DNA of 64,000 nucleotides from Gottfriedia acidiceleris (GTDB lineage: Bacteria > Bacillota > Bacilli > Bacillales > Bacillaceae_G), in contig NZ_CP096034.1 in assembly GCF_023115465.1 (NCBI RefSeq), forward strand, positions 2,418,001-2,482,000, written 5' to 3'. The position numbers and the translations under genes are program-made. The notes under the pieces were generated by a model, which did not search any database, was not told the DNA's origin, and saw only the letters and a list, made by a program, of their open reading frames with translations. Numbering within the stretch: the first letter of the stretch is position 1; each line of letters begins with the position of its first letter. Shown in pieces: positions 1-64,000 of this stretch.

Positions 1-16
1 TTGTGTCAACAACTTA

Positions 17-1543
17 TTACACCTCTTTTATTTTATAATTTATTACAATCCCGCACTCAAACATTCGATTCCATGGAGCAAACGTAGCAACATTTTCAAG
101 TTTGATATCTTTAAAGCTAAATAGAATTTGATTATTAAATCTCTTTAATAACCTCTCGTCACGCTCTTGATTAACAAGCGGAGCTAACTTACCTAAGTCA
201 AAATAAGTTAAATTATATTTTGGAAGGAAATCAGCAACCATCTCCATTCGAATTTCTGCCTGGTAGAAGTAATCATCTAGGAGATGATAGATTAGATTTT
301 TCTTAATTAATAAAGAGTCACCTTCCTTGCCTAACACGCCTTGGCAAATTGTTGTTCCAAGTGAATTGCAATTTGTATTCCAGCCTTTGTATGAGACAAG
401 TTTGTCTAAAATTTTCTCTTCATCTAACAACGTAATTAATTCGCGATCTCCGCCATTTGCAAAAGCTGAGTCTGCTACTATAACTTTTTTGCCAGATAAA
501 ATAAAAGATTTTATTTGATCTACAAACGACAACATATTTCGAAAGCTTGTATAAGTAATATCCTTTTTAGATTGCTCCCACGATTCCTGAATTACACGCC
601 CTGGAGTATTATATGCAAGAATTAGGTCTGCACCTTCAGCAGTATCGACTAATTGACAACCTGCTGCTAAAACATGTGCTTTCAAGCTTTCGGCATAAGG
701 TCGGTCTTCATACATCGGAATTAACTGCGGTCCAAGTGTACTGCTCCAAATTGGAAAAATCTTTGGTCGCTGGTTCTTCCACGCATTGTAGGCTCTAGAT
801 AGTAAAGTTGCTCCTACTTCATCAGCTCCAGGATACATATGTACTTTTTTATGCAAACGAAGATTTTCACGCATACTAGCTACATCACTTTGATCCATCG
901 CTGTATACCCAAACTCAGCACTATCATCTTGAGGAATAGATAAGAACGTCAATACTCCTTCATGTACAAGCTCGAGCATCTGAAGATTAATGGCCAAGTT
1001 AAATTGACGTCTAGTTTCATAATCTTTTATAAATTTTTCAGGTAGTATTTCGATAATGTTGTCCAATTGTTTTTGCTCGTCCTGTGATAACTCTTCACGC
1101 TTTTGCTTATCTATTAAATAAGCACGTAAAAAAATCTCTTGTCCCCAATGCTCATAATATTCAGGTTCCTCGTCACTTGAACTATATTTTGGGGTACGCA
1201 TGATTAAATTGGATGCATAGATTTCAAGTTTTGGATAGTCCCTGCGAAGAGCACGTAAGCGTTCCACCCATACTGTTCTTATATTTTCTTCTAAGTAATG
1301 TAATCTCGAGGGAAGTAAGCCACCATAAATCAACATATCAATGCTTAATATGAATGCGTCTACCTGACCGGAGATCCTTCTAATCCAAGTCCAAAGACCT
1401 TCTGTATCTCCTGCTTCCTTCTTTTTTCCAAGTAATTCTAAATTAGGCATTATTAATTCAACATCTGTTGAAGAACTTGCAATCATTTGGACATAGGTAA
1501 CATTACATGGACGTTCGTCGATTGGTATATAAGCAATTTTCAT
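17..1543 (-). CDS. DUF4127 family protein
   Basis: The N-terminus (MKIAYIPIDERPCN) is the signature opening of the DUF4127 family, and about 508 residues is its usual length. There is no signal peptide, so it should be cytoplasmic. The biochemical role of the family is unknown to me; it recurs in sugar-use loci, and a role in glycan or glycoside turnover is inference only. It is the last gene of the nine-gene glycan operon, 56 bp behind the esterase gene. A good ribosome site (GAAAGGAAA) precedes the ATG. The stop codon lies close to the left edge of the window, so whether the operon continues cannot be seen. Confidence 0.85.
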   Translation of the reverse strand: MKIAYIPIDERPCNVTYVQMIASSSTDVELIMPNLELLGKKKEAGDTEGLWTWIRRISGQVDAFILSIDMLIYGGLLPSRLHYLEENIRTVWVERLRALRRDYPKLEIYASNLIMRTPKYSSSDEEPEYYEHWGQEIFLRAYLIDKQKREELSQDEQKQLDNIIEILPEKFIKDYETRRQFNLAINLQMLELVHEGVLTFLSIPQDDSAEFGYTAMDQSDVASMRENLRLHKKVHMYPGADEVGATLLSRAYNAWKNQRPKIFPIWSSTLGPQLIPMYEDRPYAESLKAHVLAAGCQLVDTAEGADLILAYNTPGRVIQESWEQSKKDITYTSFRNMLSFVDQIKSFILSGKKVIVADSAFANGGDRELITLLDEEKILDKLVSYKGWNTNCNSLGTTICQGVLGKEGDSLLIKKNLIYHLLDDYFYQAEIRMEMVADFLPKYNLTYFDLGKLAPLVNQERDERLLKRFNNQILFSFKDIKLENVATFAPWNRMFECGIVINYKIKEV

Positions 1544-1599
1544 GTTATATTTCCTTTCTTGTTATTTTGTATTACTGTAAAACTAAAAAATTAATTACT

Positions 1600-2556
1600 T
1601 CAAACAGAACTGTAAATAGCAACAAATTTCAACTTTTCCTCTTCATGAACTGGATGCAGACTATGTGCATGTTCTTGATATGCCTTAATCTCTTTAATTC
1701 CACCTAAGTGATGGTATAAAGCAAATCCACTAGATGGAGGGCAAACATTATCTTCTAATCCTACTCCAACCAATGTGGGACATACCACCCAATCTGCTAA
1801 ATTCATACAATCAAAATAGCTTAATGTTTCATAAACAAGTTTACTTGTTTCATGTAACGGATCATGTACCTTAAAATAATGATAAACTTCATTATATGGC
1901 CCCTCAGTGGATATGCGAACTGATCGTACAAAATGGGTTAAAAATGGTACATCAGATAAAGCTAGTACTATATCTTTTTGTAAAGCTGCTACAGCAATAG
2001 CTAGTGCCCCACCTTGACTTCCACCCTCGACAAATACAGACTTTTTACCTGAAATCTCTCTAACAACATCCACACTTCGAAAACAATCCATATAGACATA
2101 GGCGTAATAATAATTATTGGGATTCTCAATGCCCAGCGTCATCCAGCCAGTTGAGCCACCATGTTCATATTGATTTTTATCAGGGGATTTGACATTTTGC
2201 CCACGTACCCCAACCATTAACACCGGAATCCCTTGAACAACATACTTAAAGGCGTAATGCACTTGAAGTGTATTCCAATTATACCCATGGAAAATAACTG
2301 ATGCTGTTGCACTAGGTTTCACATTTTCAGGGCATACAAAGACACCATGGATACGGGAATTACGAAACCCGTCAAAGTAAACATCATATACATGAACCCC
2401 AGGGACATAATAAACTCTTTTTATCACTTCAATATTTAATGCATATTTTTTATTTTCTGCAATCTTGCTATCCCAAAAATCGGTAAAATCGGCCATCTTC
2501 GTCTGTTTTGGTTTATAAGTCCGCAGTTCATTCAGTGGCAGATCAAAAAGGTTCAT
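1600..2556 (-). CDS. Acetyl xylan esterase / cephalosporin-C deacetylase family (CE7-type) carbohydrate esterase
   Basis: This is an alpha/beta hydrolase of 318 residues, the CE7 (AXE1/Cah) length. Visible landmarks are the N-terminal DLPLNELRTY segment typical of the family, the RGQ oxyanion motif (around residue 118), the nucleophile elbow GGSQGG (around residue 180, Ser nucleophile) and a C-terminal EHAH with the catalytic His. CE7 enzymes remove acetyl groups from short oligosaccharides. They lack a signal peptide, as here, so it should act on imported sugars inside the cell. AAGGAGTGAGAAG lies directly before the ATG. Its place behind the alpha-mannosidase and ROK genes suggests it deacetylates the same imported glycan. 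Confidence 0.88.
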   Translation of the reverse strand: MNLFDLPLNELRTYKPKQTKMADFTDFWDSKIAENKKYALNIEVIKRVYYVPGVHVYDVYFDGFRNSRIHGVFVCPENVKPSATASVIFHGYNWNTLQVHYAFKYVVQGIPVLMVGVRGQNVKSPDKNQYEHGGSTGWMTLGIENPNNYYYAYVYMDCFRSVDVVREISGKKSVFVEGGSQGGALAIAVAALQKDIVLALSDVPFLTHFVRSVRISTEGPYNEVYHYFKVHDPLHETSKLVYETLSYFDCMNLADWVVCPTLVGVGLEDNVCPPSSGFALYHHLGGIKEIKAYQEHAHSLHPVHEEEKLKFVAIYSSV

Positions 2557-2578
2557 CTTCTCACTCCTTATCCAACTA

Positions 2579-2612
2579 AAAAAGTGAAAGGGATACCTAT
2601 AAATAGCATCCC
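2579..2612 (-). terminator. Intercistronic terminator-like hairpin (kinase/regulator to esterase gap)
   Basis: On the minus strand GGGATGC...GGTATCCC can form a short G-C-capped hairpin followed by a run of six T. It sits in the 68-bp gap between the ROK/RpiR gene and the esterase gene, so it may reduce read-through into the last two genes rather than stop it. Confidence 0.45.
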
Positions 2613-2624
2613 ATCTAAATTAGA

Positions 2625-4310
2625 TTAAAACGAATTACTGATTTTCTGTTCTTCTATATACTGCTTAACCTGTAATTCCTTTAGAATAATATCTAATAAG
2701 AAATAGACAGAGACCTCTCTTATTAAATTGCTTTCCCCTTCTATCACTTGTGTAGCAGGAATCATCAATCGTATATCAGGTAAAAGTGATAAAGGAGAAT
2801 CCTGTTGGCTTGTGATCCCAATAGTAGGACACCCAACCTTCTTAGCGAAATCTATTATTTTTACGATTTCTGGTGAATACCCAGATACACTCATTCCAAT
2901 TACGACTGTATCCTTTGTTAACGAAAACGTGGACATTTCCATTTGATAGCTTGATATAAATGAATTTGCTGAAATTCCCAGTTTCATCAACTTAAATTTT
3001 AATTGTTCAGCAATTAAAGCCATTTCATTCAATCCGTACAAATATATTTGCTTAGATTGGACCATTTTACCGATCGATTTTTGAATATCCTTTACTTGAT
3101 GTAGAGAATTAAATTTATCTAGCATATCTATATAAGTTTGTTTAACCTCAGTTAGGCTTGTAAGTTCCGATTGTTCATGAAGACGCGTGCTCACCGAGGC
3201 TTCTTTTGCCAACAAGCGTAAGTTATTATAAGTACCAAACTCTAGCTTTTGACAGAATCTCGTAATCGTTGCTTCTGAAACATTAATTTGACGTGAAAGC
3301 TCAGAAATCGTTTTATTGGGAACGCTCTCTACATTCGAAATAATATACTTTGCAATTATTTGCTCCCGCTTAGTTAAGTGAGACTGGTTAGATTCAATTA
3401 TGGTAGTGATGCTTTTTAAAGGTTGTAAAGATTCCTGAAGCAAAAAGTGGCGAAGTGCTCCAATCATTCCAGCGTTATTAAGGTTTTGAGCTATTTTAAT
3501 TTTTGTTTTTTCTAAAATCTTAGGGAGAATATCCTTTTCAAGTTGCTTCATTATTAATGGATAAAGATAATCTTTTTGTGCAGTAATTCCCCCGCCGATA
3601 ATAATCATTTCCGGATTCATAATATAAGTAATTGTGGCTATACCTTTTGATAAATAATAAACTAAGCGATCAATCTCTTCTATACAAATCTGATCTTTTT
3701 GTTTTGCTAGCTCAAAAATCTTTTTGCCGTTTAAATCACTTTCAGGAATACCTTTTCGTTGTGCTACATTCCTAATCAGTATTCTCGTCGAAGCTAATTC
3801 TTCAAACTGACTTCCTTCTATCGGGATATAGCCAATTTCCCCCCCACTGAAGCTGTGCCCAGTATGGAGTTTATTATCAACGATATAACTTCCACCAATT
3901 CCAGTGCCGATCGTCAAACAGAATAAGCTCTTGGCATCCTTGCCAGTTCCAATCCATGACTCAGCCAAACCAGCACAGTTCACATCATTTTCCACTTCAA
4001 CAGGTAATCCAAAAAAATTTTCCAATTCGCGCTTTAGCTGTGTACCTGTATAATGAGGTATAAGTGGTGAAGCATATAAGATAATGCCTTCTTTGGAATC
4101 TACTTGACCTGCGGAACTAATACAGACCCCACTTATATCATGTTGTTTTATTAGGATCTGACCAAATTCCTTAACTTTATTTAATATGGACGCCCCCCCA
4201 TAATGTGCCTCTGTTGGAGATTCATATTTATCAATGAATGTTCCGTTCTCGAAAAGAACACCATATTTAATTAATGTTCCGCCTATATCGAATGCTAAAA
4301 ACTTTCTCAT
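2625..4310 (-). CDS. ROK sugar kinase fused to RpiR-type HTH/SIS regulator
   Basis: Two complete modules sit in one 561-residue chain. Residues 1-290 are a ROK kinase: N-terminal phosphate loop FDIGGTLIKYG, the TIGTGIGGS motif, and the GHSFSGGEIGYIPI stretch with the family's metal/sugar-binding His. Residues 300-560 are a MurR/RpiR regulator: a helix-turn-helix (TISELSRQINVSEATITRFC) and a SIS phosphosugar-sensing domain (YLYGLNEMA, then GMSVSGYSPEIV). Ordinary ROK repressors carry a different HTH at the N-terminus, so this order is unusual. A plausible reading is that the kinase phosphorylates the released sugar and the SIS domain senses the phosphosugar to control this operon. The ATG overlaps the alpha-mannosidase stop (ATGA), implying translational coupling. 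Confidence 0.9.
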   Translation of the reverse strand: MRKFLAFDIGGTLIKYGVLFENGTFIDKYESPTEAHYGGASILNKVKEFGQILIKQHDISGVCISSAGQVDSKEGIILYASPLIPHYTGTQLKRELENFFGLPVEVENDVNCAGLAESWIGTGKDAKSLFCLTIGTGIGGSYIVDNKLHTGHSFSGGEIGYIPIEGSQFEELASTRILIRNVAQRKGIPESDLNGKKIFELAKQKDQICIEEIDRLVYYLSKGIATITYIMNPEMIIIGGGITAQKDYLYPLIMKQLEKDILPKILEKTKIKIAQNLNNAGMIGALRHFLLQESLQPLKSITTIIESNQSHLTKREQIIAKYIISNVESVPNKTISELSRQINVSEATITRFCQKLEFGTYNNLRLLAKEASVSTRLHEQSELTSLTEVKQTYIDMLDKFNSLHQVKDIQKSIGKMVQSKQIYLYGLNEMALIAEQLKFKLMKLGISANSFISSYQMEMSTFSLTKDTVVIGMSVSGYSPEIVKIIDFAKKVGCPTIGITSQQDSPLSLLPDIRLMIPATQVIEGESNLIREVSVYFLLDIILKELQVKQYIEEQKISNSF

Positions 4311-6892
4311 AATTGAACACCTTCATTTCTATTGATAAAACAATTACCCTTTCTTCTTACACGAATTGTCTTGATTTCTTTTGATTTAAAGGTAATGGTG
4401 ATATGTTGTAATGGTTGATGACTAGTTTTCACTTTTCCAGTAAAGTCCACTTCCAATAAATCAACCGGTTCAAATCCAAAACATAGTTCAGTCTTCTCTT
4501 CTTTTGTTGATGGATTGAACAGTCGAATATCAAATGTATTTTCTTCCTTCTGAATAGATGAAGAAAATACAATAACCGAGGATGATTGGCTGAAAAGTTT
4601 CTGCTCATTTCTTAATTTGAACGATTGCTGACTCAAAACCGCCTGCCGCAGCATCATTTGATGATTAAGAGACATTTGTCCCTTGCCTAAAATTAGACCG
4701 TATTCAAATGTATAAGTGCCTATGCATTGAGCACCTGGTGTTTCAAATCCAGGTCCAGCTCCATTTCCACGGGTGCGTAGATCTCGTCTTGATAACCAGC
4801 CTACACTTCTAATGATGGTTAGAAATGCAAAATCATTACCTTCAATTTCATCTACTTCATATTCATGTAGACCGCGATGAACAAGTTGATGTTGATTTGC
4901 TATGACTGTGGAACTAGTTGGATATTGGTTCATAACAGCTTCCTTATTTTTCGACATATCCAAAATCTTATGTCGTATTGTGGGACGTTCCATTATGTCA
5001 AAGGCAGTATCAGCATAACTTACATTACACTCCGCCCCTAAATCAAAACCAACACGTAGTTTCTGATCCTTTGCAACATTATCAACTTTTGTCTTAAAAT
5101 AAATGAATCTCTTTCCATGATAGAGGGTAACATTAGTAACCATCTTATTTAATACATATTCATTACTTGGACCAGTTCTATTCACGTTTAATGAAGCAGG
5201 AAGTTTCATTTCATACTGAATTGTCACACTTTGAAACGTTTTTCCTACATTTAAGTTACATACACCAGTTATTATTGCTTTACTAATCATGTCATTTATT
5301 GGAGGAGAATAGTTATAGGTGTCTCCAGCATCCAATGAAGACAGAAACTGATGTTGATTTTTATATGTAATATTTTCTTCCTTATCTATAATTTGCAGAC
5401 CCTCATCATTCCATGTAATCTTGTAATATTCATTTTCAATAAAATTTTGTTCTCTAGTTAATTTGATTTCCTTTGCTTCTTTTACTCGTTCAATTCGTAC
5501 CTTTTTAATCTCGGCTCCATCAAATGGCATTGTAAACTTTACATGATAGGTTACATATTCAGTATAATGAGGTTCAGCTAAAATATGGCGAAGAAACTCT
5601 TCTCTTTTTTCCCTGTTCACAACATCAAAACGAATTGGTTTATCATCATGATAAAGTGCAATAGCACCTAAGTCCTGTTCAGCTGGGATACGAATGGTCG
5701 CATCCACAGGATACACCTCTAAAAATGGCGTATTGTTAATTAAATACAAATAAGTATTATCCTTTGAACTATCTAAAAATTCAAAAGGGAATTGATCGTT
5801 TAAGATATCCTTGGCAAATTGGCTAATCGCACTTATCACCTTTTGTGATCTTGTTTCCATTTCATTATGCACTTCATCCACACTGCAACCACAAATACTG
5901 TCATGAGGCTGATTTTGTAGAAGTAATTTCCATACATATTCAATAAATTTTGTAGAGTTCGTACTTCCGTTGGTCCATACATTCAAAGCCTCCATAACAC
6001 CAATGGCTAAATCTTCACACTGTTGATTTTGATTTTTCAAATACGTACGGGTAGATAAAACCCCAGGTAGGATAAAAATTTTTGATGGGTCACGCTGCTC
6101 ACCACTAATGGTTCTTAAAGCTTTCTTCTCTTCAAACGACTCCAAATACTGAGACATCAATGATTGCTTAAACTCAATTTTTGGAAAATCCTTTTTCAAT
6201 TGGTTTAATTTATTATTTAAATCGGAACCTGTAAAAGTATGGTCAGCACCGTTCATAATCAAAGCTCTTCCGTGTGTTAAAAATGGAGCACTTGATTCCA
6301 AGTATTTTCTTGTTTCATCTTGATATGTATTGTGTTTTAAAAAGGTTTGATAATATCCTTCAAATAGAGGTAAAACAAACGTAAATACGCTACTCCCATC
6401 TGCTCCCTCCCAAATATTTTCAAATTGTTCTGATACTGCTCCACGAAAAAGAAGTGCATTCTCAATATGAAAACTTTTGAGAATTTGTGGCATTTGGCTT
6501 ATATGACCAAATGTATCTGGTAGGTAGCCAATATTAAAAGAAGAGCATAATGATTTAGCTATACTCGTACCTAGCTCTAAATTTTTTATTATAGATTCTC
6601 CAGAAACAAGAAATTCATCTGCAAGCAAATACCATGGTCCCACTTCAATTTTTCCTTGCGTAATAAATGAAGTAAAACGTTCAAATTCTTCTTTACTCAC
6701 AACTTCTTTATAATCATCAATCACGATGGTCTGGCCATCTAAAAAAAAGTTATCTATTTGACCGTTAGATAGTAACTCTTGTACATATCGTATTCCATTT
6801 CTCAGTTTATATCTAAATTCTTCAAAGCTTTCATACCACTCTCGGTCCCAATGCGTATGGTTTAATATATGTACTTCTTTTATGTTATCCAT
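4307..6892 (-). CDS. GH38 alpha-mannosidase
   Basis: The GH38 signature HTHWDREWY lies within the first 20 residues. It is followed by GPWYLLADEFLVSGES (nucleophile Asp in the ADE triplet), LPDTFGHISQMPQIL and the middle-domain motif NQPHDSICGCSVDEVH. The length of 861 residues matches bacterial GH38 enzymes, including mannosylglycerate hydrolases, so the exact substrate is open. There is no signal peptide, so it should be cytoplasmic. I start it at the ATG at 6892 because TTGGAGGAAGC lies just upstream; the longer ORF start at 6937 has no such site. It begins one base after the stop of the FAD oxidoreductase gene and ends in a 4-base overlap with the kinase/regulator. Confidence 0.92.
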   Translation of the reverse strand: MDNIKEVHILNHTHWDREWYESFEEFRYKLRNGIRYVQELLSNGQIDNFFLDGQTIVIDDYKEVVSKEEFERFTSFITQGKIEVGPWYLLADEFLVSGESIIKNLELGTSIAKSLCSSFNIGYLPDTFGHISQMPQILKSFHIENALLFRGAVSEQFENIWEGADGSSVFTFVLPLFEGYYQTFLKHNTYQDETRKYLESSAPFLTHGRALIMNGADHTFTGSDLNNKLNQLKKDFPKIEFKQSLMSQYLESFEEKKALRTISGEQRDPSKIFILPGVLSTRTYLKNQNQQCEDLAIGVMEALNVWTNGSTNSTKFIEYVWKLLLQNQPHDSICGCSVDEVHNEMETRSQKVISAISQFAKDILNDQFPFEFLDSSKDNTYLYLINNTPFLEVYPVDATIRIPAEQDLGAIALYHDDKPIRFDVVNREKREEFLRHILAEPHYTEYVTYHVKFTMPFDGAEIKKVRIERVKEAKEIKLTREQNFIENEYYKITWNDEGLQIIDKEENITYKNQHQFLSSLDAGDTYNYSPPINDMISKAIITGVCNLNVGKTFQSVTIQYEMKLPASLNVNRTGPSNEYVLNKMVTNVTLYHGKRFIYFKTKVDNVAKDQKLRVGFDLGAECNVSYADTAFDIMERPTIRHKILDMSKNKEAVMNQYPTSSTVIANQHQLVHRGLHEYEVDEIEGNDFAFLTIIRSVGWLSRRDLRTRGNGAGPGFETPGAQCIGTYTFEYGLILGKGQMSLNHQMMLRQAVLSQQSFKLRNEQKLFSQSSSVIVFSSSIQKEENTFDIRLFNPSTKEEKTELCFGFEPVDLLEVDFTGKVKTSHQPLQHITITFKSKEIKTIRVRRKGNCFINRNEGVQL

Positions 6893-6893
6893 T

Positions 6894-8249
6894 TTAAGCT
6901 TCCTCCAACTTAAGCAGTCGTTTAATGTGGGAGCCATCTATTTTATTAAGATCAATATTTTGTCTCACCGAAATGGCACATGCGATCCCTGCTGCTTCAC
7001 CAATGTCTCTGACTGTAGGTTGAATTCTTAGGGATGCTTGCATCAAAAATGTACTAGAAATATGCCTGCCTACAACAATCAGATTGCTCACTACATCCGT
7101 TATTAGTGAACGATAAGGAATTTCATAATATTCACCACGTGAAAGTTTCGCTTCTTCGACTTGATCTTTAGCCACACTGTGAACATCAATATACCAGTCA
7201 CCCCTAGCAATTCCGTCTGCAAATTTTGCACGGTCTAAATAATCTTTCTCTGTTAGCATATATTTACCAACAATTCGAAACGATTCACGTATACCAAGCT
7301 GATTGGCTTCTTTTAATAAAAATGCCTTTTCAAAGCCTGGTATATACTTTGGTAAAAAGCATGAAAGCCGTCGAATCATTTGTCGTCCCTTTATTACTGC
7401 TTGGGAGCGAAGGATTGGATCCGTTGTTTGATAAATCCCTGGAATATGGGGGCAATTAAAAGACATTACAGTAGGTTTTCCTGGTTGGGTAAAAGCTTGA
7501 ACATAGCGAAGGTCCTCTTCTTGTAAATCACCATTTTCAAGTCCCTTTAAAAATATTGGTTCTAATACATGCCCTTTGCCTGGAACCATGGCGATTTCAA
7601 AAAAGTCGGGATTTTTTATCTTACAAAATGTCTCATTTTGCGAGAGAATAAATTCACGTAAACGTGCAATATCAATGCCGCCCATTTCAAATCGAAAGGA
7701 GATTTGCTGGTTTTGACCTTTTTTATCTCCAGATTCTACTGATACTCCAGCTGACCTAGACAGTACGGCATCTCCTGAAGCATCAACAAAAGTCTTTCCC
7801 TTTATGGCTGCTAATCCATTACAGGTATTGACAATAATATAAGCGATTTTATCTTGATCCTTTATGCAATCAATGTAATTTGCTTCATACAATATTTGTC
7901 CGTGACGTTCTATAATTAATTGTTCGAGCACATAGAGTAAAGTTTCCACATTAAACCAACTGCAAGTTGTTGTTCCGTCATTGGTATTAATGCCTTCTTC
8001 ATTTAGTCGATTAATAATTAGATGATTTACTCGCTGTAATTTCACATAGGTTGGCATCATAGGGGAAACGAGTGAATTAGTTTGTGTACCTCCAAGAGAG
8101 ATGCTTTTCTCTACGACCAATGTTGAAATATTCTCCTCTAAAGATGAAATAGCAGCTGCAACTCCCGCTGTACCGCCGCCAACGATAACACAATCCACAT
8201 CATAAATAACTGGTAACTCCCGCCCAAAGAAAGATATTGTAGTACTCAA
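6894..8249 (-). CDS. FAD-dependent oxidoreductase of a carbohydrate operon
   Basis: A dinucleotide-binding fold is plain near the N-terminus (CVIVGGGTAGVAAAISSLEE, Rossmann GxGxxG type), followed by VVEKSISLGGTQTN. Further on are DASGDAVLSRSAG and a C-terminal flavin-contacting segment (GEAAGIACAIS). This is the FAD_oxidored type often found in sugar operons, where it may oxidise or reduce a sugar intermediate. The substrate is unknown. I prefer the TTG start at 8249 because AAGGGGTG lies six bases before it; a GTG at 8258 overlaps that site. About 110 bp separate it from the permease gene upstream. Confidence 0.82.
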   Translation of the reverse strand: MSTTISFFGRELPVIYDVDCVIVGGGTAGVAAAISSLEENISTLVVEKSISLGGTQTNSLVSPMMPTYVKLQRVNHLIINRLNEEGINTNDGTTTCSWFNVETLLYVLEQLIIERHGQILYEANYIDCIKDQDKIAYIIVNTCNGLAAIKGKTFVDASGDAVLSRSAGVSVESGDKKGQNQQISFRFEMGGIDIARLREFILSQNETFCKIKNPDFFEIAMVPGKGHVLEPIFLKGLENGDLQEEDLRYVQAFTQPGKPTVMSFNCPHIPGIYQTTDPILRSQAVIKGRQMIRRLSCFLPKYIPGFEKAFLLKEANQLGIRESFRIVGKYMLTEKDYLDRAKFADGIARGDWYIDVHSVAKDQVEEAKLSRGEYYEIPYRSLITDVVSNLIVVGRHISSTFLMQASLRIQPTVRDIGEAAGIACAISVRQNIDLNKIDGSHIKRLLKLEEA

Positions 8250-8360
8250 TTGATTCACCCCTTATATGGTTTATTGTAAAACTGACTAACAGTTTTTCTC
8301 TACGAACTTTTTTAGTTTGACTTGATTTTTTCATTAAAAAATCTAACCAAGTTAATAGTA

Positions 8361-9185
8361 TTATCCTTTTACAGCTCCATCTGTTGCTCCAGATATAAAG
8401 TACCTTTGCAGCCAGATAAAAACCACCAATGTCGGTGTCGTAGTTAAGATAGATGCGGCGCTAATCAATTTCATATTGGCACCATCAAAATTCTGAGAAA
8501 GCTGTGCTAGACCAATTGATAAGGTATACATGCTACTCTCTGTCGAATTTAATAATGGCCATAAATAATCGCCCCATGTACCCATAAAGGTAAAAATCGC
8601 AAGTGTAACAAGTGTGGGTTTTACAAGCGGTAGTGCAACCATGTACCATACTTTAAAACGATTTGCTCCATCTAAAAAAGCTGATTCCTCTAGCTCCTTC
8701 GGTATTCTAAGATAAGCTTGACGCATTAAGAAGATCCCAAAAGCCGTTGATACTTGCATAACCACCAATCCAAGATGAGTGTTTCGTAGTCCAAGATTCC
8801 CGGCCAATTGGAATAAAGGAGCCATATAAAGCTGGAAAGGAACCATCATTGTTGAAATAATTAATGCTAATACCACACTACGTCCTCTAAAGTCCATTCT
8901 TGCAAGAGGATAAGCAGCTAGACTACAAAATAATAAATTCAATGGAATTGAAATAGCCGTAACAATGAACGTATTTAAGAAATAAGAAGTGAAATTAGCT
9001 TTGTCAAGAGCGTTCACAAAGTTTGAAATTGTTGGATGTTGTGGCAACATATTACCATAAATGCTTTCTCCAGAAGACTTTAAAGACATAAAAATCGTTA
9101 TGAGAAATGGTCCAACTGTTATACAGGTAATAAATATCAATATGAAATAAAGCCAGATTCTCTGCGTCATTCTTTTTAATTTCAT
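8361..9185 (-). CDS. Carbohydrate ABC transporter permease, MalG/UgpE type
   Basis: About six membrane segments are visible, and the EAA loop (EELEESAFLDGANRFKVWYMVALP) marks the site that contacts the ATPase. The length (about 275) and C-terminal hydrophobic pattern are those of the CUT1-type inner permease that pairs with a MalF/UgpA partner, here the gene just upstream. The ATG at 9185 is preferred because GGTGGGAG stands in front of it; a GTG at 9197 is the alternative. The operon has no ATPase gene, so a shared multi-sugar ATPase (MsmX-type) elsewhere is the likely energy source. Confidence 0.92.
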   Translation of the reverse strand: MKLKRMTQRIWLYFILIFITCITVGPFLITIFMSLKSSGESIYGNMLPQHPTISNFVNALDKANFTSYFLNTFIVTAISIPLNLLFCSLAAYPLARMDFRGRSVVLALIISTMMVPFQLYMAPLFQLAGNLGLRNTHLGLVVMQVSTAFGIFLMRQAYLRIPKELEESAFLDGANRFKVWYMVALPLVKPTLVTLAIFTFMGTWGDYLWPLLNSTESSMYTLSIGLAQLSQNFDGANMKLISAASILTTTPTLVVFIWLQRYFISGATDGAVKG

Positions 9186-9203
9186 TTTTTCTCCCACCTC
9201 TTT

Positions 9204-10157
9204 TTATGCTCTTAAATCATTTTCACGTTTACTTGTTAGTTTCATTTGTAATAATGAGCCACCTATCGCAAGTAGCAATAAAACCAAACCTGCTGCTGAT
9301 GCAGTGCTGACGTGAAGACTCATAAATTTATTGTAGATATACATAACTAGCGTTGTTGTGGCCCCAGATGGACCGCCACCAGTTGTTAAAGCAATTTCTT
9401 CAAACACTTTCATGCCTGAGATAATAGTCATTACCGATACCAATGTCACAGATGGCGTTAACATAGGAACCGTAATGCTTCTAAACTGCTGGAAAATCGA
9501 GGCTCCATCAATACTAGAAGATTCATAAACGTCTTTTGGAATTGATTGAAGGCCTGCTAAAAAGATTATCATGTAATAGCCTAGCCCTTTCCAAATCGTA
9601 ATGGCTGAAACTGCTATTAATGCTGTAGTCGACTGAACTAAAAGGTTTGTTGGCGAGTGAAATACGCCTAACTTTACTAACAAGTCCGAAATGATCCCAC
9701 TTTGAGAATAGAGCATTTTCCACATTAATGCTGCAACAACCATTGGGGTAATAACTGGTAAGTAATAAAGGATACGGAATGTGCTTACTCCTTTAATTTT
9801 TTGGTTGACTAGCACTGCTAAAATCATTGGTAAAAAGACATTCATTGGTAGAACGATTAACAAAAATAAAAGTGTGTTAACTAGCGCATTCCAAAAATCT
9901 TTATCTGAAAATATCTCTTTAAAATTGGCTAAACCAACGTATTCGCCGGTACCCGCAATGATTTTATAGTCTAGGAAACTCCATTTAAAAGCTTCTATGA
10001 TTGGAATAATAAGAAAAATGCCCAAAATCAGAATCGATGGAAGTAAAAACAACCATGGTGTAAAGATTCTCGTACGCCGCCTACGCGTTTCTGTTTTTCG
10101 ACCAACATTAACGTTGCTTTGATTAGTTTGAGGTAAAATAACTGATTCCCTACTCAT
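9204..10157 (-). CDS. Carbohydrate ABC transporter permease, MalF/UgpA type
   Basis: This is a 317-residue protein with a basic N-terminus (GRKTETRRRRTR) and six hydrophobic segments. It carries the EAA motif VYESSSIDGASIFQQFRSITVP near residue 215, typical of CUT1 sugar permeases. It lies between the sugar-binding lipoprotein and the second permease, the usual order. AAAGGAGAG precedes the ATG. A strong stem-loop stands in the gap to the upstream binding-protein gene, which may lower its expression relative to the binding protein. Confidence 0.93.
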   Translation of the reverse strand: MSRESVILPQTNQSNVNVGRKTETRRRRTRIFTPWLFLLPSILILGIFLIIPIIEAFKWSFLDYKIIAGTGEYVGLANFKEIFSDKDFWNALVNTLLFLLIVLPMNVFLPMILAVLVNQKIKGVSTFRILYYLPVITPMVVAALMWKMLYSQSGIISDLLVKLGVFHSPTNLLVQSTTALIAVSAITIWKGLGYYMIIFLAGLQSIPKDVYESSSIDGASIFQQFRSITVPMLTPSVTLVSVMTIISGMKVFEEIALTTGGGPSGATTTLVMYIYNKFMSLHVSTASAAGLVLLLLAIGGSLLQMKLTSKRENDLRA

Positions 10158-10180
10158 CTTGAACTCTCCTTTTAAATATT

Positions 10181-10214
10181 AGAGACTAGCTCTTTAGCAA
10201 AAAAGCTAGTCTCT
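10181..10214 (-). promoter_or_regulatory. Intercistronic stem-loop after the sugar-binding protein gene
   Basis: Arms AGAGACTAGCT (10181-10191) and AGCTAGTCTCT (10204-10214) pair perfectly over 11 bp around a 12-base loop. On the transcribed strand no T-run follows, so it is not a classic terminator. In sugar ABC operons such a hairpin often protects the binding-protein mRNA from 3' decay and lowers permease yield; that role is inferred here. Confidence 0.7.
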
Positions 10215-10220
10215 TGTTCG

Positions 10221-11558
10221 TTAGAATGTTACTTTTTCACCTGATTTTTCAAATGCTTTGTTCCACTCTGAAGATAATTCCTTTAATGCTTCCTTTGGAG
10301 TTAACTTACCTTGTAAGTTTTTTACAAAGATATTTTTTGTTGATTCACGTAACTCTGCACTATTTTCTGTAGGTGGAATTAATACTTTAGCTCGTAGTAA
10401 AGATTTAGAGGCTTCTAACATTCCAAAAGCCTTTGGTGAATCCCCTGGATTTTTGAAATAGCTATCTTGTAAAGACTCTGTTGTAGAAGGTAGAACAGTG
10501 CCTGCTGTTTTAGCAAACTCTAACTGATTTTTGGAATTTGTAACAAATTCAGCTAAAGCTACAGCTGCATCTTTGTTATGTGTTTTCGATGGTACAGCAA
10601 AGTTCATTACCGCCACATTTACTGGTGCTTCAGGTGAATTTAATGGCTGGCCAGATTTTGATTCTTTATAAACGTTTGGGGAACTTTGCTCGACTGGTCC
10701 AAGGAATGTTACCCCACCTTCAAGAAATGCAACATTTCCTGCCATATATAATTCTTGACCTGTTTTAATTGAGCCTTCCGCATTTTCTTGAGGAATGATT
10801 CCTTCCTTATACATTTTTTGAGTTAAAGTAAAAAATTCAAGAATATCTTTGTTATCTTTAAATATAGCTTTTCCATCTTTTACAATCGGTTGACCATTTG
10901 CTAGTGATGCCATTTTTTCCATAATGGTATTACCATCGTTTATAACTGCATAATATGATGGCTTTCCAGTTGCCTCTTTTACCTTTTTTGCAGTTTCATA
11001 AATTCCTTGCAATGTTGAAGGAAGCTCTTTAACGCCAGCTTTGTCAAAAGATTGGCCGTTAAACCAAGAGACAGTTGTTGTTAAATACCAAGGCAAAGCA
11101 TAAAGCTTTCCATCATACATGCCTGATTGAAAAGGACCTTCTAAATACGATTCCTTTGTCTTATCACTTACAAAATCTGATAAATCAAGTAAACCACCTT
11201 GTGCTGCAATATTGGACATATAGTGAGGGTTTAAGTTTACAACATCTGGCACGTCGCTTCCTGTAAGAGAAGTTAAAACTTTTTGCTCCATTTGATCTTG
11301 AGGTACATCCTGTATTACAACATTTACTTTCGGATGAAGTGTTTCGAATTCCTTCTCAATATTTTTGAAGTATGTATCAAATGGCTCTCCAGCTAACGAA
11401 GCAGTCCAAAGTGTAACCTTCCCAGAAATGTCTCCCGTCTTTTTGGTTGAGTCGGACTTTTCAGTACTCGAAGTTTGATTATTCCCACAAGCCATCAAGC
11501 TTAATGAAATTGAGGCAATAACTGAACCCATTACAAGTTTTTTGGCATGATTCTTCAT
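10221..11558 (-). CDS. ABC transporter sugar-binding lipoprotein (family 1 extracellular)
   Basis: A lipoprotein signal is visible: a basic start, a hydrophobic core and the lipobox LMAC with Cys at about residue 24, followed by a Ser/Thr/Asn-rich linker. The mature part begins ISGKVTLWTASLAGEPFD, the family 1 solute-binding fold, and contains the Asp/Trp-rich ligand-site stretches expected (for example YALPWYLTTTVSWFNG). Length (445) is normal. It should sit on the outer face of the membrane and hand an oligosaccharide to the two permeases encoded next. AAGGAGGAAATATTA precedes the ATG. Confidence 0.94.
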   Translation of the reverse strand: MKNHAKKLVMGSVIASISLSLMACGNNQTSSTEKSDSTKKTGDISGKVTLWTASLAGEPFDTYFKNIEKEFETLHPKVNVVIQDVPQDQMEQKVLTSLTGSDVPDVVNLNPHYMSNIAAQGGLLDLSDFVSDKTKESYLEGPFQSGMYDGKLYALPWYLTTTVSWFNGQSFDKAGVKELPSTLQGIYETAKKVKEATGKPSYYAVINDGNTIMEKMASLANGQPIVKDGKAIFKDNKDILEFFTLTQKMYKEGIIPQENAEGSIKTGQELYMAGNVAFLEGGVTFLGPVEQSSPNVYKESKSGQPLNSPEAPVNVAVMNFAVPSKTHNKDAAVALAEFVTNSKNQLEFAKTAGTVLPSTTESLQDSYFKNPGDSPKAFGMLEASKSLLRAKVLIPPTENSAELRESTKNIFVKNLQGKLTPKEALKELSSEWNKAFEKSGEKVTF

Positions 11559-11670
11559 TAATATTTCCTCCTTAGATAGATTAATTTATTTAATTTTCTG
11601 AAAATTATTTTTAGTAAATAGTGAAATACCAAAAAATAGAACTATAAAAAGCTGTTTTTACATTTTTCAA

Positions 11671-14034
11671 CTAATCCTGTTTGTTCAATGAATAGTTAAC
11701 CCATGTTTTACCTTCTAGTAGCTGCTCTTTCATTCTTTCAGCAACGATTAGATTGAGTTGCTTAGATTGAGCTGCTTTATCAATTTCTTCAATAACTGTA
11801 TTAAAAAGTGGTGCAGACTGTTCCGGTTCATTATCTACCGCTTTTTTTAACTGAATTATCCCCTGTTTTATTCGATTTCCTTGCTCTCGGTTAACCGCAC
11901 CTTGTGGAACGTAAAGAGTTTCTATTAGTTTTTCTATCTCTTTCAATATAGTTTGAGTAGCTAGAATAGGCTCTTCACCTGGATTTACTGCTTTTTCTCT
12001 CCATGGTCCCTTCCCAAGGGCATCAACTGATGGAGCACTCGCCTGACCGAATGCAAACATATTAACTCCCGATGTACCATGAGCCGCTGACATGACATCA
12101 TTCACGCTTGCCATTTCACTGAGATGATGATAGAAGGAATATATACCTGTATAATACATAGTTCCTTCAGGCATTAATACTTTACTTGCTTGTACGGTTT
12201 TTTGTATGCTATTAAAGTCATGGCCATATGCCTGTGGAATGACACCGTCGATATCATCCTTCCAACCACTAATCAGTGACGCCTCTGGACCTGGTTCTGG
12301 TGTAGCAGTTAACATGAATTTAGGATTGATTGATTTTGCTTGGGTATGCAGCTTGTCAACAAATTCATTTTCTTTTGTTTCTAGCCAATTTAACCAATCA
12401 GCCCATTTTTGTGGATCCGTTGTTGGATTAATATCATAAGGATCAATACCAGTCTCTTTCTTATACATACTTCTTACTGTTTCACTAAACCCGTAACTCT
12501 TTTCAAATTTCTGATGGGGGTATCGCATATAGTCAATATCCAATCCCTTGATATCGTATGACTTTTCCATCTCATTGTAGATACTCAGCATAAACTTTTG
12601 CACATCCGGTTGGGCGATATCAAGCCAATAATATCTACTACTTGAGTCTGGAGCTGGTTTTCCAGTATGATTATCACGTTGAATGGCTGCCCACTCTGGA
12701 TGCTTTTCAAACTCAGGAGGTGTACCAATACTACTTTCACCAATCATAAATCCATCAGTCCATGCCTGTATAGATAAGCCACGCTTCTTTCCTTCTTTGA
12801 TATATGCTTCGAGCAAATCCTTTCCATAAGGACCATAGTCAGCATTTTTAAATCTTGGATGTTGTGAAGGGAACCCATATAATTCCATCATCTTACTAGG
12901 ATAAATAGTATAACCGTGGAAAGTTGTTTCTAAGTACACAGAGTTAAACCCTGCTTTTTCCATTCTGTCTAGTACCTGTTTAACCCCATCAAGAGTTGTT
13001 TCTTCAGGTCTGTACCAAATTGCTCGTTGCTCTGCCTTATTAGAAGGGAGTGAAAAATAATAAGCATCATAAGCAAACTGTGTGGATTTTCTTGTTAAAT
13101 CAAGAGACTTAACCGGGTCGGTTGACTTAAGTGATTCTGCTTGATTTAACAATTCAACTGCTTTTTGATAGGACTCATCCGCTTTTTTAGTTGCTACTTC
13201 TAAATAATCAGCTTTCGCTTTATCTATTGACGCTTTTGCTTGTTCAATGGCTTGCTGACATTGGAACTGAAAGCTTTCCACATCTTGTACGATTTCAACA
13301 ACACCATTCGCATCTACCGTTACTTTTGCTCCAATAATAGAATTAGTAGAAATCCAACTTGAAGCTATTCCATGACCACTGACAACAAAACCATTCTTTG
13401 GAATTTTGGATCCTCCACCGCCTAATTTTGTGACAAAACCATTTTCTACTGTAATTTCATATCCGTACTGGTTCGTTTTAGTTGTTTCTCCGAACGCTGG
13501 TGTGTAGACAATAAGTTGATCTGGTCCACGATATCCATCAAATGGGGCGCCATTAGGGTTGGATTCCCTACTAGGATTAACGGCTTGTGATTGTAATTGC
13601 ACTTTCTTTTCAGTTGGCTCAAATAATGTGATAATGTCTCCCGATTGTAATTGATTTAGGAAATTCTTAATTTCTGTAGTTGTTGTAGCCCCAGTTGAAA
13701 GAACTAGACCATCTTCTGGAATTGGGCTGTCTCCATCTGTATCCTTTACCACACGGTATGAATTAAGGTCATTTTTTTCTAATACGACCTCCACACTGCC
13801 TTTTTTTGTTTCTGTATAATAACTAAATGTGTCATTAAACAGAATAAGTTTGTTGTCGTTTGCAAGTTGATTAACTCCATTTACAGCCATACGGTTACCT
13901 GAGGCATCCTCCACAGTCACTACTTTTACTGGATTAGTATTTTCCGCAGCCTGACTTTTGACCACTCCAAGTGAAGAGAATACTAGACTAGAAGTCAAAA
14001 CAGAACTCGAAAGAACCTTCAATCGCTTACCCAT
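11671..14034 (-). CDS. Secreted glycosyl-hydrolase-like protein (GHL10/DUF187 family)
   Basis: A signal peptide (GKRLKVLSSSVLTSSLVFSSLGVVKSQAA) opens the protein. An N-terminal beta-rich part (about 30-250) and a helical linker (about 250-330) lead to the GHL10 barrel. Barrel landmarks include GFNSVYLETTFHGYTIYP, GLSIQAWTDGFMIG and KGLDIDYMRYP, with acidic residues in the expected catalytic region. GHL10 members are predicted, mostly uncharacterised, glycosidases. I choose the ATG at 14034 because AAAGGGGAGG stands six bases before it; the longer start at 14064 has none. As first gene of the cre-controlled operon it probably cuts the polymer outside the cell so that the ABC system can import the pieces. 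Confidence 0.88.
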   Translation of the reverse strand: MGKRLKVLSSSVLTSSLVFSSLGVVKSQAAENTNPVKVVTVEDASGNRMAVNGVNQLANDNKLILFNDTFSYYTETKKGSVEVVLEKNDLNSYRVVKDTDGDSPIPEDGLVLSTGATTTTEIKNFLNQLQSGDIITLFEPTEKKVQLQSQAVNPSRESNPNGAPFDGYRGPDQLIVYTPAFGETTKTNQYGYEITVENGFVTKLGGGGSKIPKNGFVVSGHGIASSWISTNSIIGAKVTVDANGVVEIVQDVESFQFQCQQAIEQAKASIDKAKADYLEVATKKADESYQKAVELLNQAESLKSTDPVKSLDLTRKSTQFAYDAYYFSLPSNKAEQRAIWYRPEETTLDGVKQVLDRMEKAGFNSVYLETTFHGYTIYPSKMMELYGFPSQHPRFKNADYGPYGKDLLEAYIKEGKKRGLSIQAWTDGFMIGESSIGTPPEFEKHPEWAAIQRDNHTGKPAPDSSSRYYWLDIAQPDVQKFMLSIYNEMEKSYDIKGLDIDYMRYPHQKFEKSYGFSETVRSMYKKETGIDPYDINPTTDPQKWADWLNWLETKENEFVDKLHTQAKSINPKFMLTATPEPGPEASLISGWKDDIDGVIPQAYGHDFNSIQKTVQASKVLMPEGTMYYTGIYSFYHHLSEMASVNDVMSAAHGTSGVNMFAFGQASAPSVDALGKGPWREKAVNPGEEPILATQTILKEIEKLIETLYVPQGAVNREQGNRIKQGIIQLKKAVDNEPEQSAPLFNTVIEEIDKAAQSKQLNLIVAERMKEQLLEGKTWVNYSLNKQD

Positions 14035-14132
14035 AATTTCCTCCCCTTTCAAATATTGAGGCATCTTTCACACACCAATCTTTATAAATACATCTGTAAA
14101 GGCTTGATTGGAGTTTGGAGTTCGCCCAATTT

Positions 14133-14148
14133 TTGCTAACGCTTTCAA
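14133..14148 (-). promoter_or_regulatory. cre site (CcpA operator) of the glycan operon
   Basis: On the minus strand TTGAAAGCGTTAGCAA fits the cre consensus WTGNAANCGNWNNCW at every position. It lies about 100 bp upstream of the first operon gene. I could not settle on one -10/-35 pair around it, so whether it overlaps the promoter is not shown. Carbon catabolite repression of the whole operon is the expected effect. Confidence 0.8.
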
Positions 14149-14629
14149 TTTAAATTATAAACACAGGTTAAATCTAATACAAGATTAAATTCAAAATTTT
14201 TTCTATTTTTTAAAAAAACTGAAATTTATTTTCATTTTGAACTATCATTCAAGATTTATAAGTTTAAAAAACTCTATTATTCTTAATTCCTTTTTTAAAT
14301 TCCTAATTTTAGTTGCGTTTCTATGCATATAAATCCCCAAATTTGGAAAAATTTCTTCGACAGACTGGAAGATCTACTGCAGGTTTAGAAAGCCAGTCAA
14401 TGTAACAGTACAAAAATTACTATTTTTCACTTCCATATACTAAAATAAAACTTACAAAAAAAGCCGCCGAATCGGCTGCTACTTTTTGTCTTTTCCTATT
14501 TAATCCTAAAGTTATCATTGTACTTGCCACAGCCCTTTCTCAACTCTTTGTATCAAAAGTGTCTAGATTTACAATAACACCCCGCAAATGTTTGATAGTG
14601 TCTAGTATTTACGAGACAGTACATTTATT
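14149..14629. other. A+T-rich intergenic stretch between the glycan and LysR operons
   Basis: This gap holds the operon terminator at 14455-14478 and, at its left end, upstream DNA of the glycan operon. I see no further ORF, repeat or RNA gene in it. Confidence 0.5.
14455..14478 (-). terminator. Rho-independent terminator of the LysR operon
   Basis: On the minus strand AGCCG and CGGCT pair around a six-base loop and are followed at once by seven T. It lies about 150 bp after the LysR stop codon and is correctly oriented for it. Confidence 0.7.
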
Positions 14630-15499
14630 CTAGTAATTTCCCTTTATTAAAGAAAAGAGCTCGTTATATAACGGATTATCTTGATCTTTCATTTTATATA
14701 CTAATGATATTTGATTTGTTATATAGGTTTCTGGAAGTAACACTTTAACTTTTTTTAAATTTAGTGAGTCTTCTAATAAATAGGTCGGAAGCAAACTTAC
14801 TCCCATCCCAAGTTGGATTGACTGTAAAATTGTACGTAAATCAGGAATAACATACTTAGGTTGTAATCCCGGACGTTTAGAAAAATATTTTTTCCAATAC
14901 CTTCTTATTATTGGCAACTCTAACCCATAACTGATCCAATCTAACGATGTTAGTACTTTTTCTATATTTAATTCATCTTTAATTGGTAACATATTGTACG
15001 GAGCTACTAATACGAATTTTTCTTCTTCTAATTTTTCATATTTAATCCCAGGTAAGTCTAATTTTTGTGTTGCGATGACAAGATCTAATTGATCATTCTG
15101 TAACATCTCTAATAAGTTTAATGTCACATCAAACTGTACAGTAAATCTAATGTTTAATTTAGTTAATTTTTCTAATAATTGTTTAGAAAAATATTCCCCA
15201 GGAGCACCAATACGAACAACCGGGATTTCAGTCTCCATGTTTGAATAGGTTATTTCTAACGACATTCTCTCTAAATTTTCGATATAAGGTATTAATTTTG
15301 TGTATAATTCTTTTCCCTTCTCGGTCGGAATCATTTTTCTAGGGGCTCTTATAAACAGAGCTTCTCCTATTTCTGCTTCTAAAGCTGCTAAATGTTGACT
15401 CATAGCAGGTTGAGTCATAATACGAGATTCAGCTGCTTTTGAAACAGAACGCTGCTTATAAATACTAATAAAACTACGGTACCATTCAAAATCTATCAT
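14630..15499 (-). CDS. LysR family transcriptional regulator
   Basis: The N-terminal winged HTH is typical (FISIYKQRSVSKAAESRIMT, then QPAMSQHLAALEAEIGEALF), followed by a substrate-binding effector domain to residue 290. This is the usual LysR length. The ATG at 15499 gives the family's normal N-terminus (MIDFEWYRSF); a TTG at 15511 overlapping the upstream stop is possible. It is the last gene of the operon it presumably controls, an arrangement that allows autoregulation. The effector is likely an aldehyde or quinone, judged only from its neighbours. Confidence 0.92.
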   Translation of the reverse strand: MIDFEWYRSFISIYKQRSVSKAAESRIMTQPAMSQHLAALEAEIGEALFIRAPRKMIPTEKGKELYTKLIPYIENLERMSLEITYSNMETEIPVVRIGAPGEYFSKQLLEKLTKLNIRFTVQFDVTLNLLEMLQNDQLDLVIATQKLDLPGIKYEKLEEEKFVLVAPYNMLPIKDELNIEKVLTSLDWISYGLELPIIRRYWKKYFSKRPGLQPKYVIPDLRTILQSIQLGMGVSLLPTYLLEDSLNLKKVKVLLPETYITNQISLVYKMKDQDNPLYNELFSLIKGNY

Positions 15500-15507
15500 A
15501 ATCCCAA

Positions 15508-15810
15508 TCAAATAACCTTTTCTTTTAGTTCATTTAAAGTATAAACTTTTCTCACTTCAATTAAATTTTCTATATTTTGTCGGTAAGTTTTATAATGAGT
15601 TGATTGAATATGCGATTGAAATGCGTCTTCATTTTCCCACACTTCATAAAATACAAATGTATTCTCATCTTCACTAGACTCATGTAGTCGATATTCTAAG
15701 CATCCTTCTTCAGCCAATGACAGAGGAAGAATCATTAAAAGCTCTTGCTTTAAGTCATTTTTCTTATGTTCTTTTGCACGAAGAATTGCTGTGACAATGA
15801 TTCGGTCCAT
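15508..15810 (-). CDS. ABM-domain protein (putative quinol monooxygenase, YgiN-like)
   Basis: This 100-residue protein has the antibiotic biosynthesis monooxygenase fold: an opening beta strand (IIVTAILRAKEHKKNDLKQE), the central EEGCLEYRLHESSEDENTFV segment and the FYEVWENEDAFQSHIQSTHY helix with the conserved His. Such dimeric alpha-beta barrel proteins act on quinols or small aromatics without a cofactor, or detoxify reactive carbonyls. AAAGGAGAG precedes the ATG. It lies 16 bp after the alcohol dehydrogenase gene. Confidence 0.88.
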   Translation of the reverse strand: MDRIIVTAILRAKEHKKNDLKQELLMILPLSLAEEGCLEYRLHESSEDENTFVFYEVWENEDAFQSHIQSTHYKTYRQNIENLIEVRKVYTLNELKEKVI

Positions 15811-15826
15811 AACGATCTCTCCTTTA

Positions 15827-16990
15827 TTATAGGGATGCTAATAATATGTTTTTAACATCTTCTTGATTTAAAGGTACATAGTTTCCAATTGTAGGTGCCA
15901 CCATCGCTCTTTTTGCCATTAAATCAATTTGTGTGTGGTCAATTCCATAATCTGAAAGCTTTGTTGGAGCACCAATTGATTTTAAGAAACTTCGAAATGC
16001 TTCGATTGTCTCTTCAATCATCTCGTTCTTTGTTTTATTACTAAAGTTTAATTCAAATACATTTTCCCCTAATTGGATAATCCGTTCTGGACGTTTTTTT
16101 GCTACAAATTCCATCCAATTAGGAAATAAGATTGCTAATCCTCCACCATGAGGAATGTCATACACAGCAGAAACTGCATGCTCAATCATATGTGTAGCCC
16201 AGTCTGATTGAACCCCCATTGACAGAGTTCCATTTAATGCTAATGTACCACTTAATAACATCGTTTCTCTATTTTCGTAGTTAGTTAAATCATTTACAAG
16301 TTTTGGCGCTACTTCAATCATTGTTTTTAAAATAGATTCTCCAAATCGTTCTTGTAGATTAGCATTTTCAGAATTGTGAAAGTATTGCTCGAATACGTGA
16401 GACATTATATCTACTATCCCATAAATAGTTTGATTTAATGGAACTGAGTATGTTACTTCTGGATCTAATATACTAAATTTAGGGTAAGTATAGATTGAAC
16501 CAAATGAACGTTTATCTTGTGCCTCCCAGTTAGTAATAACAGCTCCACCATTCATTTCTGAACCAGTCGCAGCAATCGTTAAAATAGTTCCAATTGGAAT
16601 GGCTTTCGAAGGAATTACTTTCTTAGTTACAATATCCCAAACATCTCCATCATAATGAGAGCCTGCCGCAATCGCTTTTGCACAATCAATAACACTACCA
16701 CCACCAACTGCTAAAATAATGTCAATATTATGTTTTCTAACTAACTCAATCCCTTTGTTTACAGTTGTTAACCTTGGATTTGGTTCAACGCCTCCCAATT
16801 CTACAATATTTATATTGATTTCTTTTAATAAAGCTATTATCTTACTATAAAGTCCATTTTGTTTAATGCTTCCACCACCGTATAATAAAAGTACATTTTT
16901 ACCGTAAAACGGAATTTCTTTTTTTAATTCAGTTAATTGACCTTTTCCGAAAATTAATTTTGTTGGGTTATTAAAAATAAACTTATTCAT
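15827..16990 (-). CDS. Iron-containing alcohol dehydrogenase (YqhD/BdhA type)
   Basis: Type III alcohol dehydrogenase features are clear: NNPTKLIFGKGQL at the start, the nucleotide-binding GGGSVIDCAKAIAAG (about residue 95), and the metal-site region with DIMSHVFEQYF and HAVSAVYDIPHGGGLAIL. Length (387) fits the YqhD/BdhA branch, which reduces a wide range of aldehydes with NAD(P)H. AGAGGTATAT precedes the ATG. Position between a quinone-reductase-like gene and an ABM gene supports aldehyde detoxification. Confidence 0.93.
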   Translation of the reverse strand: MNKFIFNNPTKLIFGKGQLTELKKEIPFYGKNVLLLYGGGSIKQNGLYSKIIALLKEININIVELGGVEPNPRLTTVNKGIELVRKHNIDIILAVGGGSVIDCAKAIAAGSHYDGDVWDIVTKKVIPSKAIPIGTILTIAATGSEMNGGAVITNWEAQDKRSFGSIYTYPKFSILDPEVTYSVPLNQTIYGIVDIMSHVFEQYFHNSENANLQERFGESILKTMIEVAPKLVNDLTNYENRETMLLSGTLALNGTLSMGVQSDWATHMIEHAVSAVYDIPHGGGLAILFPNWMEFVAKKRPERIIQLGENVFELNFSNKTKNEMIEETIEAFRSFLKSIGAPTKLSDYGIDHTQIDLMAKRAMVAPTIGNYVPLNQEDVKNILLASL

Positions 16991-17005
16991 ATATACCTCT
17001 TCTTT

Positions 17006-17986
17006 TTATTTAATTTTTGCTACTATTTTGCCCTTTACATGACGTTTGGAAAGTTCTAGTAAAGCTGAAGGTATTTCTTCTAATGAAATCACTTTAGAAA
17101 TCATTGGAGAAATTTCCTTTTGAGCTAGTAATGCCAATAATTCATTTCCCATTTTTCCTAGATCTTGTTGTGCAATAAAATCATCACCATGATGTACTGC
17201 ATTTAAGGCTATTTCGTGATAAGAAATTACTTGTGTAAACGGCTTTATTTTAGAAAAATCTGGTGCTCCAGCAATATACGCTATGTGACCACCATATGAA
17301 ATATAATCAAGAGAAGCTGTTGCATTTTCTCGGCTTACTGTATCTAGTACAGCATCTACTCCTCTTCCTTTCGTTATTTCTTTTACTTTTTCTTCTATAT
17401 TTTCTTCTCTATAATCAATTACATAATCTGCACCTAAAGATCTTACGTATTCATTATTGTGAGCAGATGCTGTTGAAATAACAGTTTTGCCTAATTTTTT
17501 TGCAAGTTGTACAGCAAATCCACCAACGCCACCAGCACCACCATGAACTAATATTGTTTCAATATGGTTCATTGGTAATTTACGGTAAAGAGCTTGATAT
17601 GCAGTATACCCAGCTGTAGGTAGAGCAGCCGCTTCTTCGAATGATACTGTATCTGGAATTCTAGAAATTGTATGAGCTGTTGTTACTGCAAATTGAGCAA
17701 AACCACCATTTTTCGTAAAATCACCATGATAAACAACTCTGTCCCCTAAGTTCCAACCTGTAACCCCTTCTCCAATTTCTGAAATTGTACCGGCAACATC
17801 AAGACCTAAAATATGAGGATAACTCCATTTCGGATTTCCATTCGTTGCTGTTTTATAATCAACTGGGTTTAACCCGGCAGCCGCTACTTCAACAACCACT
17901 TCACCTTTTTGTGCAGTCGGCTTCTCAATTTCTTCTATTTTCATTTCTGTCCATAAATTTTTATCTTTAAGTAATAAAGCTTTCAT
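17006..17986 (-). CDS. MDR-family quinone oxidoreductase / zinc-free alcohol dehydrogenase-like protein
   Basis: A GroES-like N-terminal domain (AAAGLNPVDYK, HILGLDVAGTISEIGEGV) is followed by a Rossmann domain (ILVHGGAGGVGGFAVQLAKKLG, the AxxGGVG NADPH motif). The cysteines of the structural zinc lobe are absent, as in the quinone-oxidoreductase branch. At 326 residues it is full length. It should reduce quinones or alpha,beta-unsaturated carbonyls with NADPH in the cytoplasm. AAGAGGTG precedes the ATG. Confidence 0.9.
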   Translation of the reverse strand: MKALLLKDKNLWTEMKIEEIEKPTAQKGEVVVEVAAAGLNPVDYKTATNGNPKWSYPHILGLDVAGTISEIGEGVTGWNLGDRVVYHGDFTKNGGFAQFAVTTAHTISRIPDTVSFEEAAALPTAGYTAYQALYRKLPMNHIETILVHGGAGGVGGFAVQLAKKLGKTVISTASAHNNEYVRSLGADYVIDYREENIEEKVKEITKGRGVDAVLDTVSRENATASLDYISYGGHIAYIAGAPDFSKIKPFTQVISYHEIALNAVHHGDDFIAQQDLGKMGNELLALLAQKEISPMISKVISLEEIPSALLELSKRHVKGKIVAKIK

Positions 17987-18018
17987 TCTAAATACACCTC
18001 TTATTTAAAATTTCAAAA

Positions 18019-18050
18019 GTCTGCATGAAACACTGGTGCTTCATACAGAC
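18019..18050 (-). promoter_or_regulatory. Intercistronic stem-loop after the DJ-1/PfpI gene
   Basis: GTCTGCATGAA (18019-18029) and TTCATACAGAC (18040-18050) pair over 11 positions with one mismatch around a 10-base loop. On the minus strand a TTTT follows, so it may act as a weak attenuator or 3' stabiliser between the first two operon genes. Confidence 0.5.
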
Positions 18051-18065
18051 ATTATTTTGAACTTA

Positions 18066-18734
18066 TTAAGCTAACTTTTGCACTACTTCTTTAGCAACTC
18101 CTACAGTAGATTGTGGGTTTTGACCAGTAATTAAATTTCCGTCTACTTTAATGTTACTTGTCCAGTTAGGTGCTACGATTACATTTGCTCCTAGTTCACG
18201 TAAGCGTGTTTCTAATAAGAATGGCATAAAACGATCTAATGTTGTTTCGTATTCCTCTTCATCTTCATCTGTAAATGCTGCTATCGTTTTATTTGCTACT
18301 AAAGGAGTACCATCTGATAAAGTTACACCAATCAATCCAGCTGGACCATGACAAACAGCAGCTACAATTTTACCACCTTCATACAATTCACGAATTAATG
18401 CTTGTAATTTTATATTCTCCGGTAAGTCGAACATCGTCCCGTGACCACCTGGTAAAAATATTGCATCAAAATTAGAGCTGTCTGTAATTTCATCTAGTTT
18501 TAATGTATTTTCTAAATATTTAGCTGTATCTAATATTTCTTGTGGAACTTCTCCTTCTAAGCTACGTGCATCTATAGGAGCTTTTCCACCTTTTGGGCTT
18601 GCTACAGTTACTTGAAAACCTAGTTTATCAAACTCTACATATGCTTCTCCAAATTCAGAAAGCCATAGTCCGGTTGCGTGGCCATCTTTCATTTTATCCT
18701 CTGTTGTTACAACCATTAATATATGTTTTGACAT
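18066..18734 (-). CDS. DJ-1/PfpI family protein (Hsp31/glyoxalase III-like)
   Basis: The class I glutamine-amidotransferase-like nucleophile elbow AAVCHGPAGL carries the reactive Cys (about residue 127). The upstream FDAIFLPGGHGTMFDL supplies the acidic partner and oxyanion hole. Length (222) matches the Hsp31-like branch with glutathione-independent glyoxalase or protein-deglycase activity. GGAGGAGATAGT precedes the ATG. It is the first gene of the operon, so methylglyoxal or a related dicarbonyl is a reasonable inducer. Confidence 0.9.
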   Translation of the reverse strand: MSKHILMVVTTEDKMKDGHATGLWLSEFGEAYVEFDKLGFQVTVASPKGGKAPIDARSLEGEVPQEILDTAKYLENTLKLDEITDSSNFDAIFLPGGHGTMFDLPENIKLQALIRELYEGGKIVAAVCHGPAGLIGVTLSDGTPLVANKTIAAFTDEDEEEYETTLDRFMPFLLETRLRELGANVIVAPNWTSNIKVDGNLITGQNPQSTVGVAKEVVQKLA

Positions 18735-18994
18735 ACTATCTCCTCCAAAAAGTTATTTTAATTTTTCTTACAAGAAATAGTTTAAGCTTCAAATCACTAT
18801 AATACAAATTAGAAAATAACAGGTTTGCCATAAATATATTTATACAAAAGACTCTCTTTCTGCTCTTTAATTTTTCGAGTAATTGAGCGCAATAGATGAA
18901 GGGAGAATTCACCGATGTTCTACCGTAGTAAGTAGTTTCAAATTGGTATTCTCTATAATCTCTAAATATAATCAAAGCTTTGGGTACGATTCCA

Positions 18995-19101
18995 AACCTA
19001 TATATTTATGAAATAATTTGACCTTTTTTTCTCCATAAGAAACACCCCTTAAAATCAATGTTGCCCTACTATGGGTTTTTCAACATCAACTTTAAGGGGT
19101 G
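18995..19101 (-). mobile_element. IS3-family left-end remnant with hairpin
   Basis: A near-perfect 21-base inverted repeat (19043-19063 with 19081-19101) flanks a 17-base loop. After it, on the minus strand, come an ATG and a decayed ORF start (MEKKGQ...) matching the first residues of IS3-type OrfA. The same hairpin plus ORF start recurs at 55688-55847. The rest of the element is gone. The remaining intergenic DNA (18735-18994 and 19102-19216) shows no gene I can support. Confidence 0.6.
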
Positions 19102-19216
19102 CAGTCTACAATTAACTCTTTTTTTGTAATTTTTGTTGCAATTCTAACTTTTTTTTAGTAAAAGATTTTTTCCATAGAGGCTCATCTCTAAACATATACT
19201 TTTAATGGCGAGCTCA

Positions 19217-19642
19217 CTATTGATTTGACTGAGTTGAAATCTGCCATGTAACACCGAATTTATCGGTTACTTGTCCGTATAAAGGACTCCAAAAAGTTTC
19301 GTGTAAAGATATGATTACTTTCCCACCATCTTGCAATTTACTGAAAACTTCTTTGGTTGATTCAACGTCACTAATTAAAATAGCTAAGGTGGTTTGGTCG
19401 CCAATTTGATAAGGTAGACCTGTAAATGTGTCAGAAATCATTAAATCTGTTGTTCCAACTTTCAGATGGGCATGTAAGATACGATTTTTTTCCTCATCCG
19501 ATAATGTTGTATTTTCTTCTCCAGGCATGTCACCAAATCTTTGAAGAACAAGAGTTTTTGTATTGAATGCATGTTCATAAAATGAAACTGCTTCCTGTCC
19601 ATTCCCATTCAATATTAAATAAGGGTTGATACCTAAAATCAT
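19217..19642 (-). CDS. VOC family protein (PhnB-like glyoxalase/bleomycin-resistance fold)
   Basis: The opening GINPYLILNGNGQEAVSFYEHAF is the PhnB/YjdN-type signature. It is followed by HLKVGTTDLMISDTF and a C-terminal SPLYGQVTDKFGVTWQIS, which close the two beta-alpha-beta modules. The exact reaction is unknown; relatives include metal-dependent isomerases and resistance proteins. ATG at 19642 is chosen for AGAGGTG in front; a GTG at 19651 overlaps that site. Confidence 0.88.
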   Translation of the reverse strand: MILGINPYLILNGNGQEAVSFYEHAFNTKTLVLQRFGDMPGEENTTLSDEEKNRILHAHLKVGTTDLMISDTFTGLPYQIGDQTTLAILISDVESTKEVFSKLQDGGKVIISLHETFWSPLYGQVTDKFGVTWQISTQSNQ

Positions 19643-19946
19643 TAAAAACACCTCTTTTTAAAATTTTGATTTAATCACTTCTTATCTCTAACTTATCTTT
19701 TACAATTTGGTTCCGATTAAGCTCCCGGTTAATAAATTCTACTTCAAGTCATACATTCCTTCATTTATAAAAAAAGTGATTTGCTTGATTATAAATCCTA
19801 GCAAAACGTATAAAACACTAGATTTTTCAGAATATTCATTTTATAATAGTGAAAATGTATTTCATAACCTCTCTTATATTAATTAGAAATTAATTTAATT
19901 TATCAAATGGGTGAAAAAGTACTTTAATCGCCTCTTTTTATTACAT

Positions 19947-20492
19947 TCATTTATTAAATCTACCCATTAATATTGTATTATAAAATCTTCCATCAGAAAG
20001 AACCTTATCGTTTTTTAATACTCCTTCAACTTCAAAGCCTAACTTTTTATAAAGTTTAATTGCTTTTTCATTCGTTTCTAAAACACACAAATTTATTTTA
20101 TGGAGATCACTAGCATCCGCCCAAGTTATTGATTGTTTTAAAAGATTTTTACCAATTCCGTATCCCCAAAATTTTTTTAAGATGCAAACTCCAAACTCTA
20201 CTTTATGAGAAAGTCTTTTTAATTGATTACCTTCACATCTAGAAAAACCTATTATTTTATCTTCAACTTCTGCTACTAAAAATAAATTATTAATCGTTTC
20301 TATATCAGAGTTAATTAATTGTTCAAAGCCTTTTGGATCAATAAATGCTTCTCCAGCTTCTCTGTCTAAATTTTCTGTCTCTCCGTCAATCTGCACTCTC
20401 AAACTAGATAATTGTTTCGCGTCAGTAAGTACTGCATGTCTAATAATATATTGAAGGCCATTTATTGTAAATTTCTGCGGTTGTATTTTCAT
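19947..20492 (-). CDS. GNAT family N-acetyltransferase
   Basis: The acetyl-CoA-binding core is visible: FGVCILKKFWGYGIGKNLLK (Q/RxxGxG/A variant), then HKINLCVLETNEKAIKLYKKLGF, the usual C-terminal GNAT ending. Length 181 is standard. The substrate is unknown. AAGGAG lies before paired ATG codons, with the second at better spacing. Confidence 0.9.
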   Translation of the reverse strand: MKIQPQKFTINGLQYIIRHAVLTDAKQLSSLRVQIDGETENLDREAGEAFIDPKGFEQLINSDIETINNLFLVAEVEDKIIGFSRCEGNQLKRLSHKVEFGVCILKKFWGYGIGKNLLKQSITWADASDLHKINLCVLETNEKAIKLYKKLGFEVEGVLKNDKVLSDGRFYNTILMGRFNK

Positions 20493-20679
20493 CATATACT
20501 CCTTGTACTTGTATTCTTAATTTTAATAGAAAAAAGGATTGTTTATGTACTACTTTAATTAGTGTGGATAAAAATCAGTTATAAAAATGATTATTGATTC
20601 TTACTAAAAGAGATCATCTTAATGTTAATATTTAAAGTTTTCGACAAAACTATATTAATATGAAAGAGGTGTATCAAAA

Positions 20680-21096
20680 GTGGAATTTAGAAGTAGTGGA
20701 AGGCTTTCCAATTTTTTAGTTGCAATATTGTTTACGATTTGTATGATTACTTTCATCTTTTATGTACAAAGGCATGGATTTCCCAATACGATTAAGCCAT
20801 ATATGATCATGACTATAGTATCCTTAATCTTTCTAGCCTATATCGGCTATACTCGTAGTATGGTTATTAGAATAAACGATCACGGTGTTACATACGAACA
20901 TTGGGGTTTTAAACGAACGATACCCGCTCATCATATTACACGTGTTAATTTACAATATCGCTTTAAAGAAACACCATCACATAGTGCTTATTTAGTAATT
21001 AACCATCCAGAAGAATCTATTTTCATACCATCTATGATGTTTCAAGGTCAAATCGAACGAATAACGAAAGAAATTAGAGATATCATGATCTACTAA
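20680..21096 (+). CDS. Two-TM membrane protein with PH-like cytoplasmic domain, uncharacterised
   Basis: Two adjacent membrane helices (about residues 10-28 and 40-58) are followed by about 75 residues of alternating strands (MVIRINDHGVTYEHWGF, RTIPAHHITRVNLQYRF) that resemble bacterial PH-like domains. The start is GTG with AAAGAGGTG upstream. It stands alone on the plus strand, converging on the methyltransferase gene across a shared terminator. Function unknown. Confidence 0.75.
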   Translation: MEFRSSGRLSNFLVAILFTICMITFIFYVQRHGFPNTIKPYMIMTIVSLIFLAYIGYTRSMVIRINDHGVTYEHWGFKRTIPAHHITRVNLQYRFKETPSHSAYLVINHPEESIFIPSMMFQGQIERITKEIRDIMIY

Positions 21097-21109
21097 TTAA
21101 ATCTTTTTA

Positions 21110-21138
21110 AAAGAACTGAAGTAAGGCTTCAGTTCTTT
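21110..21138. terminator. Bidirectional terminator between convergent genes
   Basis: AAAGAACTGAAG and CTTCAGTTCTTT pair perfectly over 12 bp around a 5-base loop, with T-rich tracts on both outgoing strands. It serves the convergent genes ending at 21096 and 21171. Confidence 0.85.
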
Positions 21139-21170
21139 GTGTTTAAGAAAATGATATCTTTGTTAAATTA

Positions 21171-21725
21171 TCACTTTACTGCATCTACAATAATTGACGG
21201 AAACAGCACTTTTTCCCCGTGATTTCTAGGATCATATTTTTTTGAACGGTAAATAACACCATCCTTGCCATCCCATTCTTTAAAATGAAAATTTCCTTCT
21301 TCATCACAATATTCAAGTAGTGTTACTTCAAAACCCGCTGTTTCAAACATGTTAACTAGGGTGTTATATTTATAGACAATTTTATGGCTTGCTGCAGGAT
21401 GATCTTTTGGTCCTGGTCCACCAACTTTAACAATACTTTGATAAGTTTCGTCTTGAAAAAATCCATCTGGTACCGCACAACGAATATAGCCAGATGGTTT
21501 TAAATAATCATAACAAATTTTAGCAGCCTCTAATCCTTCATCATAAGTAAGATGTTCCCAAACATGTTCAGCTAAAATAGCTTTTATAGAATTTTTCTCG
21601 AACTTATTTTCCCAAGTTGACCTAACTAATAAATTAAGTTCTTCTTCCTGAGTTTGAATCCATGTTGGATTATTGTTATACTCACCTGCCCCAATTACAA
21701 CTTTTAATTCATCTTGTTTAATCAC
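21171..21725 (-). CDS. SAM-dependent methyltransferase-like protein
   Basis: The order of motifs fits class I methyltransferases: LKVVIGAG near the N-terminus (motif I), LAEHVWEHLTYDEGLEA (post-I acidic/His loop), and YLKPSGYIRCAVPDG (motif IV/V). It is short (about 184), lacking an accessory domain. The substrate is unknown. I prefer the GTG at 21725, with GAGGTG nine bases upstream; a GTG at 21737 is possible but leaves no room for a ribosome site. Confidence 0.78.
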   Translation of the reverse strand: MIKQDELKVVIGAGEYNNNPTWIQTQEEELNLLVRSTWENKFEKNSIKAILAEHVWEHLTYDEGLEAAKICYDYLKPSGYIRCAVPDGFFQDETYQSIVKVGGPGPKDHPAASHKIVYKYNTLVNMFETAGFEVTLLEYCDEEGNFHFKEWDGKDGVIYRSKKYDPRNHGEKVLFPSIIVDAVK

Positions 21726-21915
21726 TAGTTGATTCACCTCATCTAAATATTGATCGAATAGTAGTGTTCTACAATAGTTACACGAATTCCTTCTATAAAG
21801 CGTAGAAAAATGTCAAAATTTAGAAATGTAGATGATTGAGATTTTCTTCTTAATTATTTAGATTCTTCTACTTTATCTTGGGTATAATAATTCCAGTAAA
21901 TGGAGGCGATATCAA

Positions 21916-22983
21916 ATGACAATCGATCGAATTTGTACGATTGGACCAGCTAGTTTTGATAAAAAAATACTGTCTGAATTGATTGAGCATGGCATGACAA
22001 TCGCAAGACTAAATTTTTCACACGGAACACATGAAAGTCATCACAATGTGATTGAACTAATTAAATCTATTAGAAAAGAGACAGGAAAAAAAATTAAGAT
22101 TTTAGGAGACCTCCAAGGTCCAAAAATTCGATTAGGAAAAATTGAAGGGGAAAAAATAAATCTTGAACCTAATCAAACTTTTACACTCGTGATTGATAAA
22201 ATTACTGGTGATCTTCATCAATCAAGTGTTGATTATAAAGGGTTAATAAATGATGTGAAACAAGGAGATCGTATTTTAATTAATGATGGTGCAGTGGAGT
22301 TAAACGTTGAAAATATAGAACAAAATAAAATTGTCACTTCTGTGAAAACTGGTGGCGAAATTTCTTCGCATAAAGGCGTGAATTTACCCGGAGTCGTTAC
22401 AAGTTTACCTGCTATTACGGAAAAGGACCAAAAAGACATCGAATTCATTTTGCAAGAAGGCTTAGATTATATTGCATGCTCATTTATTCGACGGGCATCG
22501 CATTTACAAGAAATCAGACGTTTTATGAATTCAAAAAGTGATAAAACTCCTCAATTAATCGCAAAAATTGAAACGATTGAAGCAATTAAAAATTTCCAAG
22601 AAATTAATAAAGAAACAGATGCAATTATGATTGCTCGTGGTGATTTAGGTGTTGAAGTGCCCTATCAATGGATTCCTCTTTTACAAAGAGCCATAATCCA
22701 TGAGTGTAATTCAAATGGGACATATGTGGTCACAGCAACTCAAATGTTACAATCAATGGTAGATAATTCACTTCCAACAAGAGCTGAAGTAACGGATGTA
22801 TTTCAAGCTGTGATGGATGGGACCAACGCCGTCATGCTATCCGCTGAAAGTGCTGCTGGCCACCATCCAATTGAAAGCATTGAAACATTAAAACTTGTAT
22901 CTCAATTTGCTGAGACCGTAAAATCGAAATCTCCGTTTGATTTTAATGATATGCTTGAATTGATTAACTCAACGATCAAATAA
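21916..22983 (+). CDS. Pyruvate kinase, short form lacking the C-terminal domain
   Basis: The catalytic (beta/alpha)8 and B domains are complete. Visible are RICTIGPAS, IARLNFSHGTH, LGDLQGPKIRLG, IAKIETIEAI with the catalytic Lys, IMIARGDLGVEVP, and TATQMLQSMVDNSLPTRAEV. The chain stops at 355 residues, just after SAESAAGHHP. The roughly 120-residue allosteric C-domain and the Bacillus phosphohistidine extension are therefore absent. The stop is followed at once by a good terminator, so this looks like a settled short gene rather than a recent break. It may be an unregulated second isozyme. A TATAAT lies at 21883-21888, and GGAGG precedes the ATG. Confidence 0.9.
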   Translation: MTIDRICTIGPASFDKKILSELIEHGMTIARLNFSHGTHESHHNVIELIKSIRKETGKKIKILGDLQGPKIRLGKIEGEKINLEPNQTFTLVIDKITGDLHQSSVDYKGLINDVKQGDRILINDGAVELNVENIEQNKIVTSVKTGGEISSHKGVNLPGVVTSLPAITEKDQKDIEFILQEGLDYIACSFIRRASHLQEIRRFMNSKSDKTPQLIAKIETIEAIKNFQEINKETDAIMIARGDLGVEVPYQWIPLLQRAIIHECNSNGTYVVTATQMLQSMVDNSLPTRAEVTDVFQAVMDGTNAVMLSAESAAGHHPIESIETLKLVSQFAETVKSKSPFDFNDMLELINSTIK

Positions 22984-22999
22984 ACTTGATTTTCAAGAC

Positions 23000-23024
23000 A
23001 AAAACGCCCCAAAAGGGCGTTTTT
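23000..23024. terminator. Bidirectional terminator (pyruvate kinase / small membrane protein)
   Basis: AAAAACGCCC and GGGCGTTTTT form a perfect 10-bp hairpin with a 5-base loop. Tracts of A and T on both sides make it functional in both directions. Confidence 0.93.
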
Positions 23025-23030
23025 AAATTA

Positions 23031-23261
23031 TCACTTTTCTTTTTTATAAAATCGTTCACCTGTATCTGGATTATAGTAAACTCTTGTTTTTTCTCCTGTT
23101 ACAGGATCAATATTAACTTCACTAGTTCGTTGAAATCCTTCTGGTATTTGGTTTCCATGATTTCGATTAAAACGTTTATCGTAAATAAAATAACCTAGCA
23201 ATAAACAAATAATGAGAAATAAAATTTGGATACCATAAAAACCGAAAATAAATGTTTCCAC
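23031..23261 (-). CDS. Small single-TM membrane protein, uncharacterised
   Basis: Seventy-six residues: one N-terminal membrane helix (about residues 5-26) and a cytoplasmic or external tail with NIDPVTGEKTRVYYNPDTGE, a duplicated D-P-x-T-G-E turn. The start is GTG with GAGG seven bases upstream. That GTG shares a base with the stop of the 20-codon ORF next to it, which suggests translational coupling. No known function. Confidence 0.7.
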   Translation of the reverse strand: METFIFGFYGIQILFLIICLLLGYFIYDKRFNRNHGNQIPEGFQRTSEVNIDPVTGEKTRVYYNPDTGERFYKKEK

Positions 23262-23323
23262 TATATTTCCTCGACTATTACTGAAGTTAAACTAGCGACA
23301 ATATTTCTTATTTTATTCTCCAT
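23261..23323 (-). CDS. 20-codon ORF resembling the C-terminus of YbjQ, upstream-coupled
   Basis: ATG at 23323 follows TTAGGAGGTC, an excellent ribosome site, and encodes MENKIRNIVASLTSVIVEEI. The last 14 residues resemble the YbjQ tail ([14 protein letters not shown]) encoded at 58537. The stop TAG overlaps the GTG of the downstream membrane protein by one base. A homologous stretch lies at 46060-46116. It may be a leader ORF derived from a ybjQ fragment. Confidence 0.5.
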   Translation of the reverse strand: MENKIRNIVASLTSVIVEEI

Positions 23324-23795
23324 GTAAATAGACCTCCTAAAAGTATTCATGTAACAACACTAAACGATTTCACTCACTAATAAATGTATGTCATTTTGAA
23401 CGTTCGAAATCATACCTTTAAATGATTATATCAAGTTTATTTTTTTAGGTCTACGTGAGGCTTCGTTGATTTAAGATGAAATTAATTGCATAAAATTTGC
23501 TAATTCTTCTTTTTTACATGATGAAAATTGAACCGTTAAAGTTCCGGTAAGGTTTTAATATCGGTTCGGCTCGATAACTTCACAAGGTCTTAAGGGGAAA
23601 TATAGAAAAAATATCGAGAATATGAGATTATATTTATTCTTATTTACTTCTCATGTAGGCAATGCTTTGGTAGGATTATTTTTATCTTTTTTCCAGCCTT
23701 CCCATCAATAGTCCCTTTTCCTACGATCCGAATATTATTTAAACTGCCGTAATCGTATGCTAGCCTAGCCTAGGGTTTTCGTTTACACAACAAAA

Positions 23796-23823
23796 ACTGG
23801 ATAGCCTTTTAAAACTATCCAGT
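23796..23823 (-). terminator. Terminator of the small transcript
   Basis: On the minus strand ACTGGATAG and CTATCCAGT pair over 9 bp around a 10-base loop and are followed by TTTTTGTTGTG. Confidence 0.75.
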
Positions 23824-23913
23824 ACTTTCTTTTTATCCAATTACATTATTACGCTTATTACTTTTTATCAATTCATCACTTTTCAAAAGCATTAACAATT
23901 TACATCACATATA

Positions 23914-23973
23914 CTATTTCATTTGTCCTTTGTATTGGCCCCACCTACGCCAAATACGATGATAGCCACACAT
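23914..23973 (-). CDS. 19-residue peptide ORF
   Basis: ATG at 23973 lies six bases after AAAGGTGG and encodes MCGYHRIWRRWGQYKGQMK, basic and rich in aromatic residues. It begins about a dozen bases into the predicted transcript. No family is recognised; it may be a peptide product or a leader. Confidence 0.45.
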   Translation of the reverse strand: MCGYHRIWRRWGQYKGQMK

Positions 23974-23990
23974 GCCATCCACCTTTATTT

Positions 23991-24019
23991 AGTATAACAG
24001 AAAACGCTTACATTTTCAA
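23991..24019 (-). promoter_or_regulatory. SigA promoter with overlapping cre site
   Basis: On the minus strand TTGAAA (24014-24019), a 17-bp spacer and TATACT (23991-23996) form a near-consensus promoter. ATGTAAGCGTTTTCT (23999-24013) fits WTGNAANCGNWNNCW at all fixed positions and fills the spacer. CcpA binding there should block RNA polymerase. Confidence 0.8.
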
Positions 24020-24079
24020 TTTTTAGAATATTTAAATATATTTTTTAATAACTGAAGTATAACTGACTTTACTTTTCCT

Positions 24080-24274
24080 TCATACACCATCAATCACTTT
24101 GTAATTTTTATGTGCTATAACTGTTCTGTTTCCTTCAAACGCCAATTCCGTTACATTATCAATTATATTTACAATAACTGTATTTTCATTGACCTTCTCA
24201 ACAACCCCTTTAATTCCATTCTTAAAAAAGACATGTTCCCCTAACTCAGCTATCTTTTTTGCCTTGAATTTCAT
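24080..24274 (-). CDS. YkvS-like DUF2187 protein
   Basis: A 64-residue SH3-like beta protein: KIAELGEHVFFKNGIKGVVE followed by NENTVIVNI and ending AHKNYKVIDG, the DUF2187 pattern. Function is unknown. ATG at 24274 is used because GGGGAGAAGAAG precedes it; the longer ORF from 24298 has no site. Confidence 0.82.
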   Translation of the reverse strand: MKFKAKKIAELGEHVFFKNGIKGVVEKVNENTVIVNIIDNVTELAFEGNRTVIAHKNYKVIDGV

Positions 24275-24322
24275 CTTCTTCTCCCCAATCATCATCATTA
24301 TTTTTCTTAGTTTTACTTCGTT

Positions 24323-24350
24323 ATTATATTTTGATTTTTCTTATTCACAA
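24323..24350 (-). promoter_or_regulatory. Promoter of the DUF2187 gene
   Basis: TTGTGA (24345-24350), a 16-bp spacer and a perfect TATAAT (24323-24328) on the minus strand, about 50 bp before the start codon. Confidence 0.5.
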
Positions 24351-24857
24351 TTGAAAACGCCTTCATCAATTTGTAGCTAAACATTAATTCGTACCAAGTT
24401 AGCTAGATCCTTAGTGAATATTACGACTAAATCCTTTTTGTAATTCTATCTTATGCAAATAACCTAGTGGACATTTTTTATTCATTTCATACAAGGATGA
24501 AAATTAAGAAGTAATTATTTTAAATACTTTTTCTTTCAAACTACTTTTTTATTATATTACCAAAATTACAGATATAAATATAGTATTTATATTGAATAAT
24601 AAAATTTTAGGAGTGTAGCATCTTTTCATTTTTAATCTTAAATAAACTACTTTTATAGCATGTGTTTGCTCAATATGGTTATAAATTAGATCAAGTATAT
24701 TACATTCTTAATTTGAAAATAAATTTTGAGTTTGATTAGTTAAATTAAAAAAGCCGAGTTCATTTTTTGAAATCGACTTTAAATATTCTAATTGAACAAA
24801 TGCGTTTGTTACATTGAACTAATTAAATTCACACATTGCCTAAGGGAAATTGTTTAC
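24351..24857. other. A+T-rich intergenic region
   Basis: About 500 bp with no ORF I can support. An imperfect hairpin near 24748-24778 and a 7-8 bp stem around 24837-24864 lie after the membrane-protein gene and may act as its terminator. Nothing else is recognised. Confidence 0.4.
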
Positions 24858-25505
24858 TTAGGCTATATTAATTGCTCGTGCAGCTAAAACTGCTACTATA
24901 AGAAGGGAGATAGATGATTGAATCATCATAAGAATCTTTGCCCTTTTGGAAATAACCATCGTATCTGTTGGACTGAATGCTGTATTTGTATTGAAAGCAA
25001 GATACAAATAATCAAATAATGATGGAGTCCACTTTTCCCATCCTGGGATTTCAGAGGTCATTTGCGGAAATAAAAAATCGATTGGTTCACTTTTTCCACT
25101 ATGCCTCTTTAACGGACCTCCTCCGTCGATTTCCCAATACCATACTGCAAAAACCCCAATATTAATAAACCATAGCAAGCCTGCACTCCGGAATAAACTT
25201 GCTGCACTAGCTGAATGATGGAACATTGCATAAATCAAAAATGACACACTGCTGATTAAACTTAATGTAATTACCCCTGTTATACAAAGGGACAATACAC
25301 GGGTCCAACCATGATGACCACGGACTATACTTATTACCATTGGTACAAGCAGAATAACTACGACAGTAATTATTATCCAACTAGGACCTAGTGTTAATTT
25401 TTCCGAAATAATACTAAGTAGCGAACCAATGACTAGAACTGTAAATAAGTATGCTCCCCGAGGAACTTTAAAATGGTGGTTATCTGAAAATTGAGATTCG
25501 TGCAA
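24858..25505 (-). CDS. DUF1345-like membrane protein
   Basis: About five membrane helices are visible, and the C-terminal part FNTNTAFSPTDTMVISKRAK then MMIQSSISLLIVAVLAARAIN is the characteristic DUF1345 ending. Length (215) fits. The motif resembles the pore region of two-TM ion channels, so an ion-channel-like role has been suggested for such sequences, but none is shown. AAAGGAG precedes the ATG. Confidence 0.72.
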   Translation of the reverse strand: MHESQFSDNHHFKVPRGAYLFTVLVIGSLLSIISEKLTLGPSWIIITVVVILLVPMVISIVRGHHGWTRVLSLCITGVITLSLISSVSFLIYAMFHHSASAASLFRSAGLLWFINIGVFAVWYWEIDGGGPLKRHSGKSEPIDFLFPQMTSEIPGWEKWTPSLFDYLYLAFNTNTAFSPTDTMVISKRAKILMMIQSSISLLIVAVLAARAINIA

Positions 25506-25658
25506 TGGTAAACTCCTTTCTATTTATTAAATTCGCTGAAAATCATAATGAATATAAATTTATCTTATCCTATATATATAACATTTAATTTTATAATAGA
25601 TATCAAGTTTCGATAAGCTTATCATTTTTTCTTGTCAATAAACTTCTTAACTTTTAAT

Positions 25659-26075
25659 TTAGGAGCTCTTATGACACTTGTAGCTGATTTTATTGTTAGT
25701 AGGTTTTCTTGTATAACTACTATGTGAGTTCTTTTTCTGTATCTCTTCACCTGAAAATGGATCTATGTATTCCATCATGCTTAACTGTTCCGCTACTACA
25801 TCATCTTGTAGTTGATTTCGATTATATTCTTATATCCCCTTCTTGTTTTTTCCAACTGTATCTACATAATTCGCGTGACGATCAAATATCATTAAACTAC
25901 ACGCTGTAGCTTCTATAATCTCAACACCTTTTCTTTCACATAAAGTTCGGAGTATTTCTACTATATCTTTCTTAATTTCCCCGTAAATGACTTGCCTTCT
26001 GTATTTCGAGTCGAATACGATGTGATAATTACAATTCTAAGTTGAATGTGCTAAACTATTACTGTCTTTTGACAT
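25659..26075 (-). pseudogene. Decayed IS200/IS605 TnpA transposase
   Basis: Translated on the minus strand the frame reads MSKDSNSLAHST-stop-NCNYHIVF, later KYRRQVIYGEIKKDIVEILR, TLCERKGVEIIEATAC, then NQLQDDVVAEQLS and EYIDPFSGEE. This is the TnpA (Y1 HUH) family. Two in-frame stops are present. The segment carrying the HUH motif and the piece before YVDTVG are deleted, so it cannot be active. Upstream hairpins at 26101-26193 belong to its left end. The stretch 25506-25658 shows nothing else. Confidence 0.8.
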
Positions 26076-26100
26076 AAAAATTCCTCCGTATGCTGCTACT

Positions 26101-26193
26101 TTGGTTGGCGAACCAAAAATAGTTTAGCACCTCGGGGGAATTTTTTAATTCCACGCAATAAGCTTTTTAGAACCCTAGGCGTAGTCTAGGGTT
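26101..26193. repeat. Subterminal hairpins of the IS200/IS605 left end
   Basis: Three short perfect hairpins stand in a row: TTGGTT/AACCAA (26101-26116), GGAATT/AATTCC (26137-26152) and AACCCTAG/CTAGGGTT (26171-26193). Such imperfect-palindrome ends are recognised by TnpA in this family. CTAGGGTTTTCGTTT recurs at about 23770, hinting at another lost end. Confidence 0.5.
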
Positions 26194-26209
26194 TTCGTTT
26201 CCGCAATAA

Positions 26210-26244
26210 AAGAAGGTCTCCAAAAAGTATGACTTTTGGAGACC
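26210..26244 (-). terminator. Terminator of the first S8 protease gene
   Basis: GGTCTCCAAAA and TTTTGGAGACC pair over 11 bp around an 8-base loop; on the minus strand TTCTTTTATT follows. It lies 17 bp after the stop codon. Confidence 0.88.
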
Positions 26245-26260
26245 CTCTTTCTTCCACGTA

Positions 26261-29200
26261 TTAATGTACGACGTTAATCTTTTGTGTTGCAATTGATGTA
26301 ACTTTAAATCCTTCCACATTTTCGCCTTCCGCATAAAGCGTATAAGTTCCATTTGGTACTTCTGGACCTGGCGCCCATGAGAATCGGATTTCACTTTCAC
26401 GTGCATAATCCTTTGTAAACACAATATTTCCGTTAACGTCCTTGATATAGAATGTCCATTTTAGTTTATTATCTGAGAACGCGATGACTTTTGCTGGACT
26501 GTTTTCGTTTACTTTCGTATAGTTTTGCACTGTCAAGTACTGTATTAACATACCCGATCTAATGTACGAAGTGTCTCCCCATACCGTATAGCCTTCGTTG
26601 TATGCAGCGTCTTCTGCCATCACGATAATGCTCTTTGGTGCTTTCTTTACAATCATGCTCGTTACACCTGGCTTCAGGACGTTATAATTACCATCTAAGT
26701 ATACAACAGCTTGACCGAATCCAACTCCACCTTCGTTGTCCGCTACATCAAACGAGATTTGGAACTTTCCATCCGCTGTTGGTGTCACTTGAATATTTGA
26801 TGTGTGTGGGGCTTTTGAGTCCACTTTTACCGGAATCTCAGTAGTTTGCGGTCTTGCACCTGGATAATCAAGAGTCGAGCGTAACACGTATTTATAATCA
26901 CCGTCCGGGACAGTATTTCCATTTTCATCTGTCGCTTTCCAATAATATTGATCCATGTCAATAATTGGGTAGTACGTATTGCCCGTGCTCATAATATTTT
27001 TTTGGAATTTCCACGGCTCTCCTGTGAATTCGCTATAGTCTCCTAAGTATTGCACTTGGTTACCGTCTTTGTCGGCGATATATGCTTCAAGCTTTGATAA
27101 GTTACGTAGCACCGTGAAAGTTGGAATGACTCCTGTATTAATAGAATATGGTGAAACACCTACACGGCCTGCGTTATATTTATGTGTCACAGGATCCAGT
27201 GCTAACGGTGAATCAGTGATATCATCCCAAAGAGTCGTGTAACCTAAGAACGCATTGTTATTCTCAGGAGATGGGTCAATGTTTTTCGGCTCATCCCATT
27301 TCCCGTAAAAGCCCATGTATGGCATCGATAACGGAACAACTTTGTCGCTCTTATTATTAGATGTTGGCACCAAGCGAACGAATCCTTCGACGAAGGTATT
27401 TTTCTTCATATTATCTGGAAGCTGTACATCAATGCTTAATTCTTTTTGCTTGCCACGCTTGATCGTAATCGCTTCTCCGCCGTTCACATGAACGTCTGCT
27501 CCATCGATACGCGTCATTTTTGTTGTGTTATAATCATTTTCGCGTGGGCTGAAACCGAACGGCTCTAAATCATAAGACGCATGTGTTCTTTCGTCTGTTA
27601 ACACGTCGACCACGACTTTATATTCCATTGAATCTGGAACATCTTTGCCATCTAGTGCTTGCATTTCAAGTTTCATATTGAAATGAGTGTCACCGATTTC
27701 GTGAAGAGCTACACTTCCGGCTTGCTCAAGCGGAGCCCGTTTGTTACGTATCAATACTGGCGTATCAATCGCATTTTGAATCTCCATTAAGCCAGAACCT
27801 TGCATACGTGGAGAATACGGAAGTGCGTTATTTGTTCTTGGGTCTGCAATAATGTTTGCTGTATTCATCAGTGCAATTTTTGCTAATAAAGCTGAATCTT
27901 CGTTTTTCGTTATACCCTTTTTACGCATAGATTCCATTAATAACGCCGCTCCTCCTGCTACTTGAGGAGTTGCCATCGATGTTCCGCTCATAACTTGGTA
28001 TTTATTGTTTGGAATCGTAGAATAAATTTGTCCGCCGACACCAGTTATTTCAGGCTTGAAATCAAGATTTTCAGGCGTTCCCCATGAAGAAAAGTATGAA
28101 ATAGTGTTCTTTAATGGATTGTCAATCCAAGTCCCTTTGGATAATTTTAAGGTTACATTTTGTCCTGTTTGTAGTTTAGCAATAAGATCTTGTCCGTTCG
28201 GCTTACTAGTCGTAATAACTGGTATCGACGACGGATTAAGCTGGACTTGCGGATAATCCTGCATAGTAGTCGGCGGAACAAAAATCGTTGCCACGGCCCC
28301 TTTATTCTTCGCATAAGTTTGCACATATGACCAATTGGCGTAAGTAGTTTTCGGCTGGCAAATCATGATTTTACCCGTTAAATCCAAGTTTTTGATGTCC
28401 GTGTCTTTTCCTTCGACACCGTACACCACTTGGTACTCTTTGTTCGGATCAAGCTTGTTCCCTAAAACAAACCCAGAATACGTTTGGTCTTGGTATGAAA
28501 GTTCACTTCCATCTGAAAGGTGTAGTGTATTCATTTGAATGTTGTTATTTTCATAACTTGCAACCGACAACGCAAATGGGCTAACGCCAGGTGATCCAAC
28601 CACTCCTGTATCCGGATTATCAGCATATGGTAATACTGAACTCATCATGATATTGTTCTTTGAAGAATATGATGCATTACCGCCTGCTACTACCACTAAT
28701 ACACCTTGCTCTGTTGCTTCACGAATTGTTTTTTGAACCGGGTCTTCACTTTCGCTTACAGGACCTGCATCAGTACCTAAGCTCATGTTAATAACATCTG
28801 CGCCCATTTGTACTGCGTGCTGGATTCCCGCAATGATATCATCTTCTTGTGCGCCGCCTCCTTTATCAGAGAACACTTTCTCAGCTAAAATCTGCACGCC
28901 TGGAGCGATTCCTTTTACGCCGTTAGTTGCTTCATTTCCGTTTGCTGAAATAATCCCCGAAACGTGCATACCATGCGGACTGCCTGCAGGGAATACATCG
29001 TTGTCATTATCCGCCCAGTCATAACCTGTTGGGACCTTGTCAGTGTACCAAACATCGTTTGCTTCAGTTGAAGCAAGCTTTGCTTCAATATTTGAAGACG
29101 TTAGTTTTTCTGCAACTCTACCTTTGTCAGTTAAGGTCATGTCTTGGTGCTTGTAGTCGACACCGGAGTCAACAACTGCCACTAGCATTCCTTCACCTTC

Positions 29201-29752
29201 ATAACCCATAGATTGCCATACTTTTTGCGCTTGGACTAAGCCTTTGCTTTCATCTGCTGCTTCTGTGAAAGTACGTGCGATATGAACGCGCTTGACTCCT
29301 TCAATTTTTTGGATGTCTTTTAAGTCTTTGAATTTTGCTTCCATAGAGAATCCGTTAAAACCTTTATTGAAACGGTGTCGAACGGTTTTAGACTGACCTT
29401 TTGGTAATTTATCGATTACTTCATCTTGGGCCTTTTCGTATGAAGAACTAGTTTCATTCGAAGGAGTATTTAACTCAACAATCACGCGTACATTTTGGTC
29501 TGGCGAGAATTGTTGACTTTTGTTTTTAAGCACGTTTTGGTAATCCATAGGATCATTGCTTATTTCTTCAGATCCTTGTTGATGTTCAGCTTGTAAAATT
29601 TCTTGACCTGTTTTTAAGATTTCTTGCAAGCTGATTGTTTCATTTTGACCTTCTTCCTGCGTTTCCGCCGATGCAACTGTTGATGATAACAGCATCGCAC
29701 TAAGCACTGCAGATGACATAACTTTGAAAGGTACTTTCTTCAACTTATTCAA
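26261..29752 (-). CDS. Secreted S8 subtilase, Vpr/C5a-peptidase-like
   Basis: A signal peptide ends near ASAE (residue 30), and an I9-like propeptide spans about 85-165. The S8 catalytic domain follows, with Asp195 (VVDSGVDYKHQD), His260 (SPHGMHVSG, Met replacing the usual Thr), Asn359 (AGGNAS) and Ser592 (SGTSMATPQVAGG). A PA domain (about 410-540) is inserted, and an Fn3_5-type domain and further beta modules reach 1163. Unlike the next three proteases it has no cohesin-like domain or dockerin. The start is TTG at 29752, supported by GGGAGAGAG. The promoter carries the same CCCCAA box as its neighbours, so it is probably co-regulated. It should be released into the medium. Confidence 0.93.
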   Translation of the reverse strand: MNKLKKVPFKVMSSAVLSAMLLSSTVASAETQEEGQNETISLQEILKTGQEILQAEHQQGSEEISNDPMDYQNVLKNKSQQFSPDQNVRVIVELNTPSNETSSSYEKAQDEVIDKLPKGQSKTVRHRFNKGFNGFSMEAKFKDLKDIQKIEGVKRVHIARTFTEAADESKGLVQAQKVWQSMGYEGEGMLVAVVDSGVDYKHQDMTLTDKGRVAEKLTSSNIEAKLASTEANDVWYTDKVPTGYDWADNDNDVFPAGSPHGMHVSGIISANGNEATNGVKGIAPGVQILAEKVFSDKGGGAQEDDIIAGIQHAVQMGADVINMSLGTDAGPVSESEDPVQKTIREATEQGVLVVVAGGNASYSSKNNIMMSSVLPYADNPDTGVVGSPGVSPFALSVASYENNNIQMNTLHLSDGSELSYQDQTYSGFVLGNKLDPNKEYQVVYGVEGKDTDIKNLDLTGKIMICQPKTTYANWSYVQTYAKNKGAVATIFVPPTTMQDYPQVQLNPSSIPVITTSKPNGQDLIAKLQTGQNVTLKLSKGTWIDNPLKNTISYFSSWGTPENLDFKPEITGVGGQIYSTIPNNKYQVMSGTSMATPQVAGGAALLMESMRKKGITKNEDSALLAKIALMNTANIIADPRTNNALPYSPRMQGSGLMEIQNAIDTPVLIRNKRAPLEQAGSVALHEIGDTHFNMKLEMQALDGKDVPDSMEYKVVVDVLTDERTHASYDLEPFGFSPRENDYNTTKMTRIDGADVHVNGGEAITIKRGKQKELSIDVQLPDNMKKNTFVEGFVRLVPTSNNKSDKVVPLSMPYMGFYGKWDEPKNIDPSPENNNAFLGYTTLWDDITDSPLALDPVTHKYNAGRVGVSPYSINTGVIPTFTVLRNLSKLEAYIADKDGNQVQYLGDYSEFTGEPWKFQKNIMSTGNTYYPIIDMDQYYWKATDENGNTVPDGDYKYVLRSTLDYPGARPQTTEIPVKVDSKAPHTSNIQVTPTADGKFQISFDVADNEGGVGFGQAVVYLDGNYNVLKPGVTSMIVKKAPKSIIVMAEDAAYNEGYTVWGDTSYIRSGMLIQYLTVQNYTKVNENSPAKVIAFSDNKLKWTFYIKDVNGNIVFTKDYARESEIRFSWAPGPEVPNGTYTLYAEGENVEGFKVTSIATQKINVVH

Positions 29753-29792
29753 TTCTACTCTCTCCCTTTTTTTAACCTGTTCTATATTTTTA

Positions 29793-29832
29793 ATAATAAG
29801 AATTTTCTCGGAATTAGTAAATTGGGGAATTT
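29793..29832 (-). promoter_or_regulatory. Promoter with proximal AATTCCCCAA box, S8 gene 1
   Basis: On the minus strand AAATTCCCCAA is followed at once by TTTACT, a 17-bp spacer and TATTAT (29793-29798), about 40 bp before the TTG start. The box abuts the -35 position exactly as in the three other S8 promoters. Confidence 0.7.
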
Positions 29833-29968
29833 AATTCGATGTTCTTGTCGTTTTTTAGACAAATAACTACAAGAAAACAGATGATATTATTTTTTTAGAT
29901 AAAAAAAATCGATTTCAACAGAAATTTACAAATCAATTGTCGTATTTAGAAGAATATCCGATGATGAA

Positions 29969-29981
29969 ATTGGGGAGATTT
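29969..29981 (-). promoter_or_regulatory. Distal AATTCCCCAA-like box, S8 gene 1
   Basis: ATTGGGGAGATTT on the plus strand, a one-base variant of the proximal box, 148 bp further upstream (GGGG to GGGG). No good -10 follows it, so it looks like a second protein-binding site. Confidence 0.5.
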
Positions 29982-30068
29982 TTAAAATTAATTAGAGAAA
30001 AAGTGTTATTTTAAATAAAAAATGAAGTCATTTTAATTAAATTTTAATCATTTGTTCTATTAATCAAT

Positions 30069-30094
30069 AAAGCAGCCACTGTACTGGCTACTTT
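30069..30094. terminator. Hairpin terminator downstream of the EF-hand pseudogene
   Basis: AAAGCAGCCA and TGGCTACTTT pair with one mismatch around a 6-base loop with T-rich flanks. It probably ended the gene whose remains lie at 30357-30690. Confidence 0.5.
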
Positions 30095-30303
30095 TACTCT
30101 TAAACTAATAGAAAAATCATTCTACACAAGTTGAATAATTTGATTGATAAAAACTAAATTGTTGAAAATTACCAGGAACAAACCTGATCCCTTTAGGGTG
30201 CTATCTGATGCTGACACCTTTTTGTGCTTATGAAAGTGGTGGTTCAATTGGTGTGATTTACCAAATAGATGTTCTTGATAGAGAACAATTAGTATTGATA
30301 TGC

Positions 30304-30369
30304 TTAATGAAATCCCAGATCTGAATGTAAGATTGCACCAGGATATACACAACCGTCTAGTGTTTCTTC
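30304..30369 (-). pseudogene. Short IS3-type transposase remnant
   Basis: One minus-strand frame reads EETLDGCVYPGAILHSDLGFH before a stop. The LHSDLGFH part is the second-Asp motif of IS3 OrfB (compare LHSDQGFQYT at about 58200). Only this scrap is left, fused to the end of the secreted-protein remnant. Confidence 0.35.
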
Positions 30370-30690
30370 TCGCGCGTAATGAGCATTTCAAAGCCAGCAG
30401 CTTTCGCTTCAGCGATCGTAATACTTCCGTTATGATTGCTATCCACTTTACTAACATCTTCATTACTATTTTCCGTTTCGTTTGCAGGTACATTTTCTGT
30501 TTTCTTTGGCGTACTGCTCGTACCTGTCGTTTTCCCTAAATTTTTGTTCACTGGGTTTACATTGTCAAATTCATCTGTAATGGATCTGCCCTGAATTTTG
30601 TATGTGAATTAATAATGGTTAGGATTTTGAGTCTGAGAATTTGGATAATGAATCACTGCTTCGGAATCAGTACAACCTCGTGCATCTTGA
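30357..30690 (-). pseudogene. Broken secreted protein with EF-hand-type calcium loop
   Basis: Fragments in two frames read DARGCTDSEAVIHYPNSQTQ, then, after a frameshift and stop, a Ser/Thr/Asn linker and the calcium loop DSNHNGSITIAEAKAAGFEM. The last piece matches the EF-hand tail found on secreted Bacillus proteins, normally continuing MPI..HWLYPYM; here it ends abruptly. The 5' part of the gene is missing. Confidence 0.5.
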
Positions 30691-30733
30691 ATACCTTAGT
30701 TATTAATTTATATTTTCATCAGAATAGATTAAT

Positions 30734-30763
30734 AAAAAAACCACCAACTAAATTAGCTGGCGG
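30734..30763 (-). terminator. Terminator of the second S8 protease gene
   Basis: On the minus strand CCGCCAGC pairs with GTTGGTGG (with G-U pairs), the stem extends into the A/T loop, and seven T follow. Confidence 0.8.
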
Positions 30764-30786
30764 CAAAAATTTCTTCAAATACTTTT

Positions 30787-33700
30787 TTAGTTTAATCCCA
30801 AAGGTTTAAGAATATCTTCTAATGTCTTTCCTTTATAAATTTTAGTTGGTTGCTTATGGATTGTAAAGTCTGGATTTAATAACAGGTAATTACCTTTCAC
30901 AAACTGTATATCCTTCATATCTACTACACCATCAAAATTGATATCTGCATCGCGATCTTTTGTACCAAGCTTGCTAATAATGTAGACAGCATCCATGATA
31001 TCAATGACATTATCTTTATTAACGTCTCCGGCTCTTGTAGTTCCGTAGAAGATATACTTTAGTTTTCCTACTGCCTGGCCTTCATATAAATCTACTAAAT
31101 CATCTACTCTGGTGTGTCTCTCAAAATGACCAGGAACCTTTACAACTAGTTCATAGGATTGATTGATTAAGGGAAGATTCTTAATAGAAAATCTAGCAGA
31201 GCTGTTAACTGTTGCATCATATCGTTTTCCATCTTGACCAATCATATATACTTCTGCACCCACCATTGAATAGTCCTTTTGGTAATCAAGCCATAAGGTA
31301 CCCGGTGCGATAAAACCATCTGGTAAGAAACCGCCTTCAAGTACAGAGGTTGCTGGAAGGATATTAATCCCTCTACCAAATTTATTTATAAACAATGGTG
31401 ATTGATTTAATACATATGCTTTTGCTGAAGTGATGTTAAGTTGTTGAATCCATTTTGTGTAGACAGTTGGATTGTCCTTCACTTTGAAAGTAAGGTTCAT
31501 TACTCCCATACTTTCATTAATTCCAGAAGTTGTAGTTCCAGTTAATTGTGGAATTAATTTAATACTGTTCATCGTACCAGTAGTTGTTTCAACTTTAGTA
31601 AAGTTAGCCGTAAGTCCCTTCGCTTGGGCAGCGTTTACAAGTTGGTTGTTTAATTCCACACCCTGAAGTTCAAATACTTGATTATTATATGAGAGGGTAT
31701 ATTCCCCACCCATGAAATCTTTAATATTGTGCTCGCTTAAAGTTACTTTAAAAGTATCACCGTATTTGGCATTATTTTTATCAGTCATTAATTTCACATA
31801 TGAAGTTCCCTTTTTCACCAATGTGTAGACAAAATCTGGATGATCCTGAATGCTGTTCATAGCATTATCAAATGCTTGAAGTGAGATTGTTGTATTATTC
31901 CCTTGTGTAATCGTTTTTTGATATTCAAAATTACCATTCTTATCAATTGTTAGTGGAATGTTCCCCGTTGGAAAAGTAGTTAATACATTAATCATGTTAG
32001 AGGATTGGTCTATATTTATTCCGAAATTATTCATTGCATCCACATTATCATCATTAATATTTCCGCTTATTTTTAGACCAGTATCATCCACTTCATATAC
32101 TCCACCTGGCATATTCATTTTAATTGTTGGAAGAGTATTTTCAATCATTACTTTCTCAGATTTTTTAAATAGATCCCCATCTTCGTTTTGTGCCACTAAT
32201 TCAATTTCATATCTACCAGGTGACGCAAGTTTCTTTATTAAACTTACAGGTTGATCTTTATTACCAGTAAATGGGAAGTACAATCCAACAAATCCACCTT
32301 CTACTCCCCAAAACGTATCTTCATTAAAATACCCACCATGGTATGAATCGATAATCCCAAGTTCTTCCCCAGTATCTGCATTTTTTAATACAATATCAAC
32401 ATCGTTCATTCGACTTGAGAAACTGAATCCAATCGGAGTATATCCCATGTAGTTAGTATTCATATCTCTTCTAGTCGCAAATGATTTAAATGGTACTTCA
32501 AATTCACTTATTCCTTCGTGTATCTTCTTAAATCCAAATGGAATTTGATAAACTTCGTTGCTATCATTTTTATTTGTAAAGTAAATATAACCTTCATATA
32601 AACCAAGCTCAGCGTCTTTTGGTATTGTTAGAGTCGATTTAACGGAAGAATATGAATTTGGTGTTACTGTTACTTCCGAAGCGATATCCATATTTACACC
32701 ATTTTTTGCAGCATTCTGTGACATTTCTCCACCTTGATTAAATACAACCTTTATGTCAAATGACTTTTCAGTATTAGAGCTATTTGTAATATCAATTGAT
32801 TTTCTAATTTTATTATCTTTTTTAGAATCAGGAATAGGACCGTAAGCGATATCCCCTGCTGACTGTGGTTTATTAACTAGTTGATTATTTTGTATGGTTG
32901 ATATTTCATCATTCACACTAACTTTAACAGCAGAATGAACAGCTTCATATGTATTAATTCTTCCAGATCCTTGTTCAAATACACTATAGGAGCCATTTAA
33001 ATTTTCGGCCGTATTCATCAGAGCTTGTTTAACTTCTGCAGGTGTATATTCAGGATGTGTTTGTAAAATCAAGGCAGCAGAACCTGCAACATGCGGAGCT
33101 GCCATTGACGTACCTGAGAATCTAGCATAAGCATGCTGATAGTCAGCTCTATGACCTGCTCCGTTTGCATAAGCTGGGATTGAAGAGAACACTCCAACTC
33201 CAGGAGCCGTGACTTCAGGTTTAATATCATAATCCCTACTTCCTGGCCCCCTAGAGCTAAAGTCTGCTAACTTATCTCCAGGGATCGTCATTTTTCCAAA
33301 ATCTTTAATGTTTAGATTTACTTGTCCACTTTTTAGCATATTAATTATTTTAGTTCCCTCTTCATTTAAAAGGTTAAACGTTGGGCAGTAGTCAAAGGAG
33401 TAGCCAAAATAGTAAGGAATATAGTCTTCAGTGGAAACATTATTGTATAGCATAACTGCTTTTGCACCATTTGCCTTCGCTAAAGAAATTTTAGCATTTA
33501 ATGTTGTATTACCACGTTCAATAAGTACAATTTTATCTCTGACATCTAAACCTTTATAGTCAGGAATATCTCCTTTACCAACATATACAATTGGAATAGT
33601 AGACCCTTTCAGTGTATTAATACTAGTATAATAATCTAAAGCCATCATTCTCATATTATTTAGATTAAGAGTTTCAGTTGCTGAACTTACCACTCCATTA

Positions 33701-34932
33701 CTAGTTTCTGCTGTAACATCAGAGCTGTTTGCACCAACAGATATACCTAGTGGTGATGCAGCTGGATTTCCGATTGAATATGGTGCTCCGTAATTCCCGG
33801 CCGCAATAACGCAAACCGTTCCAGCAAGGGTTGCATTGTTGATGGCGAGTGACATTGGATTTAGCGGATCGGTAACATCAGTCCCCAATGACAAATTAAT
33901 AACGTCCATTTTATCTTGTACAGCTCTATCAATCCCTGCTAAAATTGCATCAGTAAAACCTGTTCCATATGGTCCCAATACTTTATATCCATATAGCTCT
34001 ACATCTGGAGCTACACCAGTTATAGCGAATTCAGAAGAATTTTTCCCAGTACCAGCAATAATCCCAGAAACGTGTGTTCCATGGTTTGTCCAGTATGATG
34101 CACCAGTAAGCAAATTAAATTGTGGACTTCCTGATTTTTGAAAATCTTGATAAGTTGTTTCCATTGGGTCTGAATCGTTACTGACGAAATCATATCCACC
34201 TTTGTAAACGTCTTTTAGATCTGGGTGTGTATAATCGATTCCTGTATCAATGACTCCAACCTTTATACCTTTTCCAGTAATTCCTTCCTTATGTAACTTG
34301 TTAGCACCAATTTGATTAATGTTATCCTGAGTTAAAGTTGAACTGCTGCTTGTTGATTCTACTTCTTGCTCCACGTTTGGCTCAATTGAAACCTCTTTAT
34401 TTTCATAAACAGCTTGAACAGTATCCATATTTATTAATTCTTGTACCTGGTTTGCAGGTAAGGTCATGGACACGCCATTAAAAGCATGCTTGTATTCCTT
34501 ATTGATTTCAAAGGAATTATTTAATTTTGAATTTCCATTTAGCTGATCCTTAAATTTTTTATGGGATTCATTAACCAAATTCATGGAGTCATCTAATGAA
34601 GCTTTGATGCCATTGGCTTTCTTTTTCTTAAAATCTACCTCTGTTGGATCCTGTTTAAACTGAACAATGACATTTAGAGGTGTATCCACCTTCAAATTCA
34701 CATCAGTTGAGAGTTTCAGTTTATCAAAATCCATCTCTTGCATACTATGAATTCTATCTCTGTCAGCATCGGATATATTTTTTATGTAACTGTCAATATC
34801 CTTTATGCTAGAATTGGAATCTGACACCGCAAATGTTTTTTCGTTAAGTATCAAACTAGTTGACAATAAAGATGTCGTTATCACCCCAGTGGTGATTACC
34901 TTGATGATTTTTTTGTTTTTTTTGTTCCTCAT
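30787..34932 (-). CDS. Secreted S8 subtilase with cohesin-like domain and dockerin
   Basis: A signal peptide (about 1-36) and an I9-like propeptide (85-185) precede the S8 domain with Asp229, His284 (NHGTHVSG), Asn380 and Ser609 (SGTSMAAPHVAG). A PA domain lies at about 440-550 and Fn3_5/Ig-like domains at 670-1040. Next come a cohesin-like domain at about 1045-1175 (YGDTFKVTLSEHNI, GGEYTLSYNNQVFELQGVEL), a carboxypeptidase-regulatory-like fold (about 1195-1275, ending PGHFERHTR) and a C-terminal dockerin (1300-1348) with two calcium loops, DVNKDNVIDIMD and DINFDGVVDMKD. Cohesin and dockerin in one chain could allow self-assembly. ATG at 34932 follows AAGGAG; the longer start at 34950 lacks a site. 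Confidence 0.93.
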   Translation of the reverse strand: MRNKKNKKIIKVITTGVITTSLLSTSLILNEKTFAVSDSNSSIKDIDSYIKNISDADRDRIHSMQEMDFDKLKLSTDVNLKVDTPLNVIVQFKQDPTEVDFKKKKANGIKASLDDSMNLVNESHKKFKDQLNGNSKLNNSFEINKEYKHAFNGVSMTLPANQVQELINMDTVQAVYENKEVSIEPNVEQEVESTSSSSTLTQDNINQIGANKLHKEGITGKGIKVGVIDTGIDYTHPDLKDVYKGGYDFVSNDSDPMETTYQDFQKSGSPQFNLLTGASYWTNHGTHVSGIIAGTGKNSSEFAITGVAPDVELYGYKVLGPYGTGFTDAILAGIDRAVQDKMDVINLSLGTDVTDPLNPMSLAINNATLAGTVCVIAAGNYGAPYSIGNPAASPLGISVGANSSDVTAETSNGVVSSATETLNLNNMRMMALDYYTSINTLKGSTIPIVYVGKGDIPDYKGLDVRDKIVLIERGNTTLNAKISLAKANGAKAVMLYNNVSTEDYIPYYFGYSFDYCPTFNLLNEEGTKIINMLKSGQVNLNIKDFGKMTIPGDKLADFSSRGPGSRDYDIKPEVTAPGVGVFSSIPAYANGAGHRADYQHAYARFSGTSMAAPHVAGSAALILQTHPEYTPAEVKQALMNTAENLNGSYSVFEQGSGRINTYEAVHSAVKVSVNDEISTIQNNQLVNKPQSAGDIAYGPIPDSKKDNKIRKSIDITNSSNTEKSFDIKVVFNQGGEMSQNAAKNGVNMDIASEVTVTPNSYSSVKSTLTIPKDAELGLYEGYIYFTNKNDSNEVYQIPFGFKKIHEGISEFEVPFKSFATRRDMNTNYMGYTPIGFSFSSRMNDVDIVLKNADTGEELGIIDSYHGGYFNEDTFWGVEGGFVGLYFPFTGNKDQPVSLIKKLASPGRYEIELVAQNEDGDLFKKSEKVMIENTLPTIKMNMPGGVYEVDDTGLKISGNINDDNVDAMNNFGINIDQSSNMINVLTTFPTGNIPLTIDKNGNFEYQKTITQGNNTTISLQAFDNAMNSIQDHPDFVYTLVKKGTSYVKLMTDKNNAKYGDTFKVTLSEHNIKDFMGGEYTLSYNNQVFELQGVELNNQLVNAAQAKGLTANFTKVETTTGTMNSIKLIPQLTGTTTSGINESMGVMNLTFKVKDNPTVYTKWIQQLNITSAKAYVLNQSPLFINKFGRGINILPATSVLEGGFLPDGFIAPGTLWLDYQKDYSMVGAEVYMIGQDGKRYDATVNSSARFSIKNLPLINQSYELVVKVPGHFERHTRVDDLVDLYEGQAVGKLKYIFYGTTRAGDVNKDNVIDIMDAVYIISKLGTKDRDADINFDGVVDMKDIQFVKGNYLLLNPDFTIHKQPTKIYKGKTLEDILKPLGLN

Positions 34933-35024
34933 CAAATCGCTCCTTCTCAAATAAATCTAGGATTTCTTCTAAATCAAAGCTAGCAATCGATTAAATTAAT
35001 ATTCAGAATAATCACTTAATTAAC

Positions 35025-35066
35025 ATTATATATAGGTTGTATTTCGAAGTGTATTGGGGAATTTGA
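35025..35066 (-). promoter_or_regulatory. Promoter with proximal AATTCCCCAA box, S8 gene 2
   Basis: Minus strand: AAATTCCCCAA, then TACACT, a 17-bp spacer and a perfect TATAAT (35025-35030). The weak -35 next to a perfect -10 suggests an activator at the box. Confidence 0.72.
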
Positions 35067-35200
35067 TAAAAAGTAACTATTTTCTTTTTTACAAAAACCG
35101 ACAATTTAAATAATTATAATGTTTGAAAATGAAGATTTTTGTGAAATTTATAAGAATAATTTATTGAAAATATGGTCTAAAGAAAAAATTTATATATTTA

Positions 35201-35213
35201 ATTTGGGGAAATG
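35201..35213 (-). promoter_or_regulatory. Distal AATTCCCCAA-like box, S8 gene 2
   Basis: ATTTGGGGAAATG on the plus strand, 149 bp upstream of the proximal copy (GGGG to GGGG). Confidence 0.5.
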
Positions 35214-35335
35214 TAAAGATTCACACAATTTTTTTGTTATTTAATAAAAAATAAGAATCCTATATTATTTTTTAATCAATTAAAGATTTTGGGCATTCCA
35301 CAAAACTAACCGCCCCAAATCTATCTAAATTTTAA

Positions 35336-35578
35336 TTAAAGCACTTCACCTTTTATAGTTGCATCAATAAAAGGTGAATAATACGAAATTTCTCCATGAA
35401 TTTTTTTATTACTTGATCTTGATAATTGTATAGATTTAAAATCATTTCCTAGAGAACTAAACTTCCTTCTTATTAAAATTTTTGCAATACTTTGATTAGC
35501 AGTTGTAATAAATAATTGAACGCCATTTATCGCTAGCTCCTAAAAAGTAAGAATCTTGGTGCATTCTCCATCACTCAT
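35336..35578 (-). pseudogene. 81-codon ORF with an in-frame TAG at codon 13, unknown family
   Basis: A ribosome site (GAAAGGGTG) precedes ATG at 35578. The frame runs MSDGECTKILTF-stop-ELAINGVQLFITTANQSIAK and stays open for 67 more codons, ending DATIKGEVL. The single stop in an otherwise coding-like frame suggests a nonsense-mutated small gene. I do not recognise the family. It lies between the S8 gene 2 upstream region and the S8 gene 3 terminator. Confidence 0.4.
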
Positions 35579-35616
35579 AAAATCACCCTTTCTATTTGAT
35601 TTATTTAAAAAAACGA

Positions 35617-35650
35617 AAAAGCGTTCCGATATGCATCGGAACGCTTTTTC
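35617..35650. terminator. Terminator of the third S8 protease gene
   Basis: AAAAAGCGTTCCGAT and ATCGGAACGCTTTTT form a perfect 15-bp hairpin with a 4-base loop, directly after the stop codon. The symmetry makes it work on either strand. Confidence 0.95.
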
Positions 35651-35652
35651 CA

Positions 35653-38600
35653 TTATTTCTTGATGGTTGTTGCAACGCTTGTATTGCCAGCTTTATCTTT
35701 TGCAGTGATTGTGAAGGTTGTGCCATCACGTTGTTTGGCAAATTTCACTGTGAATTGGCCTGATTGGTTTGTTGTTGCTGTTCCAACCACTTTTTTGCCA
35801 ACTTTCACTGTGATCACTGAACCTTTTTCTGCTTTACCAGTAATCGAAGTTGATGTCGCTTTGACGATGACTGGTTTTGCAGGTGCCGTTTTATCAATGA
35901 CCGTGACAGTTGTTGCTTTGCTGCTATTTCCAGCAGCGTCTTTTGCGATTACTTTTAGAATCGTTCCTGCTTTTTGAACTGGAATGGTAATCGAGAATGT
36001 ACCAGTACTTGTTGCTTTTACACTTCCGATGACTTTTGTGCCAACTAGGACTGTCACTGTTGCACCAGCTTCAGTTTTACCAGTTACCACTTTGTCAGAG
36101 TCTTTCACCACTTTCACCACTGGTGCATTAGGTGCGATCACATCTTTGACAATGACTGTCGTCTTCGCACTTTCATTGCTAGATGCATCCGTTGCGCTGA
36201 CAAGAATCTTCGTTCCTGCTGCTTGTTTAGCGATCTTAATAGTGAAATCGCCAGTTGAACTCGCTGTCGCTTCCCCAATGACCTTTGTGCCAATTTTCGC
36301 CACCACGTGAGAACCTTTTTCTGCTTTCCCAACAATCGTTGTCGAAGTATTCGTCACTGCATTCACAATTGGAGCGATTGGCGCTGTGATGTCTTTAAAG
36401 GTAACATGAATCGTATGCTGAGCAGTTACATGTTTTAACGTGAAGGTGTTTCCTTCGATTGCTACTTTATCGCCATCAACGGTTAAGGTGTCAATGACAT
36501 AGCCGTTTTCTGGTGTGATCACAAACGTTTGATCTGTGCCATAAAACATGTTGACGTTTCCGTTTGGTGTAATTGAACCATGAGCATCTGCTGAAACCGT
36601 CATCTTGTACACGATTTGCTTAAAGGTCACATCAATCGTATGATTAGCTGTTACATTTGTGAACATGTAACTGTTATCAACTGGTGTAATCTTCACACCG
36701 TCTACTTTTAGTGTTGCAATTTCATAGCCTTCGTTTGGTGTGATTGTAAATGGTTGGTTATCACCATGTTTCACTTCCACCCATCCGTTAGGGCTGATCG
36801 TTCCATTTGTGTCAGTTGTGACACTGATTAAATGAGCAAGCTCATCGCTGATGAAAATCGTGAATTTTGCATCAACATAGTTCGGTGCTGAAAGGGTAAA
36901 CCCATACACATCGACTGCTTGGAAAAGCGAGCGGTCGACAAATGTAATACCTGTCGCACTAAGTGTATATTTGCTTGAATCAACCACTTCACCGTTTAAC
37001 GTAAGAACTGGATTAGCATTCAGCCAATCTTGGCTTGATGCAAAGTTAATCGTAATTGGTGTGGTTTCTTGCACATACGCAATTTTTGAGTTCAAGGTTG
37101 GCGGATTTAACTTCACCACTTGTGTAACCGTTGTATCTGGGTAGCAATACGCTTTCAACACAACCGGTACATTTCCTTGCGCAGGGAATGCTGAACCTGG
37201 AAGTGTCATCGTGATCGCACTAGCGGTCGACGAAATCGTTGAGTCACCTTTCACCGATACGCCTCCGACTGTAATATCACCTGAAGCAGCTTTTGTTGCG
37301 TTTGCCCATCTTGTGTTTTCTGCTGTATTTGGCACTTTGATCACAACTTGTTTTCCGACTCCGCTTGTTGTAACAGTTGGAGTTGGCGCTGGTCGTTGAA
37401 CAAAAGCTTGTGTAATACTAACAGTTGCAAAGTAAGGTGAGACAAAATTAATCGTTTTGTTTCCTGCTGCTGTATTGGATTGAGTTGCATAGCCATCAAT
37501 CGTGACACTTCCAGCAACGCTTGTCACATACGGTTTCACAGATGTGTTGTTAAATTTGACATCTCCGTTGTCCGTTGTGGTTTCGGTTGTTGCACCAACG
37601 AATAAAGAACTTCTCCATAACGGATTGTCTGCACCAGACATTGTGTAGGTAACAGTGTCCCCATATTGTGGCGTTCCACTTGGTGCGCTTAGTGTTAAAA
37701 CAGGTGCTGGTTGTGGTGTGACCGTAATCGATACATTGTTATCAGCATAACCAGAAGCTGTAACCGTGAAAGTTTTTGCGACTGCACCGCCACCGTTTGT
37801 TCTCACTAAATCATAAGGAATTGTGATCGTTCCGGCTGTTTCATCGATTGCGATACGCGTTTTAACGGTTGATCCGAATTTAATCGTCCCGCTCGTTTTC
37901 ATCGCGTTAATCCAATCAGATGCCTTTGTGCCAGGAGTGAAGTTCAACACTAAATCTTGTCCAGCGTAAATGGTTCCTGCTGGTTTTGTTAAGGTAATGC
38001 CTTGTTTGTAAAGTGGTTGATCCACTTTCACCGTTTGATAATTTGTTGCCATCACGCTAACCGATACTAACCCTGGTGTTGTCATGAGTGACTTAGGAAT
38101 TATGATTGGCGTATTTGGTGCGCCTACTGTAATGTTATTCGCAGCAAAATCCGCTTTTTTAATAACGTTATTTCCAATTTGAATCGCTGTAATGGCATCT
38201 CGCCACTGCTGTGTATCGTTTGTTCCCCCAGCTGTGATGCTGATTGGATTTGTATTGCTGTCGTCAAAATAACGATTCGTCTCTGATGTCAGCGTTGGTG
38301 CTGGATTCGCATTAATCCGTTGAGAGAACGTATAGGAATCATAATCCTTCGCTTCGACAACGATTTTCCAATCAAAGAATGTTCCATTGTTATTAATCGA
38401 AGGTGTCGTAAATACACCTGCTGGAATCGTAAAATTAAACGTCGTTTGGTTTGCTGGCGTAATCACGTTAAAGAGTGACTGAAGTTCAGTTCCTGTATAC
38501 GTTTTTGCCACCGCGCCGCTTGGGTCTGTTACCGTAATTTTGTTGATGTTTGGCATCCAAACATCACGGTAGTGAGCCGCTGTTGAGCCTGTACCGTCTG

Positions 38601-41600
38601 CACGCGTAAAGGTTAGTGGTTTTCCGATTGTTGTCACGTTATTCGGTGCAAGAAGACTGAAAGAATTCCCTGCGCCATTCGTCATTTTAAATTTCATGAA
38701 GCGGTCCATATAACCTGGTGCTTTAAAGCGAATCGTGTGAACGCCACTTGTTTGGAACAACGATGGGTCCATTTCGAATTGTCCTTTGCTTGACACGACT
38801 TTATCTTGAATGGAATTCACAACCACTCCATTATACGTGTTTGTAGCAGACTTACGATCCACCCCATCAATCTGAATTTGCCCGCCAGTTCCGTCAATCG
38901 CTGCGCGATAAGCCGCATCATCGATTTGGGTTAAGGTCGTCACCCCTGTACTAACGTCTGGTGCTTTGTAAGCAACCGAGAACAATTGGAACGGATTCAC
39001 TTTACCAAAATAGACACTCGCTACGCTGTCGCTTGTTTTCATGTAAGGAACAGGCTTGATGACGCTATTAAAGGCTGTTAAATCAGAACCACTTGGAATC
39101 GTCGCAAAGCCAGTCAGTGTTAAATCAGCACTTGTTTTTGTTGTTGCCGTTAAGTTCGCTGCATTAGGTGCTGTATCGTTGATTTTGCCAAAGTTTTTAA
39201 TGATGTACTCAAAATCCGAGTAATCGATACTACCATCGAAGTTTAAATCGGCATTTCGTGTTACCGTTGATGGTGTTGCGACATAATCGTTATACGCACG
39301 AGATTCCGCTTCGATGTCTTTCATATCGATGACATTATCATTGTTAACATCCCCGGCAAGCATGATTGCGCGTGGAACGCTATATCTTCCGCCCGCCGCG
39401 TAGCCATATTGACCTGCTGCATTAACAGCCAGTGTGCCGTAGTATGTGAAATGTCCCGGTGTTTTCATCGTGAAATTGTACGGTTTTGTTCCTGCTTGCA
39501 ATGGCATTTTGGTTGTAAATAAGCCATTTTGTATTAATCCTTGATTGTCTGACGAAGAGGATGCTGTTGGGTCTTGCGCCACTGGTAAAGTGAAGCTTTC
39601 GCCACCTGCGTTTGGATCTTCGAATCGAATCTCGGCACCACTGTTTTCTGCCGTAAGTGGTGTTGAACGACCGTAGGTAGGAGACGTTGGATTGTTTTGG
39701 AATCCTTCTGGTCGAATGTCTCCAGTGACCATCGCGCCACCTTTGACAAATACATGTTTGTCTTGGAAAATCGGAATGCGGTCTATGCCAGTTGTGCCAT
39801 TTTGATACGTTGTAATGAATGGGATATTCCCACTTCCTTGAAGCCAAATCGTATCAAGACCAGTATCATTTACCACTTTGTACGTGATGTCTAAAATCGG
39901 CATTTCTTGTGCAACACCGTTTTGTAACGTATCACTTGTATTTAACACACCTTGTGCTTTCACATTATCTGGTAAGTTGAAATGAACAATCATGTCGCTG
40001 TTTACATCTTTATCGAGCACAATCCAGTTTTTATCCGCTAGAATGCCTTTTGATTGCAAGAAAGCTTTATAAGCTGGGCTGAAATCGATATTTGTTCTGT
40101 CTGCAAAATCAAATTCGTCTAAGAAGAAATTCGCCCCGACTAGGTTTTTCGGATATTTAATCGACAAGGTCGATTGGAAATTGTCTCCTTGACCGACTAA
40201 TGTTTTGTTTGCAAGGAACGAAGGGTCAATGCCGTTTAACGTGGTTGAACCCGGAGAGTCAAGACGTTTAAAACGGTTGATCGAGTATTCATTCCCTTTT
40301 TTCACGAAGTAATAATAGCGACCTTGCGTTTCTAAGTTCCCCGCAAATGAATAATCTTCTGGGTAAATACGGAACTGTGTTCCAAACATTTCTTTTTGTG
40401 GGTCTTTCGTTGTATTGACAAGATCCTCTTTTGAAATCCCGAATTTAAAGTTACCGTCTGCCTCCATGTCGATAAAGTAGTTAACATACGGTGCAGAGTT
40501 CGAATCGCCAAGCATCCCGTCAATTCGACCTAATGATTGACTCACGTTTGTATCCGTGTCGTAATTTGGTGGCTTTGGAACCGCTGTATCTTTCCCAACG
40601 TTTTTCATATAGTCAACGTTCGAATCATATGCTTTTCCAGAAAACCATTTTAATGCACCATTGGTGGATGGACCATCTGGGTCAATTTCGTAAATACCAG
40701 GTTGACTATTTGCATCCATTTCCATCGTCGGCGGGGTGTTATCAACATACACACTGCTGTTTAATTCATACAGATGACCAGTCGTCGCATCTAACGCACG
40801 CGCTTGAACGATGTAACCGCCTTCATCTGTGATTTTTGGTGTCGACGATTGTTGGGACAATTTCAACGTAAGGTTTGGATCATCCTTTGAAATCGGTGTG
40901 GTATACGGATAATACGAACCATTGGTTAAGAATGGAATATAGCTAAGATTTCCAAGGCTGAGTGAGTTCGTGTTGACCGTTGTGAGATAACCGATATAAT
41001 TTTTTCCTGTGACGTCCATGAGATAAAGTCTTAGGCCGTAGACTGGATCAAGCGGACTCTTTACACGTAATTCTGCATAAGACTGTGGAAGCACAGCGAA
41101 TGTGTTCGGATTAAAGTTTTTGTTTCCGGTTAACGTAATCGCTTTCCGTTGGACACGGAAATCAACCCCTCTGCTTTGAACATTGATGGCAAGAGGTAAG
41201 CGGTACGTTTCTGACGGGCTTGCTTGGTTCACGAAGTTCACATATGCCTCGTAGTAACCACTTGCGGCTGAATCTGGTGCAGTGAAGGTTGCCACAACGT
41301 GAACGGTTTGTCCTGCTGGCACTGTGATGGATGTTACGGGAGTACCTGGTGCAGAAGCATTCGCTAAGGACACTTTTGCTCCTTCAGAAGCTCCGTCTCT
41401 TCCATCTTTTACATAAGAATCTTTAAAGAAAACACTTGATGAATCAAAGGTTTTCGCTGATGTTCCGTTGTTTGTAATATACAAATCACCCGATTTTGAG
41501 ACGGAACCGTCTACTTGGCGAGGTGTATAACCGAATGAAAAACTACCAGTCGTATTCGGAATGGATACATAGTTGTTTGTGACGGTATCATCCATAGATG

Positions 41601-43887
41601 TACGGGATTGGATGTAATCTTTTACTTTAAAGAGCATATCTGAATGAACCGCTTGGTACGGATCACTTTTCCCTGAACCGACTTGGAACAAGCTATATTG
41701 TTGTGCAAGATTGTCTGATGTTTCCATTAACGCAACTTTCACATCTTCTGGTTTGTAGTTTGGATGAGATGCTAAAATCAACGCTGCCATACCAGCTACG
41801 TGAGGCGTTGCCATGGATGTACCTGACATCGATTGGTAAGCCGTTGAATAGTCTGTATTCGTTGGCGATGCAATGTCAAAAGGTGCTGCTGAGTACACAT
41901 CGACACCTGGTGCGACAAGATCCGGTTTAATTGCAAGTGAACCAGTGACAGGGCCTGTTGAACTGAAATCAGCTAATTTGTTTCCGCCCATTGTAAAGTT
42001 TCCAGCATTCGAAATCGATACGGTTTTAATTGCGCCTGCTTTGAATTGATTATAGAAATTCGTTCCATCTTCTTTGTTGATTTGAAGCGTATAAAGGGTA
42101 TTATTCCCTGGCCCGAAGAAGAATGGATAATATCCTTGATCATCAAAAATGAGTGCTGGATTGTCCGTTGGATTCCACATAATCATCGCTTTCGCGTGAG
42201 CTTCTTTTGCGTATTGAGCCAATGCGTTTGGTGCACCTGCTCCACGCTTTACTAAGACAACTTTGTTGGTCACATCGACACCTTTATTTTTGACCGAGGT
42301 GTACCATTCAGGTGTACCGTATCCAACATCTACGATGTCAAACGGAGTGGAACCACTGATTTTTGTATCGCTATCTGAAAATTCTTTACTAAGTAAGCGT
42401 GTATTGAACGATAACACTTCGCTGTTATTTGGTGCGAATGAATGGATATCAAACGTTGGAATTGGTTTTGGGAACGTCATCGCCCCAACGGTAATGGCTT
42501 TTGGCGCAGCACCAGGCGTTCCAATCGATCCAACACCAGGACCTGAATTTCCAGCCGCGATCACAGCCGTTACACCAAGGTCTGTCACGTTATTAATCGC
42601 AACCGCGTTTGATGACAATGAATCATTTATATTTGACCCAAGTGACAAGTTGATGACTTGACAACCATCACGGTAAGACTGTTCAATTCCAGCGATGACA
42701 TCTTCATCACTACCTCCGTGAGGACCTAGTACACGATAACCATATAATTGGACTTCAGGTGCAACGCCTCTTAACGCATAAGGAGAATTGTTTCGAGAAT
42801 CCCCTGCAATCGTACCGGATACATGGGTACCATGTGATGTAATGTATTCATGATAGTCGTCTGGAAAATATGGATCACGCTGTTCAGGCGGTAGCGCATC
42901 GTTCGCATTTTTTGCTGCAAGCCAATCCGCGTAAACGGTTTCCATCGGATCATTGTCGTCGTCGACGAAATCATGTCCACCTTGGTAAAGATCTTTTAAG
43001 TCTGGGTGATTGTAGTCAATCCCTGTATCAATAACCCCTACTTTCACGCCCTTACCCGTTACCCCTTCGTTTTGAAGGTCGTGGATTTTTAACCAATCAA
43101 GTACTGGCGTTTCACCTGATTGAGAACCTTCTGGTCCAGGTGATGGAATCGAACCTGCTAATGGTTTAATGGTATTTTTTGACGCAGGCGACTGAACAGA
43201 AGATGTCGTTTTCGTCGTTGTTTGACGAGAGAATGTTGGTAAAACATTCGGGTTCGTTGATTCTTTTTGGATGACGCCATCTCCTGTTGCACTTGACGCG
43301 GCATCAATATTCTTTGTCGATGGGATCGGTGCATACTGAACGTTTAGATAGACACTTTTGACAAATGGTTGTGCTAACAGGCTGGTTAACGATGCTTTTG
43401 GAATCTTTACAGCAATCCCATTGAATACATCCGTATATTCTCTACCTGTTTTAATCGAATTGGTTTCACCAGTCGCTTTTAATCGTTTCGATTCACTACT
43501 GATGAAACTCTTAAAGTCGCTATGATTTTGACTCACAACCTCTTTGGCACTTTCCAGAGTGACTGGCGTGCTTTGTTGGTTGATTCCGACACCTGACTTA
43601 CTGCTTTTTTGCTGATTCAATAGTTGAATCGCAGCTGGATCAGCGTCAAATTGAACGATGACGTCCAATACATCCGTTTTTTCCACCGAACTCGGAGAAA
43701 ATTTTAGTTTTTGCGCATACAAGTTTGCCAAATTTTGCGTTGCCGAGTCGACAGTCATCGGACTAATAGTTTTGTTTGTCGTACCACTTCCGCCAGTCAT
43801 CGCATAGGTAGGAAGTACATTACCAATCAGCATCAAACTAGCAAACGAAACGGTCTTAACGGTCTTTTTCACTTTTTTACGCTTCAT
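35653..43887 (-). CDS. Giant secreted S8 subtilase with cohesin-like, dockerin and adhesin-like repeat modules
   Basis: The 2744-residue chain starts with a signal peptide (about 1-30) and an I9-like propeptide (75-185). The S8 domain has Asp287, His352 (SHGTHVSG), Asn447 and Ser691 (SGTSMATPHVAG), with an inserted PA domain. Fn3_5 and Ig-like domains follow, then a cohesin-like domain (about 1240-1380). A dockerin lies mid-chain at about 1510-1575 (DVNNDNVIDMKD, DLNFDGSIDYSD). The rest is a string of about 90-residue beta modules (DUF1533/HbpA-like), two TPNGNV-type repeats (about 2350-2490) and three C-terminal Big_6-like Ig domains sharing the VTGKTEAGATV/ITGKAEKGSVI pattern. No LPXTG or SLH anchor is visible. 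Longer than any subtilase I know in B. subtilis. Confidence 0.93.
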   Translation of the reverse strand: MKRKKVKKTVKTVSFASLMLIGNVLPTYAMTGGSGTTNKTISPMTVDSATQNLANLYAQKLKFSPSSVEKTDVLDVIVQFDADPAAIQLLNQQKSSKSGVGINQQSTPVTLESAKEVVSQNHSDFKSFISSESKRLKATGETNSIKTGREYTDVFNGIAVKIPKASLTSLLAQPFVKSVYLNVQYAPIPSTKNIDAASSATGDGVIQKESTNPNVLPTFSRQTTTKTTSSVQSPASKNTIKPLAGSIPSPGPEGSQSGETPVLDWLKIHDLQNEGVTGKGVKVGVIDTGIDYNHPDLKDLYQGGHDFVDDDNDPMETVYADWLAAKNANDALPPEQRDPYFPDDYHEYITSHGTHVSGTIAGDSRNNSPYALRGVAPEVQLYGYRVLGPHGGSDEDVIAGIEQSYRDGCQVINLSLGSNINDSLSSNAVAINNVTDLGVTAVIAAGNSGPGVGSIGTPGAAPKAITVGAMTFPKPIPTFDIHSFAPNNSEVLSFNTRLLSKEFSDSDTKISGSTPFDIVDVGYGTPEWYTSVKNKGVDVTNKVVLVKRGAGAPNALAQYAKEAHAKAMIMWNPTDNPALIFDDQGYYPFFFGPGNNTLYTLQINKEDGTNFYNQFKAGAIKTVSISNAGNFTMGGNKLADFSSTGPVTGSLAIKPDLVAPGVDVYSAAPFDIASPTNTDYSTAYQSMSGTSMATPHVAGMAALILASHPNYKPEDVKVALMETSDNLAQQYSLFQVGSGKSDPYQAVHSDMLFKVKDYIQSRTSMDDTVTNNYVSIPNTTGSFSFGYTPRQVDGSVSKSGDLYITNNGTSAKTFDSSSVFFKDSYVKDGRDGASEGAKVSLANASAPGTPVTSITVPAGQTVHVVATFTAPDSAASGYYEAYVNFVNQASPSETYRLPLAINVQSRGVDFRVQRKAITLTGNKNFNPNTFAVLPQSYAELRVKSPLDPVYGLRLYLMDVTGKNYIGYLTTVNTNSLSLGNLSYIPFLTNGSYYPYTTPISKDDPNLTLKLSQQSSTPKITDEGGYIVQARALDATTGHLYELNSSVYVDNTPPTMEMDANSQPGIYEIDPDGPSTNGALKWFSGKAYDSNVDYMKNVGKDTAVPKPPNYDTDTNVSQSLGRIDGMLGDSNSAPYVNYFIDMEADGNFKFGISKEDLVNTTKDPQKEMFGTQFRIYPEDYSFAGNLETQGRYYYFVKKGNEYSINRFKRLDSPGSTTLNGIDPSFLANKTLVGQGDNFQSTLSIKYPKNLVGANFFLDEFDFADRTNIDFSPAYKAFLQSKGILADKNWIVLDKDVNSDMIVHFNLPDNVKAQGVLNTSDTLQNGVAQEMPILDITYKVVNDTGLDTIWLQGSGNIPFITTYQNGTTGIDRIPIFQDKHVFVKGGAMVTGDIRPEGFQNNPTSPTYGRSTPLTAENSGAEIRFEDPNAGGESFTLPVAQDPTASSSSDNQGLIQNGLFTTKMPLQAGTKPYNFTMKTPGHFTYYGTLAVNAAGQYGYAAGGRYSVPRAIMLAGDVNNDNVIDMKDIEAESRAYNDYVATPSTVTRNADLNFDGSIDYSDFEYIIKNFGKINDTAPNAANLTATTKTSADLTLTGFATIPSGSDLTAFNSVIKPVPYMKTSDSVASVYFGKVNPFQLFSVAYKAPDVSTGVTTLTQIDDAAYRAAIDGTGGQIQIDGVDRKSATNTYNGVVVNSIQDKVVSSKGQFEMDPSLFQTSGVHTIRFKAPGYMDRFMKFKMTNGAGNSFSLLAPNNVTTIGKPLTFTRADGTGSTAAHYRDVWMPNINKITVTDPSGAVAKTYTGTELQSLFNVITPANQTTFNFTIPAGVFTTPSINNNGTFFDWKIVVEAKDYDSYTFSQRINANPAPTLTSETNRYFDDSNTNPISITAGGTNDTQQWRDAITAIQIGNNVIKKADFAANNITVGAPNTPIIIPKSLMTTPGLVSVSVMATNYQTVKVDQPLYKQGITLTKPAGTIYAGQDLVLNFTPGTKASDWINAMKTSGTIKFGSTVKTRIAIDETAGTITIPYDLVRTNGGGAVAKTFTVTASGYADNNVSITVTPQPAPVLTLSAPSGTPQYGDTVTYTMSGADNPLWRSSLFVGATTETTTDNGDVKFNNTSVKPYVTSVAGSVTIDGYATQSNTAAGNKTINFVSPYFATVSITQAFVQRPAPTPTVTTSGVGKQVVIKVPNTAENTRWANATKAASGDITVGGVSVKGDSTISSTASAITMTLPGSAFPAQGNVPVVLKAYCYPDTTVTQVVKLNPPTLNSKIAYVQETTPITINFASSQDWLNANPVLTLNGEVVDSSKYTLSATGITFVDRSLFQAVDVYGFTLSAPNYVDAKFTIFISDELAHLISVTTDTNGTISPNGWVEVKHGDNQPFTITPNEGYEIATLKVDGVKITPVDNSYMFTNVTANHTIDVTFKQIVYKMTVSADAHGSITPNGNVNMFYGTDQTFVITPENGYVIDTLTVDGDKVAIEGNTFTLKHVTAQHTIHVTFKDITAPIAPIVNAVTNTSTTIVGKAEKGSHVVAKIGTKVIGEATASSTGDFTIKIAKQAAGTKILVSATDASSNESAKTTVIVKDVIAPNAPVVKVVKDSDKVVTGKTEAGATVTVLVGTKVIGSVKATSTGTFSITIPVQKAGTILKVIAKDAAGNSSKATTVTVIDKTAPAKPVIVKATSTSITGKAEKGSVITVKVGKKVVGTATTNQSGQFTVKFAKQRDGTTFTITAKDKAGNTSVATTIKK

Positions 43888-44110
43888 CGTTGTGATGTCT
43901 CCTTCTTAATGAATATTAATTAGCATGAACTTTTGTCAAACCTAGAGGTAATACAACGTTTGATAGCATTGCACTACAATGCAAAGAACGAAAAAATCTT
44001 TTTTGTTTGTCTTTTACTAAACTTTTTTCTATACTTCATAAATTCCCCCCAAAAAATTAAAGTAACGTTGTAATTTCTAAAATATTCTTAAGATTTAAAA
44101 CGTTAAAATA

Positions 44111-44150
44111 ATTTTACAGTAATCTACAATTTTCGCATATTGGGGAATTC
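44111..44150 (-). promoter_or_regulatory. Promoter with proximal AATTCCCCAA box, S8 gene 3
   Basis: Minus strand: GAATTCCCCAA, then TATGCG, a 17-bp spacer and TAAAAT (44111-44116). It implies a 5' leader of about 215 bases, longer than for the other S8 genes. Confidence 0.65.
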
Positions 44151-44160
44151 ACTAATAATT

Positions 44161-44222
44161 TCTGACAAATATATGAATTAAATCTATTAATATCTGACAA
44201 TTATATTAATTAAATCTAATAA
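44161..44222. repeat. Two-copy direct repeat upstream of S8 gene 3
   Basis: A unit starting TCTGACAA and containing GAATTAAATCTA/TAATTAAATCTA occurs twice in tandem (44161-44192 and 44193-44222), between the proximal and distal CCCCAA boxes. A third TCTG follows. Confidence 0.55.
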
Positions 44223-44309
44223 TCTGCAGAAAACAGATGAAAATATTTAAAAATCGTACTAAAAAGCTCTAATCTTAAGGATTATTAAAAAATGCCTTTT
44301 AAAACTAAA

Positions 44310-44323
44310 TTTTGGGGAATTTA
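44310..44323 (-). promoter_or_regulatory. Distal AATTCCCCAA box, S8 gene 3
   Basis: TTTTGGGGAATTTA on the plus strand, 172 bp upstream of the proximal copy. The region 44324-44806 holds no gene I can support. Confidence 0.55.
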
Positions 44324-44806
44324 TTGTTTTTTAAAGAAAATACCCAAAACTTGTAATATTCCATATTTACAGTTGTAAAAGGAAATAAGCTTTCACGCAG
44401 TTTATCATCATTACTATTTAAATATGTATTTTTAATTGAATCCCCGATTCCTTTAGAAGTAAGAGTAAATGTCGTTATTAATTCATTATGTAATTTCATT
44501 GAGTAAGATAATTGGAGAAAATATTAGATTGGTAGTACATTTATTATCAGTAAAAGAAAGAAAACGAAAAAAATATATAATCATAGTTAAAAAGTAAATC
44601 TTTCATTTAAGAACAAAAGTGTAGAGATTACAGTACAAAAAAGGATAGATGTTGAGTTGATATTATTACTTATCATCTATCCATTCTCTTATAATCAAAT
44701 CTTTATTTAAATCCTACATCTTCGCTTGTAAATTAAATCAATTTGTTTCTAAACTATTACTCTTTCGAATCTTTTTTGAAAAATTGTCAGGATAAATCCA
44801 CAAAAA

Positions 44807-44831
44807 AACTAGCGATTTACCTACGCTAGTT
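44807..44831 (-). terminator. Terminator of the small membrane-anchored protein gene
   Basis: AACTAGCG and CGCTAGTT pair over 8 bp around a 9-base loop; the minus strand continues with a T-run. Confidence 0.8.
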
Positions 44832-44844
44832 ACCTCACTCTTTT

Positions 44845-45495
44845 TTATTCAACGATTTCACCTTTTTGCGTAATGTAGATGCCTTTTCGGTGATCATAGC
44901 TATCCGAATCGTAAAAAATGAACGTTAGAACAGGAAAATGATTGGTTTGAAGAACCGTTGATAAGGTTTTGATTTGTTTCATTTCGGACTGACGTTCTGT
45001 TTCCGTCAGTTTAAACCAGTCACGATCCATTTCAATCGATAAGACCCCAGAATACCCAGCGTCGTAATGAAGCGATTGCAAAGTCGGGATGTTCGGTCCG
45101 ACCGCTTCTTCTAGTTTCCGTTCCAGTGTCAGTGTTGCAGCCGGAAATAAGGAAGATATAGTTGCTTTGATTGGCTCCGCTTCGGTCGTTTTCCAAAATT
45201 CTACTGGATACAAATCCGCAAAGCCGCTTTCTTCATCTTGCGAGACGGATACGTCAAACTTGATTGTTGGACTCGCTTTTGGCGAAGCTGTTGCATAGTA
45301 ACCTGCTCCTTCTCCGTTATATTGAACGAGATTAATCGTGAATGGTTGATGATATTTTTTTTCGAGATAAGTTAACATCTGTTCCTTTTCTTTGAATTTC
45401 CCCACCGGTGTACCGGAAAACTTCGCAAACGTGTAGTACATAGTTCCTACGGCGACTAAGGCGATGATACATAGTAATAGTTTCCACACTTTCAT
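44845..45495 (-). CDS. Membrane-anchored protein of unknown function
   Basis: Residues 6-24 form one N-terminal membrane helix (LLLCIIALVAVGTMYYTFA). The remaining 190 residues have no Cys lipobox and should face outward. Visible patterns are KFKEKEQMLTYLEKKYHQPF, a form common in small secreted Bacillus proteins, and a hydrophobic end (FPVLTFIFYDSDSYDHRKGI). No family name can be given. It has its own terminator and lies between two protease loci without a shared promoter. Confidence 0.75.
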   Translation of the reverse strand: MKVWKLLLCIIALVAVGTMYYTFAKFSGTPVGKFKEKEQMLTYLEKKYHQPFTINLVQYNGEGAGYYATASPKASPTIKFDVSVSQDEESGFADLYPVEFWKTTEAEPIKATISSLFPAATLTLERKLEEAVGPNIPTLQSLHYDAGYSGVLSIEMDRDWFKLTETERQSEMKQIKTLSTVLQTNHFPVLTFIFYDSDSYDHRKGIYITQKGEIVE

Positions 45496-45544
45496 CCCAT
45501 CTCCCCCTTTGTTCCATCCTATTCCTTCCCGATCCTAACTAGAC

Positions 45545-46021
45545 TACTCTTCCAGTTTATCTTGATATAGTTTGGATGATACTGTGTTCCCCTGTCGTTG
45601 TGGAGAATAAGTTTTTGCACATCCTTTTCTTTTTGAACTGCTTGATAAACTGACTTTATAACGAATAAAGTCGGTGTATTTTCACTGATTTCATATGCAA
45701 TGATTCCATTGTTAAATAGATCTAATATTGCTAATAAGTGTTATTTCTCTTCTCTTACTTAAAAGGTAATTATGTCTGCAACCCACTTTTGATTTTATTT
45801 AGAAGCAAAATCTTTGTTTAATGGGTTTGGGGCTATGTTTTCTGGCTCTTTTAATCAATAATTATTAGTTAGGATATACTTTTCCACTTCTTAACCCAAA
45901 CATTAAGTTGTATGCAATGACGAATTTCTCTCGATAACTTTGGCTACCATTAACATACTTCATCACTGCTTTTAATTTAAATCTTCTGTATAGCTTTGAA
46001 ACTGTTGACCTTTTTAACCAT
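45545..46021 (-). pseudogene. Decayed IS3-family element (orfA and orfB scraps)
   Basis: The minus strand aligns by eye with the intact element at 57226-58509. The leader before the ATG and the orfA start (AAAAGCAGTGATGAAGTATG and neighbours) are nearly identical, then come deletions and stops. The orfB part reads LFNNGIIAYEISENTPTLFV and KDVQKLILHNDRGTQY, the DDE region with the D of HSD changed to HND. It is inactive. Confidence 0.75.
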
Positions 46022-46059
46022 AGAAAAACCCTCTACAAATCAAATTCATATCTCCATAT

Positions 46060-46116
46060 TTTCTCGACTAAAACTGCTGTTCCATATGCGACAATTTCAC
46101 TTAAATCGTTCTTCAT
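46060..46116 (-). pseudogene. C-terminal fragment of a YbjQ-like protein
   Basis: The frame [20 protein letters not shown] matches the last residues of the YbjQ protein at 58537 and runs straight into the IS3 remnant. Sequence just upstream (GTAAACAGACTC, TAAAAGTATT) is shared with 23323-23350. Confidence 0.6.
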
Positions 46117-46127
46117 GTAAACAGACT

Positions 46128-46352
46128 CTAAAAGTATTGATATACAATACTATACAATATACTCATTAAACTATCACTATCCCCAATGTGGTTAACTGCA
46201 GATATTAATGCTTTTTTAAAATCATTCTGATACTTCAAAGCACAATATTCAGATATCGCTATGGCTTCTTCTCCTACCCAACCTTCTCCAAGTTGAGTAA
46301 TTGCCTCAATATCAGAATGTTCTCTTTTTACAAGCTCTATTGCTTTCTCTAG
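46128..46352 (-). pseudogene. C-terminal fragment of an ADP-ribosylglycohydrolase
   Basis: The readable segment is ITQLGEGWVGEEAIAISEYC, then ALKYQNDFKKALISAVNHIG and DSDSLMSILYSIV. GEGWVGEEA and NHxGDSDS are the C-terminal metal-site motifs of DraG-type ADP-ribosylglycohydrolases. The N-terminal 200 or more residues are absent and the GAITGNILGA helix is altered. Confidence 0.6.
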
Positions 46353-46383
46353 ACTCCTATTGTCGAAACGGTATAATAAACGG

Positions 46384-46548
46384 ATGGAAAAAGATTTGAG
46401 CAAACAGTTGGAGGAATTGAGAAATTCCACGATCGAATCTATGCAAAAAGCGAATAGTGACGTACTTGATATTGGGAAAGAAATATAATTACCTGATAAA
46501 TGGAAATCATTGAATTGGCGTAGAGATTATCCACACGTTTCCATTTAG
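46384..46548 (+). pseudogene. C-terminal fragment of a Ger(x)C spore germination protein
   Basis: A plus-strand frame reads MEKDLSKQLEELRNSTIESM, then QKANSDVLDIGKEI-stop, LPDKWKSLNWRRDYPHVSI. It keeps the order of the GerAC/GerBC tail (amphipathic helix, SDxxGxG segment, W..LNW region). One in-frame TAA and the missing N-terminus make it dead. Confidence 0.5.
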
Positions 46549-46609
46549 TGAATTTCGAAGTACAAATACTTCCACCGAATAGTTAAAAGCGTTTGTAATT
46601 ATTTATATG

Positions 46610-46654
46610 AAAAAGGGTGCTTACCCATCATGTGATGGAGAAAGCACCCTTTTT
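46610..46654. terminator. Terminator of the fourth S8 protease gene
   Basis: AAAAAGGGTGCTT pairs with AAAGCACCCTTTTT around an inner hairpin CCATCA/TGATGG. Long T-tracts follow on either strand. It lies 30 bp after the stop codon. Confidence 0.9.
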
Positions 46655-46683
46655 CGTTACTTGTACAACTAGTTCATTCTTGT

Positions 46684-49600
46684 TTAACGGACGAATGCGA
46701 TGACACTTGTCCAGTTGCTGTAGATTTTTTTCGAACCAACGATTTTGAAAGAACGTACTTTGTAGTAGGTCGTTTTTCCTTTCGTTAAGCCGCTGTTTGT
46801 GTAAACTGGTTTTGTAGCATCTGCTAAGTGAGTGTAAGTGCCAGTTTTTGAAGTTGATTTTGCAATTTCATATCCCGTTGCACCTGTTACACTGTTCCAC
46901 GTTAATTTGACACCCGTTTTTCCGTCTTTTGTTGCTTTTACGTTCGATGGTATCGCTGGAATTGCAACCCATTTTGCGTAAATGGTTGTGTTACTCGTTA
47001 CTTGGTCTTTCGCAAAATTCCATGCTACTTTACCTGTTGCATCTTTGTACCATCCAAGGAATACATAACCTTTTCTTGTTGGTGACGCTGGTTGGCTAAT
47101 TGTTAAATTGTAATTTGCTGTTTTTGAAGCAACTGAACTTCCTCCGTTACTGTCAAATTTAACAGTATACGTGTTAATGTTCCATTTTGCATAAAGTGTG
47201 ATGTTACTTGTTAATGTTACGTTTGTTCCTACTGACGTTTTTAACGTTGCATCATTGTACCATCCAACGAATGTATAGCCTGTTCTTGTTGGTTTTGGTA
47301 AACTCATTACACTATTATAATTAGCTGTTTTATCAGTCACTTGACTGCCACCATTGCTATTAAAGTGAATCGTATAAGCGTTAATGCTCCATTTCGCATA
47401 TAGGTTTATATCGTCCGATATTTTGTCAGTATCAAAGTTCCAAGCTACTTTGCCTTCCTCATCTTTGGTCCATCCAACGAACGTGTAGCCTGTTCTGTTT
47501 GTTGTCGGTGCAGTGATCCCTGAGTTATATGTTGCAGTTTTGTCAGCAACTTGACTACCGCCATTACTATTAAAGTGAACAGCGTACGAATTAATACTCC
47601 ATTTCGCATAAAGGATCATGTTATCTGTTACTTTGTCAGTATCAAAGTTCCATGGTGTTTTACCTTCAGAATCTTTCGTCCATCCAAGGAACGTATAGCC
47701 TGTTCTTGTTGGTTTTGTTTCATCAAGGTATGAGTTGTACTCAGCTTTTACTGATACGACTAGTCCAGCATCTTGTGTGTTATAAATGACAGTGTATTTA
47801 GCTGGTTTCCATGTTCCGTAAATTGTTTTTGCAGAGTAAATCGAATTTGTGAAATCCCAAGGGATTGTGCAATCTTCATCTGCGAACCATTTTAAATCGT
47901 ATCCGTGTAAGGTTGGTTCTGTGATACGACGTACGACGATTTGGTCTTTTACCTCAAATGGTGCTTTTTCACCTTTTAGAACATAACGAATGATGTTTCC
48001 GTTTACGATTTTTTGCGTCACGGTCACATCTGCATAGTCTTTTGCACTAATACTGATGATAAAGTCACCTGTTTTTTTGAATACACTCTGATCAATTGTT
48101 AGCGTGCCATGTGCTGCATCGATTTTGTAGTTTGCTGCATCAATTGCTGAGCCAGCCACTTTGATATTCGTAATCGCATTTGCCCAATCTTTGTCGCTAA
48201 ATTCGAGTGTGATCTCATTGCCTAACGCATTATCAGTTGTATCGGCTGTTACGATTGATGTTGCTAAGGCATATTTTGCATACAGTTTCATTGGTTTTGT
48301 GACAACACTTGTGAAATCAAACGGTGTCGTTAACGTTGCGTCACTGTACCATGCAATAAATTTGTATCCAACTTTTGTTGGCTCAGTTGGCTTTGTGACA
48401 CGTGAGTCGACGATTTGCGAATCGATTGCATCGCCTCCGTTTGTTTCAAATGATACAGTGTAGCCGATGATTTGGTCTATCACCTGCGCATCCATGTAGC
48501 CTTCTGATGAAATGTTTACATTGACTTTTTGTCCTGCTGTAAACAATGATTTATCAAGTGTAATTGAACCTTTGTGTGTGACTGTATCATACGTTATTTT
48601 ATAATCAGTACCTGCATTTAGTACTTTTGAACCAATGCTAACTTGCTTAATATTATTTCGCCACGTTCCGTCATCTGTAAATGGTAACGTGAGATCGCTT
48701 CCGACAATATTTCCTACGACATCTTTTGTTACTTGAGGCGCTGTTTTCATCCAAGCGATGTAGTATGTTTCATTGTTTTTCAATACTTTACCAGTTGAGA
48801 TTGAAATTGGTACAGTTTGTCCGCTTGTTCCAGCTGCATCATAATAAAGGTTTGGCATCATGGAAAGGGTGCCATTTGTTACTTTTTTTGCTGCTGTCGG
48901 CATATCAATCCCAGTTGTTTTCCCGTTGACTAGTTTGTCACTGAAGAATGCATCATTTGCTATATTTAATGTGCCTCCATTTAAATCAATGTGTCGGCGA
49001 TAACCTAGTTTCACATTTGGAATTTGAACGGATTCCCCACCTGTTGACGTTAGTGTCAATTGATAACCGTTTGAATATGGTGCTTGACTAAATGCAAACT
49101 TTTCACTCGGGTGAGCTGTTGCATAAGTTTCTGTCGCCGTTGTGAACGTTAACGAACCACTACCATCATGATTATCAACTAAATCATACGTAGTTGGGTC
49201 TAACGTATACGTACTCGTTGTTGATTCAAACGTGCCATCTGCTTTCATTTTGTAGTACGTCGCGTCGATTTTTGCGATATCGTTCTTTGTCTTTAACCAT
49301 GGCGTTGTCGTTGTATAGTCTGGGATTTTAATCGTAACGGGACCTTCACCCAGTACGGTACCACCTAATTTATCACCATCTGGTTTCGACAAATCAACAG
49401 GTGAATAGTTTTGCGTGTAATTCACTTGCCATTTCGCCGCAACTTTTATATCTGACGCATAGTTTAGATTTACATCCCATAAGACGTTTGTCATATCATT
49501 CGTGATCGGATCAACAAGATACCATCCAACAAAATTATAGCCAGATTTAACAGATAGTGGATTACTTCCATTTGGTAGCGAGTTATTTGAAATTAACCTA

Positions 49601-52600
49601 TCTGCGCTACCATTTCGAGAATTACCCGGTTTATAACCGAATGAGATTGGATCAATCGCACTTCCGCCTTTTGTATCAAATGTAATGCCATACCCAATTG
49701 CTTGCATCGCACTATAGACGCTATCTCCACCGATTGTGACCAACGGGTAAATCGTCCCGTCTAAACCAGTTGAATTGATTTCGAATTTATACTGTTGTGG
49801 TAAATAGTTCGTTCCACCTGGATTAATCGGTGCATTATACGACGTTCCGACATTCGGATCAATGGTTGTATTTGTTTTAAATAAATCAGCTTTAAATGTA
49901 ATTTTTCCTGATTGCGAAATGTCGTAATACAGATTACCATTTCCATCTTTTAAATTCGTAATATCGATTCCTGCTGTAAAATTTCTTGTTTTGACAACGA
50001 TTTTATTGATCCCATTACGCCAATTTGCGTCGTCAGCAAAATTATAGTTAAACGTGATATCCTTTCCGATATGCGCTTTTGCTGGATCTGTGACCATTGG
50101 AATCGTAGGAGTTGGAATTGGCACAGATGCAATGGTAAAGCTTGTTGTGACTGGTTGGTAGCCATTCGCTGTGATACGAACGGTGTACGTACCAGTTGTA
50201 TTAAATAACGAACCGTGTAATTTTAGTGTAGCCGGTACATAGATAGCCCCTTGAATCGGGTCATATTTGACGTAGCCGGGTGTCATCGATACAGATTTAT
50301 CAGTTGTATTTGGCACAACTGCATTCGTTACATCTGTGAAATTACCGCCTACTCCTAATTCAACCTTTGTAATCGCATTTCGCCATACCGTATCATCTAA
50401 TAGCACAGTGCTCGTCGGGATCAGCGAAACAGTTGAACCATTTTTCAAATCTTGGAAAGTTGGTAATTGCGTTCCTGAAGTCTTTTGCGTTGGACCTGCA
50501 AAATTCAGTTTTGCCAAGACATCGTTTAGACCATTACCAGCAGATAACGTATAGGTTTTCACTTTCGAATCATAAGAAGAAGCGGTATACGTTCCTCTAT
50601 TTGAACTAATCGATAGATTGTCTGTCAAAGTAAGTTGTGGTTCTGGGACGACCTTACCTGCATCAATCGCACTTTGATTTTTCTGACCAAAGTTTTTCAA
50701 GATATAGTAAAAATCATTGTAATCAATATTACTGAAAGAGTAACTGCCTAATCCATTTAGTCCTGAGAAAGCATAGCTAATGTCATTATTTCGATGAGCA
50801 GTAGAATTTGTAAAGAATTCCGCTTTTTCCTTAGAAGGCGCTGATACACCTTTTAGAAAATCAAAATCAGCATATGCTTGAATTTCTGAAACTAAATCCT
50901 TCATATCAATGACATTATCGCCATTCACATCTCCACCAAGTAAAAGTGGTGTGTTCATTGATGCGAAATCAAAGTATGAACCTGATTGATAACCAAATTT
51001 GTTGTAACCAATCACTGGCGTTGTTTGATAGCCTTTGAAGTGACCTGGCATATATGTTTCAATTGAATATGGTTTGTCACTTGCTTTCATTGTAATGGAA
51101 TACGTGCCTGACGTATTATTTTGGTATTGAACAGTGTTTGTGTCGCTTGCGTTATCTGTTACAAACGTATTGCCATCGGCATCTTTTGCTGTTATGAACG
51201 CGCCTGTATCCTTCGTAATATTCGTAAAACTTCCGCTTAGACTGTTTGCTCTGAAGCTTTCCGCAAACAGACCGCCTGTTACTTGTGAGATCGGTTGTTT
51301 GAGAAGTGGCATATTCGTTAAGAAAGCCGGAACGCTTGTATCTTTTCCGTCGATCGTGAAGCTCGATTGAATGACATTGAATTCTTCATCGATTGGGCCA
51401 ACATATGCATTCTCATCTTTGTAAGTCAAATCTGCTTCAAAAATCTTCATGTTTTGCGTGTCTTTCGTCAACGCACCTGCTTCAGAAACGCCAGATATCG
51501 TCACGTCGATTGAATTTCTGCCTGTGTGTTGATCTAAATAAGGTTGACCAACTGTTAGTGTCGGTGTGATCCCTTTACTTCTTAAATAGTTTACATAGTC
51601 GTCAGAAAGCTTAATATTCGAATACTCAAGGATTCTACCAGCATTAATTGTAAACGTCCCGCCGGTCATTCCGATTCCATTTTTCGTCGCAAGCGACACT
51701 TTAAATGGTTTTTTCGGTTCAACGACCACGTTTCCTTTGCTTTCTAATGCTGGGTCTACGCCTCCAGAAGTTGTGAAGGTTACATATGGTGAACCTTTTT
51801 TGATGAAGTAAAACTTTTTCTTCGTTGAATACCAGTCACCTGCTCCTGCATAGTCTTGAGGATAGATGACAAATTTCATTCCACTTGCCTTAATGTCATC
51901 AGGCTCTAAGCCGAAATTGAAACGGCCATTTCCATCCGTTCGGAAAGTTGTCGTGACAAATGGACCATCTTGATAACCAAACACTGTGTTCTGCCCTTGA
52001 TTAACAGGTACAGGTTGACGCGTACCAATATCACTTAACGTCGTTTCGCCATTGTTTTTCATGACATCCATATTTGAGTCGTATACTGTTCCATAAAATC
52101 TCTTGATTTCTTGTCCTTGGTTGTATCCTGTTGGGTCGATTTCATAAATACCCGGCTGCGAATCAGTATCCATCGTTAAGGTAGGGGCTTTATAGTCGAC
52201 ATAAAGCGTGTCTTCTTTTGTGAATTTTTTCCCATCTTTGTCCGTTGCGACCATCTCAACGGAATAGGCGCCTTCTTTCAGAACCGCAGGTTTAGTCCCG
52301 ATGCTAGTTTGATCAAGTGAGCCATTATATGGTTTTGTAAATGGTAGATAGAGTCCACCAACAAGCATTTGTACAGGACCATAAACAACCCCAGGACCAG
52401 CGCCACTGATATTGCTAATATTTTGTACGACTCCGATATAGTTTCCATCTTGATCTTTCAATAGAACATAGGCGCTTTCCATTGAACTGTTGACCGAAAA
52501 TCGATAGCCTGAACCAGGTGCGCCAATATTTGGGTTATAGTTTCCAGTATAACGCTCGGTTAGTGTCATAGCTTTGATATCTACACTAAAATCAATTCCT

Positions 52601-55263
52601 TTTTCAGCAACAGTAATTGTAAACGGCATGCGGTATGATTCTTTCGCATCATTTACATTCACAACATTTACATATCCTTCGTACGTACCGTCTACTGCGT
52701 TTGCTGGCACGGTAATTGTCGCTTTCGCTTTCACCGAGCTATTTCCGTCCACACTTAAAGACGTTACATTTGACTCACCGGACGAAAAATCGATTTTGAC
52801 ATTATTTCCGGTACCTTGTCCAACTGGATTTGAAACCGCAAATTTTGTCGTGATGAATTTTGAACTCAGCTTAAATGTTTTACTTGTTGAACCTTGGTTT
52901 GTAATCGCAAACTCTTTTGACTGTACAACATCATCCGAACCAGGTTTTGCCCCTTCTCCACGTCCATTAAATCCAAACGAGAAGCTACCTGTTGTGTTAT
53001 CGATTTGTGTATACTGATCTTTCCCATCGATCGTTGCAACACTTGTCGCTTTGTCTAACACTTGAATTTTGATGTTTGAGTGAATTGCTCGTTCTGGATC
53101 CACACGTCCTGCACCAACTTGGTACACACTGTATGTTTTTGAATCCGTGTCCACATCTTTTGCTGTATTCATTAAGGCCGTTTTGACATCGGCTGGTGTG
53201 TAATCCGGATGTGCAGCTAATACAAGCGCTGAAATCCCAGCTACGTGAGGCGCAGCCATTGATGTACCTGACATCGATTGATACGCATATTTATAATCTT
53301 TACTAGGATTTGGTTCCCATATGTCGTATGGTTGAGTTGAGAAAATGTCAACACCTGGTGCGATGACGTCTGGTTTGATACTCCAATCTTTTACTGGCCC
53401 TGTTGAACTGAACGATGCCAATTCATCAGCCGGTTTGTTGATTGGTGCATCCAGCGTCATTGGGAACGTAATCTTTGCGTTTTGAGGATCGTCTTTGATT
53501 GCTTTCGCAAGTGCTTCGCCTTGTGCTTGTGTAATGGAAACAGCATACACATTATCACCGTTAATCCCTAAGAAGTTTGGAATATAACCTTGCGTTGCTT
53601 CATCCGCAGTGTTATCCCAAATAATCATCCCTTTTGCCCCAGAATCTTTCGCATGAGCCATTTTTTGAGATAAGTACTCGCCTCCGCGTTGCACAAGAGC
53701 TATTTTTCCGCTCATGTCTCTTCCAGCATAATCATCTTCGGTTCCTTGACCAACATCGACGACTGGAATCGACAATCCTTTGAACGCATCATCAGCGTCC
53801 GCGAAATGTTTCCCGAATAACCGCGCTTGATAAGACGTGTTTCCGAATTTTAGGGTTTGTACGGGAATTTGTTCTGGAACGGTACTTGCACCAACTGTAA
53901 TGGCAAGCGGTGCAGCTCCTGGTGCCCCAACTGTCGCGGCCCCTGGTCCTGAATTTCCTGCAGAGACTGAACAAACGACACCTTGTAAGGTTGCGTTGTT
54001 AATTGCAATACTCGTTGGATAAAACGGGTCATTAACAGATGCACCTAGTGATAGGTTCACGACATCCATTTTATCTTTTACTGCTTGGTCAATTCCGCTT
54101 AGGACAGAGTAAGAATTACCATGCCCACCCGGACCAAGTACGCGGTACCCGTGAAGTTCAACATCTGGTGCAACACCATCCGCTGAATAAACGTTATTAT
54201 TCGCTGTCGTACTTGCTGCAATTGTACCCGATACGTGTGTACCGTGTTCCGTAATATAATCTTTGTAATTAGCCGATACACTTCCAGGTGCATTTTCTCT
54301 TGCCTCTTGCCAATCCGGATAGATCGTTTCCATCGGGTCATGATCATCTATTGGAATCTCGTTTCCATCTGCATCCACTTTTGAGTTAATAAAGTCGTGC
54401 CCTTCATAGATATGACCGTTCGCATCGTGTGTTACGTCATATAAATCAGGGTGGTTGTAATCAATCCCTGTATCTAGTACCCCGACTTTTACTCGTTGAC
54501 CTTTTCTTGGACCTGACAGGAATTTCCCTGTGTTCCCTTCTGCATGTAGTTTGTCAACTTCCATTAATGAAAGTCCTGCAGTTGGTTTTCCAGTCGAAGG
54601 AGCTTCAGTCGCTGTCGCTGTTTCGCCTGCTGAAGGCGTTCCTTCTTCTACTTCGTACTGGACAACTGACCAAATCGACGCAACATCCGCCTGACTAGCA
54701 ATTGTTTGAACCATACTAGGAGGAACCGATAACGCAACCCCGTTGAATGCATCCGTGTATTCTCTTGTTATTTCTATATTAGAAGAAACTTCTTTTCCAC
54801 CAGCGATTTGCTTACTCGGTTGTGTCTTCACAAACGCTTTAAATTTTGCATGTGCATCCGCAACTTTTTGTTTCGCTTCTGTGTAATCAGCAGCAAATGT
54901 TTGCGCACTTGCGCTTCCTTTTTCGAGTGATTGCTTTATGATTTGGATCTTTGCTGGATCCACTTTAAATTGAACGATGACGTCAATGTTTTTTCCGTTT
55001 TTTAAATCCTTCTGATCAACGTGGATTTTTTGTGTGTTATCCGCGCCAGTTAGTTTGTTGATGTTCGCTTTTTGTTCCGGTGTTAATCCAGCCAAAATGC
55101 GGTTCACTTCGTCTGCTGTAAATTTCCCATCAGATGGATTTTTCTGATCAACATTCGACTCCGCATGTGCAAGAATGGCACTTTGTGGTAGGACCATATT
55201 TATCAACATCGCGCTACTTAACGCAACAGCCGATATTGTTCGTTTCTTTTGTCTCTTTTTCAT
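46684..55263 (-). CDS. Giant secreted S8 subtilase with cohesin-like, dockerin, InlB-type repeats and Fn3
   Basis: The 2859-residue chain has a signal peptide (about 1-35) and an I9-like propeptide (90-205). The S8 domain carries Asp264, His340 (EHGTHVSG), Asn437 and Ser668 (SGTSMAAPHVAG), with a PA domain. Fn3_5/Ig-like parts and a cohesin-like domain (about 1180-1310) follow, then a dockerin at about 1440-1530. Its first calcium loop is intact (DVNGDNVIDMKD) but the second is interrupted by about 15 residues. The C-terminal third has six or more InlB B-type repeats (TGYTFVGWTKDEEGK, LYAKW) and ends in an Fn3-like domain (VKLTWNSVTGATGYEI). No LPXTG is visible. InlB repeats suggest surface or matrix contact. 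The ATG lies close to a run of basic codons (KKRQKKR). Confidence 0.93.
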   Translation of the reverse strand: MKKRQKKRTISAVALSSAMLINMVLPQSAILAHAESNVDQKNPSDGKFTADEVNRILAGLTPEQKANINKLTGADNTQKIHVDQKDLKNGKNIDVIVQFKVDPAKIQIIKQSLEKGSASAQTFAADYTEAKQKVADAHAKFKAFVKTQPSKQIAGGKEVSSNIEITREYTDAFNGVALSVPPSMVQTIASQADVASIWSVVQYEVEEGTPSAGETATATEAPSTGKPTAGLSLMEVDKLHAEGNTGKFLSGPRKGQRVKVGVLDTGIDYNHPDLYDVTHDANGHIYEGHDFINSKVDADGNEIPIDDHDPMETIYPDWQEARENAPGSVSANYKDYITEHGTHVSGTIAASTTANNNVYSADGVAPDVELHGYRVLGPGGHGNSYSVLSGIDQAVKDKMDVVNLSLGASVNDPFYPTSIAINNATLQGVVCSVSAGNSGPGAATVGAPGAAPLAITVGASTVPEQIPVQTLKFGNTSYQARLFGKHFADADDAFKGLSIPVVDVGQGTEDDYAGRDMSGKIALVQRGGEYLSQKMAHAKDSGAKGMIIWDNTADEATQGYIPNFLGINGDNVYAVSITQAQGEALAKAIKDDPQNAKITFPMTLDAPINKPADELASFSSTGPVKDWSIKPDVIAPGVDIFSTQPYDIWEPNPSKDYKYAYQSMSGTSMAAPHVAGISALVLAAHPDYTPADVKTALMNTAKDVDTDSKTYSVYQVGAGRVDPERAIHSNIKIQVLDKATSVATIDGKDQYTQIDNTTGSFSFGFNGRGEGAKPGSDDVVQSKEFAITNQGSTSKTFKLSSKFITTKFAVSNPVGQGTGNNVKIDFSSGESNVTSLSVDGNSSVKAKATITVPANAVDGTYEGYVNVVNVNDAKESYRMPFTITVAEKGIDFSVDIKAMTLTERYTGNYNPNIGAPGSGYRFSVNSSMESAYVLLKDQDGNYIGVVQNISNISGAGPGVVYGPVQMLVGGLYLPFTKPYNGSLDQTSIGTKPAVLKEGAYSVEMVATDKDGKKFTKEDTLYVDYKAPTLTMDTDSQPGIYEIDPTGYNQGQEIKRFYGTVYDSNMDVMKNNGETTLSDIGTRQPVPVNQGQNTVFGYQDGPFVTTTFRTDGNGRFNFGLEPDDIKASGMKFVIYPQDYAGAGDWYSTKKKFYFIKKGSPYVTFTTSGGVDPALESKGNVVVEPKKPFKVSLATKNGIGMTGGTFTINAGRILEYSNIKLSDDYVNYLRSKGITPTLTVGQPYLDQHTGRNSIDVTISGVSEAGALTKDTQNMKIFEADLTYKDENAYVGPIDEEFNVIQSSFTIDGKDTSVPAFLTNMPLLKQPISQVTGGLFAESFRANSLSGSFTNITKDTGAFITAKDADGNTFVTDNASDTNTVQYQNNTSGTYSITMKASDKPYSIETYMPGHFKGYQTTPVIGYNKFGYQSGSYFDFASMNTPLLLGGDVNGDNVIDMKDLVSEIQAYADFDFLKGVSAPSKEKAEFFTNSTAHRNNDISYAFSGLNGLGSYSFSNIDYNDFYYILKNFGQKNQSAIDAGKVVPEPQLTLTDNLSISSNRGTYTASSYDSKVKTYTLSAGNGLNDVLAKLNFAGPTQKTSGTQLPTFQDLKNGSTVSLIPTSTVLLDDTVWRNAITKVELGVGGNFTDVTNAVVPNTTDKSVSMTPGYVKYDPIQGAIYVPATLKLHGSLFNTTGTYTVRITANGYQPVTTSFTIASVPIPTPTIPMVTDPAKAHIGKDITFNYNFADDANWRNGINKIVVKTRNFTAGIDITNLKDGNGNLYYDISQSGKITFKADLFKTNTTIDPNVGTSYNAPINPGGTNYLPQQYKFEINSTGLDGTIYPLVTIGGDSVYSAMQAIGYGITFDTKGGSAIDPISFGYKPGNSRNGSADRLISNNSLPNGSNPLSVKSGYNFVGWYLVDPITNDMTNVLWDVNLNYASDIKVAAKWQVNYTQNYSPVDLSKPDGDKLGGTVLGEGPVTIKIPDYTTTTPWLKTKNDIAKIDATYYKMKADGTFESTTSTYTLDPTTYDLVDNHDGSGSLTFTTATETYATAHPSEKFAFSQAPYSNGYQLTLTSTGGESVQIPNVKLGYRRHIDLNGGTLNIANDAFFSDKLVNGKTTGIDMPTAAKKVTNGTLSMMPNLYYDAAGTSGQTVPISISTGKVLKNNETYYIAWMKTAPQVTKDVVGNIVGSDLTLPFTDDGTWRNNIKQVSIGSKVLNAGTDYKITYDTVTHKGSITLDKSLFTAGQKVNVNISSEGYMDAQVIDQIIGYTVSFETNGGDAIDSQIVDSRVTKPTEPTKVGYKFIAWYSDATLTTPFDFTSVVTKPMKLYAKYALATSIVTADTTDNALGNEITLEFSDKDWANAITNIKVAGSAIDAANYKIDAAHGTLTIDQSVFKKTGDFIISISAKDYADVTVTQKIVNGNIIRYVLKGEKAPFEVKDQIVVRRITEPTLHGYDLKWFADEDCTIPWDFTNSIYSAKTIYGTWKPAKYTVIYNTQDAGLVVSVKAEYNSYLDETKPTRTGYTFLGWTKDSEGKTPWNFDTDKVTDNMILYAKWSINSYAVHFNSNGGSQVADKTATYNSGITAPTTNRTGYTFVGWTKDEEGKVAWNFDTDKISDDINLYAKWSINAYTIHFNSNGGSQVTDKTANYNSVMSLPKPTRTGYTFVGWYNDATLKTSVGTNVTLTSNITLYAKWNINTYTVKFDSNGGSSVASKTANYNLTISQPASPTRKGYVFLGWYKDATGKVAWNFAKDQVTSNTTIYAKWVAIPAIPSNVKATKDGKTGVKLTWNSVTGATGYEIAKSTSKTGTYTHLADATKPVYTNSGLTKGKTTYYKVRSFKIVGSKKIYSNWTSVIAFVR

Positions 55264-55351
55264 GTTACTCCCCCACTTTTAGTCGTCTCTTATTAAATTA
55301 ATGAGATAAACGAAAAATTAAATCAGTATTAAAATACTAATCTATAATTCA

Positions 55352-55391
55352 ATAATACTTCACTAAAAATGTCTGAGTATTGGGGAATTTG
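55352..55391 (-). promoter_or_regulatory. Promoter with proximal AATTCCCCAA box, S8 gene 4
   Basis: Minus strand: AAATTCCCCAA, then TACTCA, a 16-bp spacer and TATTAT (55352-55357), about 90 bp before the ATG. Confidence 0.68.
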
Positions 55392-55551
55392 TTACTTTGT
55401 GTCGGAGTTTGATGAAAAAAATCTAATGGTTCTGATGTAAAATACAGACTATTTAATCATCTTTTGTCATAAAATGTTATTTTTTAATTATTTTCCGTTC
55501 TATTTACCTACATTAAATAAAGATTTCTATACCCAATGACTAAACTTGTTA

Positions 55552-55566
55552 AAATTGGGGAATTTC
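55552..55566 (-). promoter_or_regulatory. Distal AATTCCCCAA box, S8 gene 4
   Basis: AAATTGGGGAATTTC on the plus strand, 175 bp upstream of the proximal copy. On the minus strand a TATAGA follows at promoter distance, so a second start is conceivable. Confidence 0.55.
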
Positions 55567-55687
55567 TATCAAAATTTTTAAAAATTTCACACGTTTTTTT
55601 AAAAATTCCAAATATTTCTTTTTAGCATCCTTTGCATTTGTTTGTTTTAATGCATCAATGAAAGAAAAATTCAGTTAATTAGACTCG

Positions 55688-55847
55688 CCCTAAAAGTAGA
55701 TGTCGAAAAACCCACAGTTGGGCAACATTGATTTTAAGGGGAGGTTATGGCGACAAAGGTCAAAAGTTTCAAAAATATAGTATGGAAATCAAGTCTGAAG
55801 CTATTCCTTTAAAGGAAGAAGGACTTTCATATCGCTCGTTTGACTTC
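55688..55847 (+). mobile_element. IS3-family left-end remnant
   Basis: The hairpin at 55688-55741 (arms around AAAAACCCACAGTTGGG) and the ORF start after it match the remnant at 18995-19101. The frame reads GDKGQKFQKYSMEIKSEAIP then LKEEGLSYRS, the OrfA helix-turn-helix start. A frameshift follows the ATG and the rest is lost where the intron remnant begins. Confidence 0.65.
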
Positions 55848-56175
55848 TAAAGAAAATGTCGTTTTAGAGGCTTCCTCACTTTTCGCGGAGTCGCCAACTT
55901 ATCCCGCCGCCGTACTTCACACTTCTTGCATTAGGGTCTATCTTTTCGTCTACGGGTCATTCGATTTACCGCATCTCCTTCAGACACTAGCTCACAATAA
56001 TGCCCTAGATTAGACTTCTCGAGCTAGGTCAGTTTCCTCGAGTATGGATTTTCACCATCTGGAATTCATAATTTATATCTTTCATCCAGTCGTTAAACCG
56101 AAGTGTCGTCTCTGTCTAGAAAAGAAAATGAAGGGTGCTGACAAGGTAAGCACCCTATGCGACTGCCCGTCGCAC
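55848..56175 (-). ncRNA. 5' remnant of a group IIC intron (ribozyme domain I region)
   Basis: On the minus strand the element begins GTGCGAC directly behind a T-run terminator, the classic insertion site and 5' end of bacterial class C introns. Stem-loops follow in order: GCGAC/GTCGC, AGGGTGCT/AGCACCCT, CTCGAG/CTCGAG. The stretch is ORF-free and clearly richer in G+C than its surroundings. No reverse transcriptase and no domain V are present, so it is a dead fragment. Assigned from its ends and context, not by structure search. Confidence 0.5.
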
Positions 56176-56200
56176 AAAAAGATCGACTAAAATGTCGATC
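56176..56200 (-). terminator. Terminator used as intron insertion site
   Basis: Minus strand GATCGAC and GTCGATC pair over 7 bp around a 6-base loop, followed by TTTTT and then the intron's GTGCG. It belongs to the small membrane gene at 56251-56475. Confidence 0.8.
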
Positions 56201-56250
56201 ATATTATTGAACTAAAACATGAGTTAATTGCATACCTTACTGTTTTATTT

Positions 56251-56475
56251 TTATATTTCCAGTAGTTTACGATTAATATGATTAATAAAAAGTACCACAA
56301 TGATCACGAACATTCCAAAGCCGAAAAAAAACATAAACAATAAAGTTAATAATGAAGCGTTGTTAGAAAAAGGTTCAATGTGCGTACGAACAACGTAATA
56401 ATTTGTAGCAAGTTTACTACTAACAATCATTATTAAAGCTGGTATAAAGTAGTTTAAGAATTTTTATAGTTTCAT
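56251..56475 (-). pseudogene. Two-TM small membrane protein with a stop at codon 4
   Basis: AGGAGG lies seven bases before ATG at 56475, but codon 4 is TAA. The frame then stays open for 70 codons encoding two membrane helices (FLNYFIPALIMIVSSKLA, and LLTLLFMFFFGFGMFVIIVV) and ends at TAA followed by a proper terminator. A single-base nonsense change is the simplest reading; an internal start at a later ATG lacks a ribosome site. Family unknown. Confidence 0.6.
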
Positions 56476-56725
56476 ACATATACCTCCTGATGTTTTAAAA
56501 TACATTATTCCTATTGGATTTATCTTAATTTTTATATTAATAGGATACATTGTTTTTACAAAATTAGACTAAGTCATTATGTCACTAAAGCATGGGTTAG
56601 TTCAGCGTGAAATCAGTACATTTATTCTTACACTAAAAGTTTTTAACTGATGAATCTTTCTATTTCGAATTTTTATCAAAATTATTCAAACAATTAGAAA
56701 TTAGTCACAAAAAATTCACATTATT

Positions 56726-56743
56726 TTGTGAAAAACTTCACAA
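56726..56743. promoter_or_regulatory. Rex (NADH-sensing) operator
   Basis: TTGTGAAAAACTTCACAA is a perfect inverted repeat of the Rex form TTGTGAA-N4-TTCACAA. A further TTCACA at 56715-56720 adds a half site. It overlaps the likely -35 of the plus-strand promoter. Confidence 0.75.
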
Positions 56744-56767
56744 AACAAACTCTTTTCGATATATAAT
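56737..56767 (+). promoter_or_regulatory. Promoter of the 49-residue protein gene
   Basis: TTCACA (56737-56742), a 19-bp spacer and a perfect TATAAT (56762-56767). The long spacer and the overlapping Rex site suggest tight control. Confidence 0.5.
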
Positions 56768-56840
56768 CAATTTGTAATCACTCACATATACACCAAGAAA
56801 AGGGTAAAAAACAGCATTGCTCATACTAGGAGGAATAATG

Positions 56841-56990
56841 ATGCTTACTATTATTTTTACTGAAATCAAAAAAATGTGGTTTGACCTTTCATGTACATAT
56901 GAAAGTTTTGAGGAGATTGATCGCCTTGAATCTAAGCACACTCGAGTACGTTTTGATAAAGATATTTATGAAATCATTCGTGTCCAATAA
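56841..56990 (+). CDS. 49-residue protein under Rex control, unknown family
   Basis: AGGAGG (56828-56833) lies seven bases before the second of two ATGs. The product begins MLTIIFTEIKKMWFDLSCTY and ends KDIYEIIRVQ; it is soluble, mixed-charge, and has no recognised domain. A second short ORF with its own AGGAG follows 33 bp on, and then a terminator, so the two form a small operon. Rex regulation points to low-oxygen or high-NADH expression. Confidence 0.65.
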   Translation: MLTIIFTEIKKMWFDLSCTYESFEEIDRLESKHTRVRFDKDIYEIIRVQ

Positions 56991-57023
56991 TACCCGATGA
57001 AAATTTATATTAGGAGTGCAACT

Positions 57024-57106
57024 ATGAATGATTTAAAAATATAATTATTCGTTTAGAAAGAAATAATCATGAGCATTATGAAAATTACAAATCTAATTAT
57101 ATATAA
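57024..57106 (+). pseudogene. Short second ORF of the Rex unit, probably frameshifted
   Basis: TAGGAGTGCAACT precedes ATG at 57024, but the frame closes after MNDLKI. With a one-base shift it continues IIRLERNNHEHYENYKSNYI to a stop just before the terminator. Either a frameshifted mini-gene or a six-codon peptide. Confidence 0.35.
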
Positions 57107-57114
57107 ACTTCAAA

Positions 57115-57142
57115 AGTCTAGCCCAAACGGTTAGGCTTTTTT
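57115..57142 (+). terminator. Terminator of the Rex-controlled small operon
   Basis: AGTCTAGCC pairs with GGTTAGGCT (two G-U pairs) around a 5-base loop and is followed by TTTTT. Confidence 0.75.
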
Positions 57143-57199
57143 CTACTTGTTCAACTAAAGCATATGTTAGTTACATAACTATTCTATAAAAAAGTGAAA

Positions 57200-57229
57200 T
57201 AAAAAAACCTTGAAATTGATATTATCCCC
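57200..57229. repeat. Left half of a split hairpin flanking the IS3 element
   Basis: TAAAAAAACCTTG (57200-57212) and the following bases to CCCC match the reverse complement of 58506-58535. Together the two halves would form a long terminator-like stem for the minus-strand ybjQ gene, with the IS at its tip. Alternatively they are the outer part of long terminal inverted repeats. Confidence 0.55.
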
Positions 57230-57300
57230 TTTAGGTAGACATTCGAAAAAAGCTTCATGTTAACATGGAGATATGAATGTGACTTGGAGGGGATTTTTCT

Positions 57301-57612
57301 ATGGCAAAAAAAGGGCAACAGTTTCAAAGTTATTCAGAAGAATTTAAATTAAAAGCAGTGATGAAGTATGTGAATGGTAACCAAAGTTATCGAGTGTTAG
57401 CGGAGGAACTAGGAATTCGACATTGCACCCAACTTAAAGTTTGGGTTAAAAAGTGGAAAAGTGGCGAACCATTTGATGTTCGAGGTGGCGTTATAAATCC
57501 ATTTAAAGGTAGACCACGAACAAAATTTAAATCGGTAGAAGAAGAAAGAGACTACTTAAAAGCGCAGGTAGATTACTTAAAAAAGCAGTATCCAAATCTG
57601 ATAAAGGAGTAG
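57301..57612 (+). CDS. IS3-family transposase OrfA
   Basis: A 103-residue HTH protein (FQSYSEEFKLKAVMKYVNGN, then SYRVLAEELG) ends in a leucine-rich coiled coil (ERDYLKAQVDYLKKQ). The A_AAA_AAG slippery heptamer at 57579-57585 lies near its end, so a -1 shift should give the OrfAB transposase. TTGGAGGGG precedes the ATG. Confidence 0.92.
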   Translation: MAKKGQQFQSYSEEFKLKAVMKYVNGNQSYRVLAEELGIRHCTQLKVWVKKWKSGEPFDVRGGVINPFKGRPRTKFKSVEEERDYLKAQVDYLKKQYPNLIKE

Positions 57613-57698
57613 ATGATATCCCTCAAAAAATAAAGTATGAAATAATTGAAGAACTAAAAGATTCCCATCCAATTACTTGGTTATTAGAAATCTCGTAT

Positions 57699-58481
57699 GT
57701 GAAGCCTGCGAGCTATTATAAATGGAGACGCACAAAAATAAATAGTGAGATCAAAGTTGAAGAGGAACAGGATATACGAGAACACATGATAAGTGTTCAT
57801 CTACTTAATCCAGAGTTTGGATACCCACGGATGACTGACAGTTTAAAAGAAAATGGCTACAAGATTAATCATAAAAAAGTGTATCGCCTAATGAAGGAAA
57901 TGAGGATTCAATCGATCATTCGAAAGAAAAGAAAACGACATGGAAAGACTCCTTCAATTATCTATCCTAATCGACTTCAGAGAAAATTTAGGGCAACAGG
58001 ACCTAATCAAAAAATGGTTACGGATATTACTTATGTTTCGGATGGTAAACAATTTTATTATTTATCGGTCATTCAAGATCTATTTAATAATGAAATAGTA
58101 GGTTGGCAGCTATCAAAACGTAATGACCTTGAACTTGTTTTGAAAACAGTTACGCAATGGGTAAGAAAAAAAGACGTAGCTGAAGCCGTTCTCCATTCAG
58201 ATCAAGGCTTTCAGTATACGTCTAAGGCATACAATAAACGATTAGAGGATTATGGCATAAAAGGCAGCCACTCTCGCAAAGGAAACTGCCTAGATAACGC
58301 CTGCATTGAATCCTTCTTTTCGCATCTCAAAACAGAGAAATTGTATATAAAACAGTGTAAATCAGAAGATGAAATTAGACAAGCGATCGAGGACTATATT
58401 TACCACTATAATTACAAACGTTTTCAAAAAAAATTAAAAAAACGCGCGCCAGTTGAATACCGACACGCATTGGCAGCATAG
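57699..58481 (+). CDS. IS3-family transposase OrfB (DDE integrase core)
   Basis: The DDE triad is intact: VTDITYVSDGKQFYYLS (first Asp), VLHSDQGFQYTS (second Asp) and NCLDNACIESFFSHLKTEK (Glu). The -1 frame is open upstream to the slippery heptamer at 57579 and reads KSDKGVDDIPQKIKYEIIEE, so the functional protein is probably the OrfAB fusion rather than the GTG start given here. It is likely active. Confidence 0.92.
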   Translation: MKPASYYKWRRTKINSEIKVEEEQDIREHMISVHLLNPEFGYPRMTDSLKENGYKINHKKVYRLMKEMRIQSIIRKKRKRHGKTPSIIYPNRLQRKFRATGPNQKMVTDITYVSDGKQFYYLSVIQDLFNNEIVGWQLSKRNDLELVLKTVTQWVRKKDVAEAVLHSDQGFQYTSKAYNKRLEDYGIKGSHSRKGNCLDNACIESFFSHLKTEKLYIKQCKSEDEIRQAIEDYIYHYNYKRFQKKLKKRAPVEYRHALAA

Positions 58482-58505
58482 CTTTTTTTATCTGTCTACT
58501 TGACA

Positions 58506-58535
58506 GGGGTAAGACCAAATGACAAGGTTTTTTTA
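58506..58535. repeat. Right half of the split hairpin flanking the IS3 element
   Basis: GGGG to CAAGGTTTTTTTA mirrors 57200-57229. It begins two bases after the ybjQ stop codon (minus strand), the position expected for the ybjQ terminator. Confidence 0.55.
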
Positions 58536-58536
58536 A

Positions 58537-58857
58537 TCATATTTTCTCGACTAAAACTGCAGTTCCATAAGCGACAATTTCACTCATGTTTTGCCCTATT
58601 TCACCTGAATCAAAGCGCATCATGATAATTGCATTTGCATCCATTTCGCTAGCATTTTTAGTCATTCGATCCATTGCTTCTTTTCTCGCATCCTCAAGCA
58701 TGGCAGTATATTGTTTGATTTCACCACCTACAAGACTTTTTAGACCAGCTAAAATATCGCCACCTAGTCCTCTACTACGAACAATTACTCCAAATACAGG
58801 TCCTTTTACTTCAACTAGTTTATACCCTTCAATGTTTTCAGTTGTAACTACGATCAT
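58537..58857 (-). CDS. YbjQ/UPF0145 heavy-metal-binding-domain protein
   Basis: A 106-residue YbjQ protein: [40 protein letters not shown], then [11 protein letters not shown] and the [15 protein letters not shown] tail. The family forms beta-rich oligomers (pentamer rings in solved members); the function is unsettled. ATG at 58857 is preferred because TGAGGTG lies before it; the GTG at 58866 is inside that site. Tails of the same protein occur at 23261 and 46060. Confidence 0.9.
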
Positions 58858-59259
58858 ATTGTTCACCTCAAAATTTTTATTCTTTACACAAATCTATTTA
58901 TCCTATTTTGTGTATGTATTTCAATTCCATTTTTAAACTTCATTAGTTAAAAATGGCAAATTTGAATCGTATAATGTATTAATTCTATGTAATAAGTTTA
59001 ATCCCTTTTTACTTAATATTGTAAGACTGATTTTTATACTTCAATTGATGCCTTCTCTTTTACATCAATAAACTTAGTGTTAAACTGCTTAAACTAATCT
59101 TTTTCATATTGATATAATTTCATATTTGATCAATTTATAATCATCGAAATTGCAATTTTATTTCATCATAATATTATCCTCATTTAATTACCAACAATTA
59201 GCAAATTAGACTATAATAATGTTATATTATCATATTTTAAAGTTAGTTAAGGAGAATTT
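58858..59259. other. A+T-rich divergent intergenic region
   Basis: It holds the upstream DNA of ybjQ (minus) and of the deacetylase gene (plus). No clear promoter pair, repeat or small ORF stands out. Confidence 0.4.
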
Positions 59260-59961
59260 ATGCTTACAATGTTCATCATAATTGGGGGGTTACTTTTACT
59301 ATTATTTATTCTTTATGGACCAATCCCGAGTTTACTAACACGTTTATTTAAATTTTTTTCAATACATCATGTTTCAAATAAAAGTCAAAAACGAATTGCT
59401 TTAACTTTTGATGATGGTCCACATCCAGTTTATACGAATTTACTTTTAGATTTACTCCAAAGTCATTCAATTAAAGCAACTTTTTTTGTTTTAGGTTCAG
59501 CAGCAGAAAAGTATCCTACGATCATTAAAAGAATACATGAAGATGGTCATTTAATCGGAATACACAATTATAAACATATATGTAATTGGTTTCTCAGTCC
59601 AAACCAGTTAAAAAATCAAATAGAAAAGACTGCAATTGTTATTAAGAAAATAACGAACAGTGATCCGCTTTTTTATCGACCACCTTGGGGGTTAGTTTCA
59701 CTGCCTCTACTATTTCAGAAAAAGCTTAAAATTATTTTATGGTCTGTAATGGCAAATGATTGGAGTAGTAAAAAAGGAAGTGAAGGTATTTATCATCTGT
59801 TGTTAAATCAAATGAAACCAGGAGCAATTATTTTATTACATGATAATGGAGATACATTTGGTGCAGATGAGGATGCTCCTATTCATACAATAAAAGCATT
59901 AGAGAGATTTATTGAACATTGTTTACAAAATCAATATCAATTTGTTAGGATAGATGATTAA
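59260..59961 (+). CDS. Polysaccharide deacetylase family protein (CE4/NodB)
   Basis: One N-terminal membrane helix (about residues 2-22) anchors the NodB domain outside the cell. The CE4 motifs are in order: TFDDGPHP (catalytic Asp and metal Asp), GIHNYKH (the two metal His), FYRPPWG, and ILLHD with the C-terminal His. The likely substrate is peptidoglycan or a surface N-acetylated glycan. TAAGGAG precedes the ATG. A terminator follows, shared with the converging glycosyltransferase gene. Confidence 0.93.
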   Translation: MLTMFIIIGGLLLLLFILYGPIPSLLTRLFKFFSIHHVSNKSQKRIALTFDDGPHPVYTNLLLDLLQSHSIKATFFVLGSAAEKYPTIIKRIHEDGHLIGIHNYKHICNWFLSPNQLKNQIEKTAIVIKKITNSDPLFYRPPWGLVSLPLLFQKKLKIILWSVMANDWSSKKGSEGIYHLLLNQMKPGAIILLHDNGDTFGADEDAPIHTIKALERFIEHCLQNQYQFVRIDD

Positions 59962-59973
59962 TTCATTCAAACC

Positions 59974-60006
59974 AAACACCACAAGGATACTTACCTTGTG
60001 GTGTTT
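59974..60006. terminator. Bidirectional terminator (deacetylase / glycosyltransferase)
   Basis: AAACACCACAAGG and CCTTGTGGTGTTT pair perfectly over 13 bp around a 7-base loop, with T-runs outward on the plus strand and A/T-rich flank on the other. Confidence 0.93.
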
Positions 60007-60040
60007 TTACGTACTCATAAAGTTTTTAGTCATAAATCTT

Positions 60041-61144
60041 CTAAGAAATTGAACTATAAATATCATTGACAATTAATTGTGAACTAAACCCTTTATTTAA
60101 TGCAGATAGAGATGATTTCATTTGTTCTAAATGATTTGATTTGAAAAGAATTCGATTAATATAAAAAATTAATTCATTTAACGACTTTACTGTAACTGAC
60201 GCACCAGCATTTTCAAAAATTCGGGAATTTTCTTTTTCTTGACCTGGCGTTGGTTTATATAAGATTGTCGGTAAATTACAAGCAATACATTCTGATAATG
60301 TAATACCACCAGGCTTCGTAATCAAGAGATCAGATTTTTTATATAAATTACGTATATTATTTACGTAACCAAATACTTGTAGTCGGTCTTTGTATTCTTC
60401 ATTTAACTTACTTAATTTATTATAAAGTATGTGATTATAGCCACAAACAACTGCTACATTAAGTTTTGTTTCAACAAGTAACTGCTTGGCCATTTTTTCA
60501 ACGTCCTTTAATAATCCAACTGCCCCAGCAACTATTAAAATTTGATCGTTTGATTTCGATAAACTTGTACCTTCATTTAAAAAATCTATTTCTTTGAATT
60601 CTTGGCGAAGAGGTATACCAGATACAAATATTTTCGATAAAGAAACACCTAATTTCACCATCTGATGTATTAATCCTTCCGTCGCTATATAGTAGCGATC
60701 GATTTCATTATGAATCCATGAACGGTGAATATAATAGTCGGTAACAACTGTATATAATTTACAAGGATGTGATGAATATTTTTTCCATTTTGCTACAGAT
60801 CCAACTGGAAATGTAGTAATGATAATATCTGGCTTCTCTTTTTGAAGAATACTTTTTATATTCTTTCCGCATAATTCTAAAAGCCTGTCAAAAATGACTG
60901 TACTAACTAATTTCTCAGTCCCATAGAAGAACCATTTATAAATTGTTTGGGCATGTTGGAATAATTGCAAATGAATATTTTTTGCAAATACATTTATTGT
61001 TGGATATGCTTCTTCGTATATGTCAATAATGGTTACATCGTTAAAGTTAATATGTTCAAACTCACTTTTTAACGCTTTAGATACTTCTTTATGCCCATTT
61101 CCAAAACTCGATGTAACGACAAGTATTTTAGGCTGCAATACCAT
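60041..61144 (-). CDS. UgtP/MGDG-synthase-like glycosyltransferase (GT28)
   Basis: The N-terminal half carries LVVTSSFGNGHKEVSKAL, the MGDG_synth signature. The C-terminal half has the nucleotide-sugar site of GT28 (LLITKPGGITLSECIACNLP, then LYKPTPGQEKENSRIFENAG). Relatives glycosylate diacylglycerol for glycolipid and lipoteichoic-acid anchors, at the inner face of the membrane. B. subtilis UgtP is only a distant relative, so the acceptor is uncertain. ATG at 61144 follows AAAGAGG; the longer ORF start at 61171 is TTG without a site. Confidence 0.88.
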   Translation of the reverse strand: MVLQPKILVVTSSFGNGHKEVSKALKSEFEHINFNDVTIIDIYEEAYPTINVFAKNIHLQLFQHAQTIYKWFFYGTEKLVSTVIFDRLLELCGKNIKSILQKEKPDIIITTFPVGSVAKWKKYSSHPCKLYTVVTDYYIHRSWIHNEIDRYYIATEGLIHQMVKLGVSLSKIFVSGIPLRQEFKEIDFLNEGTSLSKSNDQILIVAGAVGLLKDVEKMAKQLLVETKLNVAVVCGYNHILYNKLSKLNEEYKDRLQVFGYVNNIRNLYKKSDLLITKPGGITLSECIACNLPTILYKPTPGQEKENSRIFENAGASVTVKSLNELIFYINRILFKSNHLEQMKSSLSALNKGFSSQLIVNDIYSSIS

Positions 61145-61176
61145 ACTAATCAACCTCTTTTGAATAGACAAATTAA

Positions 61177-61749
61177 TTAAACGAATGTATGAATCAACAT
61201 TGAGATTACAACTGCAAATGAAAGATAGTAATGCCAGTTTTTATCTTTTCGTTTATATCTTAAAAAACCGAATATTCCTAATGGAACTAGTAGCAAATAA
61301 GTTATTACACCTGAAATATAAACTGCATTTGTTTTCCATTCAAAAAAAGTCATAATCACAGAGTGTACTGTAATTAAAGCAAAAGTAATTAACGAGATTG
61401 GGACATGTATTAACTTACACCATTTCAATAATTTACCTAAGTATTTCTTAAATTGCTTTTTATCATTTAATTTTTTATATCTAATTAAAAAATAAAGTGG
61501 AAAGAGAATAAATGCTGCAAATACACCTATTCTTCCAAGGGATCCTTTATCTTTCGCATACATTTTTAAAGGATTCGTTTTATGAAAACCATTTTGGATT
61601 CCATTTTGAATATGATCTCCCATATTCGTTAATAATTCAGTTCGATGCGATACTTTCCACGCTGCAATGATGAAAATTATGATTGAAATTACTAATGCTA
61701 TATAAATTAATTTTCTCTCAGATTTATTTTTTATCCAATTACGAATCAT
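61177..61749 (-). CDS. Four-TM membrane protein, possible b-type haem protein
   Basis: Four hydrophobic segments are visible (about 14-32, 72-90, 112-132 and 143-160, with a last one near the C-terminus). Conserved-looking His residues sit in them (KLIHVPISLITFALITVHSV, and HYYLSFAVVISMLIHTF), a spacing seen in cytochrome-b561 or ferric-reductase-like proteins. The haem role is inference. It lies 30 bp before the glycosyltransferase gene and may be co-transcribed. Confidence 0.7.
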   Translation of the reverse strand: MIRNWIKNKSERKLIYIALVISIIIFIIAAWKVSHRTELLTNMGDHIQNGIQNGFHKTNPLKMYAKDKGSLGRIGVFAAFILFPLYFLIRYKKLNDKKQFKKYLGKLLKWCKLIHVPISLITFALITVHSVIMTFFEWKTNAVYISGVITYLLLVPLGIFGFLRYKRKDKNWHYYLSFAVVISMLIHTFV

Positions 61750-61902
61750 TTTGATCTGTTCCTTTCAAATTTCGAGTAAAAATATTAGAAAAACTATTGT
61801 CCATTTTCGCCTCCCTTTATATACAACAAATGTACAAAATAAAAGTGAAAATTTGATGAAAATAGTATTATGTTTTACTAAAATTGATTAATTTGGTTTC
61901 AT

Positions 61903-62535
61903 TTATTTTTGCTTAATAAATTTTCTAATTACATCGATTAATATTGGAATAATTGAAACGAAAATGATCCCTATTGTTAATAGCCCAAAATGATTTTTAA
62001 CAAAAGGAATATTACCAAAAAAGTATCCAATCGGCACAATTAGTCCAACCCAAAGTGTCGCCCCTAAAATGTTATATGGAATAAATTTTGAATAGTTCAT
62101 TTCACCAATCCCTGCTACAAATGGTGCAAATGTTCTAACAACCGGAATAAACCTTGCTAATACAATAAATTTTGGACCTTTTTGTTTGAAAAAGTGTTCA
62201 GTTTCAGCAATGTATTTTGCATTTATTTTTTTACTCCTACTTAATTTACTTCCGAATTTCTTACCTATAAAATAATTTAAAGAATCACCTAAACTAGCTG
62301 CGATTATGAAAAGGATTAATAATCCAAAAAAGTTTAATAAATGTAAGGAAGCAAGTGCACCTGCTGTAAAAATTAATGAATCTCCTGGTAAAAATGGAGT
62401 CACAACAAGTCCTGTTTCCAATAAAATAATGAAAAATAAGATGAAATAAGTTATCGCCCCATAGTTGTGCACAAAAGTTAATAAATGTTGATCTAAATGC
62501 ATAATGAGATCAATTAAATTTTTAATAATCTCCAT
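61903..62535 (-). CDS. DedA family membrane protein
   Basis: The DedA pattern is clear: ILLETGLVVTPFLPGDSLIF, GDSLNYFIGKKFG, then RFIPVVRTFAPFVAGIGEM, which carries the conserved Arg/Pro loops. At 210 residues with re-entrant and membrane helices it is full length. DedA proteins are thought to flip lipids such as undecaprenyl phosphate or phosphatidylethanolamine and to support envelope integrity. It lies 28 bp after the histidine kinase gene on the same strand, so it is probably part of that operon. Confidence 0.93.
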   Translation of the reverse strand: MEIIKNLIDLIMHLDQHLLTFVHNYGAITYFILFFIILLETGLVVTPFLPGDSLIFTAGALASLHLLNFFGLLILFIIAASLGDSLNYFIGKKFGSKLSRSKKINAKYIAETEHFFKQKGPKFIVLARFIPVVRTFAPFVAGIGEMNYSKFIPYNILGATLWVGLIVPIGYFFGNIPFVKNHFGLLTIGIIFVSIIPILIDVIRKFIKQK

Positions 62536-62562
62536 ATAATTCTAACTCTCCCAAAATTCTCT

Positions 62563-63927
62563 CTATATGTTTGTCTTAATTTGAAACAAATTCGAAATCG
62601 GAATTTTAATTTTAAAACTGCTACCCTTACCGACTTCGCTATTAACAATAATTTCTCCATTTAAAGACTCTATAATCGATTTTGCGATCGATAACCCGAG
62701 TCCCGTATTACCTTCATCTCTTGACCTATGCTCTTCGATTCGATAAAACCGATTAAATATTTTCTCTTGTAGCTCTTTTGCAATTCCAATACCTTTATCA
62801 TTTATTTCATAATAGAAATAGTTTGCCTTTTTTTCTGATCTTACGTAGTAATTTAACGAAATGGAACAGTTCTCATTTGAGTATTTAATGGCATTATCAA
62901 CAAAAATATTAATCAATTGTTTTAGACTTTCTTGATTTGTTTTAACTATAAATTTTTCTTCATTCAATAACTGTATTATTTGTTTTTTTTCTGAAGCTTT
63001 ATATTGCCATGCTTTTTGAATTTGTTCCGAAAAGACATCGATTCTAAATTCTTCAATATTAACTTTGGCGATTTGTTTATGGTCGAGTCTTGCTAGAAAC
63101 AGTAATTGATGAACAAGATTACGTGTATCACTTAATTCCTTTTTTAAATCAGATAAGGTTTCTTTACCGAAATCAGATAGACGATCTTGTTCAACGCTTA
63201 ATACATCAATACCAGCTTGTAGTACAGATAATGGTGTTCTTAGTTCGTGTGAAGCATTTTCCACAAATTCTTGTTGTTCTTTATAAGATGCAATTATTGG
63301 TTCCATTGCCTGATTAGTAATTTTCTTGCCGAAGTAGTATGCCATAAAACAAAAGATTATGGAGAGTAAAAATGAGATACTGATAAATTGCTTTATTAGA
63401 TAAATAACTGATGATAAATCTTTCCCACTATAGATTGTACCGAGGTAATGATTTGATGAATCATACACCTCTTCTGCTGCAATCATTAAATTAAGTTCTT
63501 CTTTATCATGAGGAGCAATTCGTTTAATCACAACTTTATTTTGATTAGGATTAATCTGTTTTAATACTTTTTCTATATCCTTTGTATACCCGGGTGATGT
63601 TTCATCATAGATTTCAAATCCGTTATTTTTATTTAAAAAATAATTAAAATAAACATTTTTACGTTTATGTTTCCTTGGAGTATTGTCAACATTTGGACCT
63701 AGAGATGCAGCATTCATTTTTACTTCTTTTATTTCTTCTTTTAGTACTGTAATTAGATCACTTTTTTGGTCTAAGTAAATGTAAAACGACAATACCATTC
63801 CTACTGAAATATTAAATAATATAATGAAAATCATTAAAATTCTAAGATTAAAAAATGTTAATCGTTTGCTAATTTGTTGAAATAATGAAATCTCATTTTT
63901 CGATTGTATATCCAACACCTCTAACAC
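62563..63927 (-). CDS. Sensor histidine kinase of a two-component system
   Basis: Two membrane helices (about 28-52 and 175-200) flank an extracellular sensor region of about 120 residues. The HisKA box is FVENASHELRTPLSVLQAG (phospho-His), followed by the N box (VDNAIKYSNEN), G1 (DKGIGIAKEL) and G2 (GNTGLGLSIAKSII). There is no obvious PAS domain. The start is uncertain: the GTG at 63927 overlaps the response-regulator gene by 35 bp. A role in envelope stress is suggested by the DedA gene behind it. Confidence 0.92.
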   Translation of the reverse strand: MLEVLDIQSKNEISLFQQISKRLTFFNLRILMIFIILFNISVGMVLSFYIYLDQKSDLITVLKEEIKEVKMNAASLGPNVDNTPRKHKRKNVYFNYFLNKNNGFEIYDETSPGYTKDIEKVLKQINPNQNKVVIKRIAPHDKEELNLMIAAEEVYDSSNHYLGTIYSGKDLSSVIYLIKQFISISFLLSIIFCFMAYYFGKKITNQAMEPIIASYKEQQEFVENASHELRTPLSVLQAGIDVLSVEQDRLSDFGKETLSDLKKELSDTRNLVHQLLFLARLDHKQIAKVNIEEFRIDVFSEQIQKAWQYKASEKKQIIQLLNEEKFIVKTNQESLKQLINIFVDNAIKYSNENCSISLNYYVRSEKKANYFYYEINDKGIGIAKELQEKIFNRFYRIEEHRSRDEGNTGLGLSIAKSIIESLNGEIIVNSEVGKGSSFKIKIPISNLFQIKTNI

Positions 63928-64000
63928 TCTTTATATAAGTTTTCTGATTTGGCGGATCAATTTTTTTTCTTAGATTTTTCACATACGCTTCAACAGCATT
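63893..64000 (-). CDS. OmpR-family response regulator, C-terminal end (cut by window edge)
   Basis: The visible codons read AVEAYVKNLRKKIDPPNQKT then YIKSVRGVGYTIEK-stop, the recognition helix and hairpin of a winged-helix Trans_reg_C domain. The receiver domain lies beyond the right edge. It overlaps the kinase gene start, as is common in two-component operons. Confidence 0.88.
   Translation of the reverse strand, partial: NAVEAYVKNLRKKIDPPNQKTYIKSVRGVGYTIEK

Follow-up and report, generated by a model that had tools for sequence, protein, structure and literature searches.

A paired promoter box of secreted S8 protease genes in Gottfriedia and an NprR-like candidate regulator

Four giant S8 protease genes and their promoters

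The window analyzed here is a stretch of 64,000 nucleotides, bases 2,418,001-2,482,000 of a one-contig Gottfriedia genome of 4.69 Mb, from a soil relative of Bacillus. It harbors four giant S8 protease genes on the minus strand, each preceded by a -10 element, a proximal box, and a second, distal box. The genes and promoter parts are listed below in window coordinates.

26261-29752, minus strand: S8 protease gene 1, 1163 aa, TTG start; Peptidase_S8 (E 1.4e-47), PA, fn3_5
29793-29798, minus strand: gene 1 -10 element TATTAT, 23 bp after the proximal box
29822-29831, minus strand: gene 1 proximal box AATTCCCCAA, a training sequence of profile R1
29970-29979, minus strand: gene 1 distal box ATCTCCCCAA, imperfect, 148 bp upstream of the proximal box
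30787-34950, minus strand: S8 protease gene 2, 1387 aa as listed; Peptidase_S8 (E 2.6e-62), Inhibitor_I9, PA, Dockerin_1
35025-35030, minus strand: gene 2 -10 element TATAAT, 23 bp after the proximal box
35054-35063, minus strand: gene 2 proximal box, exact AATTCCCCAA, a training sequence of profile R1
35203-35212, minus strand: gene 2 distal box ATTTCCCCAA, imperfect, 149 bp upstream of the proximal box
35653-43887, minus strand: S8 protease gene 3, 2744 aa; Peptidase_S8 (E 8.8e-66), Big_6, Shr-like_HID, Dockerin_1
44111-44116, minus strand: gene 3 -10 element TAAAAT, 23 bp after the proximal box
44140-44149, minus strand: gene 3 proximal box, exact AATTCCCCAA, a training sequence of profile R1
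44312-44321, minus strand: gene 3 distal box, 172 bp upstream of the proximal box
46684-55263, minus strand: S8 protease gene 4, 2859 aa; PF00082 match at genome positions 2471134-2472501
55352-55357, minus strand: gene 4 -10 element TATTAT, 22 bp after the proximal box
55380-55389, minus strand: gene 4 proximal box, exact AATTCCCCAA, a training sequence of profile R1
55555-55564, minus strand: gene 4 distal box, 175 bp upstream of the proximal box

For gene 2, an ATG near 34932, preceded by AAGGAG, appears by eye to be a likelier start than the listed one. We re-derived the promoter anatomy described in the original prediction, namely a box directly against the -35 position followed by a TATWAT-type -10 at the spacings given above, and the poor -35 hexamers reported for genes 1 to 4 (TTTACT, TACACT, TATGCG, and TACTCA) agreed to the base. 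The second copy was recovered at the four distances claimed, in imperfect form in genes 1 and 2, and, as had been stated, the pair is absent from all other genes of the window. The combination of a TATAAT-like -10, a poor -35, and a box abutting the -35 is the layout of an activator-dependent (class II) sigma-A promoter.

The exact 10-mer occurs six times in the window against 0.31 expected, a count reached by none of 100 shuffles, and all six are minus-strand copies in front of the four S8 genes. With one mismatch, 11 copies were found against 7.2 expected, and 11 of 100 shuffles reached 11; not being enriched in the window, the one-mismatch 10-mer was rejected as a specific signal by itself.

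A conserved RNA element as a reading of the box region was also rejected, as the window yielded no Rfam match at gathering score, positions 55700-56200 included. That stretch, upstream of gene 4, has what we take to be the look of a group II intron (GTGCGAC start), and IS3-like transposase frames lie beyond it at 57301-58481. Between the promoter and the start of gene 3, there is a short frame at positions 43974-44039 (MKYRKKFSKRQTKKIFSFFAL, then a stop) whose ribosome site is strong; signal-peptide-like remains follow it, as if an S8 gene had formerly stood there.

A promoter class across the genome and the genus

Genome-wide, the exact 10-mer was only moderately specific, with 34 copies against five of the reversed pattern, and it was rejected as a specific signal alone, since 21 of the 34 copies lie outside S8 promoters. 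When the box was combined with the -10 (TTCCCCAA N20-24 TATWAT), 10 matches at nine sites were obtained against one control match; eight of these sites precede S8 genes and one precedes a membrane-protein-like frame. A sequence-only profile, R1, was trained on 21 promoters, of which 11 are from this genome, and two of the 23 pattern matches were excluded from the model because they were not proximal promoters. Scoring was limited to the best 150 first-look candidates in this genome and to the best 101 in the cross-genome search. Among the former, R1 gave 25 hits at E<0.05, of which 19 lie upstream of S8 loci, and 11 of the 25 are not independent because R1 was built from those promoters. The 14 hits outside the training set comprise eight upstream of S8 loci (P about 5e-14 by area, the expectation per hit being 0.8%, the share of searched sequence that lies upstream of S8 loci) and six class B promoters, described below. 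Background frequency, which the original prediction had singled out as the outcome that would speak against it, thus applies to one signal and not to the other: the bare 10-mer lies near background outside promoters, whereas the R1 profile rises above it.

The S8 loci were counted from 49 PF00082 rows, of which two, the second halves of split genes, were omitted. On all evidence, 25 of the 47 loci are boxed: 22 by R1 at E<=10, together with L385, L220 (missed by R1 and found by eye), and the S8 gene linked to a class Ia RNPP gene, which has an intact distal box and CCCCCATTTACC as its proximal copy. No boxed promoter was found at the other 22 loci, of which 20 were read and two were covered by the profile search only; in one of the 20, an isolated CCCCCAA lies 406 bp upstream.

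In class B promoters, the same box and -10 stand behind a further conserved stretch (ATGGCAGTTTAGTTGAATAAGGAT..TTGAAATTCTA). Their genome positions are as follows.

869183, 1366230, 2000599, 2149212, 2151519, 2692553, and 2842375: class B promoters, six found by R1 at E<0.05 and one at 0.11

By eye, five of the seven sites precede small membrane-protein-like frames, one precedes an XRE regulator gene at a distance of 341 bp, and one has no clear frame; class B-like promoters also occur in other genomes of the genus. The idea of a private regulon for secreted proteases was therefore only partly borne out: the promoters are of an activator type, but they are neither restricted to four genes (25 of 47 loci) nor strictly to proteases (class B). 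Judged from sequence, the box forms the upstream end of a promoter class that is found throughout the genome.

The distal copy was analyzed in the 22 of 23 boxed S8 promoters that were readable upstream, one having been lost at a stretch edge. A second same-strand CCCCAA lies 109-217 bp away in 16 of the 22, against a mean of 0.2 and a maximum of 3 in 2000 shuffles that preserve base counts only; on the opposite strand, CCCCAA was found upstream of one promoter. One promoter has three upstream copies, at 31, 110, and 217 bp. With 16 of 22 promoters paired, the pair is therefore a rule of the promoter class and not a peculiarity of the four genes. Helical phasing of the spacings is weak in the 16 pairs of this genome (p about 0.13 at 10.5 bp and 0.04 at 11 bp) and gave p about 0.03 at 10.5 bp in 28 pairs, where related pairs do not count as independent. 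Copies at 31 and 217 bp (4661421), 33 bp (L343), 297 bp (L350), and 86 bp (L345) were omitted from these tests, and clear phasing was found in neither set. DNA looping between the paired boxes, as raised in the original prediction, is possible. Chance as the origin of the boxes was rejected on the basis of the shuffles, the control patterns, the non-training R1 hits, and the pair counts.

Across genomes, R1 at E<=0.05 gave 4-30 hits in each of 13 out of 13 genomes of the genus and 0-4 hits per genome in 47 genomes of other genera, both among the best 101 candidates. Nine hits outside the genus were opened; five lie inside open frames, three lie before non-S8 frames or none, and one was left unread. 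The box-plus-10 pattern gave 37 rows in 40 stretches of the genus, and in 29 of these a long S8-type frame comes next; outside this genome, S8 frames were recognized mostly by eye from their starts. One S8 protease start of this genome is 95% identical to its G. acidiceleris match and 73-80% identical to ten records named Gottfriedia, Bacillus sp., or Paenisporosarcina. The boxed promoter of this orthologue is kept, often with five C, in all 11 loci at >=73% identity (L080-L090), and among 27 more distant S8 loci a comparable one was seen only at L093, a G. acidiceleris paralogue. Conservation of the box promoter thus extends over the genus and to two records that bear other names. In Bacillus sp. 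7884-1, R1 gave 16 hits, of which 12 precede S8-type frames, three are other, and one (L356) is a boxed promoter before a frame that resembles, by eye, a secreted hexosaminidase (a sugar hydrolase), possibly a non-protease member of the regulon. Sporosarcina globispora has a clear boxed S8 promoter at L344, with a second copy 163 bp upstream.

RNPP genes beside boxed S8 genes

At 4.19 Mb of the same genome, three LysR genes and one HTH-TPR gene lie between two boxed S8 genes. The HTH-TPR protein (P0001) matches NprR, and in a search of the genus that covered the genomes other than G003, such genes were repeatedly found beside S8 genes among the matches listed. None of the neighbours of the four S8 genes of the window is an RNPP gene. 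The class Ia protein P0004 has 406 aa, and its residues 66-386 match the NprR structure 4gpk (E 5.5e-20); it also matches 5dbk (E 1.2e-19), and NprR structures are its best PDB matches. The N-terminal HTH of NprR-type RNPP proteins is present as HTH_3 above the curated cut-off in P0001, P0004, and P0005. The C-terminal part of P0004 is homologous to the TPR superhelix of NprR; Pfam itself names no TPR in P0004, and NCBIfam gives P0004 no name.

The class Ia gene is present in 12 of 13 genomes of the genus; in the genome of the window it lies at 418217-419434, and a class Ib gene at 4226339-4227553. In all 12 class Ia loci the start codon is preceded at 52-65 bp by the box, once as CCCCCCAG, and 0 of 12 other class I RNPP genes have the box; a thirteenth of the latter, one of 25 class I loci in all, has no readable start. 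An intact S8 frame is divergent from the class Ia gene in 10 of the 12 loci. In the remaining two, the divergent S8 start runs into a stop (G008), and both boxes are kept with no S8 frame in the stretch fetched (G004). The same class Ia-box-S8 layout was found in OV554 (L314) and Bacillus sp. 7884-1 (L313). In the class Ia-S8 gaps of eight species, both box positions form islands of conservation; seven have an intact distal box and one a variant, and the proximal box is unchanged in four and reads CCCCCATTT or CCCCTATTT in the other four. Relatives of class Ia at >=61% identity occur in four box-positive genomes, two of them of the species of G004 and G009, whereas 11 other genomes have relatives at <=55%. 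The genome G003 has 14 R1 hits and no class Ia gene in a draft of 800 contigs; its only such gene is of class Ib (54%), which could stand in place of class Ia there. Sporosarcina globispora has only class Ia-like fragments (54%).

We scanned 500 bp behind 22 RNPP genes for a gene resembling nprX or papR. The scan gave 11 short frames, none of them recurrent or signal-peptide-like by eye, and three of them overlap the end of the regulator itself. The next gene follows within about 110 bp of the class Ia gene in five of eight loci (L178, L197, L209, L298, and L300). Because no convincing pheromone gene adjoins, class Ia is called NprR-like here and not an NprR-NprX system; a propeptide gene of unusual form or at a greater distance may still exist.

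A second class of RNPP genes, class II, is divergent from S8 genes in all six loci opened (L293, L299, L302, L303, L305, and L310). None of the six has the CCCC box, and all six have a TAACACAA pair 115-118 bp apart; the divergent pairs share the conserved direct-repeat pair AAAATAACACAA. In a maximum-likelihood tree of 63 RNPP proteins, the TAACACAA genes form one clade (100/100), and 10 of 11 CCCC-labelled genes fall into one clade together with one Sutcliffiella gene (98/93). The eleventh is from Sporosarcina globispora, whose RNPP-S8 gap has CCCCAA copies with different flanks. For the tree, L329 and L338, with one stray CCCCAA each, were labelled as other, and LysR neighbours were labelled by motif. 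The box thus changes along with the regulator class, as expected of an operator.

Candidate operator, rival readings, and known systems

The box consensus AAATTYCCCCAANTTAC is an imperfect inverted repeat, AAATT-N5-AATTT, that abuts a weak -35 and lies 22-24 bp before a TATAAT-like -10, an arrangement conserved across species. The box itself is very probably an operator. The reading without any regulator, in which the box either remains from recent duplication of S8 genes or extends the -35 element of a sigma factor upstream, draws on the class A genes being paralogues and on the fixed position of the box relative to the -10. We consider it hardly credible, because the same box at the same spacing precedes the unrelated class B genes, orthologues with 73-80% protein identity retain the box upstream, and a distant second copy on the same strand would be left unexplained by either variant. 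Invariance of the box in nine aligned promoters proves nothing here, because those promoters were chosen by the exact box; the gaps chosen by gene neighbourhood, however, still show the box positions as conserved islands.

As to what reads the box, the original prediction named no regulator, and we regard NprR-like RNPP proteins as a good candidate. The linkage is partly circular, and since the box lies between regulator and protease, it may belong to the protease alone. An unlinked regulator, such as a response regulator or a global stationary-phase factor, with the RNPP linkage reflecting only an ancestral S8 neighbourhood, would fit the observation that most boxed S8 genes opened, including the four of the window, have no adjoining RNPP gene, that boxes occur in G003 and S. 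globispora, where no intact class Ia gene was found, and that class B genes carry the box with no RNPP gene noticed beside them in an unsystematic look. We consider this doubtful, given that the box stands at the RNPP start in every class Ia locus and in none of the other class I loci read, that G004 keeps both boxes without a following S8 frame in its stretch, and that a repeat pair of a different kind marks class II. Still less probable as the reader is a LysR-type protein from the family whose genes adjoin RNPP and S8 genes. LysR genes do recur (L011, L222, L177, L306, L324, L325, and L334), P0002 and P0003 consist of HTH_1 plus LysR_substrate, three LysR genes stand in tandem between two boxed S8 genes, and in G009 (L177) a LysR gene at 4805-5713 lies 102 bp behind a boxed promoter. 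That gene, however, occupies the place of S8 gene 1 of the window, judged by eye from a shared neighbour gene, and so may have inherited the promoter through gene replacement; it lies downstream of the box and is not divergent from it, unlike the usual LysR layout with the site between divergent genes. Moreover, no LysR gene lies in or beside the gap in eight class Ia loci, and the gap of six LysR-linked RNPP loci (L233 and L235-L239) has no box. A box near a LysR gene in L045 was set aside as a likely chance occurrence, since it overlaps both the ribosome site and the start of the RNPP gene next to it.

A class I RNPP protein is the probable reader of the box, and we lean, on balance, towards the full reading in which the box is the operator of an NprR-like class I RNPP activator, most likely class Ia, that controls a secreted-protease regulon. 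Under this reading, a trans-acting activator at the box would control a large set of secreted proteases in Gottfriedia and its near relatives. A class I RNPP dimer would read AAATT-N5-AATTT and recruit RNA polymerase; at the class Ia locus, one box would serve the promoter of the regulator itself, as self-control, and the other the protease, and S8 promoters elsewhere would have inherited the box pair by duplication. More speculatively, a peptide ligand may convert the regulator into a tetramer, which would grip the two boxes at once and bring in sigma-A RNA polymerase. A bolder version, which we consider quite unlikely, is that duplicated pheromone-less NprR-like receptors each acquired their own paired box (CCCC or TAACACAA) and S8 set, and that peptides released by the proteases from outside protein drive the two-operator tetramer, as feed-forward food sensing and not as a quorum sensor.

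Several known systems resemble parts of this arrangement. PlcR-PapR is an RNPP activator of secreted enzymes that acts through one dispersed operator, and in this it is like the Gottfriedia case; the PlcR box, TATGNAAN4TTNCATA, is however unlike AAATTYCCCCAATTT, and no papR-like gene was found behind the RNPP genes scanned. In the RopB-SpeB and Rgg-SHP systems of streptococci, a peptide-sensing regulator stands beside a secreted protease or peptide gene with its operator near the -35, as in class Ia-S8 loci, but the regulators belong to another subfamily and the protease to another family, and we know of no paired distant operator there. DegU, ScoC, and AbrB control subtilisin in B. subtilis, likewise a secreted S8 protease, through other regulators and sites, none of which, to our knowledge, has a box with a C4 core. 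NprR-NprX of the Bacillus cereus group shares the family of HTH plus TPR fold and the tie to extracellular proteases; it differs in that no nprX-like gene was found in the 500 bp scanned behind the class Ia gene, and in that nprA is called a metalloprotease in the source text covered, whereas the Gottfriedia targets are many S8 giants. According to PMC4970707, NprR forms a tetramer when its peptide is bound, and binding of this tetramer to two DNA sites has been suggested. An NprR operator consensus was not found in the parts covered of PMC3325205, PMC4970707, PMC5641580, and PMC7756075, and no paper among the matches listed prints the box in a regulatory context.

RNPP proteins that regulate proteases are already known; the operator, the regulon size, the pairing, and the match of class to box do not appear in the literature searched, as far as the parts covered extend (including PMC9765709 and PMC10075063). 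The analysis yields a defined candidate operator, at least 25 target proteases in one genome with 47 S8 loci, and a candidate regulator. The presence of these tags, usually in two copies, before about half of the giant secreted proteases and also at a regulator gene of peptide-sensor-like type suggests that a whole digestive arsenal is under a single sensing switch, and raises the question of which peptide an RNPP protein without a visible pheromone gene senses. If the regulator is true, the paired boxes would provide natural DNA for testing two-site binding by an NprR-type tetramer, and the two parallel regulator-box families would allow a test of how the RNPP DNA code changes after duplication.

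Two further arrangements were seen around the RNPP genes. In L011, three tandem LysR genes and, divergent from them, an RNPP gene of reduced length (317 aa) occupy positions 5202-9362, with a giant S8 gene on either side, and divergent RNPP-LysR pairs recur in G009, OV554, and Sutcliffiella. In several genera, RNPP genes lie near genes which we take, partly by eye, to be camelysin/TasA-like and signal-peptidase-like (L305, L329, L331, L336, and L339).
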